From the NCBI GenBank assembly GCA_033439265.1, contig JAVTVX010000016.1, forward strand, positions 563,001-627,000: 64,000 bases of DNA. The letters run 5' to 3'. The position numbers and the translations under genes are program-made. Source of the DNA: Dillenia suffruticosa (lineage: Eukaryota > Streptophyta > Magnoliopsida > Dilleniales > Dilleniaceae). Position 1 is the first letter of the stretch. Each line of letters opens with the position of its first letter. The notes under the pieces are model-generated. The model saw nothing but the letters and a program-made list of their open reading frames with translations, ran no database searches and was not told the origin of the DNA. This document shows positions 1-64,000 of this stretch, one piece after another.

Positions 1-63
1 TGGATACTTTTAAACAAGATAGCGTAATTGATTCTTTGCATGCGTTGTGATTGTTGTTCAAAA

Positions 64-98
64 GGGGTTAGGGTGGGGGGTGGGGGGTGGGGGGGGGG
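64..98 (+). repeat. G-rich run, possible G-quadruplex
   Basis: The + strand carries five G-runs of three or more separated by one to three bases, ending in a run of ten G. This fits the usual intramolecular G-quadruplex pattern. It lies far from any gene seen in the window, so a promoter role is not supported here. Confidence 0.6.
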
Positions 99-284
99 AG
101 AGCACAATTTTCGAAGTGATAAGTTTTGTCAAATCGGTACTTTGCATGGCAAGCTGTGCATGTAAGTTGGGGAATTTTTGAATGGTCCATGGCACATGCA
201 AGCAAAGGTTAACCCCATTAAATTGCCCGTATGGTCAGTTTAGATAATCAAAATCGTGGAAGGAACGTTACTGTGTGCTGAGTT

Positions 285-666
285 AACGGGGGATGTATGC
301 GAGCCGAACTTGATAAATAATAAATAATAACTTTCAAAATCGACACAACTGTATAATAAACTATTTAAATTCGATTCGAATTCGATTCAAAATTTTAATT
401 ATTTTATAATATATTAATATTTTTTTATTTTTTTATTTTTATATTATAATCATCTATAAATATATATAATATATATTAATATATATAATTGATCTACTAA
501 TCGAGTTTTTGAGTCTAAAATTTCATTACTCAAATTCAAATTCTACTCGATACATGATGAAGTAGACTCGAACTTAATTAGAACTCAATCAAATTCGAGT
601 CGAGTCACCCATTAACCGAAAGGCTTGCGAGTAGTTCAAACTCGACTCGAACCGTGTAACAACCCT
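285..666. mobile_element. possible old hAT-like non-autonomous element
   Basis: The segment is rich in TCGA and CGAGTC words. It begins near GGGGGATG and ends in ACAACCCTAG, a loose inverted match. Plant hAT MITEs often look like this. I could not see a clean 8-bp target duplication, so the ends and the family are tentative. Confidence 0.3.
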
Positions 667-1794
667 AGCAGAGAGATAGGTTGTGTGTGTGCATTAGATT
701 TTGTTTCTTGTCCGCCAAATGTGCTACAAACAACAGGTTGAGGAGGATTGCCCCATTGATGAGCTAGAATAGGCAAATTTTGGATAAGCTGAAAACGTGT
801 GAATAATCCATCCTCCTCAGCAGATGTTTCCTTTGCTTTTAAAATTATGTTATAACCATTTGAATCGAATTAATTAGATAAAACACAGATACCATACCGA
901 TAATAAAAATAAAAATAATTTGTATCTCAATCATAAATTATCAAATTTGCATCTTAAATTAGTAGAATTAGTAAATTTTTATCACCAAATTGTAAGACTA
1001 ACTCTCTAAATTATTTATTTATTTTTTATAAATTATTAATATTTGATAATTATATTAAGTGTGGTTAAATCTGGTTTGAGTCGAGTTGACCCTTCGAAAG
1101 CAAATCTCTCATAATACATATTTTTTTTATATACAAAATTTGAATCTGATATATTTTTTTTAAAAAAAATCAATATTTAATTACTAAATCAACGAAAAAT
1201 TGATTTTCTAAATTATCTATGTCAACCCGTGTTTATGACAATGAAATAAATTGCCATTAGACCAATTCAACAGATTTGTGGGATGAGATATCTGATTCCT
1301 TCCTCCATAGGACCAGCATTGCATGACAAATGTTAGATAGTGAAGTGATACTCTCTCACCAACTTATCTTCTTCTTTTAATATATTCTTAAGGGCAAGTC
1401 ACTTCTATTATTTCATAAAGTAAAAAAGGTTGTTCAACCCCCTTCACCACATACCGGATCTTCTATCACCGGTGTCCTCTATTTTACTATATTGTGATCC
1501 TAACCATCCAGCTGCCATATATCTTAATTGTCCAAGATAATAGACCCCCAAACTAAAAAAAGAATAAATTGCCATTTTTTTTTATAATACTATATTAATC
1601 GATATTTAAAGTCATACTCTTACTAATTCGATTCGAAATTTACAGTAGTCCATTTAAGGGGACACCCTCCAAATGTAGTTTGCTTTATACCCAAGTCGCG
1701 AATCAAAATTGAGAATTTAGTTAAGAGATTTATAATTATATTCCACTAAATCAACTGATCGTTGATAAATTATCATTTCATTTCTTGAGGTGCA

Positions 1795-1798
<4 letters not shown>

Positions 1799-1839
<41 letters not shown>
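1799..1839. repeat. (TA)n microsatellite
   Basis: About 20 uninterrupted TA units, followed by a T-run that leads into a SINE-like remnant. Confidence 0.95.
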
Positions 1840-1842
<3 letters not shown>

Positions 1843-1849
1843 TTTATAA

Positions 1850-1925
1850 AAATTTGAATCTGGGATTACCAAGTTGGGGGAGAGGGGTTTATACCACTAG
1901 ACTGTTCTCTTGGAGACATAATTAT
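1850..1925 (-). mobile_element. tRNA-derived SINE remnant
   Basis: Read on the minus strand it shows a polymerase III A-box-like stretch (GTCTAGTGGTATAA) and, about 30 bases on, a B-box-like stretch (CAGATTCAAAT), then an AT-rich tail. The same arrangement, with closely similar sequence, occurs in the tRNA-like half of the composite retroposon at 45030-45217. That marks them as one SINE family. Confidence 0.5.
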
Positions 1926-3167
1926 ATATTATGTGAATCAAAAAAAATATATATTATATAATATATATATAATGCATGGATGAATTTCTATGCATAAATC
2001 ATTCAATATAAATAGAATAAGGTTTATTTTACTATTGTAAATTTATTTTTTAATACTTATCGTACATAGTTTGGTATTAAATGATGTAACCATATGAGCG
2101 AAATCTAACTTACCACAATCACACTTAAATTAGTAACCTAAAGTCAATACCAAGTATTAATGGTTTTTTTAATCTCTTTAATGCAAATAATAGTCATGAG
2201 ATAGGTGAGTGAAAATGAAATAATCAACCACTGCATGATCCAAAATGAAAAATTAATCACAAAACCATGAGTGCAATTAATTGAATTGAGGACAAAAGGT
2301 CAAAAAGATGGCTAGCTAATTTGAAGTAGTACACACCAACCCAATGCCCACCCAATAAAAATGTCCTAATGATGGAATTTGTGAGTTAGGGTTTGGTTTC
2401 ACTTATACATCACTTAGCAACTACCTAATAATAAGTTGATCATGCAACTAAACTCATTTCTATTATTGAAGTAGTTAAGCACTAGATTAATAATTATTGA
2501 ATCTGCACAAGAACCTTCCTCCCCTTTTTATTAGTTTTGATCTTCTAAACAACTCTAACTAGGCACCTATGGTTTCAAAAATTTCTCTTAGGAAGTCGAC
2601 TTGTACATTTAAAAATTCATAAAAATTAAATTTTAAGAAACAATCTCATGCACAAAGGATATTTTCAAAAATCTAAAGGGCTCACGGGGCTGCTACTAAG
2701 GAACATCCGATAATAACCTTATTAGTCCACATTGACTCAACCCTTTCACCTAATATCTTTATCGGCTTGTATCGATGAGTCCTATAACTCAACTGATATC
2801 ATTCTCTTACTTCTTAAAAGATTTTTCTCGAATTGTAAAGCCATTTTATAATAAAGTGAGATTAACTTAATATTGTTTAAAAATTTTCTTTGTAGACGTG
2901 TTTGGACATGGGGTTGAAGAGCTTAGTAATTTTAATTTTTTTAAATATTTTAATAATAGAATTTTAAATAAATAGAATTTATTCATCATTGGCTAAACTT
3001 TACAAGGAGGATGCAATTGCCAAGGTTGCCAAATATTTGTTGAAGGACATTTGTGATGCATGTACACCGAACTCAGAGATTGAAACATTTACGTCCTATG
3101 ATCACTACCATTGGGCTGCCAAATATTTTATTATTTGGTCATCCTCCCACTTTAAAAGTGAAACAAA

Positions 3168-3172
<5 letters not shown>

Positions 3173-3210
<38 letters not shown>
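3173..3210. repeat. (CT)n microsatellite
   Basis: About 19 CT units. The short open frame that reads Leu-Ser repeats across it is a product of the repeat. Confidence 0.95.
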
Positions 3211-3215
<5 letters not shown>

Positions 3216-5429
3216 AATTAAAATATGAATGAGATCATGGTAGAAGCTCGAGTTTTCGCAAGGCATTTTTAGGTACTATGTTGGATACAAAGGAGTTTAA
3301 ATAAAATATATTTTGTTTGGTGGAACCATCATGTTTTAAAGAAATCTGCAAGCCTTTGCTTTTCAACTGTCATACTTGATTTTGACCCCTCACTGTTTCA
3401 GAACCTTGGAATTAGGGCTTAGCACCTAATCTTAGAATTTGACCCAATTCCCACCCATCTCCCATTTTACTTCACAAACCAAGGAAGAAATGAAAGAAGC
3501 CCAATATTAAATTATTAAACTGAATGGACCAATGGTAAGGTATTTATTCCCTCCACCCAAAAGCAAGTTATCTGAATTTGAGTTTCTATAGTATATTACT
3601 AACCCAAGAAATAGGTGCTTTGTTCTCTCTCCTTTTTCTTAATATTTAAATATTATAAAATTTATTAAATATTAAAATTTTTATTAAAAAATTTATTAAA
3701 TCATCAGTATATTGGTTCTGACTCTAAATAGTATATTTTTTTGTCCTTATCCCGATATCTGAAGTTTCACTCCAACTAATTCGAATCTACTGACTGTCAG
3801 GTCTTCTATAGAAGGGGAGGTCTTCCAAAGTAATTATTTTTATTTCTAAGAAGATTCGAATCTGAACACTTAATTAAAATATACGGAACCCTTTTCATTG
3901 TGTTAACCGACTTTTGGTACTCTTAATAGTGTGTGCATACATATGAAATGTAATTTAGGCAAGGAAGGCTAAGGAAGACCAGCACAATTTATTCGTAAAG
4001 AATTTAAACACGCAACCCATGTTGAATGATATTAGAAAGCTAGTCTTAGCAAGATAGACAGCCAAAGATGTATGAAGTATACTATGGACAGCTAATGCCA
4101 TATTGTCTTTTCTTGTAAAGCCCTTTTGGGTGCTTTCTCACGAAATTCCAAAATTAAACCCTTTTCTCAAAATTATATTCCGTTTCTTGCCCTTTTGAAA
4201 TCCTTTTTCTTTTCAAAAATTGTAAACTTACCCAAAGAATCTGATATGAAATGAGGCAATCAATGAAGAGAATAAAGAACAAGAGAAATTATTAAAATGG
4301 AACCTTAGAATAAAGTCTATTTTTAAAATTTTTTTTCCTAGTTCAATAGAAAATATATTGATTTAAGATTATATACATAAGATAATTATTTTAATATAAT
4401 TATTTAATAAATCAAAATTACTATTAAAATTTAAATTCTTCCATTCTTGGAAAATAATTAAATGTTTCCATCTAACAAATCTAAGACATTGTTATTTTTT
4501 TCTTGGTTGATTGGTATTCAAAAATTAATTTATTGGTCTAAATAATCTGGTTCGAGCTAACTATCAAATTTATTAAAAGATGAGTTTTTTCGACATCTAT
4601 TTTTTTCATTTTTAAAACTCGAATCAATGCTAATCGTGTCATCTTGATCCGCACAAATTTCGCACTTTCTTTTAGAGGTCTTCGTACATATCTTTATATT
4701 TTTTATTTTTAAATTATTAAATATTATCATTTATTTTAATTAATTTAGACTAAGCGTTGTTAGCAAAAAGTATATAATAATTTTCTCTCGACCAAAACAT
4801 ATTTTCTAGAAATCAACCAAAAAAATAATTCAACGCCTTAATAATAATATTTCACTGCTTTAGGCAAAAAAATAATGAAGGGGTTGTAGCTGGGTTGCCA
4901 AAAATTTGAGTGAGCAGCTATTGGACGATAGGCGAGTACAATGATAATTTTGTGGTTTTTGTCATTTTTCTCAAAGGTCCCACGCCACTTTGATCATTGA
5001 ATTTTAATTTTGAATAAATGAAAATATAAAAAATATTGAAAACTAAGAAAAACCCAAATAAACCAACGAATGATGTTAGGAGGGAGAGAGGATAGACACA
5101 GAACTAACATAAGGCTGCGCGGAAAATAGCGTACTGAAAACGCCAATGCCCCCTTGGGTTTTGCCCTTTGCCCCCACCTTTGTCTCTCGTGCTTGCCTCT
5201 TTCGTTTTGGCCTAACCTTGCTCGCTTGGTCACAAACATTCCTCCTTGCTCCTTTTTTTCTTTTTTAAACTTTATCTTGTAATTAAACTGAGGATAAACC
5301 TTAATGCAATGGTTGATTTGTTTTTCAGTGATCTTGAAATTATAGATTTGATACATAAAAATAATCTTTTTGCAAAATAATATAAGAAAAATATTACGTA
5401 CATATATGCCCACCCTCCCCATTTTCATA

Positions 5430-5645
5430 TTAAGTCGAGAAATATTTTATGTATCGGATAAATCATTTATCTTGTAATTAAACAGTATTAGATAAATTTT
5501 TTTTACCCAGACCCATATCTCCACACTAAGTCAAGCAGCACTTTATGCACCGAATAAATCCTTTTATCTTGTAATTAAATAACACTTTATGCACCCAATA
5601 AACCCTTTAATCTTGTAATTAAACAGCGTTGGATGATTTTTTTCC
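5430..5645. repeat. degenerate tandem repeat, about 55-95 bp unit
   Basis: Three imperfect units share TTTATGxACC, ATAAATC or ATAAACC and ATCTTGTAATTAAA in the same order. A partial further unit with CTTTATCTTGTAATTAAAC lies just upstream near 5270. No function is evident. Confidence 0.55.
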
Positions 5646-5924
5646 CAGAGGGCCATGTTTTAAGTAGGTTGTCAATTTTATTCCATTTTACTTATTTTGT
5701 TACGAGGCAAAATTATAAATTATAATTTGATGGAATGTTTCACTTTACTATTTAGAAATATTTTAAATTTTGAATTTTATTTTCAAGCTTATTTTAGAAA
5801 TAAAATTAGATCGACTAATATAATATGTATTGCTAAAGTTCATTTCATATTAAAACTATTTTTTTATATAAACTATCATTATCTGATAATTATATTTTTT
5901 CGAGTCAAATTGGACTCCTAAAAC

Positions 5925-5955
<31 letters not shown>

Positions 5956-6632
5956 TTATTGATATCCTATGACTATCTTGATTCTGATAAAATTCGATTC
6001 GAATCTAATTGAATTTGTAGCGGCAAATCTCTTCCGAATTAATTTTGCAATTTCTTTGCACAATAATCACTCTTAATTCTTTTTTTAATTTTGTTTCGGG
6101 GTAACAAATAGGTCATAATAATCATCTTGTGCACAGTCATGGCTAGATCGCATCTTGCCCCAAGTGAAAAAATTAAAGACTAACCGAAAAATTTATAAAA
6201 GAACTAATTACGTAATAATTTCTTTATTTTTGATAAAAATATATACACACAAAATTACAATTTTTTTAATAATTTTTTATTTTAATTAAAAAATATTATG
6301 AATAAAATATAATAAAATAAAATAAAAAATAAGTCCTCGTTGCATCCAAAGGGAATATACTTGGTCCAACAAAAATTTGAAGGCTTTAATCCCATGAATA
6401 CAACCCAACACTAATTGGAGTACCCTGTGAGAAAATCTCTCAGAGAACATAAAAAAATAATAATAAAATTAAAAAACCAAATTGCTAGATGCTTTTATAT
6501 TAAAAAGTAATGAAAGTGACAATGGAAAATGTGGGCACAGAGATCGAGACCGCAGACAAACCCAGCATGTGCCATCCCACGGATTCAAAGCCCCACATTG
6601 CCCCATCACCTCCCTCCGTATCCAAACATGCG

Positions 6633-6633
6633 C

Positions 6634-6667
<34 letters not shown>
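6633..6667. repeat. (TTA)n microsatellite
   Basis: Eleven or more TTA units followed by a T-rich tract. The open frames that read poly-Tyr or poly-Ile here come from the repeat. Confidence 0.95.
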
Positions 6668-6668
<1 letters not shown>

Positions 6669-6744
6669 TTTTATTTTTTATTATCATTATCCAAGTTTTA
6701 ACTGATTAATTTAATTCAAATATTATAAAACTCATTTTAAGAAT

Positions 6745-6850
6745 TGACTCTCTCAAATCATTTTTTGTCATTCTCATAACTCAAACTCAAGACTTCTGAT
6801 TAAAGGGATAGAGTGTTCTTGATCACTCAATCTAATAGAGTTTGGTCTAA
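6745..6850 (-). mobile_element. SINE-like repeat, second family
   Basis: The reverse complement contains ATTGAGTGATC, then TTTAATCAGAAGTCTTGAG. This matches a segment near 56445-56500 on the + strand (ATTGAGTGATC, then AACCAGAAGTCTCGAGTTCG). The second copy has a better B-box (GAGTTCGAACCCC). Two dispersed copies in opposite orientation with a tRNA-like head support a SINE. Confidence 0.45.
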
Positions 6851-8558
6851 ATTCTAGACTTATGTAATTAAGAAAGTTTTAAAATTAAATTTCATTGATA
6901 AAAATATTTAAAATGTTTTTAAGAGATTAAATTTTATATAATACGATTATTATTCCAAACTTACAGAACGGGTGGTTAGTAATTTTCATTTGCTTCTACA
7001 AAAAATACAAACTAACTGAACCATTGTTTATACTATTTCAATCTAATTTTGAAACTAAAACCAGATCAACTGCTCAGATTGTGGGACAAATCGATCTGGT
7101 ACCACCCCTACGGCTTACCCCAGAACGGACAGACACTTTTGACATGGATGAGGATCAAACACCACGTAGGAAAGTCAGGCGTGGAACAGTGGGTGCCAGC
7201 TGGCAGAAAAGATGATAAAAAACAATGTCTGAAAATAATTGGAGGGGGGGCGGGGAGAGGAAAAGAAAGGAGGAAACAGGCTGTGTTGTTGGGAAGTGGA
7301 ACGGCGGCAGGTCACATGTTATATTCTCCGCTCCCCACAGACCTCACAGAGTCCTTTTGTTCAACTGGGACAGCTAGCTGTACTCACCCCTGCACCACGC
7401 CTCTCTCTGTTCCAAAACCTCATATGTATTTTTTATTTTTTAAAAATTATAAGAATGCAATATGTATTTAAGATGATTTTTTTTTTAAAAAAAATTAAAA
7501 TTAAAATTAAAATTTTTTTATAAAATTTTCAAATTATTATTTTTTTCATAAAATCAAATTAAGCTTAATTAGGCATGAATATTGTCTGTAGATTAAATAT
7601 GTAAATGGAATGAGATTTACATACTAAATTTCTCTTGATTTGTTCCTATATTATTTATATATTTAATTAAAAATAAAAATTTTATCAAAATTTAGAGATT
7701 TACAAAAAAAAAAAAATTACTTTTTCTTTTTCTCATAAATAAAACTAAAATTAACATATATCAACGGATTTATAATTCCCGTTATAATTGAAATTTTATT
7801 TCTTGTTTGAATATTAAAAAGAAGAAGAAAATTTTCAATTCTGATTCAAGAAAAATAAATAATTAATAAAGTTTTTTATAAGGATAATTAACTCTTTATC
7901 TTTGTCCTAAAATAAAAAGAATATTTTATAATATAACACCAGTAATAATTAATAATAATACTACTTATCATTTATTCATTAAATATATTTTTTCTACCAT
8001 CCATCTCATGACAATTATAATTAATATAAAATAATTTATTTTACAATTTTTTTTTTTCAGAATCTTGATAATTGATCTTGTTGTTATGGTAATCTTGGCA
8101 ATGTTTATTAAAGTCAAAAGTCATAATTTCATGAAGTTGTTGAATAAAATTTTATCAGTTGTTTTTCAAGTTAAATAATTATTTTTTAGTATTATATCGA
8201 TTAGTATTTAAAATTATATTTCGATTAATTAAATTAGAATATTTGTCGGGTTTATTATTGGGGTAACTCTTTTAATGTAATTTTTTTTTATTTCTAAGTT
8301 TTAAATTTAAAATTTGATTAAAAAATCTAATATTTTTATCGATCAGATCAAAACTCTGTATTCATCAAATTAAATAATTATATTATGTATAAAAGAGAAA
8401 AAAAGAGTACTACAAAATCAATAATTTATCAGAAAGAACAAGGGCATTATCGTCAAACAATAAAAAAAGCCCGTTTGGTTTGAATGAGAACAGCGAACCA
8501 GTTGAATTGACTCCAAAAATTGGTAATTTTCTACTTGAAACCCTCTTAAACGCCCACC

Positions 8559-8570
8559 CTTATATACTCC
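8559..8570 (+). promoter_or_regulatory. TATA box of the O-fucosyltransferase gene
   Basis: TTATATAC lies about 220 bases before the chosen ATG. Between it and the ATG is a leader rich in CT repeats (about 8623-8648 and 8707-8724), a common plant 5' UTR composition. The assignment rests on position and consensus only. Confidence 0.55.
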
Positions 8571-8783
8571 GATATCCCACCATCTCCCCTGTTCTTTCTA
8601 ACACGGAGGCTTCGCTTTTCGCGTCCCTCTCTCTCTCTCTCTCTCTGCAAGCTCAAAAATATATAAACAAGCTGAAGAAAAATCACATGACTCTTTAAAA
8701 CCCTCTCCTCTCTCTCTCTCTCAAAAGCAGAGGACTACAAAACAGAGGATTCAAAAAATAGAAAGAAAAAATCAGAGTTTTTG

Positions 8784-11700
8784 ATGGCGAAAGCGAAGAG
8801 CGCTACAAAGAAGGTATCAAAAATTTCAATACCATCACAGATAATAAACTCTCTCTCATCGTCTTCTCTCCAATCCCTCTTACCCTCGCCCAAGAAATCT
8901 GCGAAAAAGAAGCCCAATTTCTTCACATTCTCAACCTTTACAAGGCCCAAATTCTGGCTTCTCATTCTCTTCATTCTCTGCCTTCTAGGCACTCTGGCTT
9001 TAATGGGTTTTTCCAACATTGTCCCTATAATACCCTTCTTTCCAAAACCATGTCTGATCACACAAAACCAGGAGCTAATCTCATCTATTTCTTCTGTTTC
9101 TATAATGAAAGTTGTTGAAGAAAGTGAAAAAAATCATGGGGCTTTAGAGAAAATTGAAGAAGAGAGTGAGTTTTGGAAGCAGCCAGATGGGATGGGGTTT
9201 AGGCCATGTTTGACGTTTAGCAGAGAGTATGAGAAGACAAGTGGGGTTGTGTTGAAAGATAGGAGTAAGTATTTGATGGTAGTGGTTTCTGGCGGGATGA
9301 ATCAGCAGAGGAATCAGATTGTTGATGCTGTTGTCATTGCTAGGATTCTTGGTGCTGCTTTAGTTGTCCCTATTTTGCAGGTCAATGTCATCTGGGGTGA
9401 TGAGAGGTTGGTTTTTTCTTTTTCCTTTCTTTTTTTTTTAAATTAAAAAATTTCCCATTTTTCCTTAGTATCTTCGGTTGATCCAGCTATGTTGGTATTT
9501 TGTTGTCGCTTTTTGTGGGATTGCTTTAGTCTGTTCTGAATTGGAAGGAATATGCTTATACTTTATAAGTTTCTATTTTTGGTCTATTTGTGCTATTGCT
9601 ATTTCTAAAGCTTTTGTCCAGTTTTTTTCCCCAATTATATGTTCAGTTCTTGAATTTATTGTGTTATGTTCCCTTTTGTCCTACACTAATGTGGGGGTTG
9701 CATTTAGCTTTGTGTCAATGGCTTAATTCTCAAATTTGCAAATTTTTTTTTTAGTCAGATGGAAAGCCATCATCATTGATTCTATTGGGTACTCATAATT
9801 TCTATCATGATATATATTTATGTGACTTGTTAATGAATTTCACTGACCGGTGCTGTGGTTTTTGTGTCGTTGATTGGAGCAGTGAGTTTTCTGATATATT
9901 TGACTTGGAGCACTTCAAGAGAGTTCTTGCCGATGATGTTAGAGTTGTTTCCTCGCTGCCATCAACACATTTGATGTCAAGGCCTGTGGAGGAGAAAAGA
10001 ACTCCACTTCATGCCTCCCCTCAATGGATTCGTCAACATTATCTTAGACGAGTAAGATTCTTTGCCATATATATATATATATGTAATTTACTTTTCTGGA
10101 GCTATTTTCACATCATTTTCCGCATATAGTTATGTATGATTCTCAATTGTGAAAAAGGAAGAGAGGAGAACATTGAGAGTGTAGCCGTCTTTTGTGCTTT
10201 ACCTTTGCATTAGGAGCACAATTTTGTTTGTAATTTTATAAAGGAGGCCGAGATGCTTCTACTGCCGGATTTTAAGCTTTGAGATGTCGTTTTATGGTGG
10301 AATAGGTTCCATTGAATCGGTATATATTCACAAGCTGTTCCACTGTTTTTCAGAACCTACAGATTATGCCTATATATTCACATTCCCCATTTGCACGTGA
10401 TCAATTAATTCATGCATACTGCAAGCCATGCACATGGTTCGGTGGAACAGTCAAACTACTAAGCTGTTCATTGTCACTTGGACCATTCTAATGTTTGATG
10501 CACCAACATTTTCTCAATTGTTTAAAGCCATGTCCAATCAGAGGTGTTTGACTTGGTAAAAGCAGCAGGTAGCTTTCATGTGGTCCATTTTGCTATTGTT
10601 GTTTTTGTTGCTAAACTGTAGTTGCTCATGTCTACTATATTCATTAAAAAAGTTAAATTTCAATTTGGTACTCATCATTAGAAAACCTGAATTTCAATTT
10701 GGAGTGAAGAATCTTATGCAATTGAATTCCTATCCCTGCAGTTTAACCGGGATGGCGTTTTGCTTCTACGTGGTCTGGATTCAAGGCTAGCCAAAGATCT
10801 CCCCCTTGATCTTCAGAAACTTAGGTGCAAGGTACAAATATAATGATTTTTCAGATAAAATGATGATCTTCTCATTTGTTAAAGCTTTGTATCTACGATC
10901 CTTTGTTTGTTTTTTAATGCATGTAGACAAGATCCTTGTAGTATCAAGATTCCTGGATTTAATGAGGTCACAATGCTAATACTTCTGTATTATAGTTAAG
11001 GATTTGAGATGCAGCTTGTCTAGGACTATGTTGCTTATATTTTTCTTGTATCTAAACTGTTTGATTCGATCATTTTTGTCAAACCTCCTTGGTCGTGCTA
11101 TCCTGGAATGCAGACTTGTCACCATCTATTTGTTACCAAGTCCTGTATTAAGTATTGACATTACATATACCATCACTCTTCTACATCTGTCAGTTCTGCA
11201 AATCTCTAGTTCTTTGGTGGTTTTGAATTGAGTTTATTTAGTTTGCCAATAGTTAAGAAGTAAAGTACACTTATTAGTTAATAACAAATTTGTATCAATT
11301 TTGGCTTCAGGTGGCTTTTCATGCCTTGAGATTTGCCCCACAAATTTTGGAACTTGGTAATAAGATCGGAGAGAGGATGCGAAGCAAGGGACATTATCTT
11401 GCTCTTCATCTAAGGATGGAGAAGGATGTATGGGTGAGAACTGGTTGTCTTCCTGGTTTGAGCCCTGAGCATGATTTAGTTATTAATGAAGAAAGAAAGC
11501 AGCGGCCCGAGCTTCTTACTGCAAGATCCAACATGACTTATCACGAACGCAAACTTGCTGGTCTCTGCCCCTTGAACACAATGGAGGTTACTAGGTATGA
11601 GTGTAGCATTTCTAGCAAATGCATTGATTGTTGTAGCCTTTGTTGTGGTATACTTTGGTTAATTCATATAGTGTCTGACATGTAAGTGCTTTTCTTTGGG

Positions 11701-12384
11701 AATTATCTGTTTTAGGCTGCTCAAAGCCCTAGGAGCTCCAAAAAGTGCAAGCATATATTGGGCTGGCGGACATCCATTTGGGGGAAAAGAAGCCTTGTTA
11801 CCATTGACCAAGGAATTTCCTCATTTCTACAGCAAGGAGGATCTTGCCTTACCGGGTGAACTTGAGCCATTTGCAAACAGTGCTTCTGTTATGGCTGCCA
11901 TTGACTACATAGTTTCAGAGCAAAGTGATGTTTTCATGCCATCCCATGGAGGAAATATGGGCCGTGCCATTCAGGTATAGCTACCCCCGCCAAATAGTTA
12001 TTGCGATAATCTTAAAACTTTCCGTCTTCTTTCAACAAGATCCAAAATTGCTTCTGTCAACATAGCTCGCCTTTCGAATTTCAGTTGCTAGAATTTTGGA
12101 TATCTGTATGTGCTGAAATACATCCGACTGAGGCTATTTATTTGATGATATAGGGACACAGGGCCTATGCAGGGCACAAGAAGTATATAACACCAAACAA
12201 GAGGCAAATGCTCCCTTATTTTCTGAATTCTTCTCTCCCAGAGGCCGAGTTCAACACAATTATAAAGGATTTGCATCGTGATTCACTCGGGCAACCCGAC
12301 TTCAGAACAAACAAAGCTGATAGAGATGTTACAAAGTATCCAGTGCCTGCATGCATGTGCGACGATTCAACAACAGCACTGTGA
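8784..12384 (+). CDS. O-fucosyltransferase family protein, six exons
   Basis: Predicted 551-residue Golgi type II membrane protein of the plant O-FucT family (PF10250), which includes cell-wall glycosyltransferases; the substrate is not known. Exons by sight: 8784-9406, 9883-10051, 10742-10831, 11311-11594, 11716-11974 and 12154-12384, all GT-AG and in phase. A basic, Ser-rich N-terminus precedes one membrane segment at about residues 57-79 (FWLLILFILCLLGTLAL). Family signatures follow: SGGMNQQRNQIVDAV, FDLEHFKRVL, GLDSRLAKDLPLDLQKLRCK, ALHLRMEKDVWVRTGC, LAGLCPLNTMEV, and SHGGNMG near the end, then the usual PVPACMC region. The start is the ATG at 8784, in a CT-rich leader; a frame beginning three bases earlier would start on TTG. 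The gene looks intact, with a TATA box near 8560. The exact member, such as an RRT-like or FRB1-like enzyme, cannot be told from this view. Confidence 0.93.
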
Positions 12385-13218
12385 TACGATGCCTGAAGTC
12401 CTACATGAGATCAAACACTGAATATTGCTCCATTGGTCAAGTACGGACATATTCCCTGGAGTGCTAGGCCTTGAGGAGGACGGGAGGTCATTTAAGGATG
12501 ATGTGGCTTATTAAAAGCACCATCTGGGAAAGGGCAGATTGGGAGTTCTATTAGTGGCATCCCCTATACAAGAACCATCAGGAAAAAGACATGGGGCCTA
12601 TTGCACACAATCTACTGCCACCGGGAAGATGGCTGTTTGCACTTGTAGTAGCATGCAAATCCTACTACAGCAATTTTTTTGTTTTTGTTTTTGTTTTTTT
12701 ATTTTGATTCTTCTCTGGAAGATTTTTGGTTAGGAGATGATAGGAATATTGTTTCATATCATTCTTTGCAACAGATGTAGGTGAATGTATACATGTATAT
12801 CTTGTGAAAAATGCGTTTCTTGAGCTTATATATTATCAGATTCAAAAGCTTTATATACTTGGCTCCTTACAATTTTTGAATAAATGCTTCTTTGTGGATT
12901 GAGAATTACAATTACTGGTCCCCGGATTTATGGCAAAGGAGAACAAGTTCATTAGACCCCAGCAGAGACAGAGTACTTAAAAGCTTTATGTCATACCAGA
13001 TTCAAAAGCTATATAGACTTAGCTTCTTATAATTACAAATGCTGATTTAGATTGGAGTTACAATTACTGGTTTATAAGAGGGAAAAATTTTGACTTATAT
13101 AAGGCTTTGAAATACATGACTGTCCATGTGCTAAGACACTATATCATTTTTCTTCATTTTTACATCCATGTATTGCTGATCAGCACCAAAGTGTTCAGCT
13201 GACCAAGAAATAGGATCA
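12385..13218. other. 3' UTR and spacer
   Basis: Holds the 3' UTR of the O-fucosyltransferase gene, and two near-repeats containing TCAAAAGCTTTATATACTTGGCTCCTTAC and a diverged form (about 12840-12870 and 13000-13030), then the tail of the lipoxygenase relic on the other strand. No separate gene is seen. Confidence 0.6.
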
Positions 13219-15811
13219 ATTAGATAGAGATGCTGTTAGGGACATGCTTTCCAACATCTCCCGGGCCTGAGACCAGGTTCAATAGCTCATATGGTATGAC
13301 ATGGAACCCGTTCCTATTTCTCAAAGTATGATCATTATTTCTCCTATTAATAGTATTCTCGAAATCCCTCAACTTCTGAGCAAATTGTTTGAACATATTA
13401 CTGATGACCAGATCTTCCCATGATGGTTCCTGTGTCTTACCTAGGTACTCCTCATCTGGTGATTGGTTTGAGAGAACCTCCAAAACAGCCATCACTGTGG
13501 TCGCTTGAACTTTTGAAGCGAAGCATTGTAGAAGTGCAGTTTCAGTGCCAAACACTCCGTCTGTCATGCCCTCAGTCGGCATATTTGCTTGAGCTATGGA
13601 GGGGCGATTAGGAAAGTACCCTCCATACATATACTGCCCAAAATTTGCTGCAGCATGGTGAGCAGAAACTACCCAAATGATTTTTGTCAAGTCCTGAACA
13701 AGAATTTCTTGGTTCTTGAGGACTGGCCACATGGTTCATCCTTCTTGTCTTCATGACCACGAGTATGCACTTCTGTCCACCATGCTTGAAGCTCCTTATC
13801 AGATTTAATGAGATCTGCTGTTGGATAGTAGTGGCTCACGTTGTTGGTCACCCATTTCTTAATTATAAACCGTAGGTCTAGACCATCCTTTGGGTAAGGG
13901 TACTCAGGAATTGTAAGTTGCAGGCCATGCTTAGCATTAGGATCCCCAAATGCAATTCCCCTGCCATTGATCAAAACATCATGTTGCAATGTCATTTTTA
14001 CATGAGCAAGAGGCATGCGATCAAAACTTGCCACTAAGGTTGTGAATGAGCGGCGCTGTTTGTGAGAAGCTTGTGTGTCGAGCTGGGCTCGTACATTAAG
14101 TTCAATAAGCCATATAGAATTTAACCTCGTTTGTGTGTAAACTGATTTAGAAGTTGAGTCATATTATTCAACTAGTTAAAAGAGGTTTAACTTAAAGCTT
14201 TTAGTATCTTTTTCAAATTTAGTCTTGGCTTTAGTTAAGCCTTAGTTTGTTGGCAGCCTTACTTTCCGTGTTCCTTTACCTTTATTCAAAATTTTTTGTG
14301 TGTGGAACTCTGAGATAAGTTATTATGGGCCTATTTATAAGGTGAGAATGTTAAAAGTCTAAAATTATTGACACCGAATTCTCTATTAGTTTTGATCTTT
14401 TGAGAAACAACATTTTCATCTAACTATATGTATTTATCTATCTATGAACCAAGTTTGGAGTTTACCTTGTACCAGCATAGCAGTAGTCCCTTCTAATTAG
14501 ATCAGCAGGAAGAGATTCCATTTTGAACGTCCAGAGCTTGTCACAAGCAACAAAACTTAACTCCATGGAGTACTTCTTTGCAGAAAATGTGGTCTCAATT
14601 ATGCCCCTAGCACAAATGAGGCCTTCTCTTGCAAGGGCATTAGTTTCCATAGTGTATCTAAAATGGGGGCATAGGAGCCTTAGATTGGGTGCATTGCACT
14701 TAGTTGCCTTCTTGCTGCAGTGAGATCTCAGCCGGCAAATTCCACATTCATTATGTTTATCAAGGGCCTATGAGGAAAAAAGGACATCATACGATGAAAC
14801 GCCATGCAAAGAAAATTATTGAAACGATATATTCTCATGTCTAATTTTGTCATTATAAATGATATTTCTTGTCTCAATTTTATCATTGAAGGCAAATTTG
14901 GTGCATTGTAATTGGTAGAAACTCTCACTAGACAATTAGAATGCACCATATTTACTAATAGCCTCGATGAATAACATTAATCAAATCATACCAGTGTGCA
15001 TCAAGCTCGTGATAACGAGCAGTAGCTCCTTGGTGAGTTAGACTTGTCGCCGTTGTGGTTCATCATTTCTAGGTGGCTGACTGAGCTCAATGGCTAGTGG
15101 TGTCAGTGTTCCATCTCCCTTAAGGAAAAATAGGGTACAAGATTCGTACAGAGTTGTCCCCTTAAGCTCTCTCACTTCCTTGACGTTAGGTTGGAATAAA
15201 TAATGATAATCTAGCATAAACAACTTATTGTTATTCAGCACCTGCAATCACATGTGACAAATGAGGGAAGACATAGTACTTATTTTCAGCATTGACACAT
15301 AATTCTTAATGCAGTAGTTGATTCAGAAAAAACCATCACAAATCTGAAAATTTCATTATTTTTATTTTTTTTTCAAAATTTGCGGTTCACTTGGCGCTTT
15401 CCCCCCTTGGCTTTACACTTGGAACTATAGCCCATTTAGCTCATTTACCTCTTCTAAAGTCGTGATATCTTCGATCTCTTACTCCCCGAGTTCTTTTGTG
15501 ATCAATGGCGCATTACTTCATGAGTTCCTTTTTTTTTTTGTTTTTTGTTTTCTCCCATCAATGATTTGGGATCACCATGGACCTTAGGGCTGAGATTGTT
15601 CTTTAAAGGCCATTCCTAATCTTCAACAAACAGAAATATCATGTCAATTGAGTTAATTAATAAACAAAGACAATTTAAATTGCTTATGAAAATTGGGTCT
15701 ATGTTGCATACCTCGATCGAGAGTGGACTCATACCAGCAAGAATTTGACAAGCGAACTCTTCATCTCTTGACCATCCATGTTTTCTCTTACAATTTAAGA
15801 CAATATTCAAC
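13219..15811 (-). pseudogene. lipoxygenase pseudogene, C-terminal half
   Basis: Minus-strand pieces match the catalytic domain of plant lipoxygenases in order. They are WSRDEEFACQILAGMSPLSI (15.7 kb), KLFMLDYHYLFQPNVKEVRELKGTTLYES with PLAIELSQPP (15.04-15.25 kb), YHELDAHW (near 15.0 kb), [10 protein letters not shown] and [19 protein letters not shown] (14.5-14.7 kb), GDPNAKHGLQLTIPEYPYPKDGL (13.9 kb) and AHHAAANFGQYMYGGYFPNRP to the C-terminal SISI (13.2-13.7 kb). The iron-ligand positions that remain (HxxxxH in YHELDAH, HHAAxN, terminal Ile) are kept. The PLAT domain and N-terminal exons are absent, the stretch before YHELDAHW is shortened, and two frame breaks are visible (near 14.68 and 13.73 kb). 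The wording KLFMLDYH...LEGTTLYGSRTLFFL is nearest plastid 13-lipoxygenases (LOX2 type), but that is from memory of the family. Confidence 0.88.
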
Positions 15812-18086
15812 TGAGATGCTATTAGTTTTCATAAACTTTTGTCCATATTTTTGAATCACACTTTTATATTATATTTGTAGAGATAATAGTTGATTCAAAT
15901 CCTAATTGGGTCGACATTTGTTTCACCGTGTCAGCACACATTCAAAATCCGAGTGTTAAGTCAATAAAATACTAATGTGACACACGTCAAGTCAGCCTAG
16001 GGTCACAGTTGACCCTAAGGGAAACAAACTCTCTCTCTCTCTCTCTCTTTCCGTCTCACGTTGCAATAGCCATGCCCACTGCATGCAGTCCGGCAGCCAT
16101 TGACTTCCTAGTGGCGGCGGACCATTTGTTACCGTCAGGTTGGCCTATCTCTCACCAAGGAGAGAGAGGCTAACCTCACACTAGCTTTTGCTCGCACGCG
16201 AGACTTACTGTTCGATTGTGAGGCCATAGAGCCGACGACGACCGGGCTTCGGGAGGCAGAGATAAAGGAGTCGCTTGCTTGATTTGGACCATAAAAAATC
16301 TTTAGAGGCTCAAATAAAGGCAGATTGAGCAAGAGGGTGAAGAATCCTCACTTACCGGTGGTAATGGCGATCGGAGTGCCAACAGCAAGGCTTTTTTTGA
16401 CAAGACAAAAGTGAAATTGATGGTAGATATGCAAAATTAAGGGTGAGAGAAATGGGGTGATCGACTTAATTGATTAAAATAGATTGAGAAGTGAGAGGCT
16501 CAGCCATGAACTGTGTTGACTAAAGATGATAAAGTCTCGTGGCAACTATTTGCATACAATGGTGAAATTAAGCAAAGAACTGTTGAAAGAGAGGCTCAGC
16601 CATGAGCACGGGGCCTCTCTCCACCTATAGGAGGCAAAGAAAAGCTACCCTGACAGCGGGAATGGTCAGCCGATGCCAGGAGGCCAAGGGCCACGGGATT
16701 GCAGTAGAGTCTAGCAACAACCGTGGTGGCTATGGATGCTGCGGCGCAAGAGAGAAGGACAGGGAGACAGTTTATCCTTTATTTACTCTTTGATTTTGGA
16801 TGTGTTGGTGAAAGCCACTTCATCAGACATGGTATTTTTGTTGTGAAAACTAATGTACCACGTTAGCATGTTACTCCATCTGCCATGCCATGCCATCGTA
16901 TTCCATGTCATGCCTATTCGGCAGTTAATGTCTGGTTGGCTCCATCAGTGACGGAGGAATTTAATCTAATCGTAGCACTTTTGGAAGTTAGTTTATGGAG
17001 CGAAATTAAAGTTTATGGACGAATATAATTTCGGTTTGGTAGAGTGGATCTTTAATATTGGAATGATCATGGAGTCATTTTAAAATTGAAGAATTGGCAC
17101 ATTGTGCTTGGAGATGTCGAGTCTATGAATATCACTTGATCTCGCCCGACTCTACATTTAATTAAACACTTAGACTCAAAATTATAACACTTAGAATTGT
17201 TGTTATCCATAACATCAAGTTGTTTCATTTTAATGGCAAGTAATATGGGGAAAATGAATTTAGCAAAAAAGAAAGAAAAAGGTCTTCTGCTTCAAACATT
17301 AACAAGGCACCATTGAGGTGTGATTATTTGTTTATTGAAGAAAGAAGTACCATTCCTACTACCTCTCAATTGGGATAAGAAGATTGAAGGTTTTAGAGAT
17401 TGGTTAGATGATTATATGAGAAAGAAATATGAAAAAGGAAAGTAAAAATCTAGCAAATTGCCTCAATCATTTCCACAGATCAGAGAACCATAGCCTTTTA
17501 TTGATCTGAGTATTTAGAGTAATTTGCTAATAATATATTTCGGGCGCTCACAACATTTACTTAAATAAAAGCAGCAAATATTTTACTCAGAAGTTGAGAG
17601 CTTTTTCTCTTATACCTTAACTTTAGATCCTTGAATTGTCTGGGCTCTGCTGTTCATTAAGAGCTTGTTGGAATTTGCACCCATATGCTGCCCCTGTCCT
17701 ACATACCTCCTTCACTATACATGCTTCATTTTTCTCTTAATTCATTAAAATAAACCAACAGAATATCTTTTTTTTTTCTTTTTCTTTTTTGCACATCCAA
17801 CATTTGCAAAGCTAAGAATGTTCGCAAATTTATACAATTCAAGTGAATAATCCTTTCTTTAAATTTTGAGCATAAAACAATAAGATGCCTTACCTGGTGA
17901 ATTATATAATTTTGGTGGTCCCATAAAACAAGTGACTTTGTCTGTACGTTTTTACATGCAACCAATACTCCTTATACACCCTTCCTTTCCCAAACCCATC
18001 TTTCTTTTTCTGTGTTCTTCTTCACTTTGCTCCCTTTCTCTGCTTTCTACAACTCTGTTGCTGTCATTTCTTTCTGCATTTCAACT
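15812..18086. other. intergenic spacer
   Basis: No gene recognised. It contains a (CT)n run near 16030-16048, a GC-richer stretch at 16.05-16.80 kb whose short frames show no known motif, and a cluster of CATGCCATGCC words near 16885-16915. The last 150 bases are the presumed promoter and leader of the CNL gene. Confidence 0.55.
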
Positions 18087-21000
18087 ATGGGAGAGGCACT
18101 CTTGGCTGCTTACCTTCAAACTCTACTGGATAAGTTGGGCTCTGGGCAGCTCATGAACTTTGTCCGAAAAGTTGGATTTGAATCTGAACTCAAGAAATGG
18201 AGGAAAATGCTTCGGCAGATCAAGGCTGTGCTCGGTGATGCTGAAGAGAAGCAGATGAAGGACAAGGAAGTGAAGAAGTGGCTGGATGATCTTTCTAGAT
18301 CTAGCTTACGATGCTGACGGTGTGCTGGATGAGATTGACCGTGAAGCTCTGCAACAACAGAAAAACTCATCGGATCCTGAAAGTAGCAGCAGTCAAGTGC
18401 AACACATGCTGGCTCAGATAAAGGAGATCACAACAAGACTTGAAGATATTGAAGAAGAAAAGACCATCTTGGATTTGGAGGCAAAGCATGGAACCGGTAC
18501 TAGCATAATCAATAAAAGGTTGAAGACAACCTCTTTGCTGGACTCCTCTGAAGTTGTTGGCCGAGAACAAGATCTGGCTGCAATACTCGACTTGATGGGC
18601 TTGAGTGAAACCCCCACGGCTGAAGCACATGTGAGTCCTGGGTTTGGCATGGGAGGATTTGGCTCTGGTAGCATCAACAAACATGGGAAGCTGAAAGGTT
18701 GTTTAGGTAAGGAAGCACCTATCTCGAAAACCGTCGTGATACCCATTGTTGCCATGGGGGGTATTGGTAAAACGACCCTTGCTAGATGCATCTACAATCA
18801 CAAAAATGTAGAAAAACAGTTTGATTTGAGGGCATGGGTTTGTGTTTCTGATACTTTTGATATTTTTGGTGTAACAAAAGCAATTCTACAACAGGTAGAT
18901 AGAGATGCAAGTGATGTCGATAATTTCAATCAACTTCAGGAGAGATTAAAGGAGAAAATCTCTAGACGGAGATTTCTAATTGTTTTAGACGACATATGGA
19001 ATGAGGACCACGAAGAATGGGAAAACCTATTTATTCCATTCAAAGTAGGGTGCCCAGGATCTACCGTTATTGTCACTACTCGAAGTACAAGGGTTGCCAA
19101 AATTACAAGCAACACTTCACCGTATTATTTGAATTTACTGAAGTATGAAGAATGTCTATGCATATTTGTAAGACATGCACTCGGAGCTGAAGATTTTAGT
19201 TCACACCAGAATCTTAAAGTCATTGGTGAGGAATTGGTAAGAAGGTGTAGTGGCTTGCCATTAGCAGCGAAGACACTTGGCAGCCTCTTGCGCAATCAAG
19301 ATCAAGTGAAGTGGGAAGAAGTGTATGATAGTTCATTTTGGAATCATTCAATAAGCAAAAATATTACTCCGGCTTTGGGATTGAGCTATCACTATCTTTC
19401 TCCCCCTTTGAAACAATGTTTTGCGTATTGCTCAATTTTTTCAAAAGATTATGAATTCGATGAAGAAGAGTTAATTTTGTTATGGATGGCAGAAGGGTTT
19501 CTTGAGGGGTCAAATGAGAAGAAGCAAATGGAAGACTTGGGCCATGAATATTTTCAAGTCCTATTATCAAGATCATTTTTGCAACCATCTGGTTCCAAAA
19601 CTACAAAATTTGTGATGCACGACCTTATCCGTGATTTAGCTTATATGGTTGTAGGAAAAGTTTGCTTAAGGATGGGCGATGAGAAAGTGGAAGATGAAAA
19701 TGCAAATATAGGAGCAACCCGTCATTTGTCATATCCTTATTGTACATATGAGCTCAACAAGAACTATATAGTCCTGAAAAATACAAAAAGATTGCGAACA
19801 TTACTAGCATTGCCGACTCAAGAATTGTATATCAAGCATTTCATTAACAAGAAGTTGTTACATGATGTGTTGCCACAATTAAGGTACTTAAGGGTGCTTT
19901 CACCTAGTGGTTATTTAATCTATGAGTTATCAAGTTCAATTAGTGATTTAAAATATCTTCGATACATAAATTTATCGTATACTTGGATTAAGGTTTTACC
20001 TGAGTCTTTGTGCAGTCTTCACTTGTTACGATCATTGATACTGAGAGGTTGTATTTGTCTTCAAAAATTACCTTTGAGATTGATAGATCTTATTAATCTT
20101 CGCCACCTTGATATCACTGATACACCTCGTCTACGAGAGTTGCCACCTCATGTAGTTGAGTTGAAATTTCTTCGAAAATTGACAAAGTTTGTTGTGATGG
20201 AAGACGATGCTTTTCGTTTGAGGGAGCTATGAAAGCTGCATCATTTGACAGGTAGTCTTATGATTTTTGGATTAGACAAAGTGAAAGATATTCGGGACGC
20301 TTTCGTGATCGACTTGAAAGATAAGAAAAATATTGAGCAATTAGAATTGGAATGGATCAGTCATTTGGGTATAGAGAATATAGAGAGTCAAATTGAGGTT
20401 CTTAATTTGCTGAAACCGCACAACATGTTGAAAAAATTAGTAATTAAAGGTTATGATGCGGTGACTCTTCCAAATTGGATCGGGGATTCCTCATATTCAA
20501 TGCTGGTAGAACTCTCTCTGATCAATTGCGGAAGATGCAAGTCCTTGCCATCACTCGGTCGACTGCCTCTGTTAGAAAAAGTAGAGATTGGAGGCATGTT
20601 AGAAATTGAAACAATTGGAAGAGAGTTCTATGGAGAGTCTTCTCCACATGTTCGGCCCTTTCCCTCCTTGAAGAGATTGGATTTTAGAAATATGCCAAAA
20701 TGGATTTATTGGTCTCTTCCAGTTGGTATTACGTCGCTACTGCATCTGGGAATTACAAAATGCCCTGAGTTGGAGGTCCCCGAACTTTCAATGCTTCCAT
20801 CTCTGCGGGAACTATGGTTTTGTGATGTCAAGGATATTTCAAGCCTGCACTGCCCGACCTCTCTTACTGAGCTTTGCATTTCTAAGAGCAAAAATCTTCG
20901 GACTTTACCCGATGGAATTAGTAGCAGCAACAGTAAATTGCAAGTGTTGGAAATAAGCGATTGTGAATTGCTTGAATCATTTCCAAGTTGTGTCCTGCCC

Positions 21001-21798
21001 TCCACCCTTAAGACGCTTTACATTTCGAAATGCAGAAACTTGGCGTCGATCAGTGAGATGCTACTCGATCCCACTTCCCTTGACCACATGGCATTTTTTG
21101 ATTATCCTAATCTCAAATTCTTACCCGAATGCCTATGTACCAATCTCACCTCTTTATCAATAGAGAGATGTGAGAGCATAGAATCATTTCCAGAAATTGG
21201 ATTGTCCTCCCCCATTCTCACCTGTCTTCTAATCAGAGATTGTAAGAATCTGAAATGCCTGCCCAGTAACCTCCAAAAGCTCACTGCCCTTCAAGTTCTG
21301 TGCGTTGTGAGCTGTGATAATCTAGTGTCCCTTCCTAGAGAGGGTTTGCCTCCCGGCCTCGGATACCTTGAATTTGGGGACTGCGAGAAGGTGGAGAAGC
21401 AAATGTGGGATGAGTGGGGCCCCCACAAATTGCCCTCTCTAGCAAACTTGGGGATTGAGGGCGGATTCAGAGATGAGGTTTGCTTTCCATTTCCAGCACA
21501 AGAGTCTCAATCTCCGCTTCCTCCCACTCTAACCTATATCCGCATCTCAAATCTCTCAAATTTGGAGTCACTGTCACCTTCTGGCTTCCGAAACCTCATA
21601 TCTCTCACTGAACTCTGCATCTGGAATTGCCCAAAGCTTCAGTCTTTGCCAATAGAAGCACTGCCTCCATCGCTTTTGAAGTTATATATCTGGAATTGTC
21701 CAGAAATAAAGCCCAAATGCGAAGAGGAGGGAGGTGAGTATTGGCCCCTCTTATCCCTCCTACCCTGCGTACAGATAGATGGTCAACTCATCAGTTGA
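18087..21798 (+). pseudogene. CC-NBS-LRR (CNL) resistance gene, two visible lesions
   Basis: Intracellular immune receptor of the RPP13-like/RGA class, about 1,230 codons without introns. Starting at ATG 18087 (MGEALLAAYLQTLLDKL) it has an Rx-type coiled coil and then the NB-ARC motifs in order: P-loop GGIGKTTLAR (18.76 kb), RNBS-A FDLRAWVCVSDTFD, kinase-2 FLIVLDDIWNED (the Trp marks a CNL), RNBS-B GSTVIVTTRS, GLPL CSGLPLAAKTLG, RNBS-D CFAYCSIFSKDYEFDEEELI and MHD FVMHDLIRDLA. A long LRR region ends at 21798. Two lesions are seen: a one-base frame change near 18292 between KKWLDDL and LAYDADGVLDEI, and an in-frame TGA at 20230-20232 within LREL-KLHHL, where Gly or Trp is usual. All other motifs are intact, so the damage is recent, or one lesion could be an assembly error. 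Confidence 0.9.
18752..18774 (+). promoter_or_regulatory. possible miR482/2118 target site in P-loop codons
   Basis: The bases coding for the P-loop (ATGGGGGGTATTGGTAAAAC) closely resemble the site cut by the miR482/2118 family in many plant CNL genes. Regulation by that family is established knowledge for CNLs. Its use here is inference from similarity alone. Confidence 0.4.
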
Positions 21799-22161
21799 AG
21801 AAAAATTGGAGGAAAAGGTGGAGGTGCTCAACTGATTGCATTTTGTGCCTTTTCACCAAAATATTGGAAAGGGGTACGTGTTTAGTTTTTACACTGAATT
21901 GCTTTTCTGGTTTTCTGCACATTGAATTACCAATATTCATAAATTACCAATTCCATCCTATAATGAGGTTTATGACATTTATCCATCCTTATCTCTGTCT
22001 ACATCTGTGCTTTCTTTACTTTTTTTTTTCATGATTTTCTAATTTAGGGCAATTCTTGTATTCATTGGCCATCATGTTTGATCTTCTCATCTAGAATTTG
22101 GTGCTATTAAAATAAAAAGCATTATTTATCCTAATTTTTGTCATCTATGTTTTTGTTACAG

Positions 22162-22304
22162 TCAAACTGCGTCAAACCCATACTGGAGAGCGGTTCAATG
22201 CCACATGCTTATATTAGCGATCCATATGAGAATGTTGAACTATTTGAGAACAACTTTCCTGGGCATTTTGTGGCTGAAGAAGGCCTTTATCAAAGTCGTG
22301 CGAG
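22162..22304 (+). other. exon-like segment downstream of the CNL
   Basis: Bounded by TTTTGTTACAG and by GAG|GTAAAT, with one open frame reading HAYISDPYENVELFENNF and GHFVAEEGLYQSRAR. A donor-like GTACGTG follows the CNL stop near 21873. It could be a spliced 3' UTR exon of the CNL, common in this class, or the remains of a separate gene. I do not recognise the protein. Confidence 0.4.
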
Positions 22305-22613
22305 GTAAATTTGTCATCCTTTGTTATATCTTTCTTGTTGCTTAGATTGCCATAAATATTTTTAAAATGATTCATTCCACATAGTTAACAACAACAAAGT
22401 GCTTGCCTTGTTGTTTGATTTACCTTTGCAGTCTTCTGCGTCTAGCATGAGAGGCAAACCTGAAATGTGATCTGTTTTCGTATTGTGATTGATGAATGGA
22501 AGAGAAAGCTATAGTGGTAAGTAGGAGCTTTATGTCAAACAGAGTCTTCTGGACACCAGCATTAAATATTGTCTTTATTGATTCTTGTTTTTCTGCCTTG
22601 TAGGTTCTACAGA

Positions 22614-22700
22614 TCTATACAGGAAACCAGCATTTAGGAATCTCATCTGCCCTGGACTTGTCTTGGCTGAAGACGACAAAAAGATAGTAAAAGCTTGAAA
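22614..22700 (+). other. second exon-like segment downstream of the CNL
   Basis: Follows TTCTGCCTTGTAG. Joined to 22162-22304 it would read on for about ten codons (RFYRSIQETSI) to a stop. Other frames also stay open for about 28 codons. This may be the last exon of the CNL 3' UTR. The remaining DNA from 21799 to 23300 shows nothing else I can name. Confidence 0.35.
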
Positions 22701-23299
22701 AAGTACCCATCACCTATGGAAGTGATCAACAGCTATGGGGTTGTAAGCATCATTTATATGTTTGCTTTAGTTTCTCCATATATATTGAGATGAGACAATT
22801 GTTGCTCCTTCTGATTTGTTGTTTATGATTATGTTTATATGTTCTTGTGCATCTATGCATTAAGGTTTTACCTAATTAATTCTCCAGTTGTTTGTATAGA
22901 ACCCTTATGCTTTATAAAAGATGGAGATTGTTGTATTGCAAGTGTGTGATGATTTTCTATGTGCTGACTGGCTGATGCCGCTTGTACGTAGTTTGACCAT
23001 GTGTTTTGGAATTAAACTAGTACAAGGTGCTCCCCGTCTTAGTGCAGAATAAGAGGACGGTGGGCATATATGTACTAAGTTAATATTGAACTAAGTTAAT
23101 GTTGATTCTATATTCTTTATATTTCCACCGAGAATAATTCTATGTAGAAGTTCATTCTCTTTGAGCTTAAGATATTACAGTGAGCCTTCTTCTCCGAAGT
23201 TCAGATCCTATCTTTATCCTTCTAACCTTCATTCACATATACCATTGTTCATGTTTTCTGAACTTTTATGGCCGTTGATTATAGTTCGTTGTCCAGATT

Positions 23300-25290
23300 T
23301 TTTGGTATTTTTCTATTTGCTAGTATGAGAATAACAACTGAACTTGGGGACCTTATCAAGGGTACAATATCTTATATCTAAGTTAAGCTGAAGGTGCCTC
23401 CGCAAGTTAAGATGAAGGTGCCACTACAAGTTAAGCTGAAGGTGCAAACAATAAGGGAGGTGTACAAAAATCTCTTACTATGTGATTTAAAACATTTCAA
23501 GGAGCCTCATAGTATTGTGAACGTCAGCAAAAATGGTCTCTCCATTACTATGAGATGCATGAAGACGTTAATGGGGGAACATTTTTAGTAGAAAACAAAA
23601 GCAGAGGAATTACTTTCATACATTTTGAAACACAGTAAGCACTATAATAGATCGCACATATGCTTTAAATTTTGAAATGACATCGAATTTATTAAGGTAG
23701 TATATTAAAATCTAAAATACTCCACAGATGAAATTATATATACAATATATTTGTCGAATGTGGACCAGCCTAAACACTAGTTTTGGGTGCATATACATTA
23801 GGTTGACCAACTACAGGCCTAAAATGCCTTGTAAATCAGGAGTACCAACTAAACATTGCATGTGGCGAGAAAGCATTGGAAATTCAGTTCCTTCCTGTCA
23901 AAGGAGAGACAGAAAGACTTGTTCGCATTCTTTCTAAGGGCGGCTGAAGCAATTCTCTTAAGCATTGCAACTGGCATATTAAGGAAAGTTGCCCTCCAAG
24001 ATCCCAACAATGAGATTGATATGATGTGGATTTCAAGAATGTTCTTCAAAGTCTCTCCAGCAAATTTTCCACTGTCAAAGCTGTTCTCCTTGATGCAGCA
24101 GGAGAACCTTCAGCTCAAGGATTGGCTTGAAATGCTTGAAGAACTTCTGTACGATGCCTGTGAATTGATGGATGACATATCCTCTGAAGCCCAGTTGCGG
24201 AGACTCAAATCTAGTAAGTGCTGTCTTCTCTTCTCCAAGGTGGCTAGCTTATTGTAATAAAACTGCTCATAGATTTGAGGATATAATGCAGAGATTGGAT
24301 GTAGTTGCACCTGAGAAAGACACGATTCACTTGAAAAAACAATCTGAAGAGAGGCATATGATAAATTTGGGGTGGAGGCAAACTTATTCTTTTGTGCGTC
24401 CCGAGAGTCTCATTGGAAGAGACAAAGACAAAGAGGCTATTGTACAACTCTTAGTGCATTTTACTTTTCATGTCAGTGTCACAGTAGTTCCAGTTATTGG
24501 AACTAGGGGGCTTGGAAAGACCATACTTGCTCAACTTGTTTACAATGACAAAAAAATTGAAAAGCATTTTAAGCTCAAGATATGGCTGTGCATCTCCGAT
24601 GTCTTTGATGTAAAGCTCATTATTGAAAATTCACCGGAGTCTATCACTCATATGAAACCTGTGAACCTTCAGTGGGAAGAACTGCAATTGCCCCTTCTGC
24701 AAAATGTAGAGGAAAACGTACATCTACTTATTATGGATGATGTCTGGAGTGAGGACTGCCTGAAATGGCATGAGTTGGTGAATCTTTTTCTGGGTTGGTG
24801 CAAGAGGAAGCAAGATCATAGTGACTGCAAGATCTGTAAAAGGTTGCAGAGGCAGTATGATGATAAGTAGCTTCCACAAATTTAAGGGTTTATCTGAAGA
24901 AGAGTTCTGGTCTTTACTTAAGCAAGTAGCCTCTGACCAGAAGAAGCAGAGGTGCAAAGAATAAAGCAGGTGTGCCACTTTCTTTTTGTGTTTCTTTCCC
25001 AAGTCCTATTTCTTGTCATCTTTCTTTTGTTGTTCTGGTAACTGTTGTTGGATTTACCATATGTTCTGTAAATTTTCTTGCATGCAGCATTTGTTGAGAG
25101 TGTTTGGTTTGGGATTCTGTGTCGCACATGTTCTAATCTTAGAGAATTGCCAAAATAGATAGGAAAATTTAAGGCACCTTAATGAGAACCGAGTTGTAAG
25201 AAGAAGCATATTTCCTGCAACTTGAAGAACTCAAGCTCAGTTGCATGCAGAATTTGAAGGGATGGGGGAGGAAGGGAGCAGATGCAGACT
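23300..25290 (+). pseudogene. decayed CC-NBS-LRR (RGA-like) gene
   Basis: Remains of a second CNL. An untranslated head at 23.3-23.6 kb matches the heads of the relics at 27.8 and 49.2 kb. From about 23.94 kb come AEAILLSIATGIL (its first codon is no longer ATG), then LEELLYDACELMDDISSEA, then after a frame change QTYSFVRPESLIGRDKDKEAIV, P-loop GTRGLGKTILAQLVYND, RNBS-A FKLKIWLCISDVFDV and kinase-2 LLIMDDVWSED. After a further break comes FKGLSEEEFWSLLKQVA near 24.90 kb. ARC2 and nearly all of the LRR are gone; one scrap, FLQLEELKLSCMQNLKGWG, lies at about 25211-25270. It is not functional. Confidence 0.85.
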
Positions 25291-27792
25291 CTAACAATAT
25301 CCGTTTTGTCCACTGCTCTCATTGATGCCACCATATCTCTTTGTTGAGGAACTCGGAATGGACATGGAGATGGTCATCTGGAAGCTACTGCAGCAGGCAA
25401 GTGCTTCATTTTGTTCTTCGTGGTGGTCCTCTTCACCTTCTTGTTCCATTCCCAAGTTAAAATCCCTTGCAACTGGAGGAAGGAGATAGTGTCACAGACA
25501 GAATGGATACAAAATATTACTTGTCTCAAGCTTCTTGGCATATTCTTTTGGGATGATTTGGAGAATGTAATAGAGGACAGGAGAGATCACTCTTGCAGGG
25601 CTTCTGTCAATCCCCTACCCCTACCAAACAATTTCAATTTGGTTAGTCCCTGCTTCCAAAACCCAAATTTTTTGATTAATTTGTAGAACTAACCCAACTT
25701 TTAAACTAATTAATTTTAATCATAGTGTTTCAGATATTTCTGTCAACATGGTCAAAAGCTCAAACAAAAAATAAAATAAAAAATAAAAAGGGCTATTGGG
25801 TTTCATGTGCGCTAAGATACTAAAATAGATCGAAAAATCTTGCTGAGGTCGGTCTGTAATAAACTAATCAGCTGCATATATAGTTTCAGCTCCAGAGTCA
25901 CAAGTAAAAGGAGGTAAGATTGTGCTAGTGGAAGAGCAATTCTCAACCATTAGCCATTGGACAATACAGCTGAGTGTCATCAGAGACATTGAGAAGGTGA
26001 GCACCCTTTTCTGTTCCAGACTTCTTTGTTTGGTCTGTTTTTGTCTTCCCTTTTTCTATTTATGCTTGGCTTGCCAAATTTTCTAGTGGAAATGACATGG
26101 GTTTCTGGAGTAAGTATTTCCCCACAAGATGGCTTTCATTAATCAATATTGTCAATTTTAATGGCAATTTCAGCATTCTTTCTAGCCTTTAAAAGCAAAA
26201 GGCTAAAATATTGTAATTAACATTTTCCTTTCTCCTTATTGATATAGAAAGGAGGTGGAATTCTTCAAGTCAATTGTTCTGTGGGAAAAGGAGCTGCCAA
26301 TGGCCAGGGCTTGGATTGATGAATGCCTATGCAAGCTTTCTGTGAGCGGAGGAGCTATCTGTCCAAGCTGTTGCCTGAAAAGTTTTGATTCCTCTCTGTT
26401 GGAAAATGAAGTCCAAGGTCAAGTTCATACAACTTTGTTCATATGCAAAATTGTAACGATGGTTGGTCTGGTGAACATGTGTCCCAGGTATAAATTGAAC
26501 AGTTGCTGCATGTCTGTGCCACACAGTAGTTCATACTGTAGAAACTGAGGATGTGCAATGCCTTATGGGACTTTCCACAAAGCAAGAAGATGCTGACAGG
26601 AAAAGACCAAGATTTTCCATAGCCTGCCTAAAATTTGTGATAAGTCTAAAACTAGAGAGGACACAAATTCAGCCTACTTTATAGTCTCATTCAAGAATGG
26701 AGCAAATTAAAGGTCAGTAGCCGACATTCCTAATTTGTTTTAACATTTCATACTTTTTCATATTTTTAAATTATTATTTTCATAAATATTCCTCTGATCA
26801 TGTTTATGAATCTCTTTCTGCATGTGCTTTTTTTTTTCATGATTTTCCAATTTGACTTACATGAATTGCTTTATTCTAATATGGTGCAATTAAAATAGCA
26901 AGCATCATTTGTAATAGTTAAGCATATTTTTAAGGAAGAAAACAAGGATTTAGCTATTTTTTTTTTGGAGGATTGACCAAACAAGTATGATCAGATTATA
27001 GTGATATATTCAATATTCATAGTTAAGCCTATGCACGTGCTAGGAGCAAGAACGACTCTCCTCTATAAATAACTACCAACTGCCCTCTATAGTAACAAAA
27101 ATCTTGATCCCGTTCATGTCTTTATCTTCAATTGCTTGCTGTAGGCCCTACTTGTAACGGCAGAAAAACCTAAAAGTTTAGCAATCAGAAACAATACCCT
27201 TATGCAACAAACAAGCAGCAGGGAACTAATCCCAAACTGGGAACTACTGACTATAGACTTTGTTCTTCATAAAACTTGAAATGCTCACAAGAAAGACATG
27301 GCCTTCATTGCATTTAGCCCACAGTTGCATTGATGGATGAAAAAATGATTGACCCTTTTATTTTTTGCCGCCTCCATGGATGTTATTGACCCTCTCCCTA
27401 CCCTTACACTAAGCCGGGGAGCACTATGTACACCGGGTGAACCTTTTTTTTTTGTTGTTATTATTGTTATTGCTCTCTCTTCTTTATTTCTTTTCCTGCT
27501 TTGTTCATTATGAATTAACCACAATTTCCTCAAACTTTTCTGTTTCTACAGTCATATGATTCCTTCTGCAGGCTTGAAAATTTAATGCCATTGGTATCAG
27601 TTTCTACAGTCATGAGAATGAGGTATATCTTTCAGATTATTTGGTATGTTTCTACTCGGTAGTATGAGAATAATAGCAGAATTTCTTACCACAAGAGGAA
27701 GAAGCGGACAAGTTAAATGTTTTGTATTTCACAAAGTTGAGTAATGCACTTCAATTATTTCAGAGGATTCTGCCTCTGCAAGTTGACAAGAA
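25291..27792. other. spacer with two exon-like pieces
   Basis: Mostly AT-rich with no known motif. Two stretches look spliceable: 25890-25996, after TAGTTTCAG and before GTGAGC (frame PESQVKGGKIVLVEEQFSTI and SHWTIQLSVIRDIEK), and one from 26248, after GATATAG. The family is not recognised. They may be remains of a gene broken up with the neighbouring NLRs. The rest shows nothing I can support. Confidence 0.3.
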
Positions 27793-28017
27793 GAAGCTGA
27801 AGGTGCAGAGAATAAGACAGGTATATCAAAATCTTGTACTGTGTGATTTAAAAGAATGTTACTAAAAATGGTCTCTGCATTGCTATCAGATGCTGAGGAC
27901 ATTAGTAGGGGACCATTACTAAACATTGCATGGTGAGATAGTGTTGGTAATTCATTTCCTTTCTTCAGTGTCAAAAGAGAGAAAGAAAGATTTGCTGGCA
28001 TGTTTTCCAAGTGCAAA

Positions 28018-28530
28018 ATGGCTGAAGCAATTCTATCAAGCGTTGCAACTGGCATATAGAGGAAATTGGGTCAAGTTGAGAACCCCACAGCGTGATAGAT
28101 ATAAGATGGCATTTCAAGAATGATCTTTAAAGACTCTCTATCATACTTTCAGCCGTGAAAGCTGCTCTACTCCTTGATGCAGCAGAACCATCAGCTCAGG
28201 GATTGCTTGAAAATCTTAAAGAAGTTCTCTATGATGCCAATGAATCAATGGATGAATTTTCCACTGAAGACCAGTGGTGGAAACTCAAATCTGGTAAGTG
28301 CTTTCTTCTCCCCCAAAGTGGCTGCCTTATGGCAATAAAACTGCTAATGTAGACTTGAGGCTATACTGCAGAGATTGGATGTAATAGCAGCGGAGAAAGG
28401 CAAGTTCCACTTGAAAGAACAATCTATTGAGGCAGATGATAAATTTGGAGAGGCAAACTCATTCTTTTGTGCACCCTGAGAGTCCTTGGCAGAGGATAAG
28501 ACAGAGGCTATGGTATGACTTCCGATACAT
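28018..28530 (+). pseudogene. NLR N-terminal relic, block A
   Basis: Begins with ATG at 28018 reading MAEAILSSVATGI, then a stop. A second frame gives VKAALLLDAAEPSAQGLLENL and LKEVLYDANESMDEFSTEDQ at 28.16-28.28 kb, the end of an Rx-type coiled coil. Traces of the linker to the NB-ARC reach about 28.53 kb. The P-loop and everything beyond are missing. Its twin is at 49399-49880, and the older relative at 23.94 kb shares the same upstream head. Confidence 0.8.
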
Positions 28531-29183
28531 TCTACATCTTGTCAAACCACCTGACATTGTTACTAACATGTTTACTTTGTATCACCGGCCTAGCTTTTGA
28601 CAAACTAAACAATCCAAGGACGTTAGTTAACTCAATGAATGTAGAAGTAACAACGTTATCCGGTGCTTTTAAATGTCACACGATTTACTTGAGGGCGTTG
28701 TATCGTTGATCAAAAAAAAAAAAAAAAAAAAAACATAAAAGCAAGTGAGCACATGGTTGAAGACAGCAATAATATTTATTAATTAGAAAAGGTGATTACA
28801 AATTGACAGCATGAGAGACTACGGCACTCCAAGGGTTGAAAATCAATTTATGAGACATGTTATGAATTTTTTCTCTCCCAATAAGGAGCTTTTTAAGATA
28901 AAATATTGAAATATTTGATTAATCATACTAAATAAAATGAGAATCTGCAAAAAAATTAGATCATCCTGCTACAAAATACTACTACTTTACTATTGCACCG
29001 GCACCGTGCGGTTGTGATGTGGTTGCTTGATATCGAGATGGGCCATGACATGACCCATTCTATTACGCACAAACTAGTGTGGCCATTGTAGCAGAGGTAT
29101 TAGTAACAACAACAGCCAAGGATTCTGGGTGTTTTTTTTTTTTTTTTTTTTTCCTCTCTCCAAGGCTTCTGATTCAGGTTGCT

Positions 29184-29455
29184 TTAGGTTGAGAGTGAGT
29201 GACCCAGTCCATCAGAAACAAGATTATTCTCCTTTACAGCTTCAGTATGCTTTATGTTAGTAGTACTACTGGAATTATCATCGGTCAGACTGGATACTTG
29301 CCCTTCCAAAGATATTGAACTCTCATTCAGGCAGTCTCCGTTAGCATCTTGGTATCAAGACATCAAGGCTTTTTCTTCATGCATGATCCTCGGTTGATTT
29401 TCATAGTACATAAAATCATCAGGTAATGAGTCTTCTAACCCATATCTATCGTGGG
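29184..29455 (-). pseudogene. unrecognised relic exon, block A
   Basis: A minus-strand frame reads RYGLEDSLPDDFMYYENQP and RIMHEEKALMS, then a TGA, then YQDANGDCLNESSISLEGQV, ending with NNLVSDGLGHSLST and a TAA. The copy in block B has the same frame and the same TGA, with mostly codon-level differences. This looks like a C-terminal exon of a real protein that was already broken before the duplication. I do not recognise the family. Confidence 0.5.
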
Positions 29456-30697
29456 TAACTCAATCGAAAAGAAAATGGGGTTCCAGAAATCAAACCAACC
29501 AATTTTTGAGTGCCGAGGAAGAATTTTGCTAGATTAATAGCCCAAGATTGAGGAAAATCAAAATATTTTATAAGCAAAAATTTTTGAGATTTCTAATTAG
29601 GCGATTGATTTAAATGGCTGAAATGATTTATTGGCCCAATTGCATCTATATAAAGTTTCTAACTTCGGCCCTGCAAGCTAAGACTTATTGCCCCAATTGC
29701 ATCTCACTTCTGTGTCCTCTTCCTTTTGAGCCACCAAAGTTCCATCACAAAAGAATACTTGGTATGATTGAAACAAAACACCATTCAAGAATAATAACTA
29801 TCCAACCATTCATCATTATAAATGATTATTTTAATAGAATAGTAATGATTCATATAGAAAATAAATTATCTGGTAACTCCCACTTCTGGGGAGGGAGGGG
29901 AAGAGAATTTAACATTTTGATAGAGGCTGAGATTGACACACCAAAGTTTGCATTGAAGAAGGAACAAAAAAGGGTAAAAAGAGAAAAGGCATATAATTTA
30001 AATTTAAACATTTTAAAGTGAAAAAAAAAATGCACAAGCGGCTGGTTTCCATCTTTCTTTCCCTTCCTTTTATTTATTCATTTATTTTTTTTTTGAGCAT
30101 AAAGGACACATAGCAATACCATAATACACACTGATATTTCATTTTTAAATAATAAGAAATAGCATTGGCCTGCATCAATTTGAAAAAGAAATTGTAGGTA
30201 TGGATAAGATCCTTAAAAATTTTACTAATTTTTTACATTTACCTTCTATGGAAAAATTTTTCTATAACTAGTAAAGTGATAAATTAATAGACTTTACCCC
30301 AATAGATATATGGGAGATAACTCAGGAATTACACACACCAAACACAAATCCTTTATGTCCTCGCGTATCCATCAATGACAATTTTTTCCTTTTCCATTGC
30401 CAATGAAAAATCAATTATATTATTAAAATCAAAGGCTCATAGCTTGCATCATCCCGTTGTGCATTGCGCTAAGACGAGAAGCCTTAGCCAAAAGTATCTT
30501 CTGCACTTCCCTATGTATTCAAAGATGAAGCTACGCATTGAGTAAAATTTTAGCAGCCTCCAACGTTTAGTCATGGTAGAATTCCAACCAACCTTGGTAA
30601 TAACTACACAGACTCGAATTAACCATGAAGTTAGGAAATGAGCTATGGTCGCCCTGGTTTGCATCTGCATGAAAGCTTGCTTGTGTATCAAGGCCAT

Positions 30698-33220
30698 CTA
30701 TCTAGCTTCAACTAGAAACGATGGTTCTTTAGAGGATTCTGGCCATAATGGTGAAAGAGCAACTACTTTGCCAATGATGATCAGTGTTGGTGAGACTAGT
30801 TCTGCTAAAGAAATTTTTTCAGCAAGATCTTGCAGTCTGGAGAAGACCTGAATGAACACAAATCAAGTAAATAAATTTTCTTCACAAACCACGGTTAATT
30901 CAAGCCACGCAAGTCTGTAAAATGTGTTGGCCTAATAGTATGCTCGTGACCCATTCTGCTTATGAGGAGGTGTTTGCAAGGCAATGCACTGTTAAATACC
31001 TTCATGGTTCAGCTAAGATATGGGAGCAAGTGAAAGAGTTGAAAAAATGGCCTAGGCATGAAGTAGTTGCTAGTTGCACCTTTTCGGATTAAATTTGAAG
31101 AAAAATCCCAATGAAAATTCTGAACCCTTTCAACTCTTTCTTGCTCCACTATAATCTCAGCTAAACTTACTATTCCCATGACATATTTGAATTCACAAAT
31201 TGCTAGGATTATGTCCTATGAATGGTTAAACATATTAACAATCTTCAACAATGATAAATGCAAATTACGGGTAAAAACAGGGAAACAAGAGTGAAGATCA
31301 AGATGTTGCAGACTTACAATGCGCTGTTGAGGTGTGGTCCCACACTCAACTGCAGCTGCCGGGGTATCAGCCGGAAGACCATGATGGATCAACTTAGGGG
31401 CAAGGGAAGGAAGAGTTGCCAAGCCCATATAGATTACTAAGGTTGAATCAGGATTAGCTGCACTTTTGGCTACAAATAGAGGATCTGTTCCTCCTTTCCT
31501 TGAATGCCCTGTCAGAAATCTCACACTATTTGCAACACTTCGATGAGTTAGGGGTATCGCAAGTTCTGCTGCTACCCCAGAAGCAGCAGTGATGCCTGCA
31601 AAAAATCAGCATATTAAACTATCTATACCATCTAATGTCCCTCAATTTCAGAGATTTACTTTGGTCATTTGCTCCGGGGAAAAAAAGGGGGGAGAGAGAG
31701 AGAGAAGCCTTAACAAAACATTAAACAAAAGAAAGCTTAGTATGTTGACAACTGGTTCCACACAAATACTAGAAATCATGTTGGCTGATATCAACATACA
31801 TTTTGTCATGTGCCTATGTACATGTGAATCTTATATGCTTTTCGTTTTCCTCGTTTGTAGTCTATGCTAGGGTTTTGATTAGAGAGTGCTTCTAGTGGAA
31901 GACACTTATGAAAATGAACTTGAAAAGCAAGTATAAAGCGACAATTTTATAATGTTATACAGGAAATTGGATTCAACCAACATGCGATAGTCCCTCCTTG
32001 AGGGAATTTAGGACATGACTCCGGCATCTTATGTTGGTGTTTGATTACCATCTCTTAAGCCATTGAATGGTGATGGTTTTGCTGCCTATGTGCCTGATTG
32101 ACTCAATGACCAACATCATAAATTAAAGCCTTTACGGTTTTTGTAGGATTACAATTAACGAAGTACTAAGTGCCAAATCATAAATTGAAGCCTTTGAGGT
32201 TTTTGTAGGATTACAACTAACAAAGTACCAAGTGCCAAATAGAAAAACATAATCCTTAACAATAATCAAAATGCCATGGCACTTGACAAGTTTATTAGTA
32301 GTAAAATACCTGGAATCACTGTCACTTGAATCCCTTGTTGCCGCAGAAAATCCATCTCTTCTCCACCTCTCCCAAAAACCTACAATTGGACAAGCAAAGA
32401 TTTTTACTCAAATTACTTGACACAAGTATAGTAGCACATTCTATTTAACTACAAAATGATCTACTCAATACTACATTTCCTGCACCAGGAACTCACCAGT
32501 GGATCCCCTCCTTTAAGCCTCACAACATTGGCTCCAGCTTCAGCAAAATTCAACAGCAATTCATGAATTTCCTCCTGCAAAATGAGACAAAATTAGGATT
32601 TGACAAACACCCATAATTCCACCCTGATTAAATAAATAAAAAAGGAAAAAAAATGTGACCTGAGTTCTACTATGATAACCAGTAGTTTTGCCGACATAGA
32701 GAAGCCTAGCATGATCACCAATCAAATCCAACACATCATTAGAAACTAATCTATCATACAACAAAAGATCAGCACTTTGAATCACTCTCAAGGCCTTCAC
32801 AGTCAAAAGCTCAGGGTCTCCAGGCCCTGTACCCACTAAAAACACATTCCCAATTCTTCTCTCCCTCTCTCCTCCACAACCAACATTTCTCTCTCTCTTC
32901 TCTCTCAACACTTGCAATAGCTTCTTCAACTCAGGCAATTGCAAAGCAATGTCATTTTCCCTGATTGAATTTGAATCATAAGGAAGAGAACATGAAGATA
33001 AAGACGAAGAAAATGTTGGGTCATCTTTGTATAACCAGCTATCTCTCTCGTATCTACCAACTGAATGCTTTTCTGTAAAAGGTGATGAATTTGATGACTT
33101 AGGTTTGATGTTAAAGTGCAATGAACAAATGGGTTTGCGCAATTTTCTGGATTTGAGGTATTTGTACTGAAATGAATGAAAAACAGAAGAAAGATGAGAA
33201 ATTTCCTTTACAAGAGCCAT
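30698..33220 (-). CDS. UPM1: uroporphyrinogen-III C-methyltransferase, chloroplast (intact copy)
   Basis: Adds two methyl groups from S-adenosylmethionine to uroporphyrinogen III, giving precorrin-2 for siroheme, the cofactor of plastid nitrite and sulfite reductases. Exons on the minus strand: 33220-32660, 32574-32497, 32379-32310, 31595-31318 and 30847-30698, all GT-AG and in phase, giving 378 residues, near the usual plant length. Residues 1 to about 110 are Ser- and basic-rich, as in a plastid transit peptide. The tetrapyrrole methylase domain (PF00590) follows: [15 protein letters not shown] at about 126-140, [80 protein letters not shown] and a terminal SPTLIIIGKVVALSPLW. No break is seen. 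A damaged twin lies 21 kb away in block B. Confidence 0.95.
32115..32239. repeat. 62-bp tandem duplication in UPM1 intron 3
   Basis: Two adjacent units start ATCATAAATTxAAGCC and end AAGTxCCAAGTGCCAA or close to it. The same doubling is present in the block B intron near 52885-53010, so it is older than the segmental duplication. Confidence 0.75.
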
Positions 33221-33630
33221 TTAGAGAGAGAAAGAGATTGGGGTTGGATTCAGAAGCTGAGTTGTGCATAAATTAGAGGAGAGAGAGAAGAATTTTTCTC
33301 CTGAAAAGGATGAAGAGGCCAGAGGCCACTTGGGATTTAGGAGGGGACGAGATTGTTTTTCCCTTTCCCGGTAACCGCAGCCTTTTGCTTTTGTTTGAGA
33401 GTTTTTGCTATCTACAGCTCAATTCTATCCAACTTAGGTGTTGGTTGGATTGAGAATGAGCCACGTTCTCCTTGGACTAGATTGAATTGACTATTTTGGG
33501 CAAAGATGTTTACGTGTTTCACTTCTATTGGTCAATAGAGAAGTCTCCAAATTTTGGAATTACGGTAAAGCATAAAACACCAACAAATGAACGTGGACTG
33601 AATCTGGCACTCCAGAGATGCACCAACTCA

Positions 33631-33631
<1 letters not shown>

Positions 33632-33680
<49 letters not shown>
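33632..33680. repeat. (CT)n microsatellite
   Basis: About 24 CT units, 0.4 kb upstream of UPM1 copy A. In block B the matching tract (about 54366-54394) is shorter and interrupted. Confidence 0.95.
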
Positions 33681-33688
<8 letters not shown>

Positions 33689-34084
33689 GGGTATTTAATT
33701 AATATTTTACTATTTTTGTTTTGCAAATATTTTTAGCACTTACGTTGCTAGATTTTTGGTATGAAAATTTTTTAAATTAGATCTGTGGTAGGACAATAAA
33801 TTTATTTAATGAAATTTTAAATTTAAATTTTAAAAATAAAAATTTGAGTCGATTTTTAAATTACACCTCATAATTATTAGAATAAGAATAATCAGATTTT
33901 TTGAATATTGATACTCAAAATATTACCGAAAGGTTAAAAAAAGAAAAAAGAGTATAACAAAATTATAATTCTATTTATTTGTATCTAAATTATTATTTTA
34001 TATAATAAATTTTCAGTTAAAAGTATTTTATTATAAAGAGTTTATTTATGGGTAAGAGGGACAACCACTGAATCATTATTAAAT

Positions 34085-34225
34085 AAAATAATAAAAGTTT
34101 AATATATAAGTGATAAAGAATTTTTATTTAAGTGTATTTTTCTGTGAGATCTAGTATTTAAATTTTGGTAAATATATATATTTTCATAATTTTCACGATC
34201 TCTATGAAACAAATAAAATAATAAA
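34085..34225 (+). mobile_element. SINE-like repeat, block A
   Basis: Shares the tail wording AATTTTCACGATCTxTATG and the preceding GATCTAGTATTTAAATTTT with the repeats at 48220-48360 and 59625-59745. The head has drifted. The block B copy lies at 54775-54925. The rest of 33221-34984 is AT-rich spacer without a supported gene. Confidence 0.4.
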
Positions 34226-34984
34226 AAATCATGAAAGTGATATTATTTTAGATTTTTGGTATGAAAAATTACTAATATAATGTTAAGTTTAGTATTATTT
34301 ATAGGAAGTCAAACTTCTATTTACAAAACCTATATTTTATATATTTTTTTTTTTACTTTACCTAAAAAAATATTAAAAATAAAATAAAATAAAAGAGGTT
34401 AGTTATGGATACATGAAAATGGAGGTTGATAGAAGACCAAAACCAAAAACCATTCCACACCAAGCTCACCCCTATGGCTCATTTGAAAAAAAAAAAAATT
34501 AATTAGATGGGTTTTTGATAAATTTAATGTGAAGCTGCTTGACATCTTAATGGGATTGTGGTGACAACTAGGGCCATGGCAACGATGGTGGTCTCGCACC
34601 ACCGTTCTCTCGGTGAATAACACATCCCTCATCACTAAGAAATCCATTTTTTTCTCAATATGATAAAGTTGACATATTTTAAAGAACTTCTCTTACACAA
34701 ATACAATTATACAAATATTATAGTGCAACAAAAAGTGATAAATGTACTTCTTCAAAGACAGCTACATTAATAGAATGGAGGTCAAAGCTACTGTCTTTTT
34801 CAAAGTACTGACCTGCCTCCTTGAGATCGATCCATGTCAATGGACAAACTGATATAAAAAATTAATTTGGGACAGTCCCACCAACTCACCTGAGCCCATA
34901 ACAAAAGAATTCAATATCATTTCACAAATATACTCAAATTCTGAACGTAATCATTGGCGTGACGAGTGTTCCCTCTGACCCATA

Positions 34985-35080
34985 TCCATCAGCTTACGGT
35001 ATGGGAACTTGTCTGAGAACACAAGCTGGACACTTATTTAAGATCACAAGTGCGAAAGAAATGGAGATTTGAAGATCAAC
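34985..35080 (-). pseudogene. relic tail of a short-peptide gene, block A
   Basis: The 3' UTR wording of the peptide genes (CAGCTTAC, GTATGG, ACTTG, GATCACAAG) is repeated here just left of the type 1 gene. On the minus strand the bases where NSNLSRL-stop is expected now read ISISFAL, with the stop lost. It is a worn remnant of another family member. A copy is present in block B. Confidence 0.5.
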
Positions 35081-35315
35081 TATTGCTTAAAAAGGATATA
35101 ACAACAGCACGGAGGACTGATAAGGCTACAAATTTGGTCTCCGTAATGCAGTACAAGGAAGATTTGAAGCTCAGATCAAATGAATTCAAGCCCAACCCTA
35201 TCACAAAGATGAATATGGTATAAAGCAGCACAGCATGGGCCAGAACAAGCCCATCATTGACGATCATTCTCTCTATCCGTATACATCAGCTTACAGTATG
35301 GACACTTGCTCGAGA

Positions 35316-35498
35316 TCACAAGCGCGAGAGGTTGGAGTTGATGGGAAAATAGGAAACCACGATTGGAGCCTTGGATGACTTCTCGTTGGTCACAGGACTC
35401 CGTGAGGGGGACACTTTGTCGATGGAGCTTCCTTTATCATCAGAAACCCACAAAGAAGAAGCAAAGAAGCAGCCGAAAATGGATCTTACAATAGTCAT
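35316..35498 (-). CDS. short conserved-tail peptide, type 1, block A
   Basis: 60 residues: MTIVRSIFGCFFASSLWVSD, a Ser/Lys-rich middle, and SKAPIVVSYFPINSNLSRL at the end. The start is the ATG at 35498; the frame is open three codons further up but has no ATG there. A TATA box lies about 110 bases upstream. The twin in block B differs by one in-frame codon indel and several substitutions, yet its last 13 residues are identical. That pattern argues for a translated gene under selection at the C-terminus. The N-terminus is hydrophobic with one Cys and is not a convincing signal peptide. The final SRL equals a plant peroxisomal PTS1 tripeptide. The family is not recognised, and no function is claimed. 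Confidence 0.75.
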   Translation of the reverse strand: MTIVRSIFGCFFASSLWVSDDKGSSIDKVSPSRSPVTNEKSSKAPIVVSYFPINSNLSRL

Positions 35499-35603
35499 AG
35501 TATTCAAGAATCTAACACTTTCTTCTTGCTTTGAGCTTAGCTAAGAATGATGAGTATATGCAAACGGGTTTATTGAATTGTGATGAAAATCGAGTGGTAG
35601 GAG

Positions 35604-35619
35604 CTCTCTATATATAGAT
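35604..35619 (-). promoter_or_regulatory. TATA box of the type 1 peptide gene, block A
   Basis: On the minus strand, CTATATATAGAGAG about 110 bases before the ATG at 35498. The block B gene has the equivalent at about 56137-56149. Confidence 0.65.
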
Positions 35620-36982
35620 ATGGTGACATGAGACAACATGAGGTCCAATTTACTTGGGGAGCAAGGTTGACTAGGAATGCAATATCTTATTTAGTTGTGT
35701 ACTTTGAACTTTCTGCTTTGAGTAATGACCAAGTTAACTAAGAAAGGCATGCTCTCTTGCCTTCTCTGAGAGTTTGCGGTACAAGTAATATCTGTCGTGA
35801 AAATCTATTTCCTTCTTAATCATGGACTTCAAAGTGGGTCATCCCTAAGCAAGTATTACTAGTCTACGTCTTATTCCACGTGTCGTGTTTTTGTGTTTTT
35901 GTATGATACGATAATTTATTTATGAGATAGTAACCATTGAATTTCCATCAAAACCTCATCAATTTGATTCAAAGTTGGAGACCCCTTCCCATGATCCTAC
36001 ATCCAAATGTATGACTCAAACTACCTAAATGCTAATGCTTAGTACAAACTGAAGTGGCCTAGACAAAAATCGATGATATAAAGTGTATATTTATAACATA
36101 AATGGATCTCTAATCTACTTACAAAAAACCAATGAATCAAAACATGTAATCCATGAGAGACGATGCGACCAACAACTCCTAGATGGACCATTACAACTAT
36201 AGGCGTAATAAGTGATCGATTGGATTAAGGATAAAAAATAAAAAATAAGGAGATTGCATAGAATATAGAAAGGGTAGAAAGTTTACTTTTTTGGATAACG
36301 AAAATAGTCTGGTCATTACTGTTGTTGATTAAAGGGTTTGAAAGAGTCGACTCTTAAATATAGTAATCGAACCAGATTAATCAAATAACCAAAATACCAA
36401 TCAATAAATACTAAAAAGAAATCATGGAATTTTTTTTCCCAAAACAAGTTGCATAGAGAATTGATCTCAAGTCTTTTAACTAATTTATTGAACATAGAAC
36501 ATATCGGTCCCATCATACTCTTCTCCCATCACTTTATGCATTGACAAGTCCACTTGCTTCTTAAAAAAATAAATATTCATGTTGTAGAAACTTATTAATC
36601 TCTAAAACTTTAAAGTGATTACCAAAACTTTATTGGTTGAACGGTTGAATAATGATATCTTTTAAATAAAATTTTAGATTTGAATTTTGTATATAATAAA
36701 AATAGAAGAGATTTGTTCTTAAAAATCTAATTCAATTCGAGCCAAATTTAATCGAATTGTGATTACCGGATTTTGTGGTTTATATAAAAAAATAAAAAAC
36801 CTTTAAAGTGACTATTGTCTAAGCTCTAAAAGAACTTTAATCGGTGACTATATAGAAAGTAATATGTACATATTTTATCAAATTTTTAATTTCAGCTTAC
36901 AAACGTTCATAATCTCAAGATATACGAAGTATTAAACTTTTACAACTACAGGACAATTCAATCTTTATCCTTGTGCTTTCCC

Positions 36983-37308
36983 TAGAGATGGGACCGGTCC
37001 GCTTTGGGCCGGTTCTGATATGCTTTCGAGGCCTTCAAGGGCCGGGCCGGGCCGGTTCCCAAAAAATTTGCTCGGAACCAGCCCGGCCTGGTGAATTGGC
37101 CAACTGAACCGGACTGTGCTGGGCCGGTCTAGTTGGATAGCTTTTCAAAGTGAAAATTTTCAAAAAATAAATAAAATTGGCCATGGAAGTCGCCGGTTCC
37201 ATGCTGGTCCGGTTCCGGGTTAATGTTGCCCTGGGTGGATTTCTGATCCGGGTTACAATAGGGCAGTTGGCCAATTTCCGGGCGGGAACCGGCCCAGTAC
37301 GATCTCTA
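36983..37308. mobile_element. hAT MITE with GGCCGG-rich interior, block A
   Basis: 326 bp with inverted ends (TAGAGATGGGACCGG at the left, ATCTCTA at the right) and a perfect 8-bp target duplication, GCTTTCCC, at 36975-36982 and 37309-37316. An 8-bp duplication and TAG ends are typical of hAT. The interior is built from GGGCCGG and GGAACCGG words. No transposase is encoded. The same insertion sits at the matching site in blocks B and C. Confidence 0.85.
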
Positions 37309-37496
37309 GCTTTCCCAATATTGTATGGGAAGGAATGAGTTAAACTCTCCATTTTTTTTGCACCCCAAACATTGGACAGTTATTCAACTACATATTTGAT
37401 TCCCCATCAAATTAATTAGAGGAAGAGCAGACTTGCATGTGAAAGAAGCTTTCTGTCAAGGTAAAATTGACTGTTCTGTTCTTATGAATTGAGATC

Positions 37497-40400
37497 TGTT
37501 GGATTTAATCGCGCATGCGGAAGCGAGAATTAAATAGATCGGAATTTTTGGGATAAATACCTCGATAGGGCAGTCTCCAAAATCCACCGTGTCGTGATGT
37601 CCCTCGAACGGATCGCTCGGTCGGATGATGATCACGCAATCGAACCACCACCTCAAATCCACGACGCCTCAAGTCTCGTGTCCGGTGAATCGTCTGACGA
37701 TGGGAGATTTTTCTACGCGAAAATCTCCATCCCTCTCTCTATTTTCTCTCTCTAGAGAATATGTTGTGCAAAACCCTAGCCTCCATGGTTTCCACCCATG
37801 GCTGCTATGCACTCACAAGGAAGGAATCATACTTTCTCAATTGAATCAAAAGAATAATTGCAATTAGGGTTAAGTTTTGGGAGTTACCAAATATGCATGG
37901 TTAGTGTTGGTAAGTAATAATAGGAGTTACCCCATTATCTCATTCTTACCAAAATGCCCCACAATGGGCATAAATAACCTACATCTCCCACTTGCACATT
38001 AGGGCATTTCACTTCCGTCAGTCACAAGATCGCAACTCATGCGATCTCTCACATCACCCTACTGGATTTTCATACTGGATTGGGCGTCGTGCGACCGGCG
38101 AGTACACCTGCAAGCAAAGACTCTCGATACACCTGTTAGGATGATCGAGGAGTCACTGTTAGTATAAAAATAACTCGCTATACCCCAAACTCAATGCATT
38201 TACATCCATCGAGCCACTTTCCTCATCGAAAGTGATCCCCAATCAATTTGCTCGACTATGTATTCATTATTATGTTTGAATCCCAACATGGATTAACACA
38301 ATAGGTCGACCTATGAATACATGACAATGATGTAATGTCTATTGGCCTTCCTTTTCCCAAACTCGAATCTATCGGTCTCAATTCAGCTGCTTTCCTAGAC
38401 CTGCCCCTTAGACCTCAATTTATCTTCCGGGCCATAGGTAAACAGACTAAAGTAGCAACACTGAACCAAAACTTCTAGAGACAGTCGAAAGTAATAAGGG
38501 CATAAGAGATCCCACCCAATGGATCTCAGGTCTCATACAGTGGGAACGGGGATCATGATCAAACTATTGTCTCAAATAATAGCTCCCACTATCCCATGGT
38601 CATCTCATCACACGTGGTATGAAACACGTGCCACAGTGTTATTCCCCCATCTCTCAAAGGGCATATGTCAGATTTCTATAACACTGTACAGGTACGGAAC
38701 TCAGTCTACACATAAGACTTTACCCAGAGATCTCAGAGAGAGCAACTCAGAGACAATATCACAAATCGCAGATGATATCTGAGATCTCAAATCTGGCTAC
38801 TTACAGGCAACATGGATGTGGGTATTTCCATGTCGGTCATATCGCATATGACCTCATCCTGAACACATATCAGGGCGACTTATGTTCTAGTAGGGCTACT
38901 CTCAAAGCCTCTTACGACTAGAATCCGTCTCATCTCCGCTCACTCAGAGTCGGAGGTGGTCACTCGTGTGAGAGAGTCGACCATGCCTGCCTGACACATC
39001 TTTTATCACAAAATCACAATATATGACAACAAATAGTGCATGAAGTAAATATGTGACCCAATAGTGCATGCATGTCATATATTAAAATAAGCATCTAAAA
39101 CAGTATATAAGAAGAAATGTTAAAGTACACTAAACCCAATGATTCCTTATCTCACAAAGAAATCTCTCACAACGGGTTTTCTGAAAAAGATCAGCTCTCA
39201 TGCTGAGGTGTACTTAGATGTCACAATACCCTTCTCGGTAATTTCTCTCACAAAGTGGTCTTCGGTATCAATGTGTTTGGCTTTGCTATTACACTTAGGG
39301 TCTCATTTGATGACAGTGTCGGTCTGATTATTACAATAATCATCACTGACCTCCCACTATCTGTCACAATCCCTAAGTCTTCCAAAAGATTTCTGAAGCC
39401 AACCATTCTCATGAACTGCAATTGAGCACACTACAAGCTCAGTCTCTATCGTAAATACAGATATACAAGTTCTCTTCTTACTGCTCTAAGAAAATAAAAC
39501 CTTTTGCGTTTATTCAGATCACTACTCCCAGTCAGTATCTAAATCCCAACAAAAAATGCAAATCACCTCATCCGTAACACATGGAGAGGTCCGCAGTTCA
39601 AATGAGATATTTCAGAATCCTTTTTCACCGCTCTACAGTGATCCCTTCTAGGATTCTATTAATACCTACTCACCAGATCGACTGCTTAAATAAACGTCTG
39701 GTCATGTATGCCTCATCGCATACATTAAATTGTATATATCACACGTGTATACCACATCGCATACACTAGAAATGTATTTTGCACTGGAATAAGGGATTCT
39801 GCTCATCTCCCTTATTTCTTTATAAATTCTAGGGCATGTGTTAAGATTTAGGTCTTTTTATCTTTAGCGATAAGAGTATCTTTTAGGTTGTGTTCGTTCT
39901 TCTCGAAATACTTAAGAATCTACCTGATGTAAAACTCTTGTTAGAGAGTCAACACCATTCTCAAGCGATCCCTATGGATCCAAAATCTGAGAATGAACTT
40001 AAAACCTCACAACCATGTTACAATGGTCATTGGATACTCTCTGTTGTTCCCAGCCAACAGTATGTCACCTACATATGAGAACATCCTCATAAAGGAGTCA
40101 TCGGGACGTATCAGATATATGCAATGATCCTACTCGATCATTACAAAACCATAAGATATCACCTTCTCGTGAAATCTCAAGCACCGCTGTCTAGATGATG
40201 GCTTAAGGTCATATGTTGATTTCGAAAATCAATAGACCTTATACACCTGATCTACTAGAACGAACCCAGAGGGATGCTCCATGTATATCGCCTCATCTAT
40301 ACTTTCAATACGAAAGCGGTATTTACCTTCTTGTGATGTGACTCCTGATCCATGTTCGTGACAATCGCTGAAAGATAAACGGATCGAGATAAATTGGACT

Positions 40401-43400
40401 ATGATTCCTCGATAGTCCACCCCTCAGTCTAAGTGTAACCCTTGGTTACTAGACGGGTTCTTTATCTCTTCATCAATCCGTTGACCTTTATCTTGACTTT
40501 GAGAACCTACTTGTTCCCAATAGTCATTCCGCCCTCAAGCTAATCAACTAGGTCCCAAACCCCGTTGATTCTCATCAATTCCTTCTCTTCATTTATGGCC
40601 TTCAATAAATGGCATTTTGCATCCTCTCGAGAGCCTCTCGGACCGTTTTAGATTTCTCATCATCCTCTAGAGTCGCAACGAGGGTCTCACCCTCAATCGA
40701 AAAAACAACGTTTAAATACGCATTCTCGACACTCTTAGGAGGAGAGAAAAATCTTTACCTTTTGATGGATCGCTCCCACTGGGATCAAAATCCATAGTGG
40801 ATTTTTGTATCCCGCCGCTGGGCTCCTTGAACCATTAGGCTCATCCATCGCATAAAAGGTAAGGTCCAAATCGATTTCACCTCTTTTAGGGAAATCATTC
40901 TCAAGAAATATAGTATTACGAGACTCAATCTCGATTATAGTGCCGTTCGTGTTCGCCTAGGAACACATATTTTCTCGCGGGTCTAACTCACCGTGTGAAT
41001 GCGAGAAATCGTGGCACAACCCCATAATCTCAAGTGGCTAAGGTCAGGCTGCCTCCCTGTCCAAAGCTCAAATGGGGAAACTGACTAATAGTCAGTAGTC
41101 TCGTAAAACTTTTCTCGAAACAGAGCCCCATGTGTAGTTTAGACGAATACTTACGTTCTTGCTCGGTTCTGAGAGTCTCTACTCTCAAATCTAGCTGATT
41201 CTCAATCTCGCTTATGAACCTCCTAAAGCAGTCTGAGCCTCAGACTTATGCGAGATCAAATAGATGAACCAAAACGCACGTAAGCGTCTATAATTATATA
41301 CACAACTCCATTTCTTGCTCTCATGCTCATAAGACCACAATAAAAGGAAGGAAGGCACAATAGTTAACTGCAATGGAGTCCCAGCTCTCATTGCATCGCC
41401 AAATGGTTTTCTCGTCATTTTGCTGGCTAGGCAAAACTCACATACGGGTAACTCGAATCTGGTCAGCGGGTCCAAGAAATCTCTCGCTACTAACCGATTC
41501 ATCATCTCTTACCCCATGTGTCTAAGTCTACTATGTGATTTATTTACATTATCATCTATGCAATCAAATGTAAAGACAATAGTAGAACGACAAAAAACCA
41601 TTAGAAGGAGTAACACCCAGTGCATACATTCCATCATGGATTAAAACCAGAATAATTCAGAAAATTGTCGTATTAAAAACAAGGGAATAATTTCACGCAT
41701 TTCGTAGTCAATTTTAGACAAGGTACAAAATTGTAGATCCGTCGAATGCCTACAATATTGAGGACGTCATAGTAAGTGTCGTTTACTCTGACAACGACAA
41801 ATACTCTGTCCTTAACGTAAATCCTCCAAACTTAAGGATTCACTTGACGGATTACGCACTCCTATCTCGAGTTACGTGGTCGGTTGCTCTTGATTTCAAA
41901 GGAGAGAAATCAGCGAGTATTATAGTGAATGAGACAAATCTCAAACCACGTAAAGAAGAAGGATATTAATTTCTACTCGTCACACTCACGAGCGAAATGA
42001 CCAAATCTACCTCAAACGTAGCAATTTCTTTGGTCTAAACAAATTCCTTCGTCTTGCGTTCTTGTACCTCATTGTCGGTTTTCTCGGATGATTTTTATTA
42101 CCTAGATCTCGAGTCTCGTTCGAATGCTTATGCTATTGGCTTAGCGCCGGGGAAGTACTTACTCAACTCCTCTGAATAAGCATGACTCGAGTGTGGCCTA
42201 CTCGCCTCTAGGTGCTCCTCATCGAGCTCACAATATGTACTCACATCAACGAAAGTACGAATACTTTCGTCAAATGTGAGATAGGATTTCACGGTTTCTC
42301 ATGAATCAGGTAAAAACTGGATCACATCCAGTACCTAAATTCCATCCGAAATTTACTCGTCCGTATATATTAATTCGGTGATCATACTCGACATTTACTT
42401 CATTGTATGATTAACCCTTTTCTTCTGCATCCTCACATAGGAGCCGAAGAGAGTAACACTATGCTCTTATGAGATGAGTCGAACCGACATGTTCATAGAA
42501 TATGACTCGAAAAACGAGATTAAGTTATCGTGTATGCCATTATAAGCATTGCCCTAACTTGGCAAATCTTTTATACCATACACGATAAATCTCTTTATCT
42601 CGTATATTCTGAGGCGCGGTGCCCACCCTGGGGCCCATCATATCGTGCCTCAGATTCCCGTTAGATTTTGCCTCTCGAGAATAAATTGAATCTACTGATA
42701 AAATCACGCAGATCATATCATTCAGTTTACTCTCCTTGCAAAAAATTTAATACGACAGTTCTCAATACTTTAAGAGAAATATATTTGTGACTTGAAGATG
42801 CTTATTATCACATTTTTGTATGCCCTACGAATCATCAAGATCAAAATGACTTGAGTACGACCCCAAAGCGAGCGTATGAGTCAACGGACACCATACACCA
42901 CAACTTGGAATCGCATCTTACCATTTGGACTGTGATTCGGCACACAAAAAAACCCACAAAAAAGTCACATTTATGGATGTAGGACCCCAAAAAAATTAAA
43001 AAAATTCAAATTTTAGCGACTTCACGCGCCGCCCGGGGCCCACACGCGCCGCCGCTCACCGGCGGTGCGATCCATGCGCCGCCACGCGCCGGCGGTGAGC
43101 CTTCACGCGCTGCTACGCGCCTCCACGCGCTGGCAGCAGTCTGGCTCACGCGCCAGACGCGCTGCCACGCGCCTGGCGCGGCTCGGCTCACGCGCGCCAG
43201 TCGCGGCGCGCGGCTCACGCGCCCGCGGGTCTGGGCCGGGTCTTCTTCGCCCGACGGGTCCTGCAACGGGTTTTTCGACCCGTTTTCTGAAAAATACAAA
43301 TCCGGCTGTTTTTTCTTGCATTTTTCAACTGGGAAAAATTTGTGGGTATCCTCCAAACATCCTACACTCGATTTTAGGAGGATTCAAACCCAAAAATTCT

Positions 43401-44274
43401 GGAAATCAACCACCCCAGTCGCGGCCTTCCGTGGCCTTTCGAAACTCCCAGTTTCCGGCATCCAAAACACACAATAAAATATATAAAACCGTAGATCTAG
43501 ATGCAATGAACTCATTTATATCATTTTCATGCATCGATCCGCCCTCTAAAGCCATAGATCTAGGGTTTTTATGTCCGTACGGTCGCAAACTTCGACCGGA
43601 CATTTCATGGCCCAAACATGCTCCGAAAATTAAACAAAAAATATATTTGTAATCCTTGGGCCATGGGTATTCCTACGGTGTTCTCGGATTCACGAAACTC
43701 ATCCGTGATCCGGACCCCAAAATTTTAAAATCCCAAAAATAATTCCGAAAATTATTAAATTAAATCCAACGACTGCTCTGATACCAATGTTGGATTTAAT
43801 CGCGCATGCGGAAGCGAGAATTAAATAGATCGGAATTTTTGGGATAAATACCTCGATAGGGCAGTCTCCAAAATCCACCGTGTCGTGATGTCCCTCGAAC
43901 GGATCGCTCGGTCGGATGATGATCACGCAATCGAACCACCACCTCAAATCCACGACGCCTCAAGTCTCGTGTCCGGTGAATCGTCTGACGATGGGAGATT
44001 TTCCTACGCGAAAATCTCCATCCCTCTCTCGTTTTTCTCTCTCTAGAGAATATGTTGTGCAAAACCCTAGCCTCCATGGTTTCCACCCATGGCTGCTATG
44101 CACTCACAAGGAAGGAATCATACTTTCTCAATTGAATCAAAAGAATAATTGCAATTAGGGTTAAGTTTTGGGAGTTACCAAATATGCATGGTTATTGTTG
44201 GTAAGTAATAATGGGAGTTACCCCAGTATCTCATTCTTACCAAAATGCCCCACAATGGGCATAAATAACCTACA
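37497..44274 (-). mobile_element. Copia LTR retrotransposon, broken
   Basis: 6.78 kb, minus-strand orientation. Two 487-bp LTRs (37497-37983 and 43788-44274) begin TG and end CA on the + strand. The 5-bp target duplication is AGATC (37492-37496 and 44275-44279). The primer-binding site, just inside the right LTR at 43775-43786, matches the 3' end of initiator methionine tRNA; a purine-rich tract lies just inside the left LTR. A recognisable integrase zinc-binding part lies near 41.4 kb (CEFCLASKMTRKPF) and a reverse-transcriptase part near 40.25 kb. The coding region is broken many times over and has no long frame. The LTRs differ at about six sites (about 1.2%), so the insertion is young, roughly 0.5 to a few million years depending on rate. 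Confidence 0.92.
43010..43260. repeat. GC-rich repetitive leader of the Copia element
   Basis: About 250 bases next to the right-hand LTR, dense in CACGCGCC, GCCACGCGC and GGCTCACGCGC words, in an otherwise AT-rich window. It lies in the leader or start of gag of the element. Frames across it, rich in Ala and Arg, come from composition. Confidence 0.7.
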
Positions 44275-44438
44275 AGATCAATCGGTAGAACTGACTAAAT
44301 CATTGCACAAGAAGACATATAAATGAAATTTAGTCAATCCCCCGAATGCACATCAGCATGTGATGAATTCACAGCCTTTTTGACATAGTTCTCTTCTAAC
44401 CATTTCCATCGGCCTTTAGTACGGACACTTTCTCGATA

Positions 44439-44624
44439 TCACAAGCGTGAGGGATTCGAATTGATGGGAAAGTGGGAAACTATGATTGGAGCCTTAGATG
44501 ATTTCTCTTTGGGCGCAGACTTGTTGGAGGAGGGGACTTTGGCACTGGAGCTTCTATAATCATCATCAGCAGCCCTGGATGATGAACCAAAGAAGCAGCT
44601 GAACATGGATGACAACATAGACAT
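44439..44624 (-). CDS. short conserved-tail peptide, type 2, block A
   Basis: 61 residues from the ATG at 44624: MSMLSSMFSCFFGSSSRAAD, a charged Ser/Lys middle (SAPKEKSSKAP) and VSHFPINSNPSRL at the end. An upstream in-frame ATG at 44705 would add 27 residues. I did not choose it because that stretch aligns with the untranslated leader of the type 1 genes. A TATA box lies at 44737-44750. Compared with copies C and B2 there is an in-frame one-codon indel (PSSNKS against PSNKS) and a change of Leu to Pro four residues from the end. The SRL terminus is kept. This gene was joined to its upstream neighbours until the Copia insertion, whose right edge is 0.16 kb from the stop. Confidence 0.72.
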   Translation of the reverse strand: MSMLSSMFSCFFGSSSRAADDDYRSSSAKVPSSNKSAPKEKSSKAPIIVSHFPINSNPSRL

Positions 44625-44736
44625 GGTTTTGAGGTTATTACTAGTATTCAAGAATCTAAGATTATCTTGCTTTAGGCTTAGCAAATAAGGGAGGAGTATA
44701 TGCAAATTGGTCTGCGATGAGAATTGTTGTAGAAGC

Positions 44737-44750
44737 TTTTATATATATAA
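44737..44750 (-). promoter_or_regulatory. TATA box of the type 2 peptide gene, block A
   Basis: Minus strand reads TTATATATATAAAAG, about 115 bases before the ATG at 44624. The block B gene keeps it (about 58777-58787); copy C has lost it. Confidence 0.7.
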
Positions 44751-45029
44751 TGCCTCAACTATTGTGGGGTCTGGTTTACTTGGGAACCAAGGTTGGCAAG
44801 CACTTGGGAATCATTCTGGATTCTTCCCGCTTTGACTACCAAGTGTGTTTCACTAAGAAATGCATTTTCTTGGTGCCTTCTTAACAGTTAACATCCTGGA
44901 AACGGAGGTAAAGGAACGTAAAGAAAAAAAATGAGAAAGAAAGGGAAAAGTAGATAAAATTAAAAATAAGTTTAACAACAAAAATATGTGATAGGAAAAA
45001 AAGATAAATCACATTTGATTAAAAGAGAA

Positions 45030-45217
45030 GGGTGTGATCCTACCAGCACTAATGTACCGGACTCATCAGAACTCTACGATTAAGCGTGTTTAGGCGAACG
45101 TAGTATTAGGATGGGTGTTGCATCCCTTATTTTTATCCCAAAGAAAATAGTTTAGTGGTACAAATTTCTCTCCCCAATTTAATGATCACATGTTCAAATC
45201 ATTCAACAAAAAAAAAA
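45030..45217 (+). mobile_element. composite retroposon: 5S rRNA pseudogene joined to a tRNA-type SINE
   Basis: 45030-45128 is clearly 5S rRNA-like: GATCCTACCAGCACTAATG, CATCAGAACTC, GATTAAGCGTG and AGTATTAGGATGGGTG, ending TTGCATCCC. It lacks about 21 bases between two GTG words, which removes much of the internal C box. From about 45149 a tRNA-like unit follows, with AGTTTAGTGGTAC (A-box-like) and ATGTTCAAATC (B-box-like), then a poly(A) tail at 45206-45217. Imperfect direct repeats (AAAAGAGAAGG and AAAAGGAGAGG) flank it. The matching sites in blocks B and C are empty. It is not a working 5S gene. A Cassandra-type TRIM LTR, which also carries 5S sequence, is the main alternative. Confidence 0.75.
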
Positions 45218-46418
45218 GGAGAGGAAGAGAATATATTAAAAAAATCATAAATTTACTAATTTATTATTTTTAAATTCATACTTTTTAAAATAAAAGATTT
45301 AAAAATATTTAATATTTAGAATTTTAAAAGAAAATTCATTCCCTCCTCCAAAACTATCGATGCGATGAAATTAAAAAATTTAACTAAGAAAGGCATGCTG
45401 CCTTACTTTCTCTAAGAGTTTGCCGTGCAAGTAATATCTGTCGTGAAAATCTATTTCCTTCTTAATCGTGGACTTCAAAGTAGGTCATCCCTGATCAAGT
45501 ATTACTTGTCTACGTCTTATTCCACGTGTCATGTTTTTGGGTTTTTGCATGATACTTGATAGGCATGGATAATTTATTTATGGGATGGCAACCATTGAAT
45601 TTCCATCAAAACCTCATCAATTTGATTCAAGGTTGGAGACCCCTTCTCAAGATACTACATCCAAATGTATGACTCATACTACCTAAATGCTAATGCTTAG
45701 TACAAACAAAAGTGGCCTAAACAAAAATCGATGATATAAAGTGTATATTTATAGCATAAATGGATCTCTAATCTACTTACAAAAAACCAATGAATCAAAA
45801 CACCTAGATGGAGCATTACAACCAAATGCGCAATAAGTGATCGATAGCATTAATGATTACGGATAAAATATAAGGAGGTTGCATAGAATATAGAAAGGGT
45901 AGAAAGTTTACTTTTTTGGGTAATGAAAATAGTTGCTGACTAAAGGGATCGAAAAAATCAGCTCTTAGATGAGTTTCATAGTATTCAAATCAAACTAATT
46001 AAATAATCAAACCGATCGATAAATACAAAAAAGAAATCATGGAATTTTTTTTCCCAAAACAAGTTGTGTAGAGAATTGATTTTATGTCTTTTTAACTAAT
46101 TTATTGAACATAGAACATATCTGGTTCTAATAATACCATAGTCTTCTCCCATCACTTTATGCGTCAACCAAGTCTACTTTCTTCTCAAAAAAATAAATAT
46201 TCATGTTGTAGAAACTTATTAGTCTCCAAAACTTTAAAGTGGCTACTAATGCCTAACCGGTTAAATTTACTTATATTTTTTAAATAAAATTTTAAATTTA
46301 AGTTTTTTATATAATAAAAATAGAATAAATTTATCCATTAAAAATCTAATCTAAATTAAATCATATTTAATCAGATGTAATGTGATTATTATCGGATATT
46401 GTGGTTTTGTGCTTTACC

Positions 46419-46813
46419 TAGAGATGGGATCGGTCTGGTTCCTAGACTGGCCCAGGAACCACGGGTCGGTTCCTAAGGCCTTCCAGGGTCGGGTTGGGTC
46501 GGGCAGTTCCAAAATTTTGCTTGGAATTGGCCCCGCCTAGTGAACCAGGCCCGCTGAACCGGGCTGTGCTGCGTTGGTCCGGTACGATGATTTTTCAAAG
46601 TGAAATATTTTAAAAAATAAAAAAGGGCCATTGGAACCGGGGCCAGGCCGGTTCCTTGCCTGCCCGATTCAAAAAAGGAATCGGACTGGCTAGGTTACTA
46701 TAGCGGGCCGTTCTAATTCCGGGCTACTATTTCCCCGGGCCGAATTCCAGTCAGGCCTACAATGGGGCTGAACCGGGCCGGTTTCTGGGTCAGAACGGCC
46801 GGTCCCATCTCTA
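46419..46813. mobile_element. hAT MITE, block C
   Basis: Same element as at 36983, 395 bp here. The ends TAGAGATGGGATCGG and ATCTCTA are kept. The target duplication has drifted to GCTTTACC and GCCTTCCC. The longer length comes from extra GGCCGG-type words. Confidence 0.82.
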
Positions 46814-47137
46814 GCCTTCCCAATATTGTATGGGAAGGAGTCAAAACTCTCCTTTTTTTTTGCTCCCCAAACGTCGGATGGTTACTCAACTGCATATTTG
46901 ATTCCCCATCAAATTAATTAGAGAAAGAGCAGACTAGCATGTGAAAGAAGCTTTCTGTCAAGGTCAAAATGACTGTTATTTTCTTATGAACTGAGAACTG
47001 ACTAAATCATTGCACAAGAAGACATATAAAAGAAATCTAGTTAATCCCCCGAGTGCATATGATGAATTCACAGCCTTTTTGACATAGTTCTCTTCTAACC
47101 ATTTCTATCGGCCTTCAGTACGGACACTTGCTCGAGA

Positions 47138-47320
47138 TCACAGGCGTGAGAGAATCGAATTGATGGGAAAGTGGGAAACTATGATTGGAGCCTCAGATGA
47201 TTTCTCTTTGGGCGCAGATTTGTTGGAGGGCCCTTTGGCACTGGAACTTCTATAATCATCATCAGCAACCCTGGATGATGAACCAAAGAAGCAGCTGAAC
47301 ATGGATGACAACATAGACAT
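47138..47320 (-). CDS. short conserved-tail peptide, type 2, block C, promoter lost
   Basis: 60 residues from the ATG at 47320, opening MSMLSSMFSCFFGSSSRVAD and ending VSHFPINSILSRL; the last 16 residues equal those of the block B type 2 gene. The coding frame is whole. Upstream, the bases between GTTGTGGAAGC and AAGGTTGG are missing compared with blocks A and B, about 52 bases, and with them the TATA box and presumed start site. It may be silent or use another promoter. Confidence 0.65.
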   Translation of the reverse strand: MSMLSSMFSCFFGSSSRVADDDYRSSSAKGPSNKSAPKEKSSEAPIIVSHFPINSILSRL

Positions 47321-48219
47321 GGTTTTGAGGTTGTTACTAGTATTCAAGAATCTAAGATTATCTTGCTTTAGGCTTAGCAAATAAGGGAGAACGAGTATGT
47401 GCAAATTGGTCTAGTGGGTTGTGATGAGAATTGTTGTGGAAGCAAGGTTGGCAAGCACTTGGGAATCATTCTGGATTCTTCCCGCTTTGACCACCAAGTG
47501 CGTTTCACTAAGAAATGCATTTTCTAGGTGCCTTCTTAACAGTGTGTTTAGCAGCCTCTGGAAACGGAGGTAAAGAAAAGTAGGGAAAAAAAAATGAGGA
47601 AGAAAGGGAAAAGTAGGTAAAATTAAAAGTAAGTTTAACAAAAAAAAAAAAGATAAATGTAAGCAAAATATGAAATCACATTGGATTAAAAGAGGAATGG
47701 AAGAGAATATATTAAAAAAATCATAAATTTATTATTTTATCATTTTTAAATTCATACTTTTTTAGAATAGAGGGTATAAAAAAATTTAGTATTTAGAATT
47801 TTAAAAGAAAATTTCTACCCCCACAACTATCGATTTGATGGAATTAAAAAATTATATTTGAAGAGTTTTTACAAAATCCTCCAAAATCTTTTCCATAAAT
47901 AAATTATTTTACCAAACATGGTGAGTTATTTAAAATCCCATCATCCAAATTTAAAAGTTGATGATAAGAGTAATCTTGAATAAGAAATCTTTAAAAATTA
48001 CCACACAAGATTTGAAGTAATTGAATGGGAGGTTGTGTTTTGAGATTCATAAATAAATAAGTAAATAAATTAATTATATGCTTATGTTAATATAGAGTAT
48101 TGGAGATATTTGCCCTTGTTTATCAAATTTGTTGACAAATCCTACTAAAAACTGAGTATGTCATCCAATCCAATTTTAGGTCTAATTTTTGGTATTTTAA
48201 TGCTAAGATAAATCAACAC

Positions 48220-48360
48220 AGTCGTCCTTAGGCACGCCCTAATGGTTAAGAGGTTAAGAGGTTAAGAGCTCTTATTCTAATGTCAACCTGACGTCTCATA
48301 TTCAAATCTTCGTGTAAGTGTATATAATTTTGTGATTTTCACGATCCTATGTTAAAAAAA
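48220..48360 (+). mobile_element. tRNA-type SINE, block C
   Basis: CGCCCTAATGGTTAAGAG (A-box-like, with the GGTTAAGA unit locally repeated), then GTCTCATATTCAAATC (B-box-like), then a body with GTGATTTTCACGATCCTATG and an A-rich end. The partner at 59625-59745 lies at the matching place in block B, so it was inserted before that duplication. Confidence 0.55.
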
Positions 48361-49398
48361 TAAAAAAAATCAACAAAAACATTCCGGATCCCTAATCTTC
48401 AGAGTCCAAGAGGAGAGAGAAAGAGAGATAGAGAGAGAGAAGCATACTAAGAAAGATCAAAAATTTAAAAAACACCAAAATCTCTATATCAAAAATCAAA
48501 AATCCTAGGTATTTATATTAAGGAAAGAAAATATAATTTATATTTCAAATTATAATTTTATATGGATAGAAGTTATAGTTTTTAAGAGAAAATAATATTG
48601 AAGTTATGATTTTTGAAATTATATACATAATTAAAAAAAAAAAAAAAACCAAATCAGAGAGTAAGCTGGTGATTCCCTCCCTTCGCCATAGTATTAATTG
48701 GGATTGTATTTTACATCTATAAATTTTTTTTCTTTTTTTTTTAAATTTTCATATCGAAGTAAAATCGAACATTTTAATGTGAGTCATTTCAGCAAACTAA
48801 CATGTTTGAGAAATCTCAATTTATTTTAATTTAATTCAATTTATCTTTATTTTATTTTATTTATAATATTTTTTTGTTAAAATGAGAAATTTGATAAAAA
48901 AAAATATAAGATTTTCTAAGCAAGAATTAAATTTGTCTATAAAAGGATTTAGATTATTATAATTATACTGATAATTGTAATTTTTTTTTAAAAAAAGAAA
49001 AACATATTTAATCTCTTAAAAAAGCCTAATATGATTGATAAAGCACATGCACAGTCTCATCCTCTTATGCAGTAGTTATAATGACATTAGGGGACGGAGG
49101 ATCTCTCTCTCTATATGCATAAATGAAACTAAGCAAATTTATAAGCTTGATAATTGAAGCTGAAGGTTCAGAGAATAAGACATGCGTATCAAAATCTTGT
49201 ACTGTGTGATTTAAAACTTTTCAAGGAGCATCCTGTTTTCACGAATGTTACTAAAAATGGTCTCTCCATTACTATCAGATGCTGAGGACATTAGTGGGGG
49301 GCCATTACTGATCATTGCATGGCGAGAAAGCGTTGGTAATTCATTTCCTTTCTGCAGTGTCAAAAGAGAGAGCGAAAGACTTGCTGGCATGTTTTAAA

Positions 49399-49880
49399 AT
49401 GGCTGAAGCAATTCTATTAGGCATTGCAACTGGCATATAGAGGAAATTGGGTCAAGTTGCCCTCCGAGAACCCCACAGCGTGGTTGATATAATATTGCAT
49501 TTCAAGAATGACAAGCTGCTGTCCTTGATGCAGCAGAACCATCAGCTCAAGGACTGCTTGAAAAGCTTAAAGAAGTTCTCTATGATGCCAATGAATTAAT
49601 GGATGATTTTTCCACTGAAGACCAGTGGTGGAAACTCAAATCTGGTTAAGTGCTTTCTTCTCCCCCAAAGTGGCTGCCTTATGGCAATAAAACCGCTGAT
49701 GTAGACTTGAGGCTATGCTGCAGAGCTTGGATGTAGTAGCAGCGGAGAAAGGCAAGTTCCACTTGAAAGAACAATCTATTGAGGCAGATGATAAATTTGG
49801 AGAGGCAAACTCTTTCTTTTGTGCACCCTGAGAGTCCTTGGACGAGGATAAGACACAGGCTATTGTACGACTTCCGATAC
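49399..49880 (+). pseudogene. NLR N-terminal relic, block B
   Basis: Twin of 28018-28530. ATG at 49399 reads MAEAILLGIATGI and then the same stop as the block A copy. Later frames keep the coiled-coil end (LKEVLYDANELMDDFSTEDQ). It is broken and lacks the whole nucleotide-binding domain. The shared stop shows that it died before the duplication. Confidence 0.8.
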
Positions 49881-50559
49881 ATTCTACATCTTGTCAAACT
49901 ACCTGACATTGTCACTAACATGTTTGCTTTGTATCACCGGCCTAGCTTTCGACAAACTAAACACCTGCAGCGGGCATTTGGAAATCGCAATCCAAGGACG
50001 TTAGTTAACTCAAACTACGTTATCCAGTGCCTTTAAATGTCACACGATTTACTTGTGGGCGTTGTATTGTTGATCAAGAGAATAGATAAAAGCAAGTGAG
50101 CACAGGACTGAAGACAGCAATAATATTTATTAATTAGAAAAGGTGATTACAGATTGACAGCCTGGGAGACTACGGCACTCCAAGGGTTGAAAATCAATTT
50201 GTGAGACATGTTATGAATTTTTTCCCTCCCAATAAGGAGCTTTTTAAGAGAAAATATTAAAATATTTGATTAATCATACTAAATAATATGAGAATCCGCA
50301 AAAAAATAAGATCATCCTGCTACAAAATACAACTACTTTACTATTGCACCGGCACCGTGCGGTTGAGGTGTGGTTGCTTGATGTCGAGATGGACCATGGC
50401 ATGACCCAGTCTAATACGCACGAACCGGTGTGGCCATGGTAACAGAGGCATTAGTAAAAACAACAGCCAAGGCTTCTGATTTTTTTTTTTTTTTTTTTTT
50501 CTTTTGATTCTTTTTCTCCTTTCATTTTGATTCTTCCAAGGCTACTAATTCAGGTTGCT

Positions 50560-50795
50560 TTAGGTTGAGAGTGAGTGACCCAGTCTATCAGAAACAAGAT
50601 TATTCTCCCTTACGGCTTCAATATGCTTTATGTTAGTAGTACTAGTGGAATTATCATCAGTCAGACTGGATACTTGCCCTTCCAAAGATATTGAACTCTC
50701 ATCCAGGTAGTCTCCATTATCATCTGGGTATCAAGACATCAAGGCCTTTTCTTCATGCATGATCCTCGGTTGATTTTCATAGTACATAAAATCAT
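50560..50795 (-). pseudogene. unrecognised relic exon, block B
   Basis: Copy of 29184-29455. The frame reads LDDFMYYENQPRIMHEEKAL, TGA, YPDDNGDYLDESSISLEG, and ends SDRLGHSLST with a TAA. Upstream of LDDF the sequence no longer matches block A, so one of the two has a rearrangement there. Confidence 0.5.
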
Positions 50796-51483
50796 CAAGC
50801 AAGGAATTAAGATTTGAATTTAAAGCAACCGAACATCAAAGCATTGACTCATAAAATTTATCCCTTCATTCGCCAAAGACATACCTCAAAAAATTCATGC
50901 AACTATGCCAAACAAATTCGGACAAAACCAATCAAAAATCAAAACTGAAATTCAAATTAAATATTTGGATAAGGTCCTTAAAAATTTTACTAATTTTTTA
51001 CATTTACCTTCTATAGAAAATTTTTTCTATAACTAGTAAAGTGATAAATTAATAGACTTTTTAACATAATATATATCATTTACCCCATTAGACATGTGGG
51101 AGATAACTCAGGAATTACACACACCAAACAAAAATCCTTTATGTCCTCATGTATCCATCAATGACAATTTTTTCCTTTTCCATTGCCAATGAAAAATCAA
51201 TTATATTATTAAAATCAAAGGCTCATAGCTTGCATCATCCCGTTGTGCATTGCGCTAAGACGAGAAGCCTTAGCTAAAAGTATCTTCTGCACTTCCCTAT
51301 GTATTCAAAGATGAAGCTACGCATTGAGTAAAATTTTATCAGCCTCCAACGTTTAGTCATGGTAGAATTCCTCCCAACCTTGGTACTAACTACGCTGTCT
51401 CAAATTAACCATGAAGTTAGGAAATGAACTATGGCCGCCCTGGTTTGCATCTGCATGAAAGCTTGCTTGTGTATCAAGGCCAT

Positions 51484-54007
51484 CTATCTAGCTTCAACTA
51501 GAAAAGATGGTTCTTTTGAGGATTCTGGCCATAATGGTGAAAGAGCAACTACTTTGCCGATGACGATCAGTGTCGGTGAGACTAGTTCTGCTAAAGAAAT
51601 TTTTTCAGCAAGATCTTGCAGTCTGGAGAAGACCTGCATGAACACAAATCATCAAGTAAATAAATTAAACCACGGTTAATTCAAGCCACGCAAGTCTGTA
51701 AAATGAAATGGCCTAATAGGATGCTCGTGACCCGTTCTGCTTATGAGGAGGTGTTTGCAAGGCAATGCACTGTTAAATACCTTCATGGTTCAGCTAAGAT
51801 ATGGGAGCAAGTGAAAGAGTTGAAAAAATGGCCTAGGAATGAAGTAGTTGCTAGCTGCACCTTTCGGATTAAATTTGAAGAACCAATGAAAATTCTAAAC
51901 CCTTTCAACTCTTTCTTGCTCCACTATAATCTCAGCTAAACTTACCATTCCCATGACATATTTGAATTCACAAATTGCTAGGATTTTGTCCTTTGAATGG
52001 TTAAACATATTAACAATCTTCAACAATGATAAATGCAAATTACGGGTAAAAACAGGGAAACAAGAGTGAAGACCAAGATGTTGCAGACTTACAATGCGCT
52101 GTTGAGGTGTGGTCCCACGGTCAACTGCAGCTGCCGGGGTATCAGCCGGAAGACCATGATGGATCAACTTAGGGGCAAGGGAAGGAAGAGTTGCCAAGCC
52201 CATATAGATTACTAAGCTGCACTTTCGGCTACAAATAGAGGATCTGTTCCTCCTTTCCTTGAATGCCCCGTCAGAAATCTCACACTATTTGCAACACTTC
52301 GATGAGTTAGGGGAATCCCAAGTTCTGCTGCTATCCCAGAAGCAGCAGTGATGCCTGCAAAAAATCAGCATATTAAACTATCTATACCATCTAATGTCCC
52401 TCAATTTCAGAGATTTACTTTGGTCATTTGCTCCGGGGAAAAAAAGGTGAGAGAGAGAGTGATAGAGAGAGAAGCCTTAACACAACATTAAACATAGGAA
52501 AGCTTAGTATGTTGACAACTGGTTCCACACAAATACTAGAAATCATGTTGGCTGATATCAACATACATTTTGTCATGTGCCTATGTACGTGTGAATCTTA
52601 TATGCTTTTCGTTTTCCTCATTTGTAGTCTATGCTAGGGTTTTGATTAGAGAGTGTGCTTCTAGTGGAAGACACTTATGAAAATGAACTTGAAAAGCAAG
52701 TATAAAGCGACAATTTTATCATGTTATTTGGGAAATTGGATTCAACCAACATGCGATAGTCCCTCCTTAAGGGAATTTAGGACATGAATCCGACATCTTA
52801 TGTTGGTGTTTGATTACCATTCTCTTAAGCCATTGAATGATGATGGTTTTGCTGCCTATGTGCCTGATTGACTCAATGACCAACATCATAAATTGAAGCC
52901 TTTATGGTTTTTGTAGGATTACAATAACGAAGTACTAAGTGCCAAATCATAAATTGAAGCCTTCATGGTTTTTGTAGGATTACAACTAACAAAGTACCAA
53001 GTGCCAAATAGGAAAACATAATCCTTAACAATAATCAAAATGCCATGAAACTTGACAAGTCTATTAGTAGTAAAATACCTGGAATCACTGTCACTTGAAT
53101 CCCTTGTTGCTGCAGAAAATCCATCTCTTCTCCACCTCTCCCAAAAACCTACAATTGGACAAGCAAAGATTTTTACTCAAATAACTTGACACAAGTATAA
53201 TAGCACATTCTATTTAACTACAAAATGATCTTCTACTCAATACTACATTTCCTGCACCAGGAACTCACCAGTGGATCCCCTCCTTTCAGCCTCACAACAT
53301 TGGCTCCAGCTTCAGCAAAATTCAACAGCAATTCATGAATTTCCTCTTGCAAAATGAGACAAAATTAGGACTTGACAAACACCCATAATTCAACCCAGAT
53401 TAAATTAATAAAACTAAATAAAATAAAAAAGAAAAAAAAATGTGACCTGAGTTCTACTATGATAACCAGTAGTCTTGCCGACATAGAGAAGCTTAGCATG
53501 ATCACGAACCAAATCCAACACATCATTAGAAACTAATCTATCATACAACAAAAGATCAGCACTTTGAATCACTCTCAAGGCCTTCAAGGTCAAAAGCTCA
53601 GGGTCTCCAGGCCCTGTACCCACTAAAAACACATTCCCAATTCTTCTCCCCCTCTCCCCTCCACAACCAACATTTCTCTCTCTCTTCTCTTTCAACACTT
53701 GCAATAGCTTCTTCAACTCAGGCAATTGCAAAGCAATGTCATTTTCCCTGATTGAACTTGAATCATAAGGAAGAGAGCATGAAGATAAAGACGAAGAAAA
53801 TGTTGGGTCATCTTTGTATAACCAGCTATCTCTCTCGTATCTACCAACTGAATGCTTTTCTGTAAAAGGTGATGAATTTGATGAATTAGGTTTGTTGTTA
53901 AAGTGCAATGAACAAATGGGTTTGCGCAATTTTCTGGATTTAAGGTATTTGTACTGAAATGAATGAGAAACAGAAGAAAGATGAGAAATTTCCTTCACAA
54001 GAGCCAT
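51484..54007 (-). pseudogene. UPM1: uroporphyrinogen-III C-methyltransferase, damaged copy
   Basis: Same five exons as copy A: 54007-53447, about 53346-53269, 53148-53079, 52354 to about 52090, and 51633-51484. Exon 1 is open and nearly identical to copy A. Two defects are seen. Exon 4 lacks 16 bases present in copy A (after CTTTGTAGCCGAAAGTGCAG on the minus strand), which shifts frame and gives an immediate stop after SAA. The intron 1 acceptor reads GCAAGAG where copy A has GCAGGAG, so the AG has moved by a base and would shift the frame if used. The product would lack the GTTPQQR end of the catalytic domain. It is most likely a pseudogene; a truncated transcript is possible. Confidence 0.88.
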
Positions 54008-54774
54008 TGAGAGAGAGAAAGAGGATTGGGGTTGGATTCAGAAGCTGAGTTGTGTATAAATTAGAGGAGAGAGAGAAAGAAGAATTTTACTACTGAAAAC
54101 GATGGAGAGGCTATAGACCACTTGGGATTTAGGAGGGGACGAGATTGTTTTTCCCTTCCCTGGTTACCGCAGCCTTTTGATTTTGTTTGTGAGTTTTTGC
54201 TATCTAGAGCTCAATTCTATCCAACTTAGGGCAAAGATGTTTACGTGTTTCACTTCTACTGCTTGACAGAGAAGTCTCCAAAATTTTGGAATTACAGTAA
54301 AGTATAAAACACCAACGAATGAGCGTGGACTGAATTTGACACTCCAGAGATGTACCAACTCAATTCTCTCTCTCTCTCTCTATCTCTCCCTCTCTCGGTA
54401 TTTAATTAATAATATTTTACTATTTTTGTTTTGCGAATATTTTTAGCTCTTTCATTGCTAAAACATACCAACAAACTCTGTGTCTGGTGGTGGGACGATA
54501 AATTTATTTAATGAAAATTTTAAATTTGAATTTTAAAAATAAAAAATTAAATATTAAAAAAATCAATTTTTAAATTAAATTTCACAATTGTTAAAATAAA
54601 AAAGTCAATTTCTGAATATTAATAGTCAAAATATTACCGAAAGGTAAAAAATAGAAAAAAGGAGTATAACAAAATTATAATTCCATTTCTTTGTATCTAA
54701 ATTATTATTTTATATAATAAATTTTCAGTTAAAAGTATTACAAAGAGTTTATTTATGGGCAAAAGGGACAACGA

Positions 54775-54925
54775 TTGAATCATTATTAAATAAAATAATA
54801 AAAGTTTAACATATGAGTGATAAAGAATTTTTATTCAAATGTATATTTTTGAGATTTAATATTTAAATTTTCATAAATATATATATTTTTATAATTTTTA
54901 TGATCTTTATGTAAAAAAAAATAAA
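54775..54925 (+). mobile_element. SINE-like repeat, block B
   Basis: Copy of the repeat at 34085-34225, with ATAATTTTTATGATCTTTATG near its end. 54010-55510 otherwise holds AT-rich spacer. A minus-strand frame near 55115-55306 resembles one at 34399-34647 only because both lie in the duplicated block. Confidence 0.35.
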
Positions 54926-55515
54926 AGAATTAAAAAAATCATGAAAGTGATATTATTTTAGATTGTTGGTATGAAAAATTACAAATACAATGTTAAGTTT
55001 AGTATTATTTATAGAAAAATCAAACTTCTATTTACAAAACCCTAAATTTTATATAATTTTTTTTTTACTTTACCTAAAAAATATTAAAATTGAAATAAAA
55101 TAAAAAGAGGTTAGTTATGGATACATGAAAATGGAGGTTGATAGAAAACCAAAGCCAAAATAATAATAATTATTATTATTATTATATGCCAAGCTTGTTG
55201 ACATCTCAATGGGATTGTGGTGACAACATGGGCCATGGCAACGATGGAGGTCTCGAACCACCGTTCTCTCAGTGAATAACACATCCCTCATCATTAAGAA
55301 ATCCATTTTTTCTCAGTATGATAAAGTTGACATATTTTGAAGAACTACTCTTACACAAATACAATTATACAAATACTATAGGGCAACAAAAGGTGATAAT
55401 TTGGGACAATCCCACCAACTCACTTTAGCCCATAACAAAAAAAATCACTATCATTTCACAAATATACTCAAATTCTGAACGTAATCATTGGCGTGACGAG
55501 TGTTCCCTCTGACCC

Positions 55516-55610
55516 ATATCCATCAGCTTACAGTATGGGAACTTGTCTGAGAACACAAGCTGGACACTTATTTAAGATCACAAGTGCGAAAGAAATGGAG
55601 ATTTGAAGAT
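55516..55610 (-). pseudogene. relic tail of a short-peptide gene, block B
   Basis: Copy of 34985-35080, with the same loss of the stop and C-terminal codons. The gene it came from was dead before the segmental duplication. Confidence 0.45.
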
Positions 55611-55849
55611 CAACTATTACTTAAAAAGGATATAACAACAGCACGGAGGACTGATAAGGCTACAAATTTGGTCTCCATTATGCAGTACAAGGAAAATTTG
55701 AAGCTCAAATCAAACGAATTCAAGCCCAGCCCCATCACAAAGACGAATATGGTATAAAGCAGCTAAGCATGGGGCAGAACAAGCCCATCATTAACGATCA
55801 TTCTCACTATCCATGTCCATCAGCTTACAGTATGGACACTTGCTCGAGA

Positions 55850-56029
55850 TCACAAGCGCGAGAGGTTGGAGTTGATGGGAAAATAGGAAACTATGATTGG
55901 AGCCTTAGATGACTTCTCGTTGGTCACAGGACTCTGTGAGGACACTTTGTCGATGGAGCTTCCTTTATAATCAGAAACCGACAAACAAGGAGCAAAGAAG
56001 CAGCAGAAAATGGATCTTACAATAGTCAT
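55850..56029 (-). CDS. short conserved-tail peptide, type 1, block B
   Basis: 59 residues: MTIVRSIFCCFFAPCLSVSD, middle SSIDKVSSQSPVTNEKSS, end KAPIIVSYFPINSNLSRL. Compared with the block A gene it is one codon shorter in the middle and has two more Cys near the N-terminus, but the tail is unchanged. ATG at 56029; TATA box at about 56137-56149. The 3' flank keeps GATCTCGAGCAAGTGTCC, which is shared by all type 1 and type 2 genes. Confidence 0.75.
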   Translation of the reverse strand: MTIVRSIFCCFFAPCLSVSDYKGSSIDKVSSQSPVTNEKSSKAPIIVSYFPINSNLSRL

Positions 56030-56439
56030 AGTATTCAAGAATCTAACACTCTCTTTTTGCTTTGAGCTTAGCTAAGAATGATGAGTATCTGCAAACGGGT
56101 TTATTGAATTGTGATGAAAATCGAGTGGCAGGCGCTCTCTATATATTGATATGATGACATGAGACAACATGAGGTCCAATTTACTTGGGGAGCAAGGTTG
56201 ACTAGGAATATAATATCTAATTTAGTTGTGTACTTTGAACTTTCTACTTTTGAGTAATGACCAAGTTAACTTAGGCATGCTCTCCTGCCTCTCCAAGAGT
56301 TTGCGGTACAGGTAATATATGTGAGTTTGATACATAATATATTCTAAAAATCATAAAATTCCTCACGTGTCGTGAGTTTCTCTCTCTTGGAATTTTTGAA
56401 CAATTCATGTTACCATACTCTTATTAAATGGAACCAAAC

Positions 56440-56660
56440 TCCTTTACATTGAGTGATCGGACAAACAACTCCTTTAACCAGAAGTCTCGAGTTCGAACCC
56501 CTAAAAATGACAAAAAAAGATTTAAAAAAACTAATCTCTAAAATAGACCCCGTAGTATTCAAACCGAATTAGTCAGATAAAACTCGAATACCGATTTGTT
56601 TAATTAATTTGGTCAGTATTTAAGAATATAAAAGTATTATTTGCATCATATTATATTGTG
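56440..56660 (+). mobile_element. SINE-like insertion, block B only
   Basis: Head ATTGAGTGATCGGACAAAC, B-box-like GAGTTCGAACCCC near 56490, then an AT-rich body ending near TTTGGTCAGTATT. It lies in the 0.56-kb stretch missing from block A. It is related to the minus-strand copy at 6745-6850. Confidence 0.5.
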
Positions 56661-57741
56661 TAACCTCCTTAATAAATATATTTAAATATGAATTTAATAT
56701 TTATGTGACGATTAAAAAATAAGTCAAATTAGTATTATCTTAAAATTTTTACCATGTCTTTTAATTAACAGGAAACAATAATTTAGACATGTTTAGCATA
56801 AATTGCCAGACTAATTATCACTTCAATTTGATTCTATGTTTAGCATAAATACTATATCTTGAAAACATATGGCTTCAAGGTTGGAGACCCCTTCTCAAGA
56901 TACCACATCCAAATGTATGACTCATACTACCTAAATGCTAATGCTTAGTACAAACTAAAGTGGCCTAAACAAAAATCGATGATATAAAGTGTATATTTTA
57001 TAACATAAATGGATCTCTAATCTACTTACAAAAAAACAATGAATCAAAACATGTAATCCATGAGAGACGATGCGACCATAACTCCTAGATGGAGCATTAC
57101 AACCATAGGCGCGATAAGTGATCGATTGCATTAATGAAAAAAAATAAAAAATAAGGAGGTTGCATAGAATATAGAAAGCGCAGAAAGTTTACTTTTTTGG
57201 GTAATGAAAATAGTCTGGTCATTACTGTTGCTGACTAAAGGGGTTGGGAGAGTTGTTTAGATATATTTCATAATATTTAAATCAGATTAATTAAATAATC
57301 AGAATACTGATCGGTAAATAATCAACCAAGTCTACTTTCTTCTTAAAAAAGTAAATATAGCCTCCAAAACTTTAAAATGACTACTTATGCCTGATTGGTT
57401 AAACGACCGAATACTGATATTTTTTAAATAAAATTTTAAATTTAAGTTTTATATATAACAAAAAAAAAAATATCCATTAAAAATCCAATCCATATCGAAT
57501 AAGATTTTATCGGATATAATGTGATTATCGGATACCGTGATTTATACAAAAAAAAAAACCTTTAAAGTGACTATTGTCAATACTCTTAAAGAACTTTAAT
57601 TGGTGACTATATAGAAAGTAATATGTACATATTTTACCAAATTTTTAATTTCAGCTTATAAACATTCGTGATCTCTAGATAAACGGAGTATTAAACTTTT
57701 ACAACTACAAGACAATTCAATCTTTATTCTTGTGCTTTACC

Positions 57742-58119
57742 TACAGATGGGACCGGTCCGGGGCCTAGGAACCACAGGCTGGCTCCCGAGGCCTTCCAGG
57801 GTCGGGTCAGGTTGGGCCGGTTCCAAAATATTTGTTTGGAATTGGCCCCTGCCCAGTGACCCAGGCCTGCTGAACCGGGCTGTGCTGGGCTGGCCGGTTC
57901 AATGGTTTTTCAAAGTGAAATAATTTTAAAAATTAAAAAAAAGCCATTGGAACCGGATCGGGCCAGTTCCTTGCCGGCCCAGTTCAAAAAAAGGAACCGG
58001 ACAGGCTCAGTTAGTGTTCCAGGTCTGGGTTACTATTGCCCCGGGCCGAAGTCCAGTCCGGCCTATAACGGGGCAGAACCGGGCCGGTTTCCGGGTCAGA
58101 ACGGCCGGTCCCATCTCTA
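57742..58119. mobile_element. hAT MITE, block B
   Basis: Same element as at 36983 and 46419, 378 bp. Ends TACAGATGGGACCGG and ATCTCTA; target duplications GCTTTACC and GCCTTCCC, identical to block C and unlike block A. Several open frames across it arise from its GGCCGG composition. Confidence 0.82.
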
Positions 58120-58470
58120 GCCTTCCCAACATTGTATGGGAAGGAAGGAGTCAAAACTCTCCATTTTTTTTTTTGCTCCCCAAACGTTGGATAGTTATTC
58201 AACTACATATTTGATTCCCCATCAAATTAATTAGAGAAGGAGCAGACTTGAATGTGAAAGAAGCTTTCTGTCAAAGTCAAAATGACTGTTATTTTCTTAT
58301 GAACTGAGATCAATCGGTAGAACTGACTAAATCATTGCACAAGAAGACATATAACAGAAATCTAGTCAATCCCCCGAATGCACATCAGCATATGATGAAT
58401 TCACAACCTTTTTGACACAGTTCTCTTCTAACCATTTCCATCGGCCTTTAGTACGGACACTTGCTCGAGA

Positions 58471-58653
58471 TCACAGGCGTGAGAGAATCGAATTGATGGG
58501 GAAATGGGAAACTATGATCGGAGCCCCAGATGATTTCTCTTTGGGCGCAGACTTGTTGGAGGGCACTTTGGCACCGGAACTTATATAATCATCATCAGCA
58601 ACCCTGGATGATGAACCAAAGAAGGAGCTGAACATGGATGACAGCATAGACAT
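58471..58653 (-). CDS. short conserved-tail peptide, type 2, block B
   Basis: 60 residues from the ATG at 58653: MSMLSSMFSSFFGSSSRVAD, middle DDYISSGAKVPSNKSAPKEK, end GAPIIVSHFPINSILSRL. An upstream in-frame ATG at 58737 is less likely, for the reason given for the block A gene. The TATA box is intact (about 58777-58787) and the 5' flank matches block A closely, so this looks like an expressible copy. The empty Copia site lies just beyond its 3' end near 58311. Confidence 0.75.
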   Translation of the reverse strand: MSMLSSMFSSFFGSSSRVADDDYISSGAKVPSNKSAPKEKSSGAPIIVSHFPINSILSRL

Positions 58654-59624
58654 GGTTTTGAGGTTGTTACTAGGAATCAAGAATCTAAGATTATCTTGCT
58701 TTAGGCTTAGCAAATAAGTGAGAACGAGCACATGCAAATTGGTCTAGTGGGTTGTGATGAGAATTGTTGCAGAAGCTTTTATATATACTGTGCGTCAACT
58801 ATTGTGGGGTCTGGTTTACTTGGGAAGCAAGGTTGGCAAGCACTTGGGAATCATTCTGGATTCTTCCCGCTTTGACCATCAAGTGTGTTTCACTAAGAAA
58901 TGCATCCTCTTGGTGCCTTCTTAATTGTGTTTAGCAGCCTTCTGGAAACGGAGGTAAAGGAAAGTAAAGAAAAAAAATAGAAAGGGAAAAGGTGATAAAA
59001 TTAAAAATAAGTTTAACAATAAAAAATGTGATTAGAAAAAAAAGATAAATGAAAGTAAAATAAGAAATTACATTTGATAAAAAGAGAAAAGGAAGAGAAT
59101 ATATTAAAAAAAAATCACAAATTTATTATTTTATTATTTTTAAGTTCGTTATTTTTAAAATAGAATGTATTAAAAAAATTAGTATTTAAAAATTTTAAAA
59201 GAGAATTCCTTCCCCTCCAAAACTACTGATTTGGTGAAATTAAAAAATTGTATTCAAATGGTTTTTATGAAATCCTCCTAAATCATTTCCTTAAATAAAT
59301 TGTTTTATCTGTTTTACTAAACATAAATTATTTAAAAACCCTTCATCCAAAATTAAAAGTTCACGATAAGACTGATCTTGAATAAGAAATCTTTAAAAAT
59401 TATCGCACAAAATTTGAATTAATTGAATGGGAGGTTGTGTTTTGAGATTCATAAAAAAAAAAGTAAATAAATAACTATATATATTAATATGGAGTAAGAA
59501 GATATTTGCCCTTGTTTATCAAATTTGTTGACAAATCCTACTAAAAAATGAATATTTCATCCAATCCAATTTTAGGTCTAATTTTTGGTATTTTAATACT
59601 AGGATAAATCAACAAAAACATTCC

Positions 59625-59745
59625 TAGGGACACACCAGTGGTTAAGAGCTCTTACTCCAACGTCAAGGGTTGACGTCTCATGTTCAAATCTTTGTGGATA
59701 CGAATAATTCTGTGATTTTCGAGATTCACATTAAAAAAAATTAAA
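59625..59745 (+). mobile_element. tRNA-type SINE, block B
   Basis: ACACACCAGTGGTTAAGAG (A-box-like), GTCTCATGTTCAAATC (B-box-like), then a body with GTGATTTTCGAGATTCAC and an A-rich tail. Partner of 48220-48360. Confidence 0.55.
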
Positions 59746-60047
59746 AAAATCAACATAAACATTCCAGATCCCTGATCTTCAGAGTCCAAGAGGAGAGAGA
59801 AACATACTAAGAGAGATAAAAAAATTTAAAAAACACCAATCTCTATATCAAAAATCAGAAGTTAATTGATTAATGGAAGTACTAAGAAATCATCTCTTCC
59901 TTTATTTTTCACCCTATTGTTGAATATTAACCTCGTATTGTCTTTTGGCCCTCTTCATGTCCCTCAAAAATCATCCATATCACCACTATTAAATTTCGGA
60001 ACGTAGAGTATTTTTCTGTTTGAGACTTATTCACTCACAGCAAGTGC

Positions 60048-60246
60048 TCCCCTGTTTTCAGTGGGAGAAGATGTAAAAGTGATCCCCTGTTTTCATGTTT
60101 ATCAAAGGGAATGCATCCAGAAGTGGCTGCTCGAGAGTCATTCATGTCCTCTCCGTCACTTCAAGATGCCCATTCACCCATTTTTGATTTCCTCTTTTCT
60201 CAAATGCAAATATGAAAGGGAAATAAAATTTCATGAACTAATATAG
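60048..60246 (+). pseudogene. RING-H2 finger remnant
   Basis: After an acceptor-like CCCTGTTTTCAG, a frame reads GEDVKVIPCFHVYQRECIQK, WLLESHSCPLRHFKMP. This is the second half of an ATL-type RING-H2 domain (CxHxYxxxCIxxWLxxxxxCPLx). The last zinc-binding Cys is replaced by Arg, and the first Cys pair and transmembrane exon are absent. Such proteins are membrane-bound E3 ubiquitin ligases, often defence-related. It is most likely a dead fragment. Confidence 0.6.
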
Positions 60247-60291
60247 TGATTCACTATAATCGTACAATATTGTAGAGAACATGATTCTCAT

Positions 60292-60483
60292 TTATAAGCG
60301 AGAAAGATTTGAATTAACCGGGAAATAAGACACCACAATTGGAGGGCTACAAGATTTTGATTTTCCTTTGGACTTGTCACTCTGGGAGGAAGATTTTGCA
60401 ACTGAGGATGGCCCATCATTGCCAACTTGAGATGAACATGGAATCAAGCACCTAAACATGGATGACAACCACCCCACTAGCAT
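60292..60483 (-). CDS. short conserved-tail peptide, diverged sixth copy
   Basis: 63 residues from the ATG at 60483: MLVGWLSSMFRCLIPCSSQV, a long Ser/Lys/Gln middle (SSSQSDKSKGKSKSCSPP) and IVVSYFPVNSNLSRL. The frame extends nine codons further up, but this ATG lines up with the LSSMF motif of the type 2 genes. A TATA-like CATAAATAGC lies about 85-95 bases upstream (about 60566-60577). The middle has no close match to the other five copies, yet the tail differs from type 1 by only Ile to Val. This is the strongest sign in the window of selection on the C-terminus. It lies just outside block B and is older than the duplication. Confidence 0.72.
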   Translation of the reverse strand: MLVGWLSSMFRCLIPCSSQVGNDGPSSVAKSSSQSDKSKGKSKSCSPPIVVSYFPVNSNLSRL

Positions 60484-60510
60484 TGTGTTCCGCCAAAGAC
60501 TGCCCTGCAA

Positions 60511-63500
60511 ATTTTTCCAAGTACTAAACTTGTTCTAACTGAAAATGAGATTTTCTTGTTCATCAGCTATTTATGGAAAGCAAACCGATGACTTATTTCT
60601 TTTAAGTGAATTCTTGGGGTATAGCTTCTATGGGAAGGAACGCCTTTAGCTTGGTTGACAAGGTGCCCACATGGTCAAATCTTCCTTCACAAGATTGGGA
60701 TTTTGATACCCCACTTTAATCTTATCCCTTCGCATTTTTTCGGGCCTGTTTGGGAAGCCCTCTAATACCTCTCCTCCTTATAAAAGTATTTAAATTATTA
60801 TATTAGTAATTATTTACATTAAAAACCACACATAACCTCTTCTCAATTTTTCTCAAACATAAGAAGTGGGTTTTCTTAAACTTGGGCAATTGGACTCCAA
60901 ATGGGGACTCTGGAAGAACCCATTTGGGCCCGTTGGCAAATCTTCTTTTACTCTTATTTTCTTTTAATTTTTATGTTCATATAAACAAGTAATTATAAAA
61001 CATGACCTCCTCAAAGGTGGCATATGGTATATGATCTTAAAAGGAGTTGCTATGGCTACTTCTTGTTCTTGAAAAGTAGAACCAACTTGGTTAAAATACC
61101 TCTCTATCTCCTAGCTTTCAAAAAATTATAGTTTGCTCATATTAAAGAAAAATATTTGATAGGACTAATCGAAAATTAGGAATTATTCTATAAATCGGGT
61201 CTAAATTGTAAATATTGTGTTCAAATCTAAACACTAATGTTATAATTAGGTTAAACCACCTTATATACTATTTTTACAAAGCTTTCATTAGAAAAGGAGA
61301 AGCTGACTAAACTCAACCGAATCTAAGCCTAAATTTGGCTTGAATAGTAAGCCTGTACAACCACGTAAATGGGTATGCCACTCAATTAAATTTTAGGTCT
61401 AGTTTTAGCATTTCCTACTTGTAACATGGATAAAACAACAAATATTTAGTTAGTTCAATGACTGAATACTGATTCCGCTTAAATAATATTTTAAATTCGA
61501 ATTTTATGTATAAAAAAAATAGATATCGATAAGATTTTATCTTTTAAAAATTTTACTTGATTCAAACCGAATTTAATTAAATTCAATATAACTAACAAAT
61601 ACCAATAATATATAAAAAAATAATAATAAATAAAACATATTGGATCACTAAAAAAAGTAAAACTTTTAATAGTATTCATAAAGTTTCTTGATTTCAAAAA
61701 TAAAATAAAACAAAACAAAACTATAATAATATTCGATAAAATCTCTTGATTTTGAAGGAAATCAGCTAATACCTGATAAGGATACAGCTTTTTTTTTTTT
61801 TTTTTTTTTTCTCTATACTTCATAAAGAAATCAACAGCAAGGGGGTATAAGGATACGACTTTTCTCCGTAATGCACGACAAGGAAAATATGAAGCCTAGA
61901 TTAAGTGAATTCAGCCCAGTCCCATTTTGCAAAAGTCTACCGTGTCATGCCACGATTCTCAAATCAAACACGTAATAATCATCTCGTTATTTTAAAATAC
62001 GAATAAATTTAACCTATATATCAAAATACCGTAAAGTATTCATCAATATCTATTTATTTTTTAAAATAATTCAAAAAATCTAAATAAACCAATATATATT
62101 GATCATACAATCAAAAGACTAGCTTCATCCGTCTCTATTCAAAATATACATGCATAAGACCACATCGATCATTCAAATCCAAGTACATACACGATACCAA
62201 TTCAGTCATTCCAATCAAATTCATAAAATATAAAACAAATCTCTTCTCAAAAAATCCAAACCAACTTAATCAAATATAATTCCCAAGTAAATTTTTCAAA
62301 AATCAAATAACTTTTCAATATACATATTCAAAATCAAATGAAATTTAAGTCTAAAAATAGCAAAGATAATATTCAGTATAATTTTTCAGAAATAGTTACA
62401 AAACTTACCTTTATTTGGGTTCGGTAAATATATCAACCAAAAGAAGAGTAGTATCCGAAATGAGTCCGACAAACAAGTTTATGTAAATCTAGCACTCCAA
62501 AATCTTTTTTATTGTAGTCAAATACATTAATAATTATCATAAAAGTCAAGATTATTGACTAAAGTCAATCATTATCATGAGATAAAAATTTATATATTTA
62601 ATATATCTCACATTTTCCAAACTTGGGGTAACCGAAATCATTGTTTTTAACAAAAGTTTACTATAACCTAAGACAGAACCACCAAAGAATTTGAGAAATT
62701 TAAGTTCACAAATAACTCCAGTTTTGGCATTGAATATGGTGTTTTATTGTCGATACAACCAACTATCTCACGATATTATTTATAACATTTGGCCATAGAG
62801 GTATCCCACGTGCTCGATTAACTCTCATGGTCTACTAACCCATCATGTCATTCCGTTGAGTGGCACCATGAAAAAAAATAATTAGTCAATTTAATAGGGG
62901 TTCAGACTCTCACTCCAAACCAATACATGTACCATTCTATTTCAAAACATTTTACGTGGATATATAGCTATACAAATTTTATTTCGATTCATTAACGTCA
63001 AAACTTGCAATAAACATAGCATAATTTATTTTCAACATATTGAATACATAATTATATTAAATTTATGTATAGAGACATTCTACGCACAAAACATTTCAAA
63101 ATTCATTTTAAAATCATCTTAAAAAATCAAATAAAATATTTTACGCGTTTAAAATATAAGATACAATCCACTCATATTTTGAAAGAATCAACACTCTCAA
63201 TCCACATTTCAAAACTAAGTTAACCCCTCAAACTTTCAATTGTCTCAATTTACGATAATAAATACCATTTCCCTGTTAATTATAAATCGAATTTGGAGTT
63301 AATTGATTTTTTCCTAAATTTTCCTAACCCAAAGTTTCTAATATCATTAAATTTATGTACAAATCATTCTAATAAATATCATAGATCTAGAAAAATTATT
63401 TTTCATTAAATATTTCTCTCGATTTTATCATTATACAAACTCTAAACTTAAATCTCAAACTTAATTTTTCAAATTTCAACATAATAAGCCAAAAATATGG

Positions 63501-63919
63501 TAAAGTAATTCAAGTATAGTTAAGATGAGAAAATTATTTTAAATGGAGTTACCAATTTCATTTTCAAGTTGAATTACACAAAAATTCTAATATTTCTCTA
63601 TTTACAAAATCTCAAATTTTAACATATGTTGTAATTTTATTCAAAAATAACTCAATTATAAGTTAAAAAAAATTATCTTTATTGAAATTATCAATTTCAC
63701 TTGTCGTTGAATTATACAAAAATATTAAGTTTTTCTTTTTTTAGAAAATTCATTTCTCACCCTGGATCCATTTTTTAATGGATTTTGTTGGGAGTTTTAG
63801 AGAGGGTTTTCGCTTGATTTCACCGGCTCTTGAAGAGAGCAAAGAAAAGGGGTGAGGGAGAGAGGAGCAATGTACGAAAATGACCCATTTTTTAAAAAAA
63901 AATTTTAAAAAAACCTGAG
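60511..63919. other. AT-rich intergenic DNA
   Basis: No gene supported. 61430-61610 is a worn copy of a dispersed AT-rich repeat that also occurs near 36620-36780, 46255-46410 and 57390-57545. A poly(T) run lies at 61789-61811. 61830-61925 matches the stretch left of the type 1 peptide genes (CTCCGTAATGCA, AAGGAAxATxTGAAGC, GAATTCAxGCCCA). 62.7-63.0 kb is less AT-rich and could be old transposon sequence, but I see no ends. Confidence 0.5.
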
Positions 63920-63944
63920 GGGGAAAATATTTCCCCAAATAACC

Positions 63945-64000
63945 CGTATTTGTCGCGGGTTGGACCCGCGACCGTATTTGTCGCGGGTTCAACCCGCGAC
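63945..64000. repeat. tandem 28-bp hairpin units at the window end
   Basis: Two 28-bp units, each CGTATTT followed by an inverted repeat. The second has a perfect 10-bp stem (GTCGCGGGTT, AACCCGCGAC) with a one-base loop; the first has a 9-bp stem and a 3-base loop. A near-palindrome GGGGAAAATATTTCCCC precedes them at 63920-63936. The array runs off the window, so its full length is unknown. Confidence 0.8.

What the first reader, a model, noticed from the sequence alone, without database searches (positions are those of the whole stretch)
35316..60483. Cluster of six short genes with a fixed C-terminal motif and free-running middles
Five genes in the duplicated blocks and one diverged gene encode 59-63-residue proteins ending I-V-V-S-[YH]-F-P-[IV]-N-S-x-x-S-R-L (one I-I-V-S variant). 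Seen directly: indels between copies are whole codons, the last dozen residues hardly change while the middle of the 60292 gene is unrelated, and TATA boxes sit at about 85-125 bases. I recognise no named family. The motif does not fit CLE, CEP, PIP, PSY, RALF, IDA, SCOOP or CTNIP/SCREW signatures as I know them. Inference: a small-protein family whose C-terminus is the working part, either as a targeting tail or as a released peptide from a precursor without a signal peptide, as PROPEPs are.
Basis: partly seen in the sequence, partly recalled or inferred. Interest (0 to 1): 0.9.

Follow-up and report, generated by a model that had tools for sequence, protein, structure and literature searches.

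The report
Tiny plant proteins, likely peroxisome tags
A cluster of six tiny genes in what looks like a plant genome encodes small proteins that all end in the same three amino acids that plants use as an address label for peroxisomes, next to an unfamiliar conserved stretch, so they are probably small peroxisome-directed proteins of a family with no name that I could find.

Summary
The six genes are there: intact ORFs of 59-63 codons, all on the minus strand. Their last 17 residues are held at protein level (8 amino-acid-changing against 20 silent changes; middle 57 against 21; Fisher P 7e-5, and 7e-5 to 0.004 over three trees and wider borders). Pfam (six proteins), PDB sequences (F only) and prokaryotic/viral contigs gave no relative; no plant database was at hand, so conservation outside this locus is untested. 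SRL> is listed as an experimentally validated plant peroxisome targeting signal (PTS1) and called canonical. None of 313 other ATG ORFs of 30+ residues in the window ends in SRL. Best reading: tandem copies of a small, mostly disordered PTS1 cargo protein. A near-invariant core PI[IV]VS[YH]FP[IV]NS, two looser residues, then SRL> suggest a docking segment beside an import signal; that function is inferred. A released peptide signal remains a rival, since a PTS1 alone needs no such long fixed tail. Corrections: IIVS is the majority form (4 of 6), and copy C lost its TATA box.

The parts
35316..35498 (-). gene A, 60 aa, tail APIVVSYFPINSNLSRL-stop
   Evidence: ORF; alignment; TATA at -118
44439..44624 (-). 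gene B, 61 aa, tail APIIVSHFPINSNPSRL-stop
   Evidence: TATA at -125 to -119
47138..47320 (-). gene C, 60 aa, B/C/E type, tail APIIVSHFPINSILSRL-stop; TATA box missing
   Evidence: about 52 bp of promoter with the TATA box absent compared with B
55850..56029 (-). gene D, 59 aa, closest to A, tail APIIVSYFPINSNLSRL-stop
   Evidence: TATA at -116
58471..58653 (-). gene E, 60 aa, B/C/E type, tail APIIVSHFPINSILSRL-stop; no cysteine
   Evidence: TATA at -134 to -130
60292..60483 (-). gene F, 63 aa, most diverged copy, tail PPIVVSYFPVNSNLSRL-stop
   Evidence: 100-base flanks 25-34% identical to the other five in ungapped comparison, tail DNA 65-73%
35319..35327 (-). candidate PTS1 codons S-R-L of gene A; the same three codons precede the stop in the other five (44442-44450, 47141-47149, 55853-55861, 58474-58482, 60295-60303)
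   Evidence: codons; SRL> as a plant PTS1 in passages
37497..44274 (.). LTR-retrotransposon-like insertion between A and B: 487-bp terminal repeats 98.8% identical, ends TGTTGG...CCTACA, 5-bp target duplication AGATC; not part of the gene family, explains the wide A-B gap
   Evidence: the one inner ORF scanned (41215-41508) has no Pfam match

Best explanation
These are six tandem copies of a small gene whose products are short, mostly disordered, peroxisome-directed (PTS1) proteins. The free C-terminal S-R-L would be read by the receptor PEX5, which carries the protein into the peroxisome. The near-invariant segment before it, PI[IV]VS[YH]FP[IV]NS, separated from SRL by two looser residues (NL, NP or IL), would be a docking site for a partner, either a peroxisomal protein that it regulates or a protein that it ferries in. 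The serine- and lysine-rich middle would be a tolerant spacer. Shown here: the ORFs, the frame, the constraint on the tail and the exact SRL-stop in all six. From papers: SRL> is a working plant PTS1. Recalled: that PEX5 is the receptor. Inferred: that the genes are expressed, that the proteins reach peroxisomes, and that the core binds a partner.
For: 6 of 6 end in SRL-stop, with 4 silent and no amino-acid changes at these three codons on the tree. 0 of 313 other ATG ORFs of 30 or more residues in the window end in SRL and 1 of 313 in [SA][KR][LMI] (these controls are mostly chance ORFs, not known genes). SRL> is in the table of experimentally validated plant PTS1 tripeptides (PMC3427985 Table A1, passage) and is called canonical, for example in the uncharacterised protein UP5 (PMC9328179, passages). 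[quoted passage not shown] The last 14 residues hold 0 acidic residues of 84 positions, against 22 of 279 elsewhere; the same paper calls acidic residues very rare in PTS1 domains. The only non-conservative changes among the last 10 residues are at -5 (N or I) and -4 (L or P), between core and tripeptide. AlphaFold on A with the six-sequence alignment finds no fold (pTM 0.17, mean pLDDT 60.8), with its best block (81) at residues 41-50, the start of the core.
Against: A PTS1 alone does not explain why a further 11-residue stretch is held. The N-terminus has a short hydrophobic stretch with cysteine in 5 of 6, which could send the protein elsewhere. No PTS1 predictor could be run. No homologue outside the locus, transcript or localisation was available. 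The copies share ancestry, so SRL is kept in three lineages (A/D, B/C/E, F), not six independent ones. The closest pair A/D shows no constraint (7.5 N, 1.5 S). PMC3487989 also says that acidic residues can sometimes enhance targeting, so their absence is weak evidence.
Confidence: 0.55

Rival explanations
1. The last ~16 residues are a peptide signal released from a precursor without a classical signal peptide, working like Pep peptides from PROPEPs: damage or infection frees the tail, which binds a cell-surface receptor.
For: A held tail behind a fast-changing middle fits a precursor. The held stretch is longer than a PTS1 needs. The highest 11-residue mean hydropathy near the N-terminus is 1.1 to 2.15, which I judge weak for a secretory signal; no predictor was run. 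Each promoter carries one W-box TTGAC[CT] at -172 to -224, a WRKY site often found in defence genes (recalled).
Against: The W-box number is near background (1 per 500 bp against 0.61 in the window; three independent promoters at most). The peptide signatures that I recall do not fit. The exact canonical PTS1 would have to be coincidence. Literature searches with tail strings gave no relevant paper.
Confidence: 0.25
2. The protein is a membrane-tethered regulator: the cysteine-bearing hydrophobic head is lipid-modified and the tail is a docking motif for a cytosolic partner; SRL is coincidence.
For: The head keeps S-[IM]-F-x-C in 5 of 6, with three cysteines in D and two in F.
Against: The head is only weakly constrained (ratio 0.71), and E has no cysteine.
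Confidence: 0.12
3. Decaying or non-coding duplicates with a shared ORF of no function.
For: C lacks its TATA box. A against D has 7.5 N and 1.5 S changes. No transcript evidence was available.
Against: Tail ratio 0.14 (0.12 to 0.25 over the borders and trees tried), third-position variation, coding-phased indels, and an intact frame in F, whose flanks no longer resemble those of the others.
Confidence: 0.05

Closest known systems
Plant PTS1 cargo proteins, e.g. the uncharacterised UP5 (At5g44250, SRL>)
   Same: C-terminal SRL>, a validated and canonical plant PTS1 (passages)
   Different: These are 59-63 aa, without any Pfam match, with a near-invariant core just before the signal. The passages read name mainly enzymes, kinases, phosphatases and five uncharacterised proteins, whose sizes I did not check
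PROPEP/Pep damage peptides
   Same: Works-like comparison only: small precursor, perhaps no signal peptide, variable front and held C-terminus
   Different: The Pep C-terminal signature (recalled, SSGxxGxxN type) is absent from all six tails
SCOOP peptides
   Same: Small, tandemly duplicated, fast-evolving precursors (recalled)
   Different: The S-x-S core of SCOOPs (recalled) is absent from the tail, whose serines are at -12, -6 and -3

Membership tests
Plant PTS1 proteins | ends exactly in an allowed PTS1 tripeptide | tested here: met
   SRL-stop in 6 of 6; SRL> listed as validated
Plant PTS1 proteins | tripeptide kept by selection | tested here: met
   4 silent and no amino-acid changes at -3 to -1 on the tree; only three lineages, all in this locus
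Plant PTS1 proteins | upstream residues compatible, acidic residues rare | tested here: met
   0 acidic of 84 positions in the last 14 residues; a weak criterion
Plant PTS1 proteins | score above threshold in a plant PTS1 predictor | not testable with these tools
   scoring matrix not at hand
Plant PTS1 proteins | signal kept in orthologues of other plants | not testable with these tools
   no plant sequence collection available
Plant PTS1 proteins | location in peroxisomes | not testable with these tools
   needs microscopy
PROPEP | Pep C-terminal signature (recalled) | tested here: not met
   read against the alignment
PROPEP | no N-terminal signal peptide | tested here: inconclusive
   hydropathy only
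SCOOP | S-x-S motif in the C-terminal peptide (recalled) | tested here: not met
   tail columns

The most novel reading that the evidence does not exclude
A family of minimal PTS1 adaptors: ~60-residue disordered proteins made of little more than a partner-docking core and an import signal, which carry proteins lacking their own signal into plant peroxisomes (piggyback import on demand), amplified in tandem.
Probability: 0.12. Interest if true: 0.8.

Novelty: new variant of a known kind. Interest (0 to 1): 0.5.

Why it matters
If the tail works as a PTS1, this adds very small cargo without a recognised domain to the plant peroxisome proteome, with a conserved core that could serve at once as bait for a partner. 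If the tail is instead a released peptide, it would be a signalling family with a signature unlike those I know. One localisation experiment would go far to separate the two.

Tried and rejected
Homology searches that found nothing: Pfam for the six proteins at E up to 1, PDB sequences for F alone at E up to 1, IMG/VR with the alignment (21 pattern matches, none confirmed), GTDB contigs with the alignment (5 matches) and with F (223 matches), none confirmed. These collections are not plant genomes, so the misses say little about plants. PHROGs, NCBIfam and PADLOC were not searched. No whole genome is held for the window.

Literature, open-access papers only, all 10 searches used: six tail strings (0 papers); six shorter strings (one paper, on influenza in cats, judged irrelevant from the listing); NSxLSRL strings; combinations of PTS1 or peroxisome with small proteins, unknown function, small peptide or phytocytokine (0 papers each); microprotein and short-ORF terms (57 papers at 4 of 6 terms, 15 listed, titles and abstract starts seen, none on small plant PTS1 proteins; one on a yeast peroxisomal matrix protein); PTS1 tripeptide with SRL and plant peroxisomes (14 papers listed, of which I read passages of three, PMC3427985, PMC9328179 and PMC5539789); a last search (one paper, listing only). 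PMC3487989 was reached through a reference list and read in passages. Passages of a review of plant small peptides (PMC10638237) named no matching family. PMC5539789 (passages) concerns an internal SRL in catalases and does not bear on this case. No paper was read whole.

Rejected arguments: W-boxes, because the count is near background. Structure, because the model is of low confidence, so no fold search was run. PTS2: no match to [RK][LVIQ]x5[HQ][LAF] in the six. A longer spliced gene is thought unlikely because the TATA-to-ATG leader is short and alignable between A-E, but no transcript was available. In the frame control (six chosen pairs of 15) antisense frame -1 also gave a low ratio (0.21); its third positions coincide with the sense third positions, and no plus-strand ATG ORF of 50 aa or more overlaps any of the six genes. 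The first tail test left out columns 45-46; one search adds them.

Full report
What is there. Six ATG-to-stop ORFs on the minus strand, A 35316-35498, B 44439-44624, C 47138-47320, D 55850-56029, E 58471-58653 and F 60292-60483, encode 59-63 residues and align over 63 columns with 18 invariant positions, 11 of them in the last 16 residues. tblastn with all six finds no further copy in the window below E 0.05. That the window is from a plant is inference: the stretches scanned include NB-ARC/LRR resistance-gene pieces, a lipoxygenase piece, an O-fucosyltransferase piece and tetrapyrrole methylase pieces (the label UPM1-like is recalled), and no whole genome is held for it.

Array history. Self-comparison shows 30201-37496 repeated at 50966-58311 in pieces of 76-94% identity, with the methylase gene and A/D, and continuing beyond the insertion as 44275-45009 against 58307-59050 (90%), so that A-B corresponds to D-E. 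The insertion, 37497-44274, has 487-bp terminal repeats 98.8% identical and the target duplication AGATC. Without it A and B would start about 2.3 kb apart, against 2.7 kb for B-C and 2.6 kb for D-E. F lies 1.8 kb from E and is the most diverged: its 100-base flanks are 25-34% identical to those of the other five in ungapped comparison, while the tail DNA is 65-73% identical.

Constraint. On the tree ((A,D),((C,E),B),F) columns 47-63 carry 8 amino-acid-changing and 20 silent changes, the middle (19-44) 57 and 21, the head (1-18) 23 and 8 (gapped columns dropped: 2 of 26 in the middle, 2 of 18 in the head, none in the tail). Rate ratios are 0.14, 0.79 and 0.71; Fisher P is 7e-5 for tail against middle and 7e-4 for tail against head. 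Columns 45-46 were outside both regions; with them in the tail the count is 13 N and 21 S, ratio 0.22, P 7e-4. Over the three possible orders of B, C and E the tail ratio is 0.12 to 0.25 by border, and P for tail against middle is 3e-5 to 0.004. Borders were drawn after seeing the alignment, and the counts are parsimony estimates on related sequences, so these P values are guides. A against F has 12 silent changes on 11.5 silent sites (saturated) and 1 amino-acid change on 33.5 sites over the last 15 codons. Other frames of the same 51 bases give 1.0 to 6.9, except antisense frame -1 (0.21), which shares wobble positions. Against constraint: the closest pair A/D has 7.5 N and 1.5 S changes over the gene.

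The missed clue. The last three residues are S-R-L in 6 of 6, directly before the stop. SRL> is in the table of experimentally validated plant PTS1 tripeptides (PMC3427985, Table A1, passage). PMC9328179 (passages) calls it canonical and names UP5 and a phosphatase as bearers. [quoted passage not shown] In the six tails 0 of the 84 last-14 positions are acidic, against 22 of 279 elsewhere. As a chance control, 0 of 313 other ATG ORFs of 30 or more residues in the window end in SRL and 1 of 313 in [SA][KR][LMI]; most of these are chance ORFs. Since the copies share ancestry, this is one coincidence to be explained, kept in three lineages.

Anatomy. By column, positions -16, -15, -13, -12, -10, -9, -7, -6 and -3 to -1 never change; -14 and -8 swap I and V; -11 swaps Y and H; only -5 (N or I) and -4 (L or P) change strongly, and they separate the core PI[IV]VS[YH]FP[IV]NS from SRL. 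This reads as core, two-residue linker and import signal. AlphaFold on A gives no fold (mean pLDDT 60.8, pTM 0.17), with the best block mean (81) at residues 41-50. The N-terminus has a short hydrophobic stretch, with cysteine in 5 of 6; its meaning is open.

Expression signs. A, B, D and E have TATA boxes 116-134 bases before the ATG; F has only a weak one near -91; C has lost the box. One W-box per promoter is near the window background of 0.61 per 500 bp. No transcript data were available.

Mechanism. Most likely (0.55) the proteins are bound by PEX5 through SRL and imported into peroxisomes, with the core docking to a partner. Shown: ORFs, tail constraint, SRL-stop. From papers: SRL> works in plants. 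Inferred: expression, import and docking. The main rival (0.25) is a released peptide signal, because the held part is longer than a PTS1 needs. A lipid-anchored regulator (0.12) and functionless duplicates (0.05) follow.

Novelty. No family matched in Pfam, in PDB sequences (F only) or in the contig collections searched, and the tail strings tried are not in the open papers searched, apart from one short string in an unrelated paper. Plant protein databases may well hold unnamed relatives; this could not be checked. It is filed as a new variant of a known kind (PTS1 cargo), not as a member of a named family.

Noticed in passing
37497-44274: Young LTR-retrotransposon-like insertion between genes A and B: 487-bp repeats 98.8% identical, target duplication AGATC. 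The one inner ORF scanned has no Pfam match.
   Followed up: partly
31219-33220 and 51898-54037: Two copies of a tetrapyrrole methylase gene (UPM1-like, name recalled) within a 94% identical block; the ORFs of the second copy near 52.2 kb appear to run in a different frame from the first (read).
   Followed up: partly
17910-21795: CC-NB-LRR resistance-gene-like sequence: the ORF 18274-20229 matches NB-ARC, the frame seems to change near 18.28 kb and a stop lies at 20230-20232 (read). A further NB-ARC fragment is at 24169-24867.
   Followed up: partly
13223-13735: Lipoxygenase piece (Pfam PF00305) on the minus strand.
   Followed up: no
47138-47580: Gene C keeps an intact ORF but lacks about 52 bp of core promoter with the TATA box.
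   Followed up: partly
58471-58740 and 60292-60570: E and F have an upstream ATG 80 bases before the start codon; the other four leaders have none within 120 bases.
   Followed up: no
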